Under the pieces are notes generated by a model. The model ran no database searches, was not told the DNA's origin, and saw nothing but the letters and a program-made list of their open reading frames with translations. The translations under genes were made by a program, and so were the position numbers. Shown here in pieces: positions 1 through 64,000 of a stretch of DNA of 64,000 nucleotides. Within the stretch, counting starts at the first letter, position 1; each line of letters opens with the position of its first letter. The DNA is from Tetraselmis striata (taxonomy: Eukaryota > Chlorophyta > Chlorodendrophyceae > Chlorodendrales > Chlorodendraceae): assembly GCA_006384855.1 (NCBI GenBank), contig VCJN01003438.1, forward strand, positions 1 to 64,000. The letters run 5' to 3'.

Positions 1-2863
1 AACGAACGTACCGTATGTCACCAGCGGAGTTTGCAGGAGGTACGGTCACAACTGGAGGAATTGTTGGCAAAAGGGTGGATTCGTCCGTCCAAGTCAAACT
101 ACGGCGCCCCAATTTTATTTGTGCGTAAGAAAGACGGCACTCTGCGCATGTGTGTGGACTACCGTAAATTGAATGACCTTACGAAGAAAGACCGGACCCC
201 GCTTCCTCGTATCGACGAATTATTGGACTCATTGCATGGTGCGACTATTTTCAGTACTCTAGACCTGTACAAAGGCTACCATCAAGTACGAATTAAACCG
301 GAAGACATCCACAAAACAACGTTCCGGACACACTATGGACTCTACGAGTACTGTGTGTTACCTTTCGGCTTGACAAACGCCCCAGCTGGATTCCAAACTA
401 TGATGAACCGTGTTTTGAGCCCATATCTCGGCAAATTCTGCGTGGTATACCTGGACGACGTGCTGATCTACAGCAAGACAGCTGAAGAGCATCTCGAGCA
501 CATCAGATTGGTGCTACGGGAGTTGCAACGACACCACTTGCATATCAAGCTGTCGAAGTGTTCGTTCGGCAGTACTAGCGTGGAGTTTTTGGGCCATATC
601 GTCGAAGCAGGACAGATCAAGATGGACCCCCGGAAGGTGGAAGCAGTTCAACAGTGGCCCGTGCCGAAGACAGTAAAGGACGTACGAGGTTTTCTCGGCC
701 TTGCTGGCTATTACCGCAAGTTCATCCATAACTTCGCGGCTATTGCGGCGCCACTACATGACCTGACGAAGAATCAACCGGAGTTTGTGTGGACGCCTCG
801 TGCTGATGCGGCGTTTCGTGCATTAAAGGACGCAATGGTACGAGCACCTGTACTGAGTATACCGGACACATCTGCGGACGCCCGTTACACATTGTATACA
901 GATGCTTCTGGATTTGCAGTGGGAGCTGTGCTGCTGCAAGATCAAGGCTCAGGACTTCGACCTGTCGCGTACCATGCACGCAAGATGAACAAACACGAAG
1001 TTCACTACCCGGTACATGAGCAAGAGTTGTTAGCGGTTCGTGATGCACTCATCAAGTTCCGATGCTACCTTGATGGAGCGGCGGGCTTTACGGTCATCAC
1101 CGACCATGACACACTACGGCACTTCTTTCGCCAACGCGATTTTGTCGACGCGGCAAGTACGATGGCTGCAAGTGTTTGCGCCTTACCAACGACATATGGA
1201 CATCGTCTACAAGCGAGGAGCTACCAATCATGCGGACGCCCTCTCTCGGCGACCCGACTTGAAGGATGCGCTACAGAAGCTAGATCTGCTGAACAACTGG
1301 TCAGAAGACGAGGCTGACTGCGAAATAAATTCAGTTTTATTTGCTATGGAATCGCGACTACAGGCGGACAACAAGTTTTACGACGAAATCAAGACCGCAT
1401 ATGACTCCGACGAGTACCTGAAATCGCGGAAAGCTTTACCATCCTGGCTAGTACGTCACAGTAATGGTCTACTGTACGCCTACGGCTCACGACTTTACGT
1501 ACCAAATGTGGCGGACCTGCGACAACGAGCACTGTACGAACTACATGACGCACCTACTGCTGGACACCCATGAGGACGACGACTACTGGCGCGTACTGTG
1601 GAACTGTACTGGTGGCCCCGTATAAAACAGACTGTCACTAACTACGTGCGACGCTGCCCTACCTGTCAACGTACTAAGGCGGCCCGGCATAAGCCATACG
1701 GCTTACTTCAGCCCCATGACGTACCGTCACGACCATTTGAGGTAATATCCTTGGATTTAATCACAGATCTTCCGGAGTGCCAGGGGTATGACTCAGTAGT
1801 GATTTTCGTATGTCTACTGTCAAAGCGAGTAATTGTTGAGCCAACTACGAAGACAGTTACTGCTGAAGGCCTGGCGGAGATTATGCATCGCTCAGTTTTT
1901 CGTCATTTCGGCCTACCGGCTAAACTCATCTCTGACCGAGACCCCAGATTTATGTCGGAATTCTGGCAAGATATGTTCAAGACCATGGATACTAAGCTGA
2001 ACATCTCTACAGCTTTTCATCCAGCAACCGATGGCCAGACGGAACGCACTAACCAAACTTGGGAGCAAGTGCTACGCTGCTACGTGCACCCCCTGCACGA
2101 TGATTGGGTCAACCACCTCACCAACGTGGAGTTTGCGATCAACGCTGCTCAGTCGACTTCGACTACTATGTCCCCTTTCAAGGCGACTTTGGGATTCGAG
2201 CCGACTACACCTGCTACTACTCAACTCGCAACCGAGCCGACTCGAGCTCTTCCGGAACACGTCAAGTATGTACAGGAGCTTCATCGCTTCGCGCATGATT
2301 GCGTACTGGAGGCTCAAACTCGTATGCAGACTGCAGCTAATCGTAAACGACTACCCGTACCATTCAAGACCGGCGACAGAGTTAAGCTGAAAGCGTCTCA
2401 TCTGAAGTTTATTCAGCAACCCTGTGCTAAGCTACGCGATCGCTACGTGGGCCCCTTCGTCATTACAGAGCAGATCTCGCCAGTTGCTTTCCGATTGCAA
2501 CTACCTGCGGGCGTACGAGTCCACGACGTGGTGCACGCGAGTATGCTGGAAAAGTGGTATGACGACCCTGACCAACCGGCGAAGTCTGAACGAGTACCGA
2601 TTGTCCACGACGCAAACCGATTCCATGTTCAGGACATACTCGATGTTGCCTTCAACAACAATGGCACTGGACTACTGTTTCGAGTGCGATGGGCGTTCCC
2701 GTACAACGTACCAAGCGAAGACACCTGGGAGCCCCTACGCGGAGTCAAGCACTTGGACATTTTCCGGTCGTTCTTACTGTCTAAACCATACCGACAGTTT
2801 ACTGAGAGCCCAGACTTCATTCGGTTCCGGAATCGCTACCCAAGCCGAGTACCTTCCGCCTGA
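1..2863 (+). pseudogene. Ty3/gypsy (chromovirus) pol polyprotein, 5'-truncated by the window and damaged
   Basis: Reverse transcriptase, RNase H, integrase and C-terminal chromodomain in Ty3/gypsy order. Seen: RT with the catalytic YLDD motif (448-459) and the LPFGL/NAP motifs before it; RNase H starting at TDASG near 900; integrase zinc-finger C-x2-C (CPTC) near 1655, then DDE residues in DLITDLP, SDRDP and GQTERTN; a chromodomain-like stretch at about 2620-2800 ending with EDTWEP. The frame changes near position 28 (one extra base inside the start of RT) and near 1145 (inside RNase H). From about 1150 to 2863 the frame is continuous except for a single TGA at 1571-1573, where the family has an ordinary residue. 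Known of the family: cytoplasmic reverse transcription, then integration guided by the chromodomain. Inference: a recently inserted but non-functional copy. Gag and protease lie outside the window. Confidence 0.95.
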
Positions 2864-2938
2864 ACTTCAAAAAATCAAGACCAAGACTGTAGTTTCCTGT
2901 AGTTCTGTGACACCTGCACAGCGAGGACGCTTGTGCTT

Positions 2939-2951
2939 AAGGGGGAGAGAG
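2939..2951 (+). other. Polypurine tract of the Ty3/gypsy element
   Basis: A purine run (AAGGGGGAGAGAG) sits immediately before the 3' LTR, the usual place where plus-strand DNA synthesis is primed in LTR retrotransposons. Confidence 0.8.
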
Positions 2952-3367
2952 TGTTATACTCCATTTCCCTATAGCCATAATGTTCTGCTATACTAGCAGG
3001 TATAACCCCGCAAAGGTAGTACGACTACGCATCCGCGGAGTCGCTGTACATATTAGTATTGCGGGCGTAAATATTAAAATAGTAGCATAAGGCCGAGGAC
3101 TGTTCTGGAATTCTCTAGAGTTCTCTGACTCAAGCCTTACGTGGCTAACACAGCACGGGTATCCCATGACACCCGGCTAACATAGCACAGGTCTGACTAT
3201 GACCTCGGCGGGTATAAATACCGCCTCGGACAAGTCTACTAGGTAGAATTCAGAGACAGAACTATAACCCAGGAACCCCTGTAACCAGAAGAGATTGGCC
3301 ATACTTTCTAAATCCTTCCGCTGCATCCTAAAGGGCCCAAAGAACAGGCTTAAGCTAGAGCCTAACA
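2952..3367 (+). repeat. 3' LTR of the Ty3/gypsy element
   Basis: Starts TGTTA directly after the polypurine tract and ends TAACA, giving a perfect 5-bp terminal inverted repeat and the canonical TG...CA ends, 416 bp in all. A TATA box (TATAAATA, 3213-3220) lies inside as expected for an LTR promoter. The 5' LTR and the left target-site copy lie outside the window, so insertion age cannot be judged here. Confidence 0.85.
3213..3220 (+). promoter_or_regulatory. TATA box in the LTR
   Basis: TATAAATA in a GC-rich context, about 155 bp before the LTR end. It is placed where the U3/R boundary promoter would be expected. Confidence 0.5.
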
Positions 3368-3480
3368 GTAACGCAAGTGCGTGGCACGATGGTGACTCAC
3401 TACCGGGAATAAAGGAACCTCGGCGCAAACGTGATCAGCCTACTCTGCGACCCTCGCGCGCACAAGTACGCGAAGCCGCT

Positions 3481-3742
3481 GCCGAAGGCATCGAGCTTGA
3501 AGATGGCATGCGAGCTGCTGGTGGCTGTCCTAAGTAGCACCCTGGCCGAGAGCGTAGGGCTAACGGGGCGATGTGGCAGCCCGTATTGAAATCTTATGGT
3601 ACGACCAGTAACTTTAACCGGTAAAAACCTTCATCAGACCGTACGGGTTGCACTAGGACTGTTGGATTATGGTGGGGAAACCCCATATACATGTTTAGAA
3701 CATGATATTTCAAACATGCAGTCGAGTCTGATTTTGCCAAAT
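3481..3742 (+). repeat. Diverged tandem repeat, copy A
   Basis: About 260 bp that matches 3889-4120 with many substitutions and short indels. Shared blocks include GTACGGGTTGCACTA and GGGAAACCCCATA followed by ACATGTTT. No protein is recognised in either copy; the open frame across copy B is not preserved in copy A, which argues against coding. Confidence 0.7.
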
Positions 3743-3888
3743 AAGAAGGTGCGACGGCCTTTGTATAGCTTTTTATGACGGAAGGAGCGCCGGTTTATTT
3801 TGGCTGCGAAGGTTGAGCCAAAAAGGGGGGGTGAGACATGCGGCGGAGGTGGAGCCTGCAAGGCCGATACGGAAAATAGCAGGGCGCT

Positions 3889-4120
3889 GCCAAAGGCAGT
3901 GGTGAGCTCGAAGATAGCAGGCGAGCTGGTGGTGGCTATCTTGGGTAACTCCACGGGCGGGAAAGCAGGGCTAACGGGCGATGGGGCAGCCCATATTGAA
4001 ACTTGGTGGTATACCGGTAATTTGACCGTACGGGTTGCACTAAGACGACAATTAGCATTGATGGGAAACCCCATAAACATGTTTGAAACATTTAAAACAT
4101 GCAATCGGGCGGACTTTGCT
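3889..4120 (+). repeat. Diverged tandem repeat, copy B
   Basis: Second copy of the unit at 3481-3742. A 119-codon open frame (3800-4159) crosses it but resembles no known protein, and its frame is broken in copy A. The unit lies just outside the LTR of the Ty3 element and may be an older unrelated element fragment. Confidence 0.7.
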
Positions 4121-4159
4121 TGCGCTGTTGTTGCCGGGGCGTTTGCCAAGGGTGCATGA

Positions 4160-5057
4160 TGTTGTGTGGCAACTACGGGGGCGGCTCTGTGGATGTTGTC
4201 GTCGTCCCACTAGATGCGGAATAATGTGTTGTTTGCGACAGACTCCATTACTTCACCAAACTGCATGTATGGCGTAATCTCCCGGGGGCATGGGCTTGAT
4301 ACGGCCCACGACGGGCGGCCACAAGTCTCTTGAAGTGGACATGTTGTCTCTTGATGGTGAATCGGTGGGTTGGAAATGGTGGGCCGCATTGCACTCACCG
4401 ATCTGCCAACCCGACCGGCCCCGGACAAACTTAGTTATTCTATGTGGGGCCCTCTAGACGTGCCCTAACGCCATGGTAGTCATCATGACATTTCTGCCTG
4501 AAGTATTGGGCCCCTACCTTCTGTAGTACATACACAACATTTGTTTTATATATGCAACACTCTTGGACGAGGCACTACCAGGTACGGTACACGCGGCAGC
4601 GACCTCATCTCATAGCGACCTCATAGAATCCTTACCACTTCACGAGTGAGTTCTGCTTTATAGTAAATGTAGGCTTAGTAGCCCCAGGAAGGGTTTCACT
4701 GGTGCCAGTCCTGTCCCGGGGGCGGAAAGAAATGTGGGCTTTTTCCTGCCCCACTACTTTCCGCGCATGCTCTGAGGATGAGACGCTACCACTGTATGAC
4801 TGTCAATCACTGCTGACTTTATCGGTAAGGATTTATCCTTAATAGTGCCTGGACAGGTAAAAATATTCCTTACATGTAGTCGCTACATTCCTGGCCAGGG
4901 TGCTGCTCAACCTGCCCAGCGCGTTCAGCATCGGTCTCCCATCAATAACGGTCATCAGCATCGAGGGAAAAGGCGCAGGAGAAGAGCAGCTAGGCTAGGC
5001 ATCCCCCCCCCCCCCCCCCCCCCCCCCCCCCTTTCTCGCAGTAGAAGGTGGTCTGCG
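4160..5057. other. Intergenic and upstream region of the C3HC zinc-finger gene
   Basis: No gene seen. A run of more than 40 C (about 4990-5032) followed by TTTCTCGCAG ends just before the start codon at 5058 and looks like a 3' splice site. A donor-like ACAG/GTAAAAAT lies at about 4852-4862. A 5'-UTR intron is therefore possible but unproven. Confidence 0.4.
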
Positions 5058-8000
5058 ATGGCATCCGCCGGCGACCGGCTGAAGGCGGCGCTGGACGGCC
5101 TGATCTACCTGCCCAGCCTGCAGGCGGGCGGCGACGCGGGCGGCACCCCGACCGAGGCGCCGTCTTCGGCCAGCCCCGGTAGCGCGGTGGCCGCCGCCGG
5201 GGCGCCGGTGCTGTGCCGGCCGTGGGACCGCGCCGACCTGCTGCGCCGGCTGCAGAGCTTCCGCGCGGCCAGCTGGTTCTGCAAGCCGGCGCCGCTGGGG
5301 CCGGTTCCCTGCGCCATGCGTGGCTGGATCAACGCGGCCACGGACACGCTCAAGTGCGAGGTGAGGGGAGAGGAGGGAAGGGGAGGAGAGGGGGGGCTCC
5401 CGGGCGTGCCCTACGCCTGTTGCTCGGCCCGGCTGGTGGCGAGCAGCGATAATTCAGATATATAAAACCCGACAACACCATGAGTGCTAACTCACGCCAT
5501 CCGCCGTGAAATGGCCGCTGCCAGGTCTGCAGCGCCAAGGTGATATGCGAGCTATCGCCCAGCAGCAACAGCGAGGAGTACCGGCGGGTGCGGCTGCGTT
5601 CGGCAGTGGGCAGATGTACCTGCCTGCTTCGCGTGTCCAGTGGGAGGGGGGGAGGGGGGGCTGACGGGGCTGTCCTGTGGCGCGTCCCAGACGGTGGAGC
5701 GCTACACGGCGCTGCTCGACGACGCGCACACCAGCGCCTGCCCCTGGCGCGGCAACGCCTGCTCGCCCTGGTTGCAGCAGTTTCCCACCATCAGCCGCGA
5801 TGTGCTGCTGGAGCAGCAGAAGCTGCGCGTCAAGGTACCCCCTCTCCCCCCCTCCCTCACATTGCGCTCTCCTAACATTGCAGCATCCCGCCAAGTTCGT
5901 CCTCCAGGGGCTCAGAGGCCGGCCGGCCCCCTGGCTCGCAGGCCCTCTCCCTCATCGACACGCTGCCGGAGATAAAGGCATCCGCGGTTGAGATGATGGC
6001 CAAATCCCAGCGGCCTGCCGTGGAGAAGATCATGGGAAGTGAGACCCGCGGCCGCCGCAGGGGCGGCAGCGTGATGGCGGGGAGGGGACTTGCCTGGCTA
6101 TCTGCTGTCCTGGCTTGTGACCGCCCTGGCCTGACCACGCCCTGTGGTGGCGGGCTGCAGGCGGCTCGCTGGCGCAGGTTGGGCGCAGCAAGGCCCAGCG
6201 CCGGGAGGCGGCGCAGCAGCTGGTGGCCGCTTGCGGCTGGGAGGTGCAGATCCAGGGCTACGCGGTGCGCGCCTCCCCCGGCGGCGGCGCCGGCGGTGGC
6301 GGGGGCAGCGGGCGCGCCAGCCCCGCGACGCCGTCCGTGCAGCTGTCGGCGCGCCGGTCGCTGGACTCCGCAGGCGCGGGCCTGCTGAGCGGCGACGGCG
6401 GCGGCAGCCAGGTGGACTCCCACCGGGTGGTGCTGCACTGCCCCATGTGCGCCGCGCGCGTGGGCCTCTGGAACTTCAAGCCCGGCCTGGCAGCTTCGGT
6501 GAGCGGGCTCCACGCTCCCCCAGCACCGCCGTGACAGAGTTTTAACTTACGGCATTGCTTGCAGTTATATTAATAAACAGCGAAACGCATCGACTTCGGC
6601 TTAGCATGAAGTTTGACAACTAAGCCGATGCGGAATGATCCCCGGCTGCTCTGGGTTCGGTTTGACATGTCTACACGAGTATTGGTGACCATGTTGCAAT
6701 TCGTGTGTTTGGTGGGTACGATCGAGAGGAAGTCAGAGTGGCACTTGGCACTGATTGTGGTGCCGCCAGAAGCTGCATCAGTTACATGTCTCTCGGTCTC
6801 GTACTGGGTGGGGAGCCACGTACAGCTGCGCCGTCAACATCAACACCCCCCTCTCTCCCCGCAGGAGCTTTGATGTGTCCCCTCAGCACGCTGACACATG
6901 CTGTGGCGGCCTCTTCCCCGCGCAGCGCCCGCTGTGGCAGCTCACACTCACCGGCGGCGTGGCCAGCCCCTCGACCGCGGAGCTGCCCCCCACCCCGCGC
7001 ACGCCGGCGGCGCCCCCCACCTTGAGCAGCCCCGCCGCGGGCGCCACGCCCAGCACGCTCGCGCCCGGGCCTGTGCCCTCCCCCGCGGTGCAGCGCGCGC
7101 TGGCGCAGACCATCGGCGGCGGGGACCTGTCGATGCTGGCGGACTCGCCCAGCAGCGGCGGCGGCGGCGGTGGGGCATCCACCCCGCAGCTGCCCTCCCT
7201 CGCGGCGCGCACCGTCAAGCTGGCCGCCACCGCGCCGCCCACGCCCGCCTTTGGCCCGGGCGCCGCCTGCCGTGCGCCTGCGTTTGGCTTCTCGCCGCCG
7301 CCACCCAGGCCGCCGGCCACCACGCCCGCCACCCCCGCCACGCCCGCCAGCCAGCCAGCCACGGCGGCTACACCGGTGGCAGACTCAGGTCAGACCCCCC
7401 CCCCCCCCCCCCCCCCTCAACTCTCCCATTGTACTTTGGCTACCGCTGCCTTCTGCAGGCCCCAACCATAGCCCGACTGTGTTCGATTCTGGGACTTGAA
7501 AACGGCACGATCATGTTGGGTGTGTTCCCACGGGGCTTCACGCAGCTTGAGAGTATAGCCAAAAAGCTTGGGGGAGCAAGCTCGTTACGCACTGCATCGC
7601 CTACATTGTTTATGCACAGCGGCGTGCGGACAGTATGTGCTGGGAACGGCGTAACTTCATGTGCGGGCTACCTACCTGCGGCAACCGCACTGTGGGTAGT
7701 CCGGCTGCTGTTGCCGCCGTTACGGGAAAGCAGCGGCGGGAAAGCGCTGTGAGCTCTCCTCGCATATCCTGGCACACTGACGCCTCATCTGCTGGGAGCT
7801 GCGGCAGCGCTCGCACCGGTGCCCGTACATGAGTTTGCCCGCGTCCCAATGCCCCATGTCCCAAATTGTGTCAGCCAGATGAGCCGTATCTAAGGTGTGC
7901 TTATCAGGAAAGGCGCAGCCCCAGTCGCTGCCCGTAATTGTTTGACTACTAATGACGAGTGTGGATATGATTGATAACTACTAAGCAGCGAAGAGATAAG

Positions 8001-9182
8001 AGCGCCTCCAGCTTGGGAATAACACACACTTTGACGCCAGGGTATTTCGTATTTTGCGACTATGCCTACTTCTGGGTTATTCAGGGTTTCCAGACCTAGG
8101 AACCCGATGGCAAAACCTGCCTGCTCGCCTGCCTGCTCGCCTGCCTGCTGTGTTGCTGCGCCGCATAATCGGGCGCGGCGATTGGGTGAACTCGAAACGG
8201 CTAGTCGTGCACCGGTTGGACTCCGGAGCTCATGGCCCTTTCGACTGTGCACCGTGGGTCCCCCCCAGGTGGGCCGGCCGGCGGGCAGGTGGCTGCGTCG
8301 CCCGAGGGAGCGGGGGCGGGGGCGGGCGCGGAGGGCCGCCCCAGCAAGCGTGCGCGGGTGGCGGCGGAGGCGGAGCCGGGCGCGCTGGACCCGATCGCGC
8401 TGCACCGCCCCTTCTGCCCCTGGGTCAGCACCGGCACCGGCGAGGCGCGCGGCCTCCGCTGCGGCTGGATGCGCGTGCTGGAGGCGATGCCCGCGGACCG
8501 CCCGCATGCCGCGGCGGGCACCCCCGCGCCGCCCCTTGCGGACGACGCAGAGCACACTGAGGACGGCCAAACGGTGAGAAGCACCCCCCCCCCCCCCCCC
8601 CTCCCCCTCCCTTGGCCACACAAAGTGCTTCTGGGGCGAGGGCTAGGCCTGCTTAGGGCTTTCAAGGTTTTAGGGATTAGAACGATTTCATGGGTTTTAT
8701 CACCAGAACCCGGAAAACCCCAATGCCCATTAAAACCCTAAACATGCGCCGAGTGCCGGGTAGCTGGCTGTGGTTGCATCCGGATTCGTGCGAACGATTT
8801 CAGCACCAGACACGCTGCGGTGTACACCTGTGACCCTCACCCACCTGCACCATTCCATCCGGCTGACGAGTCCCGAAGGCACTGCAATGCACCGATCGGC
8901 AGCTGTCTCTATTTGAGTCCTGTTTTCGGTGTGGTTCTCAAAACACCGCTGGGGAAAGGTGTCCCCGCACGGCAGGGGTGACTGGCCGGCTATGTAGTCA
9001 ACTGGCCGCCACGCTGTCGACATGCGCCGCCCCGCAGCCTCCGCCCCTGCCCCGCCCCACCTGCCGCGGTTCCCGTCCCGTGCCTGTGGACTGATGGCCG
9101 CTGCCCGCCCGGGGGGGGGCTCCCGCCCGCGCAGATCGACCAGTACCGGAAGCGATTCATGACCGCGCTGTTCAACCCCTGA
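5058..9182 (+). CDS. C3HC zinc-finger protein, NIPA/ZC3HC1 (Rsm1) family, 8 exons
   Basis: Model: 5058-5360, 5525-5587, 5691-5834, 5942-6038, 6161-6498, 6926-7388, 8269-8573, 9135-9182; 586 residues; all phases agree. Residues 59-170 form the first C3HC (BIR-like) zinc finger with C100-x2-C103 and H135-x3-C139 followed by PW. Residues 204-310 plus 505-535 form the second (Rsm1-type) finger: CGWE at 227-230, C296-x2-C299 before GLWNF, then H515-x3-C519-PW. A long Ala/Pro/Ser/Gly linker (316-508) with a basic PSKRAR nuclear-signal candidate splits the second finger, as in plant and animal relatives. The family comprises nuclear proteins at the nuclear-pore basket and in cell-cycle control; that role here is inference. 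Introns 3, 6 and 7 start with long C runs. Converges on DVR. Least certain: the short exon 2 donor (GTGCGG) and the acceptor chosen for exon 4. Confidence 0.85.
8651..8745. repeat. Fold-back telomere-like motif in an intron
   Basis: TTAGGGCTTTC and GTTTTAGGG on one side are answered by AAAACCCTAAAC on the other, inside intron 7 of the C3HC gene. Degenerate copies of the plant/algal telomere unit (TTTAGGG) in inverted arrangement. Confidence 0.55.
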
Positions 9183-9311
9183 CGCCCGCTGTTCAACGGC
9201 GCACCTCAGGGCCGCGCTGGGGGCAGCCCTTGCGGATACACGGCCGGGCAATAACACCCCCCTTCCCCCCCCCCCCCTCCCCCCCACGGGGCCTTTGCCC
9301 CTTTGCCCCCG

Positions 9312-9316
9312 TGTAA
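9312..9316 (+). terminator. TGTAA polyadenylation signal candidate, C3HC gene
   Basis: TGTAA, the usual poly(A) signal of many chlorophytes, 130 nt after the stop codon of the C3HC gene. Confidence 0.5.
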
Positions 9317-9486
9317 ACCCGGATGAATCAACTCCGGCCGGCCGATGGCGCAAACGAGGAAGGAGCAGCCCCCCTTCCCTTGCGCCCGGCACATGACCGG
9401 TGCGAACCTTGCAGCACCTCAGAGTACTCGTGGGAGGAGCAGGGCGTTACCCGATTCTCGCCACCCAGACGGGGAAACTAGTGGGC

Positions 9487-9491
9487 TTACA
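9487..9491 (-). terminator. TGTAA polyadenylation signal candidate, DVR gene
   Basis: TGTAA on the minus strand, about 75 nt downstream of the DVR stop codon. The 384-bp convergent spacer between the two genes holds both signals and a mixed C/G-run stretch. Confidence 0.55.
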
Positions 9492-9565
9492 CGGAGCGGC
9501 ACAGGTCACATGCCTGTGGGCGCTGTGTCACTGGTGGTTGGGGGGGGGGGAGGGGGGGGCTTGGC

Positions 9566-12500
9566 CTATTCCTTGAAGATGGCCGCGTCGCCCAGCTCCT
9601 GCCCGGCGAGGCCCTCTTTGACCGCCTTCTCGAAGAACGCCTCGAGGGTGTCCTTGCCGTACGACGGCGTCGCGTCGGCGTCGTACGCCTGCCGCTGCTC
9701 GTCCCACACCAGCATGCTCTCCGCCGCGTAGTAGCGCCCGATGCGGCCGAACTCGGCGCTGTCCTCCAGGTTGGGGAAGAAGCGCGCGAGAAAGTCGAAG
9801 ATGCCGATCACGCCGTCCATCAGCTCGATGGGCACCGGGAAGAAGTTCTCCTTCTTGCCGGTCAGCTTGAAGATCATCTCGCCCTGCTCGCGCGCAGAGT
9901 ACGCCTTGCCGGGGCCTGCCACCCCAGAGGGAGCCACAGTCAGGCAGGTGCCCCCCCCCCCCCCCCCCCCCCCTTTTGCTGAGGGCCCACTCTTCCCACG
10001 CAAATGCGCCCAACGGACTGAGTGCCATGACTGCAGGGTTCGTCACTTTCGTGGTCGGCAAACCCCATTATACGTCGCAGCACCCCCCTGGCACACATAT
10101 ATACATATATATGTGTATATGTATATGTATATGTATATATATGTATATGTATATGCATATGTACAAATATACATAAACATACAAATACATAATACATATA
10201 CTTTGGCCTGGCTATTCCAAATGCCGCACCTGGAGGGGCCTCTGCAACATTCCACCCTTGCATCCGTAACCCTAACAGCGGCAACATCTGAATGGCTCAC
10301 ACCGGCACGACCGGCGCCACCGGCGCCGCGTACTCTTTCAACCGTACCGGGCCGTGTACTTAATGACATATTGAGACGGTCAGACAACCGCAGACAAGAC
10401 GATTATAGGTTACATCACGGTGCTCATCAAGGGGTGCCTCAGTACAACCCTTGAACAAGGCTCGTCCGGTGTATTTCGGGGAATCCCCACAATACCCCCC
10501 TGGTGCACTTCACCGCCCCCGGGGGCCGGGGGGGGGGGGGGGGGGGGGGCTCACCTCCGATGGGCAGCATGGCGTTGATCTTGTCGGAGTCTCCGCGGAC
10601 GCAGTCGGCAATGAAGCTGGCGAGGTCGCTCTCGCTGATGGGCTTGCAGCTGGCGAGGTAGCCGTCCCCGAAGTACACGTACGGGCCGCCGCCCTTCACG
10701 ACCTCGATCTGCCCCAGACCATGCCCCCCCGGGCATCAGTCCCAGTGCCCCCCTTAAGTGCGCCCCCCACCCCCCCCCCCCCCCCCCCCCCCCAACACCC
10801 ATCCAGGGCGCTTCCCTGATGCGCAGCCCGCTGAGGTATATGGGCGCCGGCACGACAACAGCAGCATCACAAACAAGAACCGCTTGCGCCCGTGAGGGGT
10901 CACATGTAGACGAGCGCCTAGCAGATGGTCGCATAGCTGGCATGCAGGACCGGTTTGAAGCATAGCGTATAAACACAAACAGTTCGCGGATTAACAATGT
11001 TTTGGACCCCGCCCACCCCTCTCATGAAGAGGGAAAGTACTATTACAACGGACAAATCAGTCAGAATAAAACACGAATACAACACGAATCCTCCGACGCA
11101 AGGCGCAAAACAGTCCATTAGTATTTGGCACCGCGGACCACATTTCATTGTAGGGTATGTTGTGGGCCTTTTGGGCGCGTCAGCCCCAATATGTGATTGG
11201 TACGGCCGCCGTTAAGCGCTTCTCCTGTCATGGCTGGCAACCCCTGGCCAGCATACGCCCGCACGGCGTGGGGCAGCGGCAGCGGCGAGCAGGGGCTCAC
11301 CTGCCCCGCCAGGCTCTTGAAGAAGGCGGTCGGGCGCACGATGCTGTAGTTGATGTCGCCCGCCTCGGCCAGCTCCTTCTCAAACTTGAGCTTGGCGCGC
11401 TGGAACTCCAGCAGCGGCTTCTGCACGCAGATGGCGGACAGCAGCACAAAGTGCTCCGCGCCCTGCTCGCGGCCCAGGTCCAGCGCGTTCTTCGTGGCCT
11501 CGTAGTCGATGAGCCACGAGTCGGCCTGATGGGTGTGCGTGGGCGGAGGCAGACCACGCGTAACAACAGTAGGCTGAGTGCTGGGAGGAGGAGCCCCCCC
11601 TGAGGAGCCCTCCTAGGTGCCCTCCCTTAGGACCCTATGCCCCCACACTGCGTGTCGCCCCGTGCGAAGTCAGCGAGCCGCATGGTGGGATGTTCATTCC
11701 CGGAACCCAACTGAGTAGGGCCCTGGCTGTCGCACCTTGCCGCCGGTGCGGCTGGCCAGGCAGCTGACCACGACGTCGACCTTGTCTTTGAAGCCCACCG
11801 CCTTTAGGCTGTCGCGGTTGGTGACCTCGCCGAAGCGCACGTCCGCGTCGGGAAACTCCTTGGTGGTGGCCTCCATGTCGGACTTCCCCTTCACGCCGCT
11901 CTTCTCGCGGGAGAACGCCACCACGTTGTAGCCGCGGCTCACGAGCTCCCGCACCTGGTGGGAGCGAGGGCGCCCGGACGCTCAGCAGGATCCAGCGGCC
12001 GGCCATCCTCCCGTGCAAGGTCCTAGCGTCGAAGCAGCCAAGGCAGGGATCGATTAAGGATTGGTGGCATATGGTTGCGCAGCCGACCGCACCACAAACT
12101 TGCCGATGTAGCCCGTGGCGCCCACCACCAGCACCCGCACGTCCTTCGGCTCCTTGCTCGTCCAGGCGGTCGACGCGGCCGCCTCGCAGCGCAGCGCGCC
12201 GTGGCGGCGGGATGGCCGCGTCGCCGCCGGTGCCTGCGGATGTGTGACGTCAGAATGCGGCCGTCATGCGCGTGAGATGGCCGGTGGGAGGCGTGGAGGA
12301 CGTGGGCGATCGCAACCCGGGTCGGCGTCGGGCGGGAGGGCGACCAGCCGACTCACCGCGACCGCCTTGTGCAGCGAGTTTGCGCCAACGGAGAAGGCGC
12401 TGCGCGATGGCGGGTTCAGGGGCAGCCGTTAACCGCCACTGGCGTGAATGGGTGCGAGGGGTGCGACGGGGACATGCCGGGGGTGGGGGGTGCGTGGCAG

Positions 12501-12643
12501 CGGGGGGCCCACCTGCTGCGCCGTGCCGCCAAGCTGAGGTGGGCGGCCCGCCCCGCTGGCCGGGCGGAGGCCGTCGAGGTGGCGGCCGGCGAGCGGCGCG
12601 CCACCGCGGCGCCGAAGCGCGTGGTCATGGTTGTGGCTGACAT
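9566..12643 (-). CDS. DVR: Divinyl chlorophyllide a 8-vinyl-reductase, chloroplastic, 7 exons
   Basis: Reduces the 8-vinyl group of divinyl (proto)chlorophyllide with NADPH, giving the monovinyl chlorophyll precursor, in the chloroplast. Model (transcribed right to left): 12643-12513, 12399-12357, 12233-12093, 11954-11736, 11525-11301, 10708-10555, 9915-9566; 420 residues, close to the plant enzyme (about 417); all phases agree. Seen: Ser/Arg/Ala-rich transit peptide (about 1-73), the NAD(P)-binding GATGYIG loop at 96-102, REKSG after it, [57 protein letters not shown], and [10 protein letters not shown] near the end. This is the atypical short-chain dehydrogenase type of DVR, not the cyanobacterial BciB type. 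An in-frame ATG at 12685 would add 14 residues; the one at 12643 gives the better transit peptide. Intron 6 (9916-10554) has a C run at its start and a G run near its end. Confidence 0.95.
10095..10195. repeat. TATG/TATA microsatellite in DVR intron 6
   Basis: About 100 bp of alternating TATG, TATA and TACA units in an otherwise GC-rich neighbourhood. Confidence 0.85.
11005..11145 (+). repeat. Dispersed repeat family 1, copy 1 (DVR intron 5)
   Basis: An AT-richer stretch (CCCCTCTCA..., ...CAGAATAAAACACGAATACA, ...CGCAAAACA) that recurs diverged at 58225-58340 and, inverted, at about 55665-55800. Probably a short non-autonomous element; no clear terminal repeats were seen. Confidence 0.6.
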
Positions 12644-13413
12644 CGTTGGGTTGCTGACGCCGAGCTGGGTATGGATGTCTGCCACCGGGGATGGGGGCTT
12701 GGTGCTGGCTTGAGTTTTGACACCCGCGGCTGCTGTTGAGGTTGACGCCGCTGCGGGATCATGCAGGTGCTGGGTCCTGAGCTAGAGAAGCGCGATGGGG
12801 CCTCGGAGGGGGGACGCTCGCAGAGGGAAAAATGATGCCAGCCTCAGCACTCCGGTGCCTAGCTGTCACCTCGCTGGCAGCCGCTGCTGTCCAAGGTGGC
12901 GGGGCGCGTAGAATCGCGGATACGATCGGAACATTGCAAATACGTTTTACACTTGTGTACACTTCTTCGATGCAGGGTAAACATACATCCAATATCGCAA
13001 CTCCATATCTTATTGATCTTCTCCAAACCATACCTCGTACAGTAGGTCTCGTAGCGACTATAAAAATCGCGGTCGAATCTCGCTGTTCGCCGTACGTGCG
13101 AGCGTTTCACGCGCCCGGCCCGCGGCGCGCCCCCTGCTTGCACCCGCTGCTGCCGCGGCGCGGCGTTTCGTTCTTCCCCTGGTCTATGTAGCCGACCGGC
13201 TCGCAGCTCTCCGCACAGCAGTGTTCCTCTTCCTCACACGACCCCTTCCCAGCCCGCACGCGGCTGTCCCCATCAGCCTGACGACAGCCACACCGCGCGC
13301 ATCCGCACTGCCGCAGCCGGCCCGGGCGAGAGTATAGCGCCTGTCGGGACCTGCCGGCGAGCCCGCGGCGGCGTTCGCACGTGCGCCATCCGACCTGTTG
13401 ACCTGCGGCAGCG
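12644..13413. promoter_or_regulatory. Shared upstream region of DVR and TBCC
   Basis: About 770 bp between two divergent start codons with no other gene seen. It must hold both promoters, or one bidirectional promoter. No canonical TATA box was recognised near either start. Confidence 0.5.
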
Positions 13414-13591
13414 ATGGCTGCGCAGCCAGAGCAACGGGAGCCGGGCGGCGAGGCGACGGCGGATGCTGCGGCGCGGGTCGTGGACCGCATGGCCGCCAAA
13501 AACGAGGAGAGGTTAAAGGATGCGGAGCGCCGCAAGGAGGAGGCGCGGTGGGTGGCCTTGCCGACCTTTGCTGGTGGGCCGAGGAGGAAGG

Positions 13592-13628
<37 letters not shown>

Positions 13629-15565
13629 GGCGTACTCGTAGTCGTGCGGCTGACGGGGACCGGGCTGGTTTGTGGGCCGTGACGGCCGGTGGCGCGCAGG
13701 GCCCAAGCGGACCCGCGCGAATCCGTGGATGCCTTCCACACCAAGAGCTCCGCGGCATGTGAGGCTTGGCGGCGGCAGCTGGCGGAGGTGTCGAGGTGCG
13801 GCCCCCCAAACTACTGGGTGCGGTACAGGAACAATGCATTTTTCCATTACCATCTGCATGCAGAGGGAGAGGGAGAGAGTAACCCTAAATGTGGGTAGCG
13901 GCAGAAGGAGGCGTAGCTGACGGGCATGCTGGTCTCGGCAGCGGCTCCCTGTCGTCCGAGCAGGCAAAGGCGGCGCTGGACGGGCTGGCTGGGCAGCTGC
14001 AGGGCCTGGAGGCGGAGCTCGCCACGGCGTCCTACTTCCTGCCCGCCTACGATCAGCGCTCCACCAAGTGCACATACAAGGAGATGCAGGCGGAGGTTCG
14101 CCGATGCGCCAGGGCAGCTCGCAATGCCCACGGTGGCAGCAGCTTCAGCTCCGTGGGCCATGCCTGAGTCACACGCATGTGCCCCATGCAGCTGGACGCG
14201 GCGCGCGGCGCACTCGTGCCCAAGAAGAAGTTCTCCTTTGGCGGCCGCGTGGCGCGCAAGAAGGCGGCAGACGTGGCGGAGGTGGCGTCCAGCGCTGCGG
14301 CGAGCGTGGCAGCGAGCAGGGCGGTGATCGCTGCGCCGGTGGAACCGCCGGAGGTCAAGCCGGGCAGGTGGGCGGCATCCCTGGGGAGCAGTCTGCGGGC
14401 GAAGGGCAGGGGGGGGGGTTGGAGGTGGCTGAGCGTGGATGGGTGTGCGTGAAGGGGGCTGCAGGGGCTTCGCGGCGCCACCGTGGTGGTCACTGCCGAG
14501 CAGCTGGGTGGGAACGACTTCACGCTGATGGACCTGGAGGTGTGCGCCGCAGCCCCCTCCTGCGCGATGGGCTGTCCCGCGTGGCACCGCTCCCGCCCCC
14601 GCATTCCATCACCCCAGCATGCCCCGCAGGTCTAATGCCCCCGCCTTCGCCTTCTGCGCCGACATCTCCCGCCCGGCTTCCGCGCAGGACTGCAAGGTGT
14701 TTCTGCTCGGCCGCATGTCAGCGCTGCGCTGCCACCGCATGTCGCGTTGCCGCGTGTTTTGCGGCCCCGTCGCCGGCTCCTCCTTCTTCGACGCCGTGCA
14801 GGACTGCCTGCTGCATGTGCCTTCACACCAGGTGCCTCCCACCACAATCCCCCTCCCCCCCCCTCCCCCCCCCCCCCCCCCCCCCCCCCTCCTTCCCCGG
14901 GCACGGAAAGTCACCCCCGCCAGCGCACACTGCCATGACCGCATCGCCCGCGCCCGGCCCTCAGGTTCGCATCCACAGCACCACGGGCACCGACTTTTAC
15001 CTCCGAGTGCGCTCCAACCCCATCATCGAGCACTCCTCGGGTGCGGCCCCCCCTTCCCCCCCCCCCCCCCCCCCCCCCCCCCATGTCTGCGGCGGCTAGG
15101 TACTTCGATTCTTTTCCCATTGAGCCGAGTCTTCTTAAACCCCCCAACCTTTGACATCCAGGGCTGCGGGTGGCGCCTTGCGCATTTGACGACTGGCCGG
15201 GGGCGCGGACGCTACTCGCGGGTGCGGGGCTCGCACCTGACGATGACGATGTAGTGGGCAAGTGGCGGCAGGTGGACGACTTTGGGTGGCTGCGCGCGGT
15301 GCAATCGCCCAACTGGTGCCCCCCCCCCCCCCCCCACGACACACACACCACCACCACCGCGCCGGTAGTTCAGCAAAGCCTTCGGGAGGCCACCCCCGGC
15401 ATGTTGACTCCCTCGACCCACCTGCGTCCGAGCACTGATTTCCCCCCACTGGTTTTCTCTCCTGTCTTGCGGCTGGCCAGGGCGGTGCTGCCGGAGGAGG
15501 AGCGCCAGCCCGCGGATGCCGCCGTGGAGCCAGGCCAGCCAGGCGTGATGGGGCTGCCTCTGTAG
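13414..15565 (+). CDS. TBCC: Tubulin-binding cofactor C (TBCC), 9 exons
   Basis: Acts with cofactors D and E as GTPase activator for tubulin, releasing folded alpha/beta dimers in the cytosol. Model: 13414-13547, 13700-13795, 13942-14095, 14192-14353, 14465-14539, 14688-14831, 14965-15040, 15162-15315, 15481-15565; about 359 residues. Seen: charged helical N-terminus (NEERLKDAERRKEEAR), FLPAYDQR, LVPKKKFSF ending the spectrin-like part, then the C-CAP/TBCC beta-helix: DCKVFLLGR, CRVFCGPV, HQVRIHSTTGTDFYLRV (Arg in the QxRIHS position that serves as the arginine finger in the family), PIIEHSSG, and the terminal VDDFGWLRAVQSPNW followed by LPEEER. Introns 6, 7 and 8 begin with C runs, while intron 1 instead carries a G run of about 35. 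Uncertain: the intron 2 boundaries (an equally phased alternative is 13787/13964) and the intron 4 donor (GTCAAG at 14354). Confidence 0.9.
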
Positions 15566-15636
15566 TAGTGCAGTGCAGTACGTCATCGGCCATCAGGGGC
15601 TGAGGGTGGCCGGTGGCTAGGCGGCCGCTGGGCGGG

Positions 15637-15641
15637 TGTAA
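15637..15641 (+). terminator. TGTAA polyadenylation signal candidate, TBCC
   Basis: TGTAA 72 nt after the TBCC stop codon. Confidence 0.55.
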
Positions 15642-16430
15642 CCAAAGCGCTGTCGCTGCGACGGTATGCTTTGTTCGCCCGGTAGAGCTGAATTTACGTT
15701 GCCAACCCGCAGTTGCTGGCATGACGTTGCAGCTTGTCAGAGGATGGGAATTTTGTGGAAAGGTATACTTCACCTGCCCGACTATATAATATACCTGTAG
15801 CAGGTCGCGGAAGTGGAGGGTATACTATCCGGATACCTAGCGACTAATAACGTCGTAATATAGGGACTAAAGCAGTTGACGATACGCGTGACGACGATCC
15901 CTCCATCCCATATCGGCCCAAGAGATTATGATACCTGTACTCGACTCTTCTATGAATAATGACTGTTAGATCATGTGACGCTGGCGAACGATATCGATGC
16001 GAGGCAGCAGGACCAATTCATTGTGTCGCCCGACATAGCTAGGCCGCGCGAGTACAGGTAGTTACTCGACCCTATGTCTGTCCCATACAGTATATCGGCC
16101 ACATAGATGAAGAGTAAAGATACGTGCCGTCTCTAACGATTGCGGTACGACGAAATATCAATACGTCGATGCAGCGTATTTGCACCTGCTGCGAAGGAGC
16201 AAGTGTCGAGTCTGGAAGGCCGCTGCGCTATTGACGATATTACTATACCCGATGTCGTCGATATATCCGGTGCGGCTATATGATGAACGTGGCGACGACC
16301 GCAGGCAGAAGCTGCTGAGACTCGAGGCATAGACCCCGTGACCATCAGACACAGCCCATCAGTGTCCAAATAATACACCTGGGATATGCGCACTCTTCTG
16401 CACCAGCCGCACGCCGCCATGGGTCCTTCG
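15642..16430. other. Intergenic region without recognisable gene
   Basis: AT-richer, stop-rich in all frames. No repeat unit or RNA gene was recognised. Confidence 0.5.
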
Positions 16431-16599
16431 CATGTTGCACTTGCGGCCGCCGCCTAGTTGCTGCTTGTTGTGGCCCTCATTGGCAGCGTTGCGGGCAATT
16501 CCGTTTACTTCGTCAGCGACTGCGGCCGCACAGTCCAGTGGGCATGAGGGCCAGCAGGAGAGTATCCTGTCCAAACGGGCGAGATACCGAGCGACTGTG

Positions 16600-17170
16600 A
16601 GCCAGCCTTCTCCGCACCGACCCCTCCAGCCCCGGCGGGCCCGTGCTCTCCTGGCTAGACCCTGCTAGCTTCGCCCAAGAATGCGCCGCCGACAAAACCG
16701 TTTGGTCCCCATACTGCAACTACTTCCGCAATCGGGACCTGCACGTTTTTCAATGCACCGGCCCGTTCCTGTGCGCCTGCCGCGCTTCGAACAGGACTGC
16801 TCCACAGACTGCACCGACTACACATGCATTCCCGCGCAGGATGATATGTGCACGCCGGACAACATGAGCGACGAGCTGGGGTTCGTCTCCGGCTACATCT
16901 ACTCCTTCCACTCCGCAAGTCCGAACGTGTGTACCTACTACCCGTTTGAGGACTGAAGCCCAGAAGCTTACGGCTACTTCCATGATACTTTTGGTTGAAA
17001 CTACGAGTTCTCCCCGAAATTTGTGAGCCCGGTCGACCCCGACAGCGGCCTGGAAGTCGCGATTCGCTGCCCGCCGCGGTAGGCTGGCAACATCCATCGG
17101 CGCGGCGGCTCTGGCTGAATCAGAGTTTCCTCGGCGGCATCGCCTCCCGAAAAAAATGCCGGAAGACTCT
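16600..17170 (+). pseudogene. Decayed cysteine-rich extracellular protein fragment
   Basis: Two frames together read like a secreted, cysteine-rich protein. One (from about 16643) has WSPYCNYF and FQCTGPFLCAC; the next (from about 16790) has CSTDCTDYTC, MCTPDNMSDELGF, NVCTYYPFED and, after a TGA, YEFSPKFVSP and LEVAIRCPPR. A frameshift and at least four in-frame stops separate these pieces, so it is not functional. The family was not identified; the downstream jelly-roll remnant (18591-19560) may be part of the same dead gene. Confidence 0.45.
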
Positions 17171-17199
17171 GACGCGTACTCCATTACCTGAAACAACAA

Positions 17200-18590
17200 T
17201 AACGACGAATTAGCTTGTGTTGATGCTGTCCAAGCTGTGATCTCAGTGTGTGCATTATAACATTGGCCTTTCGTTACAAATGGTCGTTGTTAGGCAGTGT
17301 TGTCAGCGGCGAGTATGGCTCAGAGTGTGGACGAGCTGGGATATTACATAGGAATCGTTCGAGCCCTGTGTTGAGAGGGCCGCCTCGAGCCCTCGATGGC
17401 GGCATGTAGACTGTATAATTTGATTGATAGTTTTGAACAGTTGGAATGCCCTTGGCTTGTGCCCAGTTAAGGGAGAGAATGTAAGAGCAGGTTGAGACGG
17501 CATGTTTCACTTGCAACTAGTAGACATGGACGAATGCCAACTACTGCCAGGCCACCAAAGGCACAAAACTTGTGCACATACCTAAACATTTTGTTGCACA
17601 GTATACTGTCTGAGTGCACCATAGCCGTGTCAATAGTAGATCCATGTACACGTAACGTCGCGTGTATTACAATTGTCTTTGCGCAGCACGGTGATGCGGG
17701 GGAGAGCCCGGCCAGGTAGTTTGAACAAATCACACATTTTATCAAGACTCAGAGAGGTGGCCGCTGCGGGCGGAAGGCAGTGCCGCTCGGCATACTCAGC
17801 AGGACCAGCCCATGCACCCGCACATGCATCCACTGCTTGCACATGTCTCGATGCCGCAGAGGCTAATGTACAGGCCAGGCACCTACACCTTCCGAACTCT
17901 CCCCGACGGTGACAATGGCCTAACCTAGCTAATGAGCAATATCTTCAGGCGGGCCAGCAGCAGTGCCTCTCATGACACCAAATGGTCAGCGAGCGGGCTT
18001 TCAGACCGAGGTGGTGCAGCAGCTGATGACATATGACATTCAGGTGAGCTTCATTGGCTTATTGACCGGAGCCTCGCACATCGGTGCCACACAAGCGCAG
18101 ATGGTGGCGAAAATGAGTAGCTAGCACACCGGAAATATGAGCAGAGCCCCGGAAACCGGCTGTGTATAAATAATTATGAGCCGCGAGACATAACTATAAT
18201 CAGATGAATGATAGTTATAAGCAGCGAATCCTCATATCCCGTTCCCATTCTGCGCTGCGCGATAGCGCCCGTTACAGTCCAATGTATATAAGTACCCTCA
18301 TAGGTCATAAGTTGAGTACGTATTTTTACTAATATATGTATATAGAAATTTGATATATATACCTACGAGGCTAGGATACTTTACAGTCGCGTCATAGCGA
18401 CAACTATTATGCTCTCCCTCACCTGGATGAAACCATCATTTGACCCGTCAGCGACAATATGCGCACTCCATGTGCATGCCCGAGCGAAATACGTTTTTAC
18501 GATGCGATGCGCTTCTTTTTAAATTCAAATCACGATAACGAGATTGCCAATGTCAACAATGAGAGTTATATCACCTGATGAGGGTGTTGT
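17200..18590. other. Intergenic region without recognisable gene
   Basis: No coding pattern and no clear repeat. Base composition is AT-richer than the active genes. Confidence 0.5.
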
Positions 18591-19560
18591 GTGGCACATT
18601 TTTCGCGAATGCAGGCGCGCTCGGACTGCTGCGCCGACATCCACACCGCTACAAATTGGCTACTGGAGGGCATTAACGACGGCGGCGCGGCCTGGACCCT
18701 GATTCAGAGTCAATCGGGCCTTGAAACTACCTGGGTGGTCGGCGAGACGCGGCGCTTCCAGGTGCCGGGAGGCGGAGCAATCTGTGCACCCTTCTACACA
18801 TCCATCCGCCTGCCGCGTGGCTGCCGCTGAACGACGTCCAAGTCGATGGGCGAGTGGCGGCTGCACAGCACGCACGCGCCGCCCTCGGTGCATGCCCGCC
18901 TGCCGAAAACACCACATCAGGTGCTTTCGAAGACTTCGAGGGCGTGCCGCGCGGGAGCCCATCAAATAGGGTACGGACCGTCAGGTTGGCGACCCAGAGT
19001 GGAGCCCGCCCATGGACCTCGCCACCCGGCAGCGGCTGGTCCGTTATCAATGGCGGCTCAGCACCGCTGAGCGCCATCAATACCCTCAATCACGGCTACA
19101 CTGAGTTCAACGCGTGAACATTCTGGGAAGAATGCGCCTGGGCGATATTTTTAAAGACAGCGGCCGCCTGTCCTTCTCGCTAGGAAACGGCACAGTCGCC
19201 GTCGATGACCCGGATGTGCGTCAAGACCCGATTGACACCGCTCCATCAGCTTCGGCATCATGCACAGCGAACTCCACTCCCCGCTGCTCGAAATCTCGGC
19301 CGTACAGTCCGGCAGCCTGGAGCTGTCGTTTGACTCATCTTCCGTTCAGGCTTCCGGCTCACAGCGTGCCACGAGGAATTCACTTATTTCGCCGATGGCG
19401 CACTGCACTGCGAGACGCGCATTATTGACGCCCTCGACCTGGGCGGCGAAAGTATGACGAAACGCTGCAATTTGCACTTGACTTATTTTCCCACGGGTGA
19501 CAGCTGCATGGACATTCAGTGGGCGCTGGTCGGTGTGGGAAACGACTACATATGATGGGC
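18591..19560 (+). pseudogene. Decayed jelly-roll (MAM/laminin-G-like) extracellular domain
   Basis: Broken pieces in several frames read in the order expected for a secreted beta-sandwich domain: GAFEDFEGVP and GWSVINGG, then YTEFN, then GRLSFSLGNGTVAVDDPDV, then GSLELSFDSS, then GDSCMDIQWALVGVGNDYI and, after a stop, WAIDNV. The FEDFEGVP/GTVAV.DPD/LSFDSS/ND..WAIDNV pattern occurs in secreted phosphatases and cell-surface proteins; this assignment rests on motif order only. Several frameshifts and stops make it a pseudogene. An upstream open frame (18591-18830) may be its amino-terminal part. Confidence 0.45.
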
Positions 19561-19699
19561 CATCGACAACGTGCACGAGACGGGCCGCGTCCCGCCAGTT
19601 TTCCCGGCTCGACAGAGCGCCGTGGCCTGTGCCGCGCCTACCGCTGCGACACGGTTCGAGGCAACCTCGACGGTTACCCACGCTACACCTCGGAATGAC

Positions 19700-20789
19700 A
19701 CAAAATTATGAATGGTGCGCGATCGATAAGCTGATGCGTAGTGTGGATGACTACCTATAGGTTCCAATCGAATTGGAGTAATCGCCACTAGCTATTAGAA
19801 GTCCTTTCGTTTTGCGATCAGAATTATGCGCCAGCCGCAATAAGTGCGCAACCGACTTTATATAAATTCATCTTATTTACCACCATTGCGTGTCAGATTG
19901 TAATGAAATTCGTGTCGATAAGTATTGATATGACACTTCAGGTCGCCAACAGCCCACGACCGCGCATCATTGTGTCCCATATTTTTAAGAAACGGCGAAA
20001 AGCTCATTTAATGGACGCTGCGTCTGCGCCCGGGTTGGAATAACTGCCAATGGCAGACACAACTTCAATGATAGACCAAGGCGGGAGACTGAGTATAGTA
20101 GTTCAAACCGGAACAGAGTCTGAGGCAATATATACGCGGCTCTCTTTAAATTAGCCAATCGACTCCTCCTCCTCTGGCGACTGCTATAAGCTATAGCTCT
20201 TAGCACTAAGGGCATGACATATAATCAAGGGCGCCAGTAATATGTATATCATTATCATTTAAGTACATTTATTCAGCAAGTATCATGCGCGCTGATGAGT
20301 CGATTTTTGACTATGACCACATGTACTACTGCAGGAGCCTGACGAAACCTTACAAGCATACTCTTGAAACTGCCCTTATTTTCATGTATAATTTATGTCG
20401 ACTCTAATGCCACAGCTACAATGAGAAGTCACGCTATGGATTTCCCTCGAGCGCGCACCCTGCGGCTGCGCGCCAGTATTAGTCGCTAATCATCGCCGAC
20501 AAGTCGCGCGGTCGATCGGTAATCCTTCGTGCCTTTTGGCGCCTTGGGAAACACCATAGGACCGTCCGACCCTGCTGCTGTCCGATTCTTTTTTATTGGA
20601 CCTCGTGCCCATAACGTCGCCGAAACCTTTAGTTGTATGCCACGCAGTCCGCTCACACAGCGTATACCTGCCCGTCTCCTGACTACCTATACTCGCGGCT
20701 TTCCTTTGCAGTGGGAGAGCAGGTGAGAGGTGGCGATTTTCGTGTGCCAGCTGCAGTGCGCGGGCGCAGCAGGGACACTTGTTCACACT
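19700..20789. other. Upstream region of the sulfotransferase-like gene
   Basis: AT-rich, no gene recognised. The promoter of the sulfotransferase-like gene must lie at its right end; no clear TATA box was seen close to the start. Confidence 0.4.
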
Positions 20790-22657
20790 ATGGCGATAAC
20801 TCCCGCACGCCGATTGGTCGGAACCACAGTATTGGTCGCGCTTCTCGGCACACTCGCAGCGCTACTGTGCATCTGCCCAACCGCGACAGCCGCAGCGGAT
20901 CCCAGCGCCAGCGATGCTGAGAGCTATCTCTCCAGCATCCTCACCAGCATGGCGCACCACCCGCTGCCGCACAAGCGCCACCCCGCGCGCGTCGACGCGG
21001 GGAGTCCTACGCTCAGCCCTGTCGAAGATCACGCCGCGCGCGCCGACTGCGACCTGTGCGGCGACAGCAACTGGCTCTTTGTGCTGGCCGCCGGCGGCCG
21101 CACGGGGAGCACCACCGCCATGTCCATGTTCGACAGCGTACCCGGCTTCGAGATCGGCGGCGAGCACGCCGGCGTGCTGAACCACGAAATGCAGTTCATT
21201 GACCAGGTCACCGAGTACATAGGCGCGCAGGGGGCGACGCTGGCGTGGAAGCACCGGCCGCAGGACCTGCACGCGCTGCGCTGCACGACGCAGGAGAAGA
21301 TGCGGCGCCTGGTGTTCGGGGCGGACTACCCGCAGCTGTCCGCCAAGGCACGCGTCGTGGGTTTCAAGGAGATCCGGTACACCACTCTCCGCAAGATGGC
21401 CTTCATCGCGTCCGTTTTCCCCTGCGCCCGCTTCGTCTTTACCTACCGCAACCAAACCGATACCCAGGCGAGTTGCCACGTCTATATGACAGCACTACAG
21501 TCCCCGACCGCTGCTCTTGCTGACATCGGAACGTCCCATTGAACGACATGCCTCGTACAAAACAACTTGTACAACAGCGACCTGCTCAAACTTACTATGC
21601 TCCAACATATTGCGGTATTGCGGGTCTCGCAGCAGCATCCTTATATTGTCGTATTCGGCAATATTGACATGAATTCGCGAATATTGAAAATCGAGCAGCG
21701 TGTTAATACTACGGTTATCGTAGTTCTGCTGATGCGGGGATGTCGCCAGGAACCCAGCCTCAGCGTCGTCGAATGCATGAGGTCCCTCTGCTAATCGGCG
21801 TCCTTTCAAGTCAAGCTGGCTGACTGGGCGCTTCTCGTTGGTGTTGCCCTGTCGATTTTATTAGAACTCGTCAAAAGCATCTCAACGCGGCTCTGACAGT
21901 CGAAAATCATCAATTGCTGCTTGAGTTTCTCACGCAACTTGTATTGACGGCGGCGTTTCTAGTCGCTGCCTGAGCCTTGGTATCTCGTTTTGGAATGGAA
22001 CCCTGTCATGAAGAAGTTGAGACGGTTTTACACCATTTGTGTGGTATTCAGAACCGCTCCCCGGGGGGGGGGGGGGCGCAGCAGATGGATGGGTGGGCAC
22101 TCCCGAGTGGGCTCAACCGACACCACCTGGCTGCCCGGCCCGCGCAGGTCCACAGCCAGGGCTTCAGCAAGAGCCAGCTGCCGCGGCAGTGGAGCAGTGT
22201 GGGGCACCTGTACGCGCACCTCGCCGAGACGTTCCCGCACCAGATGGCGATGCTGCCGGTGGAGGACCTCACGCCCGGCCGCTACAACGACATCCTGCAC
22301 GGCCTGCTCGGCGTGCGCGGCTGCGCCTTCACGGCCATCGCGCACGTCAACGCGGCCGGCGGCTACTCCAAGCTTGGGCAGCAGCCCGGCGGGGATGCCC
22401 TGCTGGAGGGAGAGTGCGACCTCGCCGGCGTGGACTTTGCGCTGCGGCCCGAGGTGCAGGAGCACAACGCCCGGCGATGGGCGGCGCTGCTGAGGGAGCA
22501 CCAGGAGGACCATCGCGCCGCGGCGATGAACCAAGCCCGGCACAAGGCGGGGGAGGAGGAAGCGGAGAAGGTGGAGGAAGGCGGTAAGGAAGAGGAGAAG
22601 GAGCAGGGGGAGGAGGAAGGGAACAGGGAGGAGGGCGAAGACGGGGAGGAGGCTTGA
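20790..22657 (+). CDS. Sulfotransferase-family protein with signal anchor, 2 exons, GC-AG intron
   Basis: Model: 20790-21467 and 22148-22657, 395 residues, joined in phase 0. Residues 1-36 are a basic start followed by a hydrophobic segment, consistent with a Golgi/secretory signal anchor. The PAPS 5'-phosphosulfate loop candidate is GGRTGSTT (102-109), preceded by a beta strand (WLFVLAA); VVGFKEIRY and RFVFTYRNQTD follow as the 3'-phosphate-binding region; exon 2 supplies the helix with SKSQLPRQW, PVEDLT and the C-terminal part. The last 65 residues are an unusual Glu/Lys/Gly-rich tail. Boundaries: the donor is CAG/GCGAGT, a GC donor, because reading on gives a frame unlike the family and the acceptor CGCAG at 22147 restores it. 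A G run lies about 75 nt before the acceptor. Substrate unknown; membership is by motif, not by search. Confidence 0.7.
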
Positions 22658-23295
22658 GGACATCGGCGGCGGTCGTTATCCCCTTGAATCGGTCCCTGGT
22701 GGAGAAGATGGGAATGATGATGTCAAACCCTTCTTCTGATGGCACGACAGGCATGGAGAGGGAGAAGCCATCGCCCGCTGACAGCGGCCCTGTGCTGTCG
22801 GTGCCCGGGGATGAGGATGAGGAGGCCAATAAAGCGACTACCCATCAGTGACAGGACCACCTTCTGAGTAGCGGTACATATAGTAGGTCAAGGAACCCTG
22901 CGCGCGCCTGCCCTCCCCAGCGAATCCCCGGCACGTATGCCTGCTGCTGCGAATCTCAGTCCGTCAAATCGTCGATGCAACGCTGTGCCCTTTGTTAGCA
23001 ATCAATTGTGCCGCTTCCGACTCCATCGGCAACCAACGCTGTAGATAAGGAGGCGGTCTACCTCCCCCCCCCCCCCCCCCCCCCGCAACGCAATCGAAAG
23101 CCAAATTCATTTCTTGCAACTTGCTTTATTCAGCGGGCGTAAACCACATGAGAAGAAGGTATAGAGTGCGGTCCTCCAGCGATACAGGGAATCGCAGCGC
23201 CAAGGGCCGTGTCAAGCGGGTACACACTCCCAGCCAGCAGCCTCCCTGGCACGCAGGGTTTGATGACATACGAGTGATACAATCGCCCGGGTGTG
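22658..23295. other. Convergent spacer
   Basis: No gene seen between the sulfotransferase-like gene and the LRR gene. It contains a C run at about 23064-23085 and, on the minus strand near 23123-23129, an AATAAA-like hexamer. Confidence 0.4.
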
Positions 23296-26200
23296 CTAGC
23301 CGTGAAGAGGCCCCGGCCCTGAGGGCATGCTCTGCCCTCCTGCCTCTAGGCGCCGCGAGGAGATCGCGCGGCTGCGCGGACTATCATCGCCCTCTTCCGC
23401 TGCAGCTAATCCTCCCCCCCCCTCGTCCTCCTCGCACCGCACCATGCGCGAGCTGCGCCCGCGGCGGCTGTGCGACTTGCTTGTCCGCACGCTGCGGCTG
23501 CTTCGGTGGCGGCCGCTCCGGCCTCGGTGCCCCTCTCGCCGGGCCGCCTCCTCCGCCGCCTCCGCCTCCTCCTCATCCTCGCCACCATCGCCGCCGGCCA
23601 CCGGCCCGCCCTGTCCGGCCTGCTTGCCCTGCTTGCCAGCGGCGGCCGGCTGCCACTCCATGTACTTGGCCTGCCGCCCCAGCATGGCCTCCAGCTCCGC
23701 CACCTTGGCGCGCGCCTTGTCCGCCTCCCGCAGCAGCTGCTTCTCGCGCGCATCCGCGGTGGCCGACGCTGCCGCCAGCTCCTCCTCGCGCTCCTTGATG
23801 CGAGCCTGCCGAGGGGAGGGGGGGGGGGGGGTGGGGGACAGCGAGCACCGGGGGGCGCCCGCCCAGTCACACACTGCCAATGCGAGATAATGGGGCGGCA
23901 ACAGCTGCCAGCGAGGGGGCGAACCCATCGCGCTCAAGGGGCCTGGCGGCACCTGCATTCTACCGCGACTTTTGATGCGATTGAGGACATGTGAGACATT
24001 GGCCACTTTCTAGACATTGGTACGATTAAGGTCATGCGAGACATAGGCCACTGACACGCCGGAACCCTGGCACATTGCCCCTGAAGACCTCCAGAATCCG
24101 GACTTGCGTGCGACTATACTGGGGCCATTTAGAATTCGTGCATACCAGCGTGTAGGTGGCAAAAACGTTTAAACGGCGGTGTCTGGCCGCGTTATGCCAC
24201 CCTCCCAGCGTTTTTCTTCTTGTATGCTATACTATTCTATTCTATTCTATTCTATTCTATTCTATTCTGTTCTGTTCTGCCATAATTATACTCTCTTGTT
24301 ATTATTATTGCCGGAGTTACATCGCAACATACTGTTTAGATGTGGCAAGAAAAACATGATAAATCCTTCATGTATAGTACACTTGACTACTACACACTGT
24401 GTATATCCTTATAATATATAATTTTTACAGCAAACGCGCTTCGTGCAATGATTACTACGCACGCATCTTTTACGCGTTTTACCATTTTGCCGTATAAGAA
24501 TAACCAAACGCGGAATCGTTGTGAATCGGCCCGCATTCCTGTATCGCTATCTAATTTCAAACAATGCAAGTATACTTTTCCTGGATAAATGGGCAACACA
24601 AGCTCAAACAATGTACTTAATTAGTTCTTCCCAAAACACGACTTCGCAATACGACCAAGATGTAACGGACAGTTTTTATTTCACAACAATCCAAACAATC
24701 AATAGATATTCCATGTTTTCTACTCTATCTCTAATTGCCGAAATCCGATCCTAATAGACTGTTGAGTCAGGTGCCGGCGCACCCATAATAATAACCTGTA
24801 GTTCACGCCCCAAGCTGGGCTTTTACGCCACTCGAGCACCAATAGGAACAGTGCCTACACATTTCCGTTATAGCTTCGCCTGAGCCTGGCCCTTAGCGAC
24901 ATCGCTAGTCGATGCATTGATCTCACTGATAATAGCGTCGGCGGCAATGTCGGCTTTGTGTAGTCGTTTGGCAATGGCCCGGATTTCCCGGCGCAGGTGC
25001 TGAGTGGCGGCGAATTCGTATCACTGCACCGGCGCCCGCGTGAAGTATTATTTCGGCGCCCGGAAAGTATCATATTGGCGCTCGGAAAGTACTATATCAC
25101 CGTCGGCGCCCGTAAAGTTTTATATCGGTGCCCGTCAAGTTTTAATCCTTATATCAATCCCCGTAAAGTTTATATCGGCGATCCTGAAGTATGATATTAC
25201 CGCGTCGGCGCCCGGAAAGTATTACATCGGCGAGGGTAAAGTATTATATCATCGCGTCGGCGCCCGTAAAGTATTATATCGGCGTTCGTAAAATATTACA
25301 TCACCGCGTCGGCTCCCGTGAAGAATTACATTGGCGCCCGTAAAGTATTCTATCGGCGCCTGTTCGTATCCCCGCCCTCCCCGCCCTCCCTCCACACACG
25401 CGCGCGCGCGCACACGCACAGAATGATGCCTGCGTTGCACACCTGCCAGTTGGCGGCGCTCCAGATCCAGGCGTCCTTCCGCTCCTGCGCCAGCTTGAGG
25501 TAGGCCGCCGCCTGCTCGCGCGACTCGGTGAGCGCCGCGCTGAGCTCCGCGTTGGCCTTCACGATCTCCGCCACCTTGATGGGCTCCGCCTCGTCGCGCG
25601 CGTCGTCGCCCTCCGCCTCGCGCGCCGCGTTGAGCGCCGCCACGCTCTCGTTCAGGTCCGCCTGGATGGCGTCGTAGCGGGCCGTCACGGTCGCCAGCTT
25701 GCGCTCCAGCAGCTGGATCTCCGTCTCCTGACTGCGACACCGCGGAAGCGTAGGTGGCAGAAGGTTTTAAACGGCGCGGCCTGGCCACCACGTTGTTGAA
25801 TTTGCCACCCTTCTAGCGTTTTTCCATTTCTATTGTATTCCGCTACTCTATGCTCTTTCACTCTTATTATTGGCTTATGATGCTGCGGTTAATCCATCGT
25901 AGTATATTGTTTAGACTTGGTACCGCTAAGGATTGTGAGCATGGTCATTGATGTCTACAACTATGCTTGATTGATAATTCATACTATTACTACACGGCGA
26001 GGCTCAGCGCGCTTGCCGGTCAATATACACCTCACCCCCCCCCCCTTTCCTCCCCCTCTTTCCTCCCCCTCCTGCCAACCCGCACCAGCGCAGCCGTCCA
26101 CCAAACTCACGGATGTCGGGAAGCCGCTCATGGCGGCATAAAGATTCTACACCATCTCTTCCGCCGTTTTGCTTTGTTCCCAATTGTCAGACATGATTTA

Positions 26201-29110
26201 GCCCATGCAAGCCGCAACGCGCGCCGCCTAAAATTAATGGCCGAGCATCGACCTTGACACTAATCGCACCGCTCGGAGGCAGCCGCTACTTTATCACCGC
26301 AATAGCCCCCCCTCCCCCCCCCACCTCCCCCACCTGCCCAGGGCAATCTTCAGACAGAACGGGTGCGGGGCGGCGCTCACAGGACGGTCTTCTCCAGCAG
26401 CTGCGTCTGCCCCTGCATCGCGTCCCGCAGCGCCTTCTCCGCGGCGCGCATCATCTTGTTGGTGTCCACGATCTTATTGCGCAGCAGCTGGTTCTCCCCT
26501 GCAGCCATCAGGGGCATTTTGAGAGGGTTATAGGGTTTTTAGGGTTTTTAAGATAAACCCTAAAACCCGTTGTTGTGGGGGGGGGGCGGGGGGGGGGGGG
26601 GGGGGGGGGCAATGGAACTCACAGCATCGGGGCCTAGAGGCAGACGGGACGTGCTGTCTCAAGAGTGTTTATGGGTTAGGTTTAAAACCCTAAAACGGGG
26701 GTTTTTGGGGGGGGGGGGGCGCACGCTGCGACATGTCCAGCTCAAACTCCTTCTCCTCCAGCAGTTGCCGCAGCTGCCGGTTCTGCGCCTTGAGCTGAAT
26801 CTTCACCTCCTCCGACGTCATCGCCATGCTGAACGCCATCTGTGCGCCGGCCACGTGCCCGAGCGGGCGCCGTCAGGGTGCGACATGGCGCTCAGCTCGC
26901 GCCGGCCGCATGGGGGGGCAGCAGATCGTCGGCGCGGCCAGCCGCAGCGCCCCACCTGGCTGCAGTCGATGCAGAAGTCGCCGATCTGCTCGCGCACCAT
27001 CTGCGCCAGCTGGTCCTCCATCCCGTTGACCGCCTCCCCCACTCGGCTCTTCTCGCCCATTGCCTCCTTGTGCGCCTGCCGTGCCGAACGAGGAGCGCCG
27101 CCGCTGTGAGAGAGGGAGGGGGAGGGAGGGGAGGGGGACAGCCAGGCAGCCAGGCGCCCCAAGTGCTGCCACTCGCAACGCCCTCACGTCCGGCCCAGGG
27201 AGTGTCTGCTGACAGTGATATCAAGCATGGCCGGTTGCGCCGCAGCTCGCGCGAAGCACTTCCTCCCCCCCACTTACATATATCTCACAGGCTAACAAGG
27301 GGATAAGGTATACACTACTTTATGTCATACGCTGGACGGTCATTGCTCGAGCACGGTCCTGCGCTCGGACAGGGCGCAGCTGCCCACCTGCCGACGCGGG
27401 GAGAAGACCACCACGGCGATTAAGAACCCACCCCAGGTTTGCCAGGCGATAAACGCAGACGGACCCACAGCGGAACGATAGCGGCTGTTCCCATAACAGG
27501 CCGCGCGCAGGTGCCAAGCCAGAGGGTTACAAGAGGGGTCACTACACGTCCGTGGGCGCCCGTGGACAATTGTCGGCACAACAACGGCACTGCGGTATCG
27601 GCCCCACGAGCAGGAAGCATCAACACGACACCGTACGGAGCGAGAGCGCTCTTATTCAGGGGGGGGGGGGGGAGAGGGGTAGGGTACTGCCCGCAAGCAC
27701 ACGCATGTAGGGCGGGCGGCTGTCGTGACGGTTTCATACTCAATGGCAGGGCGCCGCTGGAGTTTTTCCCCCTATTCCTCCGAGTAGGTCTGGCGCCTTT
27801 CACGGGGCGAGGCCAATAATATATTATTATAGATGTTTTATGATATATTAGACCATACATTTTAAGGTATAATATGTGAGACCCTATAACAGCGGTCTAA
27901 TTAAAAAGGTCTCCACCTATCAGACCTATGTGCAGTACCGCGCCACGCCCCCCTGTTTACCATCCACAGGCAACCGCCACTGTCGGACGGCAGCGACTAT
28001 GCCATTGCGGCGTGGTGCGGATATGTTGGCAGCGGCAAGCAGGTGGCGGAGCAGGGGGGAGGGGGGGGGGGCGCGCCTGCATGTTGTTGTAGCGCGAGTC
28101 GAAGAGCGTCTTGTCGCTGCCGCCCATGAGGAAGCCCAGCACCGCCTCCACGCCCTGCTCCACCACCGACAACGGCGGGAACTGCAGCGGGTTGAGATCT
28201 TTGGTGGGGGGGGGGAGGGGGGGGGGGGGAGGGCGCACACCAGTGGGAAGGGGTTGAGTTGCCGTTTCGATGCGGACTGCCTCTGATGTGGAGCTAAGCG
28301 ACCTCAACCCAGTGATCGGCCGCTTCAAGTGGCGCCGCCGCGCGACTTTGGTGCTGAGCTGTTAATCAAACAACAAGCGATCCGTAGTAGTCGTATAAAG
28401 AAACAATATATAATCGCTGTGCACGTGCTGTTTTCACGTATATATAGCGGTACATAGGGGTAGGCGGCAATCGACAGCCCTCGACATAGTTGCTATATGG
28501 CGCTGACATTGCGAACATTCCTATTGTCGCTTTTGCGATACTGGAGGTATATTTAACCGCAGCTGAAGCGATGTTTCTTTTATTGCGGTGCGGCGAGTCC
28601 TCCGGCCGGGCCTCGCACACAGCGAACTCGATGCCCGTAGAGGTAATCACCCTGACCGACCCCCCCCCCCCCCCCCCCCCCCCCGGGGGTGTGCTGCCTA
28701 ACCAGGCGTCGCCGGGAGATTGAGGCTCCCATACGGGGGTAACTCGGGCACTCCGGCCACAGCGGCACCAGCTGGGTCCGGAACTATTGCCGATTACATC
28801 GGCACCGTGAAAACACTATCGTATGTCACTGAGGCGCGTGGTGTGTCCCTCTCGGCGCTCGACATCCCCTTGCAGCCCTCGACGTTATCGCTATACGGCT
28901 ATATCGGTTATGCCCTACAGTCGACATAGGGCATAGTCGACCTGTATGACATTGACATTGCAAACAGTTCTATTGTCGTATTTGCGATACTGGAGGTATA
29001 TTCAACCGCAGCTGCAGCGATGTTTCTTTTATTGCGGTGCGGCGAGTCGCCCGGCCGGACCTCGTACAGAAGGAACCCGATGCCCGTAGACTTAATCAAC
29101 CTGAATCCGT

Positions 29111-29147
<37 letters not shown>

Positions 29148-32100
29148 TCCCCCCTCGGTGTGCTGCCTAACCAGGTGTCGCCGGGAGGTTGAGGCTCCCA
29201 TATGGGGCTAACGCGGGGCACTCCGGTCTCAGCGGCACCAGCTGGGTCCGGAACTACTATCGATTACATCGGCACCACGCACTATCTTATGCCACTGAGG
29301 CGCGTGATGTGTCCCTGTCGGCGCTCGACGACGCAAACGGAGTCTTTATCGTCCTTTATTCGGATTTCGTGAAGCGGGATAGTAGTGTGGTCACTCGAGG
29401 GCGGGAACCGTCATCCCGCGCATCAACTTAAGTGCATCTCGGGCGACGGGCGTGAAGGCGCTTGGATACGGCCTTCGAAATAAGGCTCCCGGGACCGGAC
29501 CGAGAGCTTGCGGCGCGCGTGACGAAGCCGACGACAGTGATGCAGAGGTAGACCACGTGTTGAGCAGAGGATTGGCATGGCCGAGCTCCCGTGGAAGATG
29601 TTTGCTTTATTTTTCATCAGAGCGCCGAAAAAATGTGATGACATAAGAATAACACCAGAACCAAGGTCACAAACCGGAGGACGACGCAGGCAGCTGACCG
29701 ACGAGCAATAGCGTGCGTCTTGATGACACCATCCTAGTCATGGAAAATGCGCACAATGGGACAAGCCGCCCAATTCGCCACTTTGATCTTTTGAGTTATT
29801 GCATTCGAGCGTACGTATACATGTGGTATTCACTCGAGTCCGCGGGTCGGACAAACATAATATGCCTTGTTTTGCACGATCGAATCGCAGATTTTGTGCT
29901 ATTCTCGTGGAGGAATATTGTGGATTCCCAGATAAAACCAAACCATTCTCTCTTTGCTACGGGAAACAGCACTATATGGCAGACCTGGCGCGTGGATATG
30001 GCAGGCAAGGGGGGGGGGGGGGGGGCGCACTGAGCACGAGCGTCTCCAGTTTGCGGCATGCGCCGAGGGAGGAGGGCAGCTGGCTGAGGTCGTTCTCGCC
30101 CAGGTCGAGCTCCTGCAGCGAGCGCCAGAGGCCGCCCAGGGCCTGCGGCAGGCTGGCCAGGAGGTTGTGGTCCAGCCGCAGGATGGCCAGCTTGTGCAGG
30201 CCGCTGATGCTGGCGGGGATGCCGGTGACCTTGTTGTGACTCGCGTTCAGCTCCTGGCGCGGCAGGCGGGGCAAAGAAGTTGGGGGGGGGGGGGGTTTAC
30301 ACGCGCCGTTACAAGCAGTCCGGCGCTTCTTACCCCACGACATGGGCGCGACGACGACGATGACAACGCAGTGTTGACAAGGACACTGCGGATAAGAACC
30401 CGTCCTGCCTGCCAGATGCCAAATGCAGCAGACAAAACTACAGCGGAAGTGTAGCGAAGGCTTCTACCACGGGTGCGTCGGCGGCCGTTGGATACAAATG
30501 CCGAGACACCTACAATAATAACCTGTACTGATACAAGACTCGAACTGCGGCTCCATGCAAGCCATAGGAAATATCCGCTATCGTCAAGCCGCCGTCTCGC
30601 CTTCCCGCGCCCTCCGACAGGCATTGCCAAGCCCGTACCCATCGACAATGCTCTTCCGGAAAGGTCGGGCTGAAAGCGCTCAACAGCTACACTTTATGGC
30701 AGCCGGAGGGGAGAGCGGCTCGAGCTGTTGCCCCTCCCCCCAATGCTTACACACAGAGACACACAAACACACACACTGCGCATGTGCGCTGCCGTGCGTC
30801 ATTGAGATGCGGCGGGCGCACCACGAGGTCCGCCATCTGCGCCACCGAGCTGGGCACGTGGCTGAACATGTTGTTGTTGATCTGCCGGTACGCGCGGGCA
30901 CACGCATGTCGTCAGCACCCGCAGCCCTCAGCACAGGGCAGCGGCAAAGTGGTCATGTCAGGCACCGCCGGAAAGATTCAGCCCACAACTACTAGGGGGA
31001 GGGGGGCACTTTATTACGTAATACTACCTGACTGACTAATCCGTAAGTTATCATCAACAATTTATAGGTAATAATCAACCTCAATTCGGAGAGCCGCATG
31101 GTGTTTGCCGTAGATACTCCGCAAACAATCCCCCCCCCCCCCCCCCCCCCACAACCCGCGGCCCCAATCACACACACCTACTGCCCGCCCACCGCTGCAG
31201 GCAGAATGGATGTCGGAGCGCGCACAGACCCGCGCTCTCCAGGGGACCCTCTGGGTTTTCAGGTGTTCATGGCTTAAACCCTAACCATAACCCTAAACCC
31301 TAACCATCTAACCTGGACTGCAGGTAGCCGTGTGAGTTAATACATAAAACGAGATTGTCCCGTTTCCGATTCCGGAAATCTTAGCAGCGGTGCCCTGCTA
31401 GAAAGTGGGGTAGGACAGTTCCATAGTGAAGGGTGGGGTTATTCACGTTGAGGGTGCGCAGCTGGACCAGGCGCGCGAAGGACTCGGGCAGCCACTGCAG
31501 CTCGTTGTGCGAGACGTCGAGGTAGGTGAGGGTGGTGCGGCTGCCGATGACGTCCGGCAGCGCCGGCAGCCCGTTGCGGTCCAGGCTGAGGCTGGTCAGC
31601 GCGGACAGCGCGGCGATGGAGGCGGGGACGCTCTTGATCTTGTTGCGCGCCAGGTTCAGGCTCACCTGCGCATCGCGGTGACTACATGGTAAGGAAGGCT
31701 ATAAGCGGGCTAAGGAAGGCTACGTAATAAAAAAGGATATGCAAGGATCGGTGGCTACATAATTAGAAAGGCTATAAACAAGCGGGCTAAAGAAGGCTTT
31801 GTAATAAGGAAGGACCGGTGACTATATGGTTAGGAAGGCTATAAGTGGGCTAAGGAAGGCTACGTTATAAGGAAGGATATATAAGGACCGGTGACTATAT
31901 AGTTAGGAAGGCTGTAAGCGGGCTAAGGAAGGCTACGTAATAAGGAAGGACCGGTGACCATATGCTTAGGAAGGCTATAAATAAGTGGGCTAAGGAAAGC
32001 TTTGTAATAAGAAAGGCCCAGTGACGTGCTTAGCGGTTAGGCGCGGCGTTGGTGAAACGAATCCACCCGCGATGGCATTTCGACACTTTTGCGGTGGTAA

Positions 32101-35100
32101 TTGCGTGAACATAACAGAAATCTTATCCTATCATTATGTTGGCCGTTACTTTGGAGTTTGTTACTTTGTTGGAAGCATACGCTATATTTGGCGTTGCTGA
32201 GTATGTGCAGGAAGTGTAGGAGGGAGGGGGGGAGGGGGTCAAAGCTGCTGGTCGTGGTGATGAAAACAGAGGCCCACAAACGAGATATAATATGATGTGC
32301 TATCATGAATACATTTGCATATATGTATGGTATATCTAGGGGTTTCATGTATTGATGTGCCTGTGTCAAAGGGGCTTCTTGAGGTTGTGTCTTGACGGTT
32401 GGCAACTATGGCAGGTACAGCTCCTAATCGCGGTGGTGGGCTTGAGGGTGGGCGTGTGGTAGGCTGAGTATGCCTATGTTATCATATTATGTACATGCAA
32501 ATATATGTTATGTGTTGTGAGTGTGTACATATGTACATATATTCACATATGCATATATGTATATACGTATATATACATATGTATATATGTATGAAGTAAC
32601 TTGACAGTTGAATCAGCGATGCGTCGATTTTTCAGAAAATTTTAAAAGAACGGGTTCTATATCACTGGCCTACAGTTCCATCAATTGCGTTGCCAGCGCT
32701 TTGAAGTAGCGACTACCAGCAGCGAGCGTTTGCATTGCCAGCGCTTTGAAGTACCAGAGTTTTTTTTTCCATTACCAGCAGCGAGTAGCGAGTGCCAGTA
32801 CCAGTACCAGCAGTACCAGCAGCGAGTAGCGAGTACCAGTACTCATAGCCTCCCAACCGTCAGATCGTAATCGGACAGCTGTGTAATTAAGGACCGTGGG
32901 CGGGCGGGTGGGCGGGTGGGTGGGCGGTGGGTGGATTATAGTACTTAGTAGTACATGCCAGTAGATAAGCGCTTTAGTCATGCACCTATAGGCCCGATCC
33001 GCTGCACACGGGTACCCGTACGGCAATAAGAGGCATATCATACGGACATCGCGTCATCAGATAATCCTGTCATCGGATAAATACTCGCACCGGAGCGTGC
33101 CACGTCGTAACTGATGACATGCCCCGTGCCGCTATCTGATGACAGACCCGCGTGTATACTGTACACGGGGGCATTTCCAAATGGAAATGCCCCCGTGTAC
33201 AGTATACACGGGTCATCAGATAGCGGCCTCGGCCAGCCCATTTTCAAAACATTTTCGCCCAGTCTACCTACCTGCCCGGCACCCGCCGACGCCATGGCAG
33301 GCTCCACCGAGCAATCTCCGCAACGGACAGCCAGGCGGGGCGAACCCACATGGGAGACCCGCCCTCCCCGCACTATGGGGGGTCATGTTTCCCCTGGGTT
33401 CACGGATTCGCCGCGGGAGCTACGCGCGAAGGCCCGTGCACTGGCGGGGCGCAGCGGCCGCAGCCCTGGCGCCTCGCCCGCCGCCACCGCGCTGCGCCCG
33501 TCTCGCCCGCCCGCGCGTGGTCATCCCTCGACAGCCGGCGCACTGCCTGATCCTTGTCTCGCTTCTCGTTGCCTGCACGGTTAGGATGGCGTGCGCTCGC
33601 GTGGCCATGAGGCGTGGCCCCGTTGTCATCCTCATCGGTGTACGCTTCGTCTGTATGCGGTGTGTCCATGTCTATGTCCAGTGCGGCCCCGACAATGGCC
33701 AGCATCCGAGGGTACGCGCTGCCCTCCGACTGCGCGTTGCCGTAGGTAAGTGCAAGCCCTCCAACTTCGTCTACGGCAAAGCTGGGACGCTCCATGACTG
33801 TCCAGTGTGGATGGGCGGGAGGGACGGGGCGAGAGACACGAGGGAAAAGATGGTGTTTGCGGGCCCGATGGCGGCGGCGGAACTAGAAGCGCCGGTCGAT
33901 TTCTTGCGATATCTGATGACAGACCAACGCATCTTGATATTTGTCCGTATGAATCACATCTCTTGTCATGCGTTAGCGTTGTCGACGTGGCAGCCCGCGG
34001 TGCGCGAACGGTAGATGATGACAAGGATTATCTGATGACGCGATGTCCGTATGATATGCCTCTAAAGCTCACCGCCGAAAAATCGACGCTTCTCTGGATA
34101 ATAAATATGTATGTATATAATATACAAATATATATACACAGAAATATAGATATATAGGGGCGGGATGGCGGGCATATGTATGGGTGGGCATGCCGGCGCA
34201 TACCAGGTTGGGCATTGAGTGCAGGTCGGGGCAGACTTCCAGGCAGCTGCTCTCCAGGTTGAGCGTCCGCAGGCTGTGCCCAAAGTCCGCAATGAAGTAC
34301 TCCACCTGCAGCGCGACGGCAGCGGCGGCGGCCCCGTTGGCGCGGTGATCCGGTGGGTTGGGAGCGGAAAGCGAGCAACAGGGGGGGGGGGGGGGCAGAG
34401 AATAGCTAGGATCCCCTGACTTTGCTTTCGGATTGAACACGTGAGAATGCAGGTTGATGCGTCCGCACGGGGCTGCACGCAGCAAGAGGACGTCATAGGG
34501 TCCTTGGGCGAGCAAGGGTATGCACGCACTTGCATCACCCAACTTGAGTGTAGCCGGGTGCGGACGGTGCGCTGCGTTTTGTTGTTGAAATGCGGCAAAC
34601 AAGGCAGAAACGCAGCGTGTCTGTCCACTTGTTCACACGGTGGCTACCTGCTTCTGGCGACAGACGGGGACTCTCCCCCCGCCCGCAAGGTAACGTGCGC
34701 GCATTTTTGGTATCAACTGCAGCTGTACGGGAGCCACTGCGGTGTTAATCCAAGCGTAGCGTCGGATTTCAATCTCGTACGCGGAGCATTCCAAGATCAC
34801 TGTGACGACTGAGAACGCCCGGGCTGCCAGAGATCAAACGTATACGGAACCAAAGCGGAACTATACCGAATATTTACTCGTAGTAGGTTGCACACAAGCC
34901 CAAATTATTGAGCCTGATAGATAAGATTTTCTACAGGCGGTGCACCGGCACCCATACATTTATGCCAGAACCATTATCATGATGATTCTGCCGCACGTGC
35001 CAGCTCCCCGAGCGCGGCATTGTCTAATATTAAAAGCGGCCTAGCGTTTGAGTGAATTCCGAGTATTAGCACCTCGAAGTGGGTATTTGTGGGACTACTC

Positions 35101-37519
35101 AGGTTGTTGAGGGGGGGTGGGGGGCGTGCCTGCTTGGGCAGCTGCGCCCAGCTGTTATGCGTGAGGTTGAGGAAGCCCGTCTCCTTACAGCACTTGAGGA
35201 AGTGCTTCAGCTCCTCGTCCACCGCAAATGACTGGCGCTCCTGTCAAGAGAGTGGGGGGGGGGGGGGGGGGGGGTGATTTAGCGCGGCCGGCCCGGAAGA
35301 ACGGCAATTCCTGACGCCACAGGATATGGTGCCTTGCCAGTGCCCTAGGAACCCTAATAATACAAAATATCCTTATAGACCCTGTGACAGCTACGGAAGT
35401 ACAAAGACGATACGGTGGAGGACCATTTTCATACACAACCAACGCTATTTCGATGCGTGATATGTTATGACAATGACTGTTATATTTCATTTCAGGCAAA
35501 CAATGAACATAAACTTTGTATCACTGTCCTGAGTCTCTATATTGCAAGCCTTAGATATGGGCGGCTAAAGCTCCTGGGTCGAGTGACCCCTGGGACTATT
35601 AGGCGCGGGCCTGACTGTCATATCCCCTAAATCGGGCCAAAAGCGGAGCTCCACCTCATCGGAAACAAATCGCCAGCAGTTTACATCCAATTAGACGGCT
35701 AGCCGGATTCAAAGGGGGGGGGGTATAACTGGCGGCCACGAAATCAATGAGATGTTTTCCACCACCAAGCCCAGATTACGCAAGCTGTGTTCGTATAGTA
35801 AATTGCTGTCGTTGAGGTCGTCCAGATGTATGATGAGGACCTAATAATAGTCGCTCGTTTTCCCTAATTTGCGACGACGGCGGTGGGTGGATCAGCAGGA
35901 ACGTTAACTGCGTCATTGCCGTGCTGTGGTAGTGAACCCAGTGCGTGGTTACTACGGTGCCTTACGAAATTGAAAACGCACACGAGGCGAGACGTTCATC
36001 GCTTCTGGCATCCACGTCCCCATATCGGGGGCTTCATGTCAGCAGGGGGCCGGGGATGGGAGGGTGGCGCGACCGCGAGGAGCGGATCGGCGGACTGAGG
36101 GCGGCTGCTGCGCTGCCTGGCTGCGGCATGAGCGCGCCCATGGCGCCGAATCACTTCTCCGGGGCGGTGGGGGGGCCCCCCACCTTCATGGTGCCGCCCC
36201 ACTGCGCCTGCTCCAGCCCCGGCACCAGCTTGTTCACCGCCTCCCAGCCCTCAGCGCCCCTGCGGCGGCGAGAACAGACACACCACGGCAGCAGCGCCGC
36301 CACGGACAAGGGGAGTAAGCACGCATGCAGTGGGGGCAGGCGCTGCCGACCATCGGCTGAAATCAACAATTTGATGTGTAATAATCATAAACCAAAATCA
36401 ACTAAGCGCCAAACGACCATTTTCCCATCGTTAACACGCTGTTTTTCACCCTTTCATGAAGTAACGAATTGTTTACCGCCCCCCTGGGCGGAATCCGCCA
36501 AGTGGAATAAACGACACGGATTACTGAAGCTCTTACAATTCCCAGTTATCGAAACTGCATAGAACTTTGAATGGTTCCGCTATTATTCAACACACTTAAT
36601 TCTTACAGTAGCTAGTATAAAGCACCAATTCCTGCAGTACCTATGGGATGGTACGGCTAAACGCGCCGCCGCCGGGACCTGGGCGGGTAGCTCGAAGAAC
36701 ATCACCATCATTATAAGCCTATACATTACCAATTAGTATAGTACGAATGCGGTAGAAGCCATCAATCAGTGGATATTATATACAGTGCTTTTTTTGCTTT
36801 GTAATAAAGACTATGTCAGATTAACCCACCACGGGTCCCCAGCCGTAAACCCAATCTACAACGGGTTATTGTTTAGGAGGGTGCATGCAAAGGCGGTAAA
36901 GTCAGCACACACAAACGCACGCACATATGCAGGTGTGATTATCAGCTTGACAGGGTCTCACACCGAACAGCAGGATCAGGGGGGCGTACCCGGCACCGTC
37001 GCCCCCCTGCTGCTGCTGCTGAGGCTGCTGCGGCTGCTCCGGCGGCCCTTTCCGCTGGTCCGGGGGCGCCTGCGGGGTTGGCTGGCCGAGTGGCGCCTCG
37101 CTGGCCGCCGGTGCGTGGGAGACGGGCGGTCCGGACGGGGCGGGCGACGCGGCGAGCTCCTGCCTGAGCGCCGCCTGCGCGGGCGGCGGCGGCAGCTTGG
37201 CGCTGCGGCGGTGCCGAGTGGGGGAGGCAGCAGGGGGGGGGGGGCATCGGTTTGTGCACCATTGTATACGTCAGCCGCATGCCCCATTGAGCAGTCGCTA
37301 AAAGCCAGAACAGCAGCCCATCCGTTTGGGCTCCGTCAGTCATGTATATTGAACAACAGTATAGAAAGGATCCGTCATTCCTTTATCCTGCCACCATATA
37401 TATCGAGCTGGGCCTAGACGCCTGGGAGCTGGCAGCCAGAGGATGCGGCCAGGGCTGTAGCGGTGTACCCCGGCAAGGGTTTCGTGATGCCCTTCGACCA
37501 CCCACAGCTCCATGCAAGG

Positions 37520-37552
<33 letters not shown>

Positions 37553-38933
37553 CTCTCTCTCTCTCTCTCTAGCTGGGCTGGAGGGCGGGACGTAGCTGCC
37601 GCTATGGGCAGACGGCACTCCGCCAATCCGCCGTGTCATCACACCACATGACTCATGTCGCTGTGCGAGGGGCACCTGGAAGTGTTGACTGGGGATTCAC
37701 GCAAGCAAGTACAGCCCCTACAAATGGCCCCGAGAGGGGCGCAGGGCCAGGTGCTGCAGGGGAGGCGTAGGCGTGGGCTTGGGCTTGCGGGGGCGGGGGG
37801 GGGGGGGGGGGGGGGGGGGCAGCGCACTTTTGGTTGAGGGTGCTGCCTGTGAGCGGGATGTCTGGCACCACGGCGGTCGGGGACTGCTGCTGCAGCGGGG
37901 AGGGCTGCGCCCTGCGAGAATCCAAATGAGAAGAGGGGGGGGGGGGAGAGGGGAGGGGGGGGAGGGGGGAAGAGGAGAGTAAGCAGGCTCTGGCTGATCT
38001 ATCCCCCGAGCGCAGCTCCCCACTGCCGCCATGCCGACGGCAGCAGAGGCGGGCGCGCACGTGATGGGGGACGGGGGGGGGCGCATGATGGGCGGGGCGC
38101 ACCCCTGGCCGGCCACCGTCTCCCGCGGCCGCAGCCGCACGTCCTCGCTCATGCGCCGCGCGCCCTCCCCGGCCGGCCGCCCGTGGCGGCGGTACGACGC
38201 GGGCGGCGCGCCGTTGGTGAACGACTGCCGCCGGCTCTCGCGCCCCTTGAGCGCCTTGACGCGCACGGGCGGCGGGCTGGCACCGCGGCCGTCCTTGCGC
38301 CCGCCGGGCAGCCGCGCGCCCCTGCGCACCCGGGCAGACGGGGCCCAGCGGACCCCCCACCTCCCCTCAGTAGCCGCCCGAAGCCGGCTTGCCCAGCCAT
38401 TGACCCCCCAATGAGCCTTGCTTACTCCCCTCCCGCCTGTCGGCACCCACCTGCCCTCCGCCGCCTTGGCGTTCCCCCCTGGCGGGTAGCTGCTGGCGGG
38501 CTTGGGCGCGTCGGCGCGCCGGCCGCCGGGGGGCAGGGTGAGCGGGCCGAGGTCCAGCGCGGTGGTGCGCTCGTCCGGCAGGTTGCCCAGCGCGGCGCCC
38601 AGCCTGGAGGGGGAAGCCCATCCGAGAAAGAGCGGGGAAAGGGGGGGAGGGGGGGGGGGGGGGGTCAGAGGACCCACCCGGGTGAATGCATCCAGACGCT
38701 AAGTAAGGGCCATGCACAGGTGCTGGCGCGCCGCCGGACCTGTGCTCCTCGCTGCCGGACGGCGCAAAGGGGTTACTGGCCGCAGTAGACGCACACACAC
38801 ACAGCGCGTCAGCGGGCGCAAGGAGGCGGATGGGGGCGGGCCGCTACAATCCCAGGAGTATTGTGTGCGTGTGTGCGGGGGGGGGGGGGGGGGGGGGGGG
38901 AGAGCAGAGAGGCACTCACGCCGCCTTGTTCAT
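23296..38933 (-). CDS. Leucine-rich-repeat and coiled-coil protein, 18 exons
   Basis: Exons, right to left: 38933-38920, 38775-38740, 38603-38451, 38321-38103, 37911-37828, 37202-36990, 36259-36184, 35240-35130, 34305-34204, 31665-31447, 30881-30822, 30253-30031, 28198-28077, 27075-26956, 26839-26725, 26498-26381, 25731-25443, 23805-23296; 927 residues, all phases agree. Residues 1-265 are low-complexity Pro/Gln/Ala/Gly-rich. Residues 266-520 are about nine leucine-rich repeats of the short intracellular (Ras-group/SDS22-like) type, for example LTYLDVSHNELQWLPESF, closed by NPLQFPP...VVEQGVEAV as in plant PIRL-like proteins. Residues 545-800 are predicted coiled coil with heptads (IQLKAQNRQLRQLLEEKE). 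The tail is acidic then Arg/Ser-rich. Role unknown; a scaffold is inference. Introns 8 and 13 use GC donors. Coding is 2.8 kb of 15.6 kb. The first six exons are the least certain; an in-frame ATG at 38954 is an alternative start. Confidence 0.8.
24229..24276. repeat. TATTC pentanucleotide microsatellite
   Basis: About nine tandem TATTC/TGTTC units in intron 17 of the LRR gene. Confidence 0.9.
24517..24750 (+). repeat. Dispersed repeat family 2, copy 1 (LRR gene intron 17)
   Basis: Matches 50394-50612 in the same orientation with moderate divergence. Shared blocks include GTATACTTTTCC, ATAAATGGGC, CTCAAACAATG, CGCAATACGAC and CTAATTGCC. AT-rich; no coding potential seen. Confidence 0.75.
25016..25365. 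repeat. 21-26-bp minisatellite in LRR gene intron 17
   Basis: About 14 degenerate copies of a unit close to CGGCGCCCGTAAAGTATTAT, some extended by an ATCACCGCGT spacer. It lies just downstream (in the sense direction) of the exon 17 donor at 25442. Confidence 0.9.
26525..26712. repeat. Two fold-back telomere-like motifs in LRR gene intron 15
   Basis: AGGGTTTTTAGGGTTTTT is answered by AAACCCTAAAACCC (about 26525-26570), and GGGTTAGGTTT by AAAACCCTAAAAC (about 26667-26694). Both sit with long G runs inside a 226-bp intron. Confidence 0.7.
28506..29330. repeat. 449-bp tandem duplication in LRR gene intron 12
   Basis: 28506-28954 and 28955-about 29330 are two diverged copies with identical landmarks: CTGGAGGTATATT, GATGTTTCTTTTATTGCGGT, GTGTGCTGCCTAACCAGG and CAGCTGGGTCCGGAACTA. 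Each holds a C run at the same place, about 26 in copy 1 and about 34 in copy 2. Confidence 0.9.
31266..31305. repeat. Interstitial telomere-type array (CCCTAAA-like)
   Basis: TTAAACCCTAACCATAACCC then TAAACCCTAACC, several near-perfect units of the plant/green-algal telomere repeat inside intron 10 of the LRR gene. Confidence 0.75.
31675..32025. repeat. 63-73-bp minisatellite abutting LRR gene exon 10
   Basis: Five copies and the start of a sixth of a unit containing GGTGACTATAT, TTAGGAAGGCTATAAG, GGGCTAAGGAAGGCTACG and TAATAAGGAAGGACC. Unit length alternates around 73, 67, 73, 63 and 67 bp. On the sense strand the array ends less than 10 nt from the exon 10 acceptor. Confidence 0.9.
32485..32600. 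repeat. TA/TG-rich microsatellite
   Basis: Alternating ATATGTACATAT-type units in intron 9 of the LRR gene, followed by a short degenerate CCAGCAGCGAG/TACCAG repeat at about 32700-32850. Confidence 0.8.
33030..34062. mobile_element. 1,033-bp TIR transposon with TAA target duplication (PIF/Harbinger-like, non-autonomous)
   Basis: Both ends begin GAGGCATATCATACGGACAT when read inward. The terminal inverted repeats are identical over at least 39 nt and continue as imperfect homology (GTGCCACGTCG and RC). The element is flanked by TAA at 33027-33029 and 34063-34065. A 3-bp TWA duplication is typical of the PIF/Harbinger superfamily. No transposase is recognised inside; a 131-codon minus-strand frame (33400-33795) has no known match. 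It sits in intron 9 of the LRR gene. Confidence 0.85.
33150..33215. repeat. Long near-perfect palindrome inside the TIR element
   Basis: Arms of about 33 nt (GTATACTGTACACGGGGGCA then TTTCCA) meet at a 2-nt centre (AA), giving a hairpin with a single 2-nt offset. Flanking CTATCTGATGA/TCATCAGATAG extends the symmetry. Confidence 0.9.
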
Positions 38934-38954
38934 AGGCGCCCACCGGGTGCCCAT

Positions 38955-39351
38955 CGCGCTCCCTACCAGCTGCACGCCGCCCCGCTGCCTGCCTGGCCTG
39001 CCGTCATGCACGCCGACAACGCCTTAGAGGAGCTTGCCCTGATGTGCCCTTATCATACCCGCCCCTCCCGCAACTGCCCCTCTCCACCGCGCGATTGAGC
39101 CGCACCTCGCGCCGCTGTATGCTCGCTCAGTCCAACGGTCGCGCCTCGCACCCCAGGCCGCTCAGTCAACCTGCTGGTAGCCAACGGCTCAATTACAGGG
39201 GGCTGTATGCTGAGAGGGGGTTCAGCCGTGTCGTGTCGTGTCGTGTCCTGTGGTGCGGCGGAAATGGTGAGAATCGAATTATAAAAATAAAGGGAAAGAG
39301 AAAGCGGACTAACAGCGCGCGCGATGGACGGCATGCGGCGGCGTCGGTGGA

Positions 39352-39383
<32 letters not shown>

Positions 39384-40180
39384 CAGACCTCTGCTTGTGA
39401 GGGGGGGCGAGGAGTGTTAGGTTGGGGGAAGCCGTTTGCGTTCGCTGTGTCGAGGCCGCAGCACGCAGGGCTGTGCTCGTTACGTCGCCTATTTTCCCGG
39501 CAGACAGGTGCCTCGCGTACGAGTGGCTGCCGGACATGCCGGATATGGGTCGTGCGAGTAGCCCCACGGGATGATAGTCGGGCCTGGTCGTTTCATGTTT
39601 ATATCAGCGCGGCCGCGCCGAAGGGAAGTAATAATAATCCTGTTGCGCAGCTAGCGCTGATGTAATCATATTACTCAATACAGTGTAAACTATTGCTTAT
39701 TATAGCCGTACACCGGTCCGCCGCTGCGGGTCCGCCCGACCGGGACCGACCTTGGCGGCCGCGGTCACGGGGGATGCTGATGCGCTGTCGTCGCCCGATA
39801 TGGTCGCCCCTCATCCTGCGTTGCGGCGCAGACCCCCCGACGACCGACCCCCCCCCCCCCCCCCCCCCCCCAAAAAAAACTACTCCCACCTTGATTATTT
39901 AATTATTTTCGTATGTAAAATCGTCGTGGGGTCAACATACATACATGTAGTCGCTATTAATCTAGCCTCGGGGCTGCTCGGATACTATTTCTGTATATTA
40001 TTAATACCCACCCACCCACCCCCGCCTGAGCGGGCCCGACGACCGTCCTCGGCCCTCGTAATCGCGGGCCCTTTCTCCGCCTCCACCCCCGGTTGGGGAT
40101 GGGGGCGGGGATCGTGCACGGGTGGCGCCTTGGTAGCCTTGGCCCCGCCCGTGCTGCCACTTCCGCGGAGGGGCAGTGTG
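38955..40180. other. Upstream region of the LRR gene
   Basis: No gene recognised. It contains G and C homopolymers (about 39353-39379 G, 39849-39870 C) and must include the LRR gene promoter near 38955-39300. Confidence 0.4.
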
Positions 40181-40191
40181 AGCTGGACATT

Positions 40192-41015
40192 GGCGTCTTA
40201 CGTCGTTGCTGGCCCGGTCAAGTCCCCGTTCGCTATTCTTTGAGCACCCTCTCCCTTCCTGTCCTGTCGGCGCCTCCACATCACATTCGGCCTAGTGCCG
40301 CTATAATTGGAGTGGCCCGGGATGTTGTGCTGGGAAGGGAGTTCTACGCTCGGCGGAAGGGGACGTGACCGAGCTGGCGGCGGATTTGGCGCTGGGCGGA
40401 ACAACGCGCGCTTGACACCGGCGTCTTACGTCGTTGCTGGCCCGGTCAAGTTCCCGTTCGCTGTTCTTTGAGCACCCTCTCCCTTCCTGTCATGTCGGCG
40501 CCTCCACATCACATTCGGCCTAGTGCCGCTATTGGAGTGGCCCGGGATTGTGTGCTGGGAAGGGAGTTCTATGTTCGGCGGAAGGGGACGCGACCGAGCT
40601 GGTGACGGATCTGGCGCTGGGCGGAACAACGCGCGCTGGACACCGGCGTCTTACGTCGTTGCTAGCCCGGTCGGCTCTCCATTCCCTACTCGTTGAGCAC
40701 TTTCTCCCTTCCTGTCACGTTGGCGCCTCCACATCACATTCGGCTCAGCGCCGCTATTGGAGTGGCCCGGGATGCTGTGCTGGGGAAGGCGTTCTACGTT
40801 TGGCGGAAAAGGACGCGACCGAGCTGGCGGCGGATCTGGCGTTGGGTGGCCTGCGTCTGTTGCACGCCCATGGCGCCCCATTCTGGGTTGGACCCCCCAC
40901 TTCCGCTCCTTGCTGCGAGACCTCAACTTCGATGCTCCTTTCCTGTCGGCGCCTTCACATCACATTCGGCCTAGTGCCGCTATTGGAGTGGCCCGGGATT
41001 GTGTGCTGGGGAGAG
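40192..41015 (+). repeat. Tandem 225-228-bp repeats (three copies plus a fragment)
   Basis: Units start with GGCGTCTTACGTCGTTGCT at 40192, 40420 and 40645; a partial unit lies near 40940-41015. Shared blocks include CCACATCACATTCGGC and ATTGGAGTGGCCCGGGAT. They lie directly before the tyrosine-recombinase element and may be its terminal or internal repeats. Confidence 0.85.
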
Positions 41016-41335
41016 CGTCCCTACTGCGTGGAGCGGCGGCTAGTTGGTGGAGATGCCTGGTCGGTGGCTACCATGGCGGTTCCCGCCTCTGTTGGCCTGT
41101 AGCTGGATTGCCTTCTGGATTGCCTTCTGGATTTCTGTGTGGATTTCCTGAATGTTGCGTCTAGCACATGTAACCATGAATAGTATTTTTCGAGAAGAAA
41201 TCCCCTATCGAGAGCGCGGGGGTGGACAGGTGCAATCCCAGTGAGCGGAGTTATAGGCGCCGCTGGCGTCTACTTTGGTAATGCGGATACTATTGCTTGG
41301 TGATCTCCTAGGTTCAGTCAGCTCTAGCTCAGCTC

Positions 41336-43540
41336 TTGGCATGCCCCGGTCGGCCCGACTTGCTAGAGCTAGCCCATAGCGCCCGTGTCGGAGAAAAATA
41401 CGTGATTGACGAGGACGACTACCTCGCGGTGCCTAAACTACATCAACGAGCAAGGTCTGGTTACGGGACCGTTCGACCGGTCACCCGAGTGCTTGGACTC
41501 TTCGCCCTAAGCAGCGACCTAACGAACGAGTACCCCAAGTCGGATGACCGGCGTTTCCCTATTCCGTATTCCTTATTCGACCCTACATCCCTACTGCAAA
41601 TCAAGACTTCGCCCCCTCCTCACGCGTGCTCGGAATCACGCCGAGGCCATCGACAAGACGTTTCGCTTTCGTTTACCCTTCTTACGGAGGCTTGACGAGG
41701 TCAAGCGTGTGCACGGTGATCAAGACGTTTTGGACGTGTTGCGAGCCCGGCACTTTCAGCATGCTTCTGAGCATATGGGTTGTCAGTGCGATTTTTGGGG
41801 AGTGACCTAATGAAGGGGTACGAGCGTCGCGTCTTCGAGGCGCAATTGCCAGCAGCGCAAAAGCTACCGTTACTGCTCGAGAGGCGGCAGCGGCTGCATG
41901 ACGCGGGTGTGAACGTGGGCGTGCCGGCGGGCGCGGGCGTGGCCACGAAGGTGAGCACGAGTGACGGTGTGGGCCGCCTTTCGTCGGAGCTGCTGGCGCT
42001 TTGCGAGGCCACCTTTCGGTGACCGCCGCAAGGCGAACCCTACCAGCTCAACGACGGGATGAGCGCCATGTGTCCGGACCAGACCCCCCACCTTACAGAC
42101 TTCATTTAGACCTTCCTCGGTGCGGCGCTTCTTACAGCTACAACCGAGTGCGGCTCAACCATCCAGACACCAGCGCATGGCGGCTCAACAAACCGCCTCC
42201 ATCCCGTACCATCTCATCGCTGCGTCAGTCGGTTGTCACACTGCGTTACAACTGGTTCGCAACGACCAAGCTTCGCGCATGTACATTACGCGCGTGACAG
42301 GCGCTACGAGCGCGAAGGACGCGCGGGGCGGCCCTCCTACCTTAACCTAGCCCCGCAAACCCGTACTAGTGCTGTTGCAAACTCGTCACGCAACTACCGA
42401 CCAACCGCCGAAAACCTAACCGCTGCCGCCGAGTACTTTGCTAACGTGCACCGTTCCCATGTTAATATGTCGGCCAAGCGCCGCACTTACGTAATTGACG
42501 AGCCCGAAGGTGTCGCCCCTTGGGCTGCTTCACTCCGATCTCGGTTGCAAGACGCGTTCGGCTCAGACGAGCTAGGGCAGCGGACCCTCGACCTACTCGC
42601 CCGCTCCCTCACCGCTCAGACGCTCAAGAGCTACGCCCGCCCGGTAGATTGTCTCAGTTCGTGGATTTCTGCCACGACTCCGAGAACATCAGGCCGCTGG
42701 AGGCGACCACTGCTACTGTCTTCCGGTACGTTGCTTAGATTGGTGAGCGGCGGAGGCACATTGGGGCTAAGTCGTTATAGCCCTACATGTCAGCAATCAA
42801 CACGTTCTTTGAGCTACACAACCTCGACCCGATCGCCGAGGACATCCTGCACCTTACCGCGGCCCGTCCTGGCATGGTGCTAATACAACGCCGCCTGGAG
42901 GCTGCCCCTTTGCGAGTCCCTCTGTCTGCTGTTGTCGCTTACATCTTCGAGCGAGCAGAGTTGATTGTGTCTGCTCCCATCCCAGAGCACCAGTACAACT
43001 TCCGAGCCCTCATGGCCTCGGTTGTCAACTTCATGTTCTTCGCCAAGGGACTTACTGACGTGTTCTGCCGAGTGCGAGACTTGCATGTCGACGATTACAA
43101 CATTACCTTGCAGGTGTACCGCGAGAAAGGTCGCGTTGGTCGACGCGGCCCCGACGACCTGCACGTAATTCTCCTTCCCATGTCGGAGCACCCCCGCGTT
43201 GCGCGTCTCCTGCACCACTTCATCGACCAGTTGCAGTCTGCCCCCTTGTTCCTGTTGCCTTGGCCGAAACAAACTTCTGGGCGGTCACCCCGAGCGAGCA
43301 ATCCAAGTCTTGGACCGCCGCTACAATTTCGGACTGGCCGTTCGTCTTATCGGTGACGCCATCGGAACTCCACTGTCCCACATTCGCTACCAAGGCGGCT
43401 GGGGCACTAACTCCGACGTCCTACTAGCTAGACTACATCGACCCCACCGTCCTTCCTTCGCCCGGGGCGTGGTTCTTTGGTCACATCGCGCCCCTCCGCC
43501 AATTCCAAGTCACTCCAACAAGACTCCGCAGCGGTAGCCT
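41336..43540 (+). pseudogene. Tyrosine-recombinase element (DIRS/Crypton-like), inactivated
   Basis: From about 42470: a SAM-like core-binding region (LTAQTLKSYARPV, then QFVDFCHDSENIRPLEA in the next frame), a helix pair (YMSAINTFFELHNL), then the catalytic domain (FRALMASVVNFMFFAKGL, DDYNITLQVYREKGRVG, HPRVARLLHHF). A frameshift near 43262 leads to GRNKLLGGH and, further, IGTPLSHIRYQGGW, the box II region seen in this recombinase class. Two in-frame TAG codons (42736-42738, 42778-42780) and a frameshift near 42655 also break it. Upstream pieces (41336-42022) read as a protein of unknown family broken by frameshifts, perhaps the other ORF of the element. The tyrosine nucleophile would be near 43430 (FWFFG-like end), again out of frame. 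Which superfamily it belongs to is uncertain, because no RT was found. Confidence 0.7.
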
Positions 43541-44392
43541 TCCCGGTGCCCCCTTCATGACATGGCGCTGCCCCTTCTCCGTCAACCCACCGCTCTCTCC
43601 GTTCGCTCATCGCTGGTAAACCCAGACTCAACTTTGAAATGTCCTAAACTATTTTATGGGGTTTTTCTCCGATCCGTTTCCCTAACCGCGTTACTTTCGG
43701 CTACCGTGCTGCTCAGTGGTACGGGATACTATGCACATGTCGTTGCGCCCTTTTTGGGTGCAGCACGAGTAGACATGAAAGCAGCCATAACAGCTGACAT
43801 AACAGCATAACAACCATAACAACATGAAAACAGCTGAGCCTGCCATCTTCCAGTTTCGCTGCGTTACATGCAGCGCCCCCCTGAGTGACTCCGTTTTCCC
43901 TCCACGCTTTCACTTAACCTTCCTGCCAATTTCGGCTCTTGTACGTGTAATATAGCCTACGCCACCTTTTTGCACCAGTATCCGAAACCCCACAAACACT
44001 ACGTTTAGATTACCCTAAACCAGCCCTAAACCAACCACCTATAGCTTGTGCATGCATCAGTACTTTATGTAACGCGACATTGCATCCCACTGCGGACAAT
44101 ACACGCAGCAACGGCTCGCAACCCCCTGCGCCGTGCCTCACAAGTGTGCACAACCCATTGCCTCCCTCGTCGAACTTGACACAACCTGCGGCACCAATAG
44201 CAGGTCGGGCGCGGAAGAGTGGGCACGCCGCGTTGGCTGGCGCCGACAAAAAAGCAAGATGAGGTCCGGCGGGGCGCCGACTCGCCCCCGAAACAGTAAA
44301 AGCAGGCCAAACGACACCCTTCCGCCGGCGGACAGCAGTGCCGAGCCCCCGCCGCGTGCACCGAGCCGCAGCCTCGCGCTACGAGCAGTGAT
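43541..44392. other. Region without recognisable gene
   Basis: No coding pattern. A degenerate CCCTAAACCAGCCCTAAACC motif occurs near 44010-44035. Confidence 0.4.
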
Positions 44393-44989
44393 TTGTCGCC
44401 ATCACGCCGCAGTCCTGGCGTCCGCCCCAACGCCCGGAGCCCACCGAGTCCGTGCGAGGCTTCAACGAGGGGCGCTATCCGCAAAAGAAAGCACGCCGAG
44501 CCGGCCGGGCGGGATCACCTGCAACAAGCAGCTGTATCGTCGAAGAGCGCCAGGTCGGGGCTTCCCGCCGTAGAAACACGGCATGACCACGTTACGGCAA
44601 GTCCCAAGGTCGGTTATACTGGTAGTGGCGACATGCCGGTTTCTGTGGACGTTGTGCAGGCATCGTCAACGCTGTCGCGGATGGGGCCCCTTGAGGAGAG
44701 CGGATGGTCGGACAAGCCAAGGAACCGGCGAAAATGGGCCAAGCTGCAGCTGACGACAGGCTTTCTTCAGGCCCAGCTGGCGCTACACGGCGACCGTTTC
44801 TGCCATTATTGCGGCCGCACCGGCCTCAAGCTGTACTCCTGGCAGGAATCCACATTTGTACGGCACTACGACAAGGGGGACATGGCCACTGCCGACCACG
44901 TCGTTGCCCTTGCCAACGGAGGCTCGAACAGCACTTCCAACTTGGTCGTGGCGTGCCAACCCTGCAACTACCGCAAGGGTGCATGCTGA
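44393..44989 (+). CDS. HNH endonuclease-domain protein
   Basis: 198-codon frame without introns. Residues 1-95 are Ser/Arg/Ala-rich and unassigned; the true start may be a later ATG (44633 or 44681). Residues about 136-196 are an HNH nuclease fold: FCHYCGR (first Cys pair), DHVVALANGGSNSTSNLVVA (the H of DH, the NG/NL signature) and CQPCNYRKG (second Cys pair with the final basic stretch). All zinc and catalytic positions expected from the HNH family are present. HNH domains occur in mobile elements, repair proteins and homing nucleases; here the frame lies between a dead tyrosine-recombinase element and unassigned DNA, so a mobile origin is plausible but unproven. Codon use is less GC-biased than in the neighbouring host exons. 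Only the domain, not the start, is firm. Confidence 0.7.
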   Translation: MSPSRRSPGVRPNARSPPSPCEASTRGAIRKRKHAEPAGRDHLQQAAVSSKSARSGLPAVETRHDHVTASPKVGYTGSGDMPVSVDVVQASSTLSRMGPLEESGWSDKPRNRRKWAKLQLTTGFLQAQLALHGDRFCHYCGRTGLKLYSWQESTFVRHYDKGDMATADHVVALANGGSNSTSNLVVACQPCNYRKGAC

Positions 44990-46240
44990 AGATGGCCGGC
45001 AAAGTCGACAGCGTAGGGATAGCAGTTCCAAACCACTGCGGGTCCTGGCCTCGTTCCCGAACGCGGATATAACTTGGTTGCCACCATGAGGTTGCTGCCT
45101 CGCTATGTTGTACATTGGCAAAGTAACCGTGACAATCCAACGTCGAACGACTGTCGCGTAGATTGACTGCAGCGGCCTGCTTCGCATTGAGGGTAACACT
45201 GGACGAAACACTGCCACTGGCATCGCCGTGAAAGTAACACGTGTAAAACTTGATTGCTTGCAAGTCAATCACCACACCGTCTCTGCGAAGGCCGGAGAGC
45301 AAACTATCTGGCGGTACCCCGATTTCGGCGGTCAATATTGGCGAAAATGCACACCGACGAAGTATGTTTGGATCGTGAGACGAATTCATATGTTTGAATC
45401 GTGAGACTTTTGTGGCTGAGCTGGCTCTGACTCGGGAGTCTAAAGGCTTGCATTGTGGGCGCCAAGGTCACTGATATGCTGACGTTCAGACGCTACTGGC
45501 TGCTGACATATACATCGATGTTTATGTTGGCGAGCGTGCCCCGCTTGGCGCCCCATAACAGCATCTCCCCACCTGCCAAGCGAGCCGTTCACACCACCGT
45601 TAAACCCTTCCAGACAGCTGTGACTGTTGGTCGCTGACTATTGCTGAGGCTCTGTACTTTTGTGCTCCCGCCTTCGGCTCTTTCATGTTGACTGCATGCG
45701 GGTCACGGCACGAGTCACCCGCAAGGTCACCTGGAGATGCCACACCGCTACTGAGAAGCGGGGCAAAGATCAGGGGATCAACTCCACTGACCGATACATG
45801 TAGCCAGACATCAACTCGGTGAGCTTGGACATGTCGGCTGGATGGCCTTTGAGCGTCTACCCCCGGCGCATGTTGTCATCATGGGTGCATTCTGAGCGCC
45901 CCCGGGGCAGCCCCACAATGGAACTATGCTGGCTTTGCAGCACACAAGGCTCTCATGATGTTGGGCATCGACGACACCGATATGGTTGCTGCATTCGGAC
46001 ATCAACGCCGGTCAGCGGATAAATAACGCTTTTGACCTCCCGCAAAGAGGAAAACATCTCAAACCGGAGATACAGAAAAGTTCGCCCCAAGACATCGGCC
46101 TAAGCCGCCTGCCCCAGCACTTGACCTCTTGCGCCAACTGCAGTCACAGGTATGGCATGGCCCTCAGTAGACCATTGCCCCATTCGAAACCGGAGGGCGA
46201 ATGCAGCCCGCAGTAGGCAGCCCCGGGACACGCCCGGTAG
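44990..46240. other. Region without recognisable gene
   Basis: Short open pieces (for example 45819-46022 and 45986-46216) show no known domain. Possibly remains of mobile elements. Confidence 0.4.
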
Positions 46241-46251
46241 ATTGCCCACAG

Positions 46252-46325
46252 TCGGAGAGCCGGGAATCGAGCCCGGGACCTCCGGGCATACGAGGCCTCC
46301 GCTCTGCCGAGCGGGCAGACGATGA
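46252..46325 (-). tRNA. tRNA-like sequence (pseudo-tRNA or SINE head)
   Basis: On the minus strand there is an A-box-like GCCCGCTCGGCAGAGCGG, a loop CTCGTAT with potential anticodon CGT, and a B-box GGCTCGATTCC inside a 5-bp T-arm CCGGG/CCCGG. The acceptor ends do not pair (CTCTCCG has no partner) and the anticodon stem has two mismatches, so this is not a functional tRNA as read. It is either a decayed tRNA gene or the promoter head of a tRNA-derived SINE. Confidence 0.4.
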
Positions 46326-46929
46326 GGCTTTTTAACGGGTATACCTGCCTGGGTATACAGACGCATCGATTGTATATATCGACGTGAGCGAGCTTTCAGC
46401 ACATTCCGGTACACACAAGCGTACCACAAAAGCCAACCGGCGCTTCTATATGTGCTGTAGCCTAATCACATCGTACATGAATAATTCCACCCCCCCCCCC
46501 CCCCTCTGAGAATCTATGATTGTTTATACTACGACCACTGTCCCTGACTAGTTTCTTGATAGGATGTGTGGATTGACCGCCTGACTGATTGATTGATTGA
46601 TTGATATGCAATCACTGATTATCGCACACGCATGCTGGGGTATGCCACCCACCAGTCAAGGCACCCTCTGGCGGACCCACCCAGGGGGGGGGGGGGGGTA
46701 TCATCAGGGAGGCGCATCATGCCGGCATCGTGGCGCATCATATCTCCGCCTTCGTGAGAGGCGCCCAGTGCGCAACAAAAGGCGCGTCAATATGCTTCGA
46801 TGGATGGGGACTTGCGGGTTAAAATGTACATTTTAAATGGCGCGTGCGCTGGCTGTGCTGCGGCACGCGGGTCAGAGGAACAGGGGGACAGCGGGGACAA
46901 GGGGTGGGGGGGGGGGGGGGGGGGGGGGC

Positions 46930-49900
46930 TCAGAACGCGCTGTTGGCGCCCTGCACGGCTGGCAGGCCGATGATGTTGAGGTTGTCGAGGCCGCCCGGCA
47001 CCTCCGAGAGGTCCATCGGGCCCGCCGACACGGTGAGCTTGAACACGGGGCGACCCGAGGCGAGCTTGCCGCTGCTGGGCTTGCTGCTGCCGTTGTCGCT
47101 GCTGCGCCGGCTGCCCGCGCTGAGCTGCAGCGGGCGCGCCGCCTCGGCCGGGGCGGGGGTGGGCACTGGCTTGACCAGGCGGGGCAGCCGCAGCCCTGCC
47201 GCCTCGCCGCCGGCGCCACCATCCTCCTCCTGGGCGTCGGAGATGACTCCCAGCGGGGGACGCCCGCCCTGTCACGTCAGGCCACAAGTCAGCGGGAATG
47301 CGGGGGGGCGGGGGGGGGGGGGGGGAGGCGGGTTCGCAGGTGCCGCATATTCTCAAAAAGTACAATCCGCAATAATAGTGATACAATCACAAACTTTTGA
47401 ACTCATTGTGACAAACTGAAACCATACAGCAATCGTGTCACTACTCCAATCCACAAATGATTCCAATCTCACATTCCAATCTCGCTATCGTCAGTATGAC
47501 TACCGGGCGCCGACGCGCCTATAAGGACCCCCATTACAAGCGAGGATTATAAGCCTGTATTACCCTCCTCTAATCGGGCTTGCATCCATCCTACTATAAG
47601 AACGTTCGCTACAGTTCCGTTGTAGTTTCCTCCACATGCCACCCGTGCACACCGCTTCTATACATTGCAACCCGGAAACATGCAGTCCCCATATATATCG
47701 AAAGTGTATCGTCCAAGCGTAAGTGTTCATGCATGCAGTGCATTGGACATACGGTCATGCATACCACTTTGCAAACAGTCCATTATCCACCGCGTGTCGA
47801 AAGCGCAGAATGGCTTTTGGGGATTGCCCCCCCCCCCCCCCCCCCCCGCCACCCACCCACCCCTATTCTGCACTAGTTGTATCCATACAACTATATAAAA
47901 TACAAAATGCAATAATGAAGCTGCTACTAATAAAACACATTGTAGTTTTATCGTACACAATAACACGTACACGTAACGTAATGTAGCTGTAACATATTGT
48001 AGTTGTAACGTACACGTAACAATCGTAACTGTTATACAAAACTACAATTAGTCAAAACTAAACAAGTATAATAAATGAGTACAATGATGCAAACTGACAG
48101 TGCCGCCGTGTGGAAACTGACTGCCCGGCACATCGCCAGCACACCCGGCCATGGAGGGGCTGGGCGCGTGCGATCAGGCGCCCGGTGAGCAAGCATGCGG
48201 CGTGCTGTCAATGGCAAGCGGGAAACAGAGGAAAGGAACGGGAAGGAGGAGACGCGCACCTGGTGGGTCAGGCTGTGCAGGCGGCGCGGCTGATTCGGGG
48301 CGGCCTCGGCCTCCGGCGCCGCGGGGCGGCCCGCCGGCATGGACCAGATGCGGTTGATGATGGCCGCCTGGCGGTCCGCGGGCGAGGGCGGCGGCATGCC
48401 CGGGAAGCGGCCCCCGGGGCGCGCACCCCCCGAGGCCGGCGGCGGCGGCGGCAGCGCCAGCACCAGCTGCGGCGGCAGGTTGCCGCGGCGGTCGAAGATG
48501 CGCTGCGCGTCGGTGTCGCTGCGCCGGCGGGCCATCACCAGCGACGCGGACGCCAGACGCCGGGTCTGCCCCGGCGCCTCCGCCTCGGGCGCCGCCGCCC
48601 CGGGCGGCCCGTGCATCTCCTCGAGGGCCGTCAGCTGCGCCGCTGCCGCCGGCGACGCGGCGGCGTTGGCGGCGCGGCACGCGCCCAGGCGCTCCGAGCG
48701 CCAGCGGGCGCGCACGCGCGCGTAGTGCTGCACCGCCGCCACCACCTTGCTGCCAAAGCGGCGCAGGTCGCGCGCGCTGATGGACAGCACCTTGAGCGGC
48801 GACGAGGTGGCGACCACGGTGCAGCCGTACACCTGCGGCACCTGCCCGTGGTGGGTGACAGGGCAAAGCGAGCGCCGTCAAGATCCGCCGCTGCCGCAGG
48901 GCGCTGCTCTGCCGCGTGGCTGCAACAGTGTGTGGGTGTCTGCGGACCATATGGATCCCCAAGTAGCTTTATGCAACTTCTGGTGTGGCGGAGGGGATGC
49001 CAACTAGACGTATAGTCACTATTATACAGTCCTACCATCATAACTACTGCTCCAACCTCTAGTAAGCATGACATCATCAGAGGGCCAATATAATTCGGAT
49101 CAAGAACATTTGTTTGTTTCTTGGAGTAAAGCTGTAGCATTGTTTGGACCAAAAGCATCATGGCATCCACGCAGCAAACAAAAGGTATACATTCTTGGCC
49201 TTTTCATCTGACGTTATTATGGACACACTGCGAGTCGTGTCAATGCGCATCACAGTTCAAGAGATTCACAGTAACACTCAAACGCCGGAGGGCTTTGGCA
49301 GTTTGTGGACCCAATTCTGAGGCGGTGATGCCCTGGAACAACCTACATCTCCCGATAAGTCTCCCACCCCCCCCTCTCTGCTGGAACACTAAACGCCATT
49401 TCACCCGCCAGTGATTAAGCAGAAAGTGTTATTTGGCTATGATCAGCTGACAGTGGTTGATACACAAACAGGTTGCGACCTCCAGCTAGGGTACTGCCTA
49501 GGGCATCGGCGCCGCTCACCAGGCACTCCTCCCCGTCCTCGTTGACGCGGATGGCGTCGGCCGACAGCCCCAGCAGCTCCTCGCCAAAGGCCTGCCCCTC
49601 GCCCACCACCGCCAGCGGCGCCATGCGCTGCAGGCCCGACACCTCCGCGCCGCCGTGCACCACAATGCCGGCGCCGTTGAGGCCGCCGACGCCGCCCCAG
49701 CGCGCCACGCTCCCCGCGGGGGGCGCCCGGTGGCGCCGCCCGCCCGCAGCGCCCTGCAGCGCTGCTGCATCGCTGGGGTGCATCGCGCGCATCTTCGCCG
49801 CGGAGGGCATGCTGCCGTCCTCGTCGTTGTCGGCGCGGACGCGCTCCGCCGCCCGGGCGGCCAGCTTCCCAGGGTTCTGCGGGGCGCTGGCCAGTGTCTG

Positions 49901-52900
49901 AGGCGCAGGGAGGGGAAGGGGGGGGGAGGAAGGGAAGGGGGTCATCGCCATGTGTGTCATGATTGTCTAGAGTAATAATACAGTACAGCTGCGGGCCGGG
50001 AGCCCGCGTCGGTTTCAGCTTCAAGTGGAGCCGCATGTAAGCTTGGGTATGGAACAACATGCACGACCACCGTGTGTACATCAATGTATAAACATGTGTA
50101 GATTTCCCGCGCGTGGTTGTTACCGCCACAGCAAACACGATGCTCCCATTCCGCTCGTCACTGCTTTGTCATTCGTGATATACTGCCCCGCAAATAAAGG
50201 TACGGTGCTACCGTATCCCGACGCTGCGAGTCGTCCGGCCGATCCTTGCACAAGGTCCATCTCGCGCATTACATGGGCAACCCCACTAGACCATACGTAC
50301 CCCCTAGTACTTTGTCATACTGCACAAGGATTACCTAACCTGTGAAAGCATTGCGTAATCGTTGCCAGTATGATTAGCGTCATCTTAAATATCGTTTTGC
50401 ATCGGTCCGCATTACTGCTGTATCGTTATTCAATTTCAAACATTACACGTATACTTTTCCCCAATAAATGGGCCATACAAACTCAAACAATGGACTTAGT
50501 GCTTTCCGGGAATCGATTCGCAATACGACAAAGATGTATCTGTCAGTTTTTTTCGAAATAATCCGTACCACAAACATGATTTATATTCTATTTCTAATTG
50601 CCACACCTCCGTGCTTATATACTTTTTAGTGGGGGAGTGTAACGGCGCCCACCTGCAGGTCCTCGCCGGCGTGGTACCGGCCCAGCACCCTCGCCTCGCC
50701 CTGCGTGATGAGGAAGAGGTGCTCCGCTGGCGCGCCCTGGCTCACCACCACGCCGCCGCGCTCAAAGGTGGCGGAGCGCATGAAGACCGCCAGGCTGGAG
50801 AGGTGCTGGCGCGGGAGCGCGTTGAAGGGCTCCACCTGCGCGGACCGTGTGCAACAGGGCGCCGTCAGCAGCTGCGGCAGACGCGCGCTGTCCTCGGCGC
50901 GCTCTGATACGAGGCCCGCCACACGGGCGGAACGAAACCCAATTGCGCAGCTTGGGAGAGAATTTTTATCGTCATGCATGTGATATGTACACCTCTGTCG
51001 TACCTCAGCATAAGGATTATACGACTACGTAGAAAGTACTGTTTGGATTGAACCCGAATGGCGCGTCGCAGTAATGATATATGGGCGCGCGGTACCGGTA
51101 CATCAGTCTGCTGCTGTTATGTCTACTCGTGATGCACCCAGCGGGCGCAGCAACGGGTGAAGCAGTAACCCGTACCACTTAGCAGCAACGGTAGCCGGAA
51201 AACGGTTAGGAAAAGAGGAAAACCCATACAATAGTTTAGATCAGATCGACTAATCCTTAATGCGCCGCGCATCGTTGCAAAGCCACAAGACACATTGTGT
51301 GAATATGAGGTCAGAAAATGCTGTATTACCCTGCAGCATCGTGTCAGACATATGTCCGTATGGCATTTGTGGTGTATTTGTGGAGTATATTTGAAGACAG
51401 ATATTTTCTATCTTTGCGGAAAGGGGCTGGGGGAGAGCGGGTCAAAAACGATATGCTGGAAATGTACTGCCGCAAACCCATAGCGTGCCGGCGGTCGTAT
51501 GGCGACTATACGGCTACCGGCAGCAAAAGCACCTACTCTACAGTTGGGCTAGCAAAATCGAGCAGCGCAGGGCAGCGGGAATGCACAGCTCTGCAGCCGC
51601 TAGTATGGAAGGACAGTGTCAGCCACCAGGACTAACAGTAACCGCAATGCCCAAAATACAACGCGCGGATCCACATTACAACAGTGTTCGCCCACCGCTA
51701 CATACCCGCAAGTTGGATGCTCGAGTGCGGATACATCTTTCTTCTCGAGGGACCGATGCCCTCCGACTGCGTGGAGCCCCGTGCCGACACATCGCATTGC
51801 ATTGTGCCCGCCATAGCCCTGAAGCCCAACTGGTAAGCAAGACTCGGCTAGGTGAGGGGGTGGGGGGGGGGGGGGGGGGGGGGGCGCACCTTGGCGAGCG
51901 TCTCCAGCAGCTCCGCCAGCTGCTGCGTCATCAGCTGGTTGACCGTCTGGTCGTAGCACTCGCGCGTGATGCGGATGAGCTCGACGCCCCGAAACTCGCC
52001 CTCGCCCTCGCCGCCCTCCGGGGCCGCTGCCGAGGGCGGCGCGGGCGGCACGAGGACGCTGGCGGTGCGCTGCGCGTTGCGTTGCAGCAGCGCCAGCTCG
52101 CCAAAGCTGCTCCCGGGGGTGAGCACGCGCACCAGCGGCCCGTAGTACGAGTCCGGGTCCTCGCCCAGCAGCCTGGGGGACCGGTAACGGAACACACAGC
52201 ACACGCACACTTGCGCCTGAGCCCCAGTTTGACTCTTTGTAACACCGCCTAATCGCTACTCGAGCAAGAGGCGGCAGAAAGAGGGCACGCTGCAACGACA
52301 CGGACAATGCCGCTCGGGTTGCTGTGGGCGCTGTGTTTTGAAAACGCTCCTACTACTGAAGTGACCAAAAACGAATTGGTCGCGGATATTCAATTATACC
52401 GGTGCCATATTCCAAAAGAGAGATTCATGATGTGGCCCATCGAAATAATGTAGAAATAAAATGGCTTTATTCCTCATCAGAGGCAACAACATCGGCTAAA
52501 TAGCCAGAACACCAATATACTAAGTATATGCTATTAAGGGATGTTACAAACCAATGCTTTCTTAATACATTCTCTAATACATGTTATTATAAATTGATGC
52601 AGTAAGAAGCCATGATGTATTACGAGACAGATCCATTTTCAATAGTCGCTATAGTAGTTCGGGGCTGCTTTCTCCGCCCTCATGCATCAATCTGCACTTG
52701 CTTATCCCCGCTCAGCTGGGCACGTTGGGGCGGTCATCTGAGCGAACATGAAAGCAAATTATTATATTCAGAGGCAATAGACTCTCGCCCGGGGGGGGTC
52801 GCACCTCTTGACGGGCTTGCCGTCAGAGCCGACGCCCACCAGCGGCACCTCCTCCTGCAGCAGCGCGTTGCGCGTCAGCGTGCGCTTGTGGTGCGCGGCC

Positions 52901-55900
52901 GGCACGGTGGGCGACGGCGGCCGGTCCGCGGGCGCGTCTTCCAGGTCCGGGTGGTCGCCCAGCGAGGTGCACGACGCCACTGACATCGTCTCCACCGCCG
53001 AGCCGGCCGAGCCCTGCGGCAAAAAGGGCATCAGCAGCTGCATCAACAGAGGGAAAGGCCCCCACAGCTCGCTCGGCAACAGTGTTTGAAGGACGGCGTC
53101 CACTGCTCCCGCCACGACGCGGGGCGCAACTCCATTTAGAGCCGGCGTCGTGTAAACTGTATTTGAAAACACCATAACGATATAGGGTCGTCGCGAGGCG
53201 CCCGCTTGCCAGTGTCGCGTAAGGCCCTCCAGCCGCCGGCCGTGTTTATGCCCATTCCGGGCGAGACGCGTGTATCCTTCCCTCGTCGAGCGTGATAACA
53301 TGTCGGCAATAAGATTTCATCTCACCCCTACGCGCCGTGGGGTGGTCAACCGCGCCAAGTGGCCAACAACTTGCGAGGAATTTAAAATCAATTTTACGTA
53401 ACGTATGTACCTCAAATTGGCATATTTCCCGGTCGTAACATCTGAACGTCGCATGCCAAGGATCTAAGGATACGTTTAGTAGTGATGGGCGTTGGGATAA
53501 GTACAAGACCCCCCTGGAAAACTCCTGTGAATTCGGAGGGTCTCGGAGTTATCGGCCGCTTCTCCGTGTCGGCTTTTCCGAGGTGCAGCATAACGCAGCT
53601 GAACGGTGCTTGCGCACACCGCCAACTCCCGCTACCCACACGGACCTCCAGAGTATCGTAACTATGTTTCCGGTGCCGGGGGAGGGGGAGGGGATGTTGC
53701 GGGTGGCAGCTGGGCGGCGAGTGACGCCAGCACCTGCGAGAGGCGCAGCGAGCGCATGCTCCGGTTGTCGCCTCCGCCGCCAAAGCCGCGGTCGCTGGCG
53801 CCGCGCTCGATGGTGTGGTTGATCGCCTCGTACAGCTTGCGCGAGTTGTTGACGCTGATCTTGCGCGGGGCGCCGCGCCGCATCATGGCCTTGCTCACCT
53901 GCGCCCCGGCGCCAACAGCCGCCATGGGGTCAGACGGTGCGGCCACCAAACAGCCCACCACACCGGTCTATCTATCCAGCATGCCAGAAGGTGGACCCTC
54001 AAGGATTGTCCGTGCAGCAGGAACGTCTTATAGTATGGTGGGGCAAGGCACAGCACCGGGAGGGCGTGACGCCACAGCCGACAGAAACCCAATCTTCCAA
54101 TCGCCCAAAGTTCCGCCTCTACTCTTCCCACCACAGATGCCGATGAATGGGTGCCAACGCGCGTAGAAAACCCTGATACAACGCAAACCCTATATAGGGC
54201 TTGCACGCAACGCTATGGTTCCGCTTAACTTTCGTCAACATCCGGCCTCTGATGTCGGCAGGATAAATTCTAATTTGCCTATCATCGAGCAGGTGCTCGT
54301 GCGGATCACGCGACGCCGTGAAACACTCATTGGACTGTGACACGATAGATCACCCCCCTCCCTCCGTCAATGCCTGGCTGGGAGGGGGCGATACCATGCC
54401 CAGCACGTCCTCCACGTTGGCGCGGCGGCTGAGCTCGCTCAGCATGTGGGTGGTGAGGCCTCGCGGGTTCCGCCGCGCGATGCGGTCCATCATGCGGCGG
54501 TTGGGGTCGATCAGGTTGCGCGCCTTGATGGTGAAGCCGACCGCCATGCCGGCGCGGCCCCAGCGCTGGCGGGCCGCTGCGGCGGCGGCGGCTGCGCGGC
54601 CGGCCTCCGCTTTGTTATTATCTGCCAATGCCCAGCAGGGCGCACCACCATGCGTCAGAGTTGCCCATGATCCGACGAGCGGCATCACCATCCACCACAT
54701 ACAAAGCGGACGCGCGGTGATGCGGCAACATTCAATTGGGTCTGCGGGGCGCAATGAATGATTCATTGTTTGGCATCACCGAGTCGGATGTTCTGTGCTG
54801 TATTACGAGTGGTGCATTCTAACTATCAGATTTCCGGATGAACATTGTTGTACTGTCTTTGCCGCGGGAGGGGTGGGGGTGGGGGACGCAGGAGATTGGG
54901 GACAACACAGCGTATGTGTTGGGCAGATAGGCGTACGTTTCAAATTTATGGGTGTGATACATTCGTGTATTATTCGTGCATGTTTGAAAATAGACAAATG
55001 TTCTGCCGACATGAAGAATTATAGGCACTGATACGCCATTTACAACATCGGTCACCCTTTCAATTTTCCAGGTTTACCCTTCTCGTTGTGCATAGGGGAA
55101 GTTCGTATTGATTTCGGATCCGTGGGTCTGTAAGCACGAAAAAGCACATCGCCTGTATGCGGATTACGTACGCTGTGAAGGGGTGGGGGTGGGGGGTGGG
55201 GGTGGACTCACCTCCGGCAGACCCCACAGCTGATGGCTCGGCGTTGAGGTCCGGCGACTCGGCCGCCTCCTGGCCGCCGCCGCCGCCAGGCGACTGGGCG
55301 TCCTCCCCGAGCCGGTCGTCCAGTGTCTTGGGGATCTCAATCACGGCGCGGTGCGTGGTCTCTGCGTGGCTCGCCTTCATGAGGGACATGGCCTCCTCCT
55401 CCGCCTTCTTTGCCTGCAGCGTCACCCCACTGCATTAGTCGCTGCGGCCAGTGCCTGGCACTAACTGGATTCGGTACATCATTCGACTCCATTGAGCCGA
55501 CTTGAACAGGAAAATGACGCTCAGGATTCTGTTGATATCCTTCATGTAAGCATGTAAGCAAAAGCCGAACGGGGTTCAGATGAAGAACGCTACAAAAGTG
55601 CGCCGATTCAGGCTTGAAAAGTAACGTGGCCTACCATATATAGCGTTCAATTAAATACGGGTTGTGGGGCCAAAAAATTATGAACTGTGTTTGCGCCTTT
55701 GCGCCGGTATATTTGTTATGTATTCTTGCTGTCTCCTGGATTATTATTCCGTCATAATAGTTTTCTCCTCTTTGCGAGGGGGTCGAAAACGCTATTTATC
55801 CGCGGTCCGGATTTTTGTTAGTACGGTATGTCATATCCATACCTATTTATAGATAGATAGGTGCGGTGCCCGCCAATCCTAAGAGGCATTGACGAAAGTC

Positions 55901-58900
55901 GCCTTGACTCCGCGTAACCTGGCCACTTTATGAAGTGCGCTGAACCATCGCAACTTCAGTACCAAAACATCGTCAAGAGTACTAAACACCAATGGCGTAG
56001 TTATGAAACGCCAGCTCGAAACGGAGTTGCGCACAACCCCCTGCCCATCCTGAGGGTAAAGAGCAGCAGCGGGGGCGGGGGGAGGGAGGGGGGGGGGGGG
56101 GGGGGCGCACCGCCAGGGCCTGCTGTCGCCACTGGTTGACGGCCTTGGCTGCGCCCATTCCGAGGACGGTCCGGAACGCGCCCGCCTCACGCAGCTTCTC
56201 TTCCTGCCGCCACAGTCACATTCATCTGTCAGGCTCGCCGGGCGTGGCACTCCTACGGCTGCGCGCATCCGAGGCAACGGGGGCTCATCCGTGCGGCCGG
56301 CGCGCACCTCGGCCGCCTTCTTGGCGAGCTCCTCCTCCTCCTTCTTTTTGCGCGCCCTGTCGCGCTCCTCCATCGTCATCCAGCGCCACTTCGCGGCGGC
56401 GATTGCGGCGAGCGGCGTCATGTGGACCTCCGTGAAGCCGGAGGCGGCCTCCTGGGCGGGGATCGCCTTGCGCACCGACTCCATGAACCTGTGAGGCACC
56501 AGCAGCACAAGGCAGCCGGGATGTTGTCAGACACTGCCCGCCTCCATCCTCCGCCCCCCGTGTTGCTCCCCGCAGCAGGAACAGCCATCAACCCTAAATC
56601 CGAGCAGGCGGACATGCAGCTAAGCATCGTGACAATCGTGGTCAAGTCCAGAAACCGAGCGACCTTGGGCCCACTACCCATTGGCGAGGCTCTTTCGTAC
56701 TATATCATACATTATAGTATATGATAATGATATTTGATATGTACTTTATATTATTACATATGTACTATAATAATATATTAAGCCTACGTTTCTACTAAAC
56801 AAGGACTTTCATATTCCTGGGAAAAATAGGCTGGAACTGCTCCGTAACCAGAGCATGTGCCCATGAGCAAGAGCAGCTGGGCGCCATGTCACGCTTTACC
56901 CTTGATATGCCAGGATGGGAACATCGGATAAAGTCTTCGCGGGGCATACTAACAAACGGGCAAACCCAGCACTCAGACATCCTCACACCCTTCCCAACTT
57001 CCGCAGCCGGGCGACGCACTGGTTGACCCAGTAGGTGCCGTTGTGCTCCACCAGCCCGGCCTTGTCCGCCTCCTTGTCGCTCACGGCAATCACGGCGTCC
57101 TTCTCCACCGCGCTCATGGCGTGCGGCCCCTTGGCGCGGCGGCTGCTCTTCACGGTGCCGGGCGCCATGGTGGACGTGCGCGTCTTCTTCGTCAGCCGCG
57201 TCGCGGCCGTCACGGCGGTGCGCGCGTCGTCGTCGTTGTCGCTGTCGTCGTCCTCTAGACCCAGCATCTCGGGCTCCGGCTGTTGCCGCACCTGCCGAGA
57301 CAAGGCCGAGGCGCAAGCGGAAGGGGTCCGCCGGGTAGGCAGAGGAACACATTTAGGCAACAGCGACAAGGCGCCTACGAGCCCCGGAGGCTCTGACCGA
57401 TCAAATGTAGGCGCTCATAGGGTTAGGAAGGTGCCAAAGACAGAAGAGACAGGACAAAAGAGGCGCGGGGGTGGGGAAGGCACCTCAACGCCACCCGACA
57501 AAAGAATGTACATACATTCCCCATCATCGCCCTCCTCAATGATGGTGGCGCCTGCCCATGGGACCGGGCATGGGGGTGGGGTCAGCCGGCAGAAACCGGG
57601 ACTAGCACGAGGCGCTGGCAGCGCTGCGGCCGATGGTCCAGAGCAGCGGTGACCACTGATGGCTGGCCGCGCACTGGGTGGCGTGGGCCGGTGCGTACCG
57701 TGAGGGGCACGCACGCGCTCCATGCCGGCCGCCAGCTTGCTGCACAGCGCCTCCGGCAGGCCGCGGAACGAGTCCATGCCCTGCAGCACGCGTGTCAGCA
57801 GCGCCACGTCCTCCTCGCTGCGCATCTCGGGCGCCCACTTGAGCGGGCGCAGCGCGAGCGCCGCCTGCAGCGCGCGCAGCGGCCCCTCGGCCGACGCGGG
57901 CCCGTAGCCGGCATACTGCGCCAGGTGCCGCCATGCGGGGCGGTCCAGCAGTAAGCAGTGCGCGCCGCGCGCTCCTCCCGCCACCACGCTGACGCTCGCG
58001 GGCTGCGGGGGGCATGCCGCAGCGGGGTGGTGAGTACCCGAGCAATGGCATCGGGACGAAGCGCGATTCGATTCGGTTCGCGAGTCCTAACCATCATGCG
58101 CCCTGTTTTGCACCATTGAGTTGCAAAATCTGCACTATATTTGTGGTGAAGTGTACTCGCATTGATTAAGACATATCCTATACCGTGCAAACACACAAAT
58201 GGTCAGCGGGCATGTAAAGTTTTGACCCCCCTCTCACAGAGGAACTCTATTAAAACAAAGGAATTATTCAGAATAAACCACGAATACAGCACGAATATTC
58301 CAATGATGCAAAGGAGCAAAACAATTAATTTTTTGGGCCCCTAAACTGTATCTAATCATACGTTAGTTAGTATGCCTAGGGAAATAATGGACCCCTGGCC
58401 CGCCCCCACCTTGCCCGGCTCCAGCAGCGCCCACTCCCCAAATGGCTCGCCCGCCTCCACGATGCCGATGCGCTCCCCCACGTTGCCGGGGTCCGCAACC
58501 GCGGCCGCCAGCGCCACGCCGCTCGGGACGACCGCCCCGGCGGGCGCCTCCTCCGTCGCCCAGCTCGCGCGCCGCTGCGACCGGAAGCTGTACTGCTTCC
58601 CCAGGCGCGGCCCGAAGCCCGCGTCCGCGCCGTCCTCGGTGGGCTGTCGCGAGTTGGCGCCCAGCAGCGGCCTCAGCAGCCCCGGGTCCTGCTCGTGCAG
58701 GTCGCAGTGCCCGGACACCACAATATACCTGCCCACAAAACAAGCAGCTCGCCGTGAGAGCGCTGTCACCTCCGCCCGCCACTGCCAACTGCCATCCAGC
58801 CCCGGGAGCACCAATCACATAAGGAACGTAAGCAAGAACACCCGTTGCTTTGCTGCCAGGATAGGGCTTCCGGCACTTGAATACGGATGACGCAATGATA

Positions 58901-59733
58901 ATGGATCCGTGTTCCTGTGGTCTAAATTTCAGCAGCGCCATGGCATAGGGCATGGCATGTTTGTATACACACTGTTCACCGCGTCGCGCCGGGCCCCGTG
59001 CCATACCAGGGGGGGGGGGGGGGGGTACACGAGACGGCGGCCGCAGCTGTGGCTGCAGCACCGCTGCCATGCCGCTCGTAGCAGACAGGCAGAGTGTTTG
59101 TCCTGCCACTTTTGGCATCTCGGCATGGTGCATGGGCGGGCGGGTCGGGGACGGCGGCATTTGCACATGGAGAAGCGCACGGCCAGGAGGAGGAACTCAC
59201 AGGTGCGAGTTGATCTGGCCCTGCAGCAGGACGGGCTCGCCCTCCGCAAAGTGGCGGTGCGCTACGGGGGAGGGGACAGGCGACATCAGCATGTGCCCAG
59301 CGGCACCGACTGCATTGGGGTGGCCACTGCCGCAAATACAGCGATGAGCGCGTGCGCGGGGTGTGGGGTGTGGAGGCATCGAGCGAGTACTAACGGGCGC
59401 AATTTGAGGGCATCTCACCGAGGTGGAGGCAGAGCGTCTGCGCCACCTCCGGGCTCAGCATGGCGAGGCATCCCGGCAGCGAGCGCACAAACTGTGCCAG
59501 GCTTGCCAGCTCCGCCGTGCTGCGGTCGGCGGGCCTGCTCGCCGCAGGGCGGTGCACACAGGCTCACCGGGGAGCGAGGGACAATGGGATGCGTGCAAGA
59601 GGGAGCGATGCAATGGAGCAAAGGTGGGCACTGCTGGCCATGCCATGGCGGTTGGCTACCTCTTGCGCAGTAGCTCAAACGCTTGGTCCTGCGTCAGCGC
59701 GGCGCTCGCATCCTGGCTCGCCATGACAGGCAT
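46930..59733 (-). CDS. Cyclic-nucleotide-binding protein with three interrupted cNMP domains, 18 exons
   Basis: Exons, right to left: 59733-59660, 59519-59419, 59261-59201, 58728-58410, 58002-57711, 57551-57484, 57291-56987, 56488-56308, 56203-56111, 55413-55212, 54621-54395, 53898-53734, 53013-52805, 52172-51890, 50835-50653, 49897-49520, 48841-48260, 47268-46930; 1,353 residues, all phases agree. Domain 1 (about 28-240): FAEGEPVLLQG, LYIVVSGHCDL, an insert, then FGEWALLE. Domain 2: ATIIEEGDDGECMYILLSGG (284-303), then about 470 inserted residues with a charged helix (RDRARKKKEEEELAKKAAE), then FGELALLQRNAQRTASV (about 785-800), a good phosphate-binding cassette with its Arg. Domain 3 (861-1080): FERGGVVVSQG, LFLITQGEARVLGRY, an insert, FGEELLG, CTVVATSSPLKVLSI. 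Cassettes 1 and 3 lack the Arg, so probably only domain 2 binds cAMP/cGMP. No kinase or channel domain; a cytosolic or ciliary sensor is inference. In-frame stop upstream of 59733 supports the start. Confidence 0.85.
50394..50612 (+). repeat. Dispersed repeat family 2, copy 2 (intron 15 of the cNMP gene)
   Basis: Diverged copy of 24517-24750, same orientation, in an intron of an unrelated minus-strand gene. Confidence 0.75.
55665..55800 (-). repeat. Dispersed repeat family 1, copy 2 (inverted)
   Basis: The reverse complement matches 11005-11145 and 58225-58340: GACCCCCTCGCAAAGAGGA, AAGAATACATAACA and GCAAAGGCGCAAA are in the same order. Lies in intron 9 of the cNMP gene. Confidence 0.55.
58225..58340 (+). 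repeat. Dispersed repeat family 1, copy 3
   Basis: GACCCCCCTCTCACAGAGGA, CAGAATAAACCACGAATACA and GCAAAGGAGCAAAACA follow the order of copy 1 at 11005. Lies in intron 4 of the cNMP gene. Confidence 0.65.
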
Positions 59734-60264
59734 CCCGTCTGGGGCCGGGCGCTCCAGAGGAGGAAGGCTGACCGCCGTCGCCAGCACCCGCTGCGCCTCC
59801 ACTCCCCTCTATCTGCCTACTGACGCATGCAGCGAAGGGCGGAGGGGGTTGGGGGGGGGGCAGCGCTCTGCGCGGTCAGCCTCTTGCAGTACACAGCGGG
59901 ATGACGGACATGCCCATCCAGGCTAGGGGGAGCCGCGCGTGATGGCGCTGGTGCTGGCCGGGAGGACATCAACAGCGCTGCAAACTTGGCGCTACAGCAC
60001 AAAAATCCCATATATCAGGTATGCCTATGGGGCTGGGGGTTGGAGAGCTGGCAAATACTACTGCAGGTCGGGACGGACGGATGAATGAATTCTGATACTG
60101 CGCGATGCTGGAAAACATAACAAATACCCTTTTTAATACTTTCCCCGTATTAAAAACGGAGAGGGGGAAACGAGGAGATCGAGGAATGACCACTAACATA
60201 GCAGCGACTCGCTACCTGTAGCTAGGATCAGCAGCTTCAGCAGCTGCTGCCTGCTGCGTTCGAG
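59734..60264. other. Upstream region of the cNMP gene
   Basis: No gene seen. The promoter of the cNMP gene must lie here. Confidence 0.4.
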
Positions 60265-61167
60265 TTGGGCGCGGGTTGCTCGCCTCGCGCTGCGCGCGCT
60301 TCGGCGCTTCCTGGGGCCATCGGCACATGCGCTGTTACCGAAGCGCGCGAGCAGCGCAGTGCATGTACCGTTGCGTCGAAAGAAGGCAGTCGGAGGTCGG
60401 CTGCCGAGCGACTCGGCGAATCCGGCACGGCGAATACAGCCGCACCCGCGTGCGGTGAGCAGGGTAGCGGCGGCACGTTAACAGCGGCCGTTACACAATA
60501 CGAAGCGCGTACAGCTGCAGGTGGTAATCCTTACAGCATCGTGTATGTTCCGCCTGTAATAATTCCGACAGTAACGCGAAACCCTCTACTGGACATATTA
60601 TCGTTCGCCACGCCGTGCCGACACAGCGCGACGGCGCTACGGGTTCCAGTGCGCAAGTCGCCAACCGGAGCGCCACGGCCGCCCGCACCCTGTCGCCTAG
60701 AAGCTCTCGAGCTCGCGAGGTGGGTCGGCGGCCCCGCTTGGCCTGTCCTGGTGCCAGCTGTGCAGCTGGTACATGTACGCGAAACAACGCGCCCCGCGGC
60801 CTTTTACCACCGTCATCACCGTGCCGCACGGAAGTACTGCGGAAATTACTGGAAGCCGAAGGGGGCGGGGGAAGACCGTTATTTCCAGGTGTCGCCGCCG
60901 TACTCGGGAACAGAGGCGAGCTCACCTGAACCTGAGGAGGGTCAATGGTACAGGTGGAAAGATTCCGTGCTGAAGCAGGAGCTCGCCGCTGCTGTTCCTG
61001 TTGCTGCTGTAGCCGAAGGCGCGGTGGGAAGCGCGCTGTTGACGTTGCGGTTGGAGACGAACGCGCGGTGGTGGAGGGATGGCGACGGGATGGCTCCGGC
61101 GGCATCACGCCGACTTCGTCGCGTCCGCGTCCGCCAATTAACTGTCGGGAAACATGTTCCGCATTAA
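60265..61167 (+). CDS. Unassigned 300-codon open frame
   Basis: An uninterrupted 300-codon frame with no recognised domain; composition is Ala/Arg/Pro/Gly-rich, with one less random-looking stretch (PEEGQWYRWKDSVLKQEL). It overlaps an equally anonymous 235-codon frame on the opposite strand (60491-61198), so one or both may be chance frames in GC-rich DNA. No introns or poly(A) signal could be tied to it. Listed because it is the longest frame between the cNMP and GH31 genes. Confidence 0.2.
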   Translation: MGAGCSPRAARASALPGAIGTCAVTEAREQRSACTVASKEGSRRSAAERLGESGTANTAAPACGEQGSGGTLTAAVTQYEARTAAGGNPYSIVYVPPVIIPTVTRNPLLDILSFATPCRHSATALRVPVRKSPTGAPRPPAPCRLEALELARWVGGPAWPVLVPAVQLVHVRETTRPAAFYHRHHRAARKYCGNYWKPKGAGEDRYFQVSPPYSGTEASSPEPEEGQWYRWKDSVLKQELAAAVPVAAVAEGAVGSALLTLRLETNARWWRDGDGMAPAASRRLRRVRVRQLTVGKHVPH

Positions 61168-61199
61168 CTACTGCCCTTACTCTGCTGATCGAATTCATA

Positions 61200-62505
61200 T
61201 CGCGACATTTTTATCGCGGCTCATCCGGGCGGGGCTCCGAGCTCATCTCAAGATTTGCGAGTAGTCATCTTCGGGTTTGCCAAAAACCCCCAGCGGGCGG
61301 GTGATGCGACTTTTTACATCATTTTAATATCACCATCATCCAGGCCATCGATCATCATCACCTGTCAAGATGGCGGCTACTTCATTGAGGAACCTGCCAG
61401 GGGACCCACATTGAGACAGCCGCCAGCGCCCTCCCCCTCTTCTGTATTGTATTGCCGCCCTTCCCCTACCGGCTCTGCGTAGGGCGCCCTGCCACTCACT
61501 GCTCAGCACGCAAGGATTGGCGCTCATCCGCCCAATGCCGGTGGTCTCCGCCCATGCGCAAGCTGGCATGCCCGTTTCGTCAGCCGGGCCGGACTTCGAC
61601 GCCACTACTGGCGCAGACATCCATGGCCATCCATATCCGGATGTCACGCAGCCTGCTGGGCTCAGCCTCGATCCGTGCTTGAGGGTGTTGTCCCTCTCTT
61701 GGGATGACCACGAGGATCTCCACGGATAGAAGTGGGGCTTGGAAACAGAAGAGCAGGCCGGCCGCAGCTTGAGCTATGATTACACCATGTAATTTCCACC
61801 GCGCAATTGCTGTAGTGGACGTTTCCTATTTCCTTTTCGGGCGGTTCCCTGATCGCCTTTTGCAGGTAGCCCATGTACTAGTAATTACACCGTGTGTTTC
61901 CCAAAGTGGTTAGAGATAGCAGGCCCTCAGAGCAACTCAATCTGAGCGGCAGAGAGCAGCAGACCAGCACAGTCAAACCAGTTTAAATTTCAACTGAGTA
62001 TCTTCACATCAGCGGTGGTCAGTACATACGATGGGTGCCCCCCCCCCCCCCCCTGGCCGCCGCATACACGTACACATATGGTGTCCCGCCAATGCACTGT
62101 GCGGGGACGACTGATTCGTTGTAGAAGTCACGACCGTTAAATTAACCCGCAGCTCTATATTGGAGCTGCACTCACGCGGTTTGGTCACGGTGTCTTGATT
62201 TGCAGGCGTTCCATTATATATTGCCGCGCGCGTGGGGCGTCTCTGGATGCACCCATCTCATTCCTGTGAGCAGCGGGCGCAGGAGCTGGCCAATCTAATC
62301 CTAGGCACATTCCGGCTAGAGCTACCCCTGGAGTAATCCAGCAGCGGCGGTTATCACTGCCGCCTGGGCTACATCGCCCTTAGTTAGCCGCCCCTTATAA
62401 GCACAATGTGGCTGCGAAATGTGGCAATCTGACATCGCTCAATGCCGCCGCGCGTCACATCTCCCGGTGGGCCGTGGTCGCGCTGGACCTCGGCCGGCGG
62501 GCCGC
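61200..62505. other. Intergenic region without recognisable gene
   Basis: No coding pattern. One C run at about 62039-62053. Confidence 0.4.
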
Positions 62506-63901
62506 TCACTCCGGCGGCGCCTCGCGAACGAAGTAAAGCAGCGGCTCCAGCGCCACCGAGCCGCGGGTGCTCGCCTCGCGGACGGCCCGCACCCGCACCT
62601 CCTGCGGCCCCTCCAGGCAGCCCGCCTCCACGGCGCCGCCCGCGCCCCGCCAGCGCCCCGGCGGGATGCGCACCGCCCGGCTGGACGCGCCCTTGACCAG
62701 GATGGGCGCCACGAGCACGCCCGGACCCAGCAGGAACTGGTCCTGGACGTGCGCATAGCCCTGCGCGGCAGCACCCGGCGGCGGGTCAGGGAATGGGGGC
62801 CGCGGCGATGCTCGTGGAACAATGGGGTTGGCGGCGGAGGAGGGGGGGGGGGGGGGGGGGGGGATGCGACTGGTACGGGGCAGCAGGCGTGACGGAGTAG
62901 GTATTCTAGTCCACAAAAACCTGGATTATATTTGTCTTTCGGCCCAAAATAAGAGTTTATGGGCCGTCAAGAAAGTATCACCGTGCATGTTTTCGGGGGC
63001 GTTTTCCACCAGAATTAGCAATGAATTGTTGTGGCCTAATGCGCACGCAACCTTGGGGCCAAAACCAAGCTTTAAGGTGTGAGGTGTGAGCCACACTCTG
63101 GGAGGGTTTCAACTCTACCTAGCCCGGACCTCCTCTATACGTGAAAAAGGGGAGGCGCCCCACCTGCTGCGGGAACTCGTACTCCATGTGGCGCAGGATG
63201 GGCGCCCCGCTCCGCGCCGCATCCGCCGCCAGCTCCGCGATGAGCGGCGCATGGCGCCCGTGCAGCGCCGCCGCCTCGGCGCAGGCCGCCAGGTGCGGGC
63301 CGTCCAGCACCCGCCTGCACCGCAGGAGTCGGCACACCCCACATGCCGTAAGCGCATCCCCCGACAGTGGCTAGTGGAGTGTTTAGGGGAACGCGGGGCG
63401 GGGGGGGGGGGGGGGGGGGGGGGCGGACGCACCAGGGCGCCAGCGCGAACTGCATCATGGGAAACAGCGCCGACACCTGCGGGATGGCAGCGCCAACGCA
63501 GAGGATGCGGTCAGGCCAGGGATTGAGAACAGAGGACAGGTCGGGCAACCCCGCAGGGGGGGGTGGGGGGGAACCTGCGCGTAGCGCACAAAGAGCTCCT
63601 GGTCGATGTCAAAGCGAGGCTCCAGCGTGCCGAGGTGGTAAAAGTCTGTCGGCAGCGGGACAGCGGCGCGCTTGTTAGCATGCCGGTAAGTGCGATAGTG
63701 GGCAGCTACCGGAAGGACGGGGCTTGAGGGGTTGGAGGGGGGAGGGGGGGGCACCGGAGTACTGCCCGCCGCCGATCATGTCGGGGCACCCAAACGCGTA
63801 GCCGGACAGCCCCTGCGCCGCGCCGTTGGGGATGAGGCTCGCCAGGCCGGAGCCGTCCCAGGCGTGGTTCTTGTCGCACAGGCGCTGCGTCAGGTGGGTG
63901 C
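62506..63901 (-). CDS. Glycoside hydrolase family 31 (MYORG-like), 3' end only
   Basis: Exons in the window, right to left: 63901-63755, 63645-63575, 63476-63433, 63314-63164, 62760-62506; phases agree; about 221 C-terminal residues, the rest beyond the window. Seen: NHAWDGSGLASLIPNG, then GYAFGCPDMIGGGQY holding the candidate acid/base Asp, then DQELFVRYAQVSALFPMMQF and LAPWR, then ALHGRHAPLIAELAADAARS and GAPILRHMEYEFP, and the post-barrel sheet QFLLGPGVLVAPILVKGASSR and PPGRW. The PDMIGG pattern and short spacing match the MYORG/KIAA1161-type branch of GH31 more than classical alpha-glucosidases. Known: retaining alpha-glycosidases; the MYORG branch acts on alpha-galactosides. Substrate and compartment here are inference. 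The three introns after 63755, 63575 and 63433 all begin with C runs. Confidence 0.88.
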
Positions 63902-64000
63902 CTGCCGCCGCGGAGAGGGAGGAGGGCGCTCAGCCTCCACCGTGCCTCCGCCCTCCTGAGCGGAGAACATGGGCGGCTGCTGGCGGGGCGCCCCCCCACA

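Follow-up and report, generated by a model that had tools for sequence, protein, structure and literature searches.

Sense-strand C-runs next to 5' splice sites in the green alga Tetraselmis striata

On the + strand of the 64,000-nt stretch of T. striata DNA analysed here (the window), 31 C-runs and 53 G-runs of at least 7 nt are present (longest 33/34 nt). The original prediction had placed such runs just after donor sites, always with C on the coding strand, which raises the question whether they belong to the splice signal or are replication slippage products that introns tolerate. Using gene models that could not see the runs, the observation itself was confirmed: sense-strand C-runs adjoin donors far more often than expected by chance.

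Run-bearing donors in run-blind gene models

Introns were predicted with a gene finder in which all C and G runs of at least 7 nt had been masked to neutral N, so that runs could not draw introns. The final codon model (GC3 of 0.91) was seeded on Cpn60_TCP1 exons and left GT and AG unscored. A coding model self-trained on long ORFs was misled by repeats and dropped, as was an early gene model that scored GT and AG as evidence and produced too many tiny exons. GC donors lay outside the scope of the model. All six introns of the Cpn60_TCP1 gene L038 were recovered by the seed model, and in three of them a C-run of at least 8 nt begins no more than about 25 nt from the donor. In a 308-kb sample the run-blind model yielded 110 introns; 19 with a flanking exon score below 8 were left out, and the remaining 91 are referred to as confident. 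Introns are thus predicted, some of them checked by homology, and run lengths are those of the assembly and may be off.

The window contains 51 C-runs of at least 10 nt, 26 in sense and nine in antisense orientation within modelled introns and 16 outside introns. A run of at least 7 nt starts within 30 nt of the donor in 15 (C) and two (G) of the 55 modelled window introns, and in 12 (C) and one (G) of the 48 confident ones (Table 1). The predicted share of about 20 in some 60 introns compares with 15 of 55. Thirteen of the 18 donors originally listed were reproduced to the base, three of them (8574, 15316, 38919) below the confidence cut; five (7389, 15041, 28076, 30030, 35129) are absent from the model, and of these, 28076 and 35129 would require a GC donor.

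Table 1. Run-bearing donors of the window and their standing in the run-blind gene model
Positions	Strand	Donor and run	Standing
5835..5852	+	GTACCCCCTCT then C7 (5846-5852)	confident
7389..7416	+	GTCAGA then C22 (original prediction)	sequence present; no donor in model
8574..8601	+	GTGAGAAGCA then C18 (8584-8601)	modelled, weak downstream exon (q 2.2); outside the 91 confident
10528..10554	-	GTGAG then C22	confident, q 30
14832..14889	+	GTGCCTCCC.. then C9 (14855-14863), C25 (14865-14889)	confident
15041..15082	+	GTGCGG then C7, C27 (original prediction)	sequence present; no donor in final model
15316..15335	+	GTG then C17 (15319-15335)	modelled, q 6.9; below confidence cut
26707..26724	-	GTGCG then C13, then TTTTAGGG-like units	confident
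28061..28076	-	GC donor CAG/GCGCG then C11 (original prediction)	sequence present; model excludes GC donors
30009..30030	-	GTGCG then C17 (original prediction)	sequence present; no donor in final model
35111..35129	-	GC donor GCACGC6A then C7 (original prediction)	sequence present; model excludes GC donors
36169..36183	-	GTGGGGGG then C7	confident; absent from original list
37795..37827	-	GTGCGCTG then C25	confident
38877..38919	-	GTGAGTGCC.. then C24	modelled, low score (q -2.5)
51862..51889	-	GTGCG then C23	confident, q 42
52791..52804	-	GTGCGA then C8	confident; absent from original list
56088..56110	-	GTGCG then C18	confident
62510..64000	-	GH31 glycosidase gene, window part, three run-bearing introns	Pfam GH31 domains; PDB alignment to 8j50
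63400..63432	-	GTGCGTCCG then C24	confident; GH31 chain 8j50_A alignment ungapped at junction
63556..63574	-	GTT then C7 (63565-63571), C8 (63556-63563)	confident; GH31 alignment ungapped at junction
63744..63754	-	GTG then C8	confident; GH31 alignment ungapped at junction

Donors 63754, 63574 and 63432 of the GH31 gene are junctions placed by homology; beyond the junction of 63754 the alignment runs on for a few residues before a gap of six. The model of this gene extends past the window (46930-66900) and also holds cNMP-binding domains; it probably merges two genes. The gene with donor 14832 carries TBCC_N and TBCC, and that with donor 10554 matches NAD_binding_10 and NmrA.

Position and polarity of the C-runs

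Among the 91 confident introns, runs of at least 8 nt touch the first 40 nt as C in 12 introns and as G in none; at a threshold of 7 nt the numbers are 15 and two. In the bin from +4 to +20, C-runs start in 14 of 91 introns and G-runs in 0 of 91, as compared with 18 C-run and 16 G-run starts among 1726 interior bins of the same introns. The near-to-interior ratio for C is 14.8 (95% CI 3.9-29.9, gene bootstrap over 19 genes). The sense bias belongs to the donor side: the claim that the strand of the run follows transcription holds near donors but not in the nearly symmetric intron interiors. Of 46 C-runs, 17 start no more than 30 nt from the donor; random placement within their own introns gave 5.2 ± 2.0 and reached 17 in 0 of 5000 simulations. 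The donor excess persisted with masking of runs of at least 5 nt and without masking. A C-run lies within 30 nt of 12 of 71 donors and of 10 of 1010 decoy GTs that score at least 2 on the same donor matrix. The signal is concentrated locally, with 14 of 55 confident introns in the window plus 10 kb and one of 36 elsewhere (p=0.004). At acceptors, where runs had been proposed to form the polypyrimidine tract, no clear excess was found in the confident introns (seven end within 30 nt, 5.2 expected). Modelled exons (29.3 kb) contain four C-runs and one G-run of at least 7 nt.

Genome-wide, pattern counts were controlled by the reversed patterns, with both strands counted. AGGTG N0-14 D C10 occurs 4528 times versus 930 times reversed. 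With AGGTG 15-29 nt before C10 the counts are 2883 versus 1626, and with 30-44 nt they are 2331 versus 1410. Since a 1.65-fold surplus over the control persists at 30-44 nt, a general upstream/downstream asymmetry accounts for part of the 4.9-fold surplus at 0-14 nt. For G10 at N0-14 the counts are 3676 and 3588. Of the longer patterns, AGGTGCG-C10 was counted 146 times (two reversed), AGGTGCG-C5 743 times (23 reversed) and AGGTGCG-G5 46 times (59 reversed).

A C bias is also present where runs are absent. In the run-free introns (n=75), CG skew is 0.230 (0.142 to 0.320) at +7 to +12 and 0.145 (0.034 to 0.262) at +13 to +20; past +20 it falls to 0.076, 0.034 and -0.027 with intervals spanning zero, and in mid-intron it is -0.009. 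In the first 100 of the 743 places, counted by eye, AGGTGCGCCCCC is followed by T in 82 cases (four of which are one tandem repeat), by A in ten and by G in eight, as compared with T in 31 of 92 cases after CGCCCCC in the 308-kb sample. This T excess points to a pyrimidine tract rather than to C alone. The +5G is kept in nine of 15 run introns and in 63 of 75 run-free introns (p=0.07); its lower frequency in run introns could be damage rather than help.

Origin of the runs

We consider it rather likely that the runs mark an extension of the 5' splice site that is rich in C or in pyrimidines generally, is lengthened by ordinary slippage and probably acts as a splicing enhancer. The extended signal would consist of AG/GTG[C/A]G and a following stretch rich in C and leaning towards pyrimidines. 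Judging from the run-free introns of the sample, this stretch peaks at about +6 to +12 and is indistinguishable from background beyond +20. In a genome that grows C and G homopolymers by slippage, it would supply a C seed from which runs of 10-30 C may arise, and the sense-strand C of the seeds would make the runs switch strand with the gene. Ordinary slippage of seeds is supported by the ratio of C10+ to C5 tracts, which does not differ significantly between AGGTGCG donors (146:743) and the sample (121:512; p=0.19; the latter baseline comes from 308 kb and takes in exons).

Most likely, the C stretch would help U1 to settle on imperfectly matching donors such as GTGCG. Both U1 snRNA copies have the canonical 5' end, which rules out a changed U1 as the cause of the C-tract. 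A poly(C)-binding protein of the KH type might mediate this help, as can be the case for poly-C enhancers in human cells. A candidate triple-KH protein may be encoded at C1064:10582-11365, where three KH_1 matches lie within 800 nt. Among the roles suggested originally, a poly(C)-binding splicing factor thus appears to fit best, given the C skew at run-free donors, the enhancement by poly-C in human cells and these KH matches. A further-reaching version, in which a sense C-tract beginning at about +6 stands in for part of the U1 base-pairing and is read by a U1-attached KH protein, so that donors may lose +5G and tract slippage tunes splicing gene by gene, is offered tentatively and seems to us on the doubtful side.

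It might be argued that C and G runs slip up everywhere and simply survive in introns, with donors being nothing special. There are indeed about 114,000 C10+ tracts genome-wide (113,991 in 224 Mb), modelled exons are almost run-free, and runs vary between copies: in 41 matched pairs of near-identical copies (mean flank identity 88-99%) the partner tract is interrupted in 23, and length differs in 17 of the 18 with a pure-C partner. To this extent the proposed slippage hotspot tolerated in introns was borne out. Tolerance alone, however, predicts neither donor position nor polarity: the donor bin exceeds the interior about 15 times and contains C only while the interior is near symmetric, decoy GTs scarcely have runs, and the skew of run-free introns is confined to about +20. 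We therefore regard pure tolerance as quite improbable and already hard to hold. Equally improbable is that G-runs beside donors are harmful, through RNA quadruplexes or pairing with the donor, and that C-runs are what is left over. The counts of AGGTGCG-G5 do not exceed their control and no G-run starts at +4 to +20, but only about 0.8 such starts would be predicted there from the interior rate, and G-runs lie within 30 nt of three of 71 donors and 15 of 1010 decoys (p=0.11). Moreover, avoidance would predict no donor excess of C over interiors, as opposed to the 14 of 91 introns versus 18 of 1726 bins observed.

Selection of the long run itself, either as a length-dependent enhancer or as an i-motif or template G-quadruplex slowing the polymerase at the donor, is unlikely in our view, if less so than the two preceding explanations. 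Locally, runs of at least 7 nt relative to those of 4-6 nt are commoner near donors (16:25) than inside introns (17:127; p=0.0003), which suggests selection for length, and in human cells longer poly-C has the stronger effect (PMC8789036). More weight was given to the AGGTGCG comparison, in which long tracts are not enriched at donors over the sample ratio. Lengths also differ between copies, and exact C5 tracts already show the same position and polarity, so that the i-motif or template G-quadruplex of the original prediction is not needed. The C5 tracts likewise speak against an assembly or sequencing artefact; homopolymers are error-prone, but errors would be blind to donor position and transcription strand, and we hold this explanation to be very improbable. 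Finally, runs could travel with a mobile intron family, as one 70-nt intron is common to three copies of a repeated element. In the confident list that intron has no C-run near its donor, all-versus-all comparison of the 110 introns of the 308 kb gave nine matching pairs, and only three of 15 confident run-bearing introns have matches elsewhere in the sample (well inside the intron for 56110 and 51889; the first 3-42 nt, at a single place, for 14832). Shared sequence among run-bearing introns was not found, and a mobile family, the least probable of all explanations considered, was rejected on the sample.

Relation to known splicing elements

The U-rich element that TIA-1 or Nam8 binds just after donors helps U1. 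The T. striata stretch resembles it as a pyrimidine tract right after the donor but differs in consisting of C instead of U. The human C-rich intronic enhancers (PCBP1/2, alphaCP) are likewise sense C-tracts in introns near splice sites. Exon inclusion rises with the length of a poly-C insert placed after +10 of SMN2 intron 7, and poly-C at a second site (+15) of the same minigene suppressed splicing, which was ascribed to a GCACC silencer (PMC8789036). Human exons enhanced by alphaCP are flanked by C-rich motifs, mostly upstream (644 of 749 exons) and in 42 cases downstream only (PMC4797308); in T. striata, by contrast, long homopolymers hug the donor genome-wide. PCBP-type enhancers raise splicing of the neighbouring exon, which is a putative role of the T. 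striata stretch.

In Caenorhabditis, long poly-G/poly-C tracts are similarly over-represented genome-wide and rare in exons, and genes favour C on the coding strand by 84 to 47; their position within introns is unbiased (PMC2211496), unlike the donor-side polarity and excess (17 of 46 versus 5.2 expected) seen here. Human 5' splice sites are enriched in G-quadruplex motifs, more so on the non-template or sense strand (5.56-fold) than on the template strand (2.38-fold; PMC9065059). These are likewise strand-asymmetric elements at the donor, but of opposite polarity, as C is on the sense strand here. Among the open-licence PMC articles listed by literature searches, no title or abstract beginning mentioned C-runs after donors in algae, and the word 'homopolymer' was not found in the available text of two snow-alga genome papers (PMC11228838, PMC11457085).

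Poly-C enhancers after donors are already known from human cells; the genome-wide homopolymeric form represents a new variant. If the preferred reading is true, a minor type of human enhancer, the C-tract after the donor, would mark the whole genome of another lineage, and its polarity would oppose that of the G-quadruplex motifs at human donors. A mutational habit, homopolymer slippage, would then be tied to a splice signal, and tract length would be a fast-changing dial on splicing.

C-runs beside donors of run-blind gene models

The 224-Mb genome that includes the window (2903 contigs; window, C2770:1-64000) contains 113,991 C-runs of at least ten nucleotides (C10+). On the + strand of the window, 31 C-runs and 53 G-runs of at least 7 nt were counted, and in 303 kb the length spectrum of C/G runs, but not of A/T runs, showed a hump near 21-25.

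Introns were predicted with a purpose-written gene finder, for which C/G runs of at least 7 nt were masked to neutral N. It was seeded with exons of Cpn60_TCP1 genes (Pfam matches) read in loci L036 and L038; donors were scored over -3..+6 only, so that sequence past +6 was not learned. In the 308-kb sample the model converged on AG/GTG(C or A)G donors and GCAG/G acceptors (slash, splice site) and predicted 23 genes with 110 introns. Those whose flanking exons both scored at least 8 were kept as confident (91 introns; 19 dropped). In L038, seven exons and six introns were recovered with the seed settings, while the final settings retained four of the seven exons and missed three short ones; a C-run of at least 8 nt began within ~25 nt of the donor in three of these six introns. 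The protein predicted across donors 63754, 63574 and 63432 aligned without gaps at all three junctions to chain 8j50_A, a GH31 alpha-galactosidase, with a six-residue gap a few residues beyond the first junction (63754).

The original prediction that C-runs lie near donors on the sense strand was borne out. Of the 91 confident introns, 15 had a C-run of at least 7 nt touching their first 40 nt (G-run: 2/91), and 15 of 46 intronic C-runs, as against 0 of 23 G-runs, started within the first 15 nt. When introns were divided into 17-nt bins, C-runs started in the donor bin (+4..+20) of 14/91 introns and G-runs in 0/91; the interior bins contained 18 and 16 starts, respectively, among 1726. As only ~0.8 G-run was expected in the donor bin at the interior rate, the result is an excess of C-runs rather than a proven shortage of G-runs. 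The picture was the same with runs of five masked or without masking. Compared with non-donor GTs scoring at least 2 on the donor matrix, C-runs within 30 nt were found at 12/71 modelled donors versus 10/1010 decoys, and G-runs at 3/71 versus 15/1010 (p=0.11). The signal was uneven, with 14/55 introns in the window plus 10 kb versus 1/36 elsewhere.

Genome-wide counts

Motif counts on both strands of the genome, each with the reversed pattern as control
Pattern	Count	Reversed
AGGTG, 0-14 nt, C10+	4528	930
AGGTG, 15-29 nt, C10+	2883	1626
AGGTG, 30-44 nt, C10+	2331	1410
AGGTG, 0-14 nt, G10+	3676	3588
AGGTGCG, immediately C10	146	2
AGGTGCG, immediately exact C5	743	23
AGGTGCG, immediately exact G5	46	59

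The ratio of AGGTG-C10+ over control dropped with distance from 4.9 to 1.8 and 1.65, and ~1.7 was therefore taken as the background asymmetry of the control. Given the total of C10+ runs, ~4% adjoin AGGTG. Since AGGTG represents 39/91 confident donors, ~7,000-8,000 donors may, very roughly, carry a C10+ run, which is our own estimate rather than a count. By eye, GCGAG and GCAAG donors apparently followed by C-runs also appeared in the 30-44 nt listing.

Base composition and run length

At +7..+12, C accounted for 48% of bases in 75 confident introns that had no C-run close to the donor, compared to 26% in mid-intron (52 introns >200 nt, runs of five or more removed). The C-over-G skew of run-free introns was 0.230 [0.142, 0.320] at +7..12 and 0.145 [0.034, 0.262] at +13..20, and past +20 it was indistinguishable from zero (mid-intron, -0.009). 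A mutation bias linked to transcription would not be expected to fade within 20-40 nt. The base after AGGTGCGCCCCC was T in 82 of the first 100 of 743 places (hand count), versus 31/92 after CGCCCCC across the whole sample; the homopolymer is thus the extreme form of a pyrimidine-leaning stretch at the donor.

Regarding length, C10+ and exact C5 occurred at 146:743 at AGGTGCG donors and 121:512 sample-wide (p=0.19), so seeds are expanded at donors no more than at other places; a coarser local test (runs of 7+ vs 4-6) gave 16:25 at donors versus 17:127 inside introns and favoured donors (p=0.0003). Among 41 matched tract pairs, in which flank identity was 88-99% and some pairs were counted twice, once from each side, 23 had an interrupted partner, and 17 of 18 pure-C partners differed in length. 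One repeat had C14 in one copy and 2 to 4 C in three others, and chaperonin paralogues had C25 versus C4TC6. These unequal lengths between similar copies show that slippage is active in the C tracts. Near-equal Pfam scores in two chaperonin gene pairs, one near-identical, indicate that the assembly contains recent duplicates or unmerged haplotypes.

Features observed alongside the donor-side runs
Feature	Location	Strand	Remark
GH31 gene	window 62510-64000	-	runs on into L028; nearest in PDB, GH31 alpha-galactosidase 8j50; predicted model fused with cNMP-binding domains
GC donor CAG/GCGCG	window 28076	-	C-run apparently follows (by eye)
GC donor CAG/GCACG	window 35129	-	C-run apparently follows (by eye)
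Telomere units, TTTTAGGG-like	window ~26600-26724	-	inside intron, adjoining C13 run
Duplicate	window 28493-29329		~450-470 nt apart, 87-92% alike; own C-run per copy, 25 and 33
Multi-copy element	C1950 ~15-22 kb (L024, L031); C2500 ~16-23 kb (L027, L034); L025 3-9 kb		C-runs at common places, lengths unlike; common 70-nt intron; tandem array in L025, step ~30 nt
Chaperonin gene pairs	C1546/C2482; C2634/C424		C1546/C2482 the near-identical pair
KH_1 cluster (G000)	C1064:10582-11365		putative poly(C) binder, with three matches within 800 nt

Possible function and known systems

GTGCG donors pair imperfectly with U1, of which the genome contains two copies, both with a canonical 5' end; an enhancer close to such donors would aid the weak match. 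A G at +5 was present in 9/15 run-bearing donors versus 63/75 others (p=0.07), which fits either compensation or erosion. We infer that a KH protein would read the C stretch at donors here. In human SMN2 intron 7, poly-C after +10 raised inclusion, three extra C taking it from 50% to 67% and longer tracts further, while poly-C at +15 suppressed splicing via a GCACC silencer; PCBP1/2 are named there as likely binders (PMC8789036).

Similar tracts with a coding-strand preference are described for Caenorhabditis (PMC2211496), but their position in introns is unbiased, unlike that of the donor-side runs. At human donors, enrichment of G-quadruplex motifs is 5.56-fold for the sense strand and 2.38-fold for the template (PMC9065059), a preference opposite to that of the runs here. 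The habit was not found among the titles and abstract openings listed by literature searches that touched on algae.
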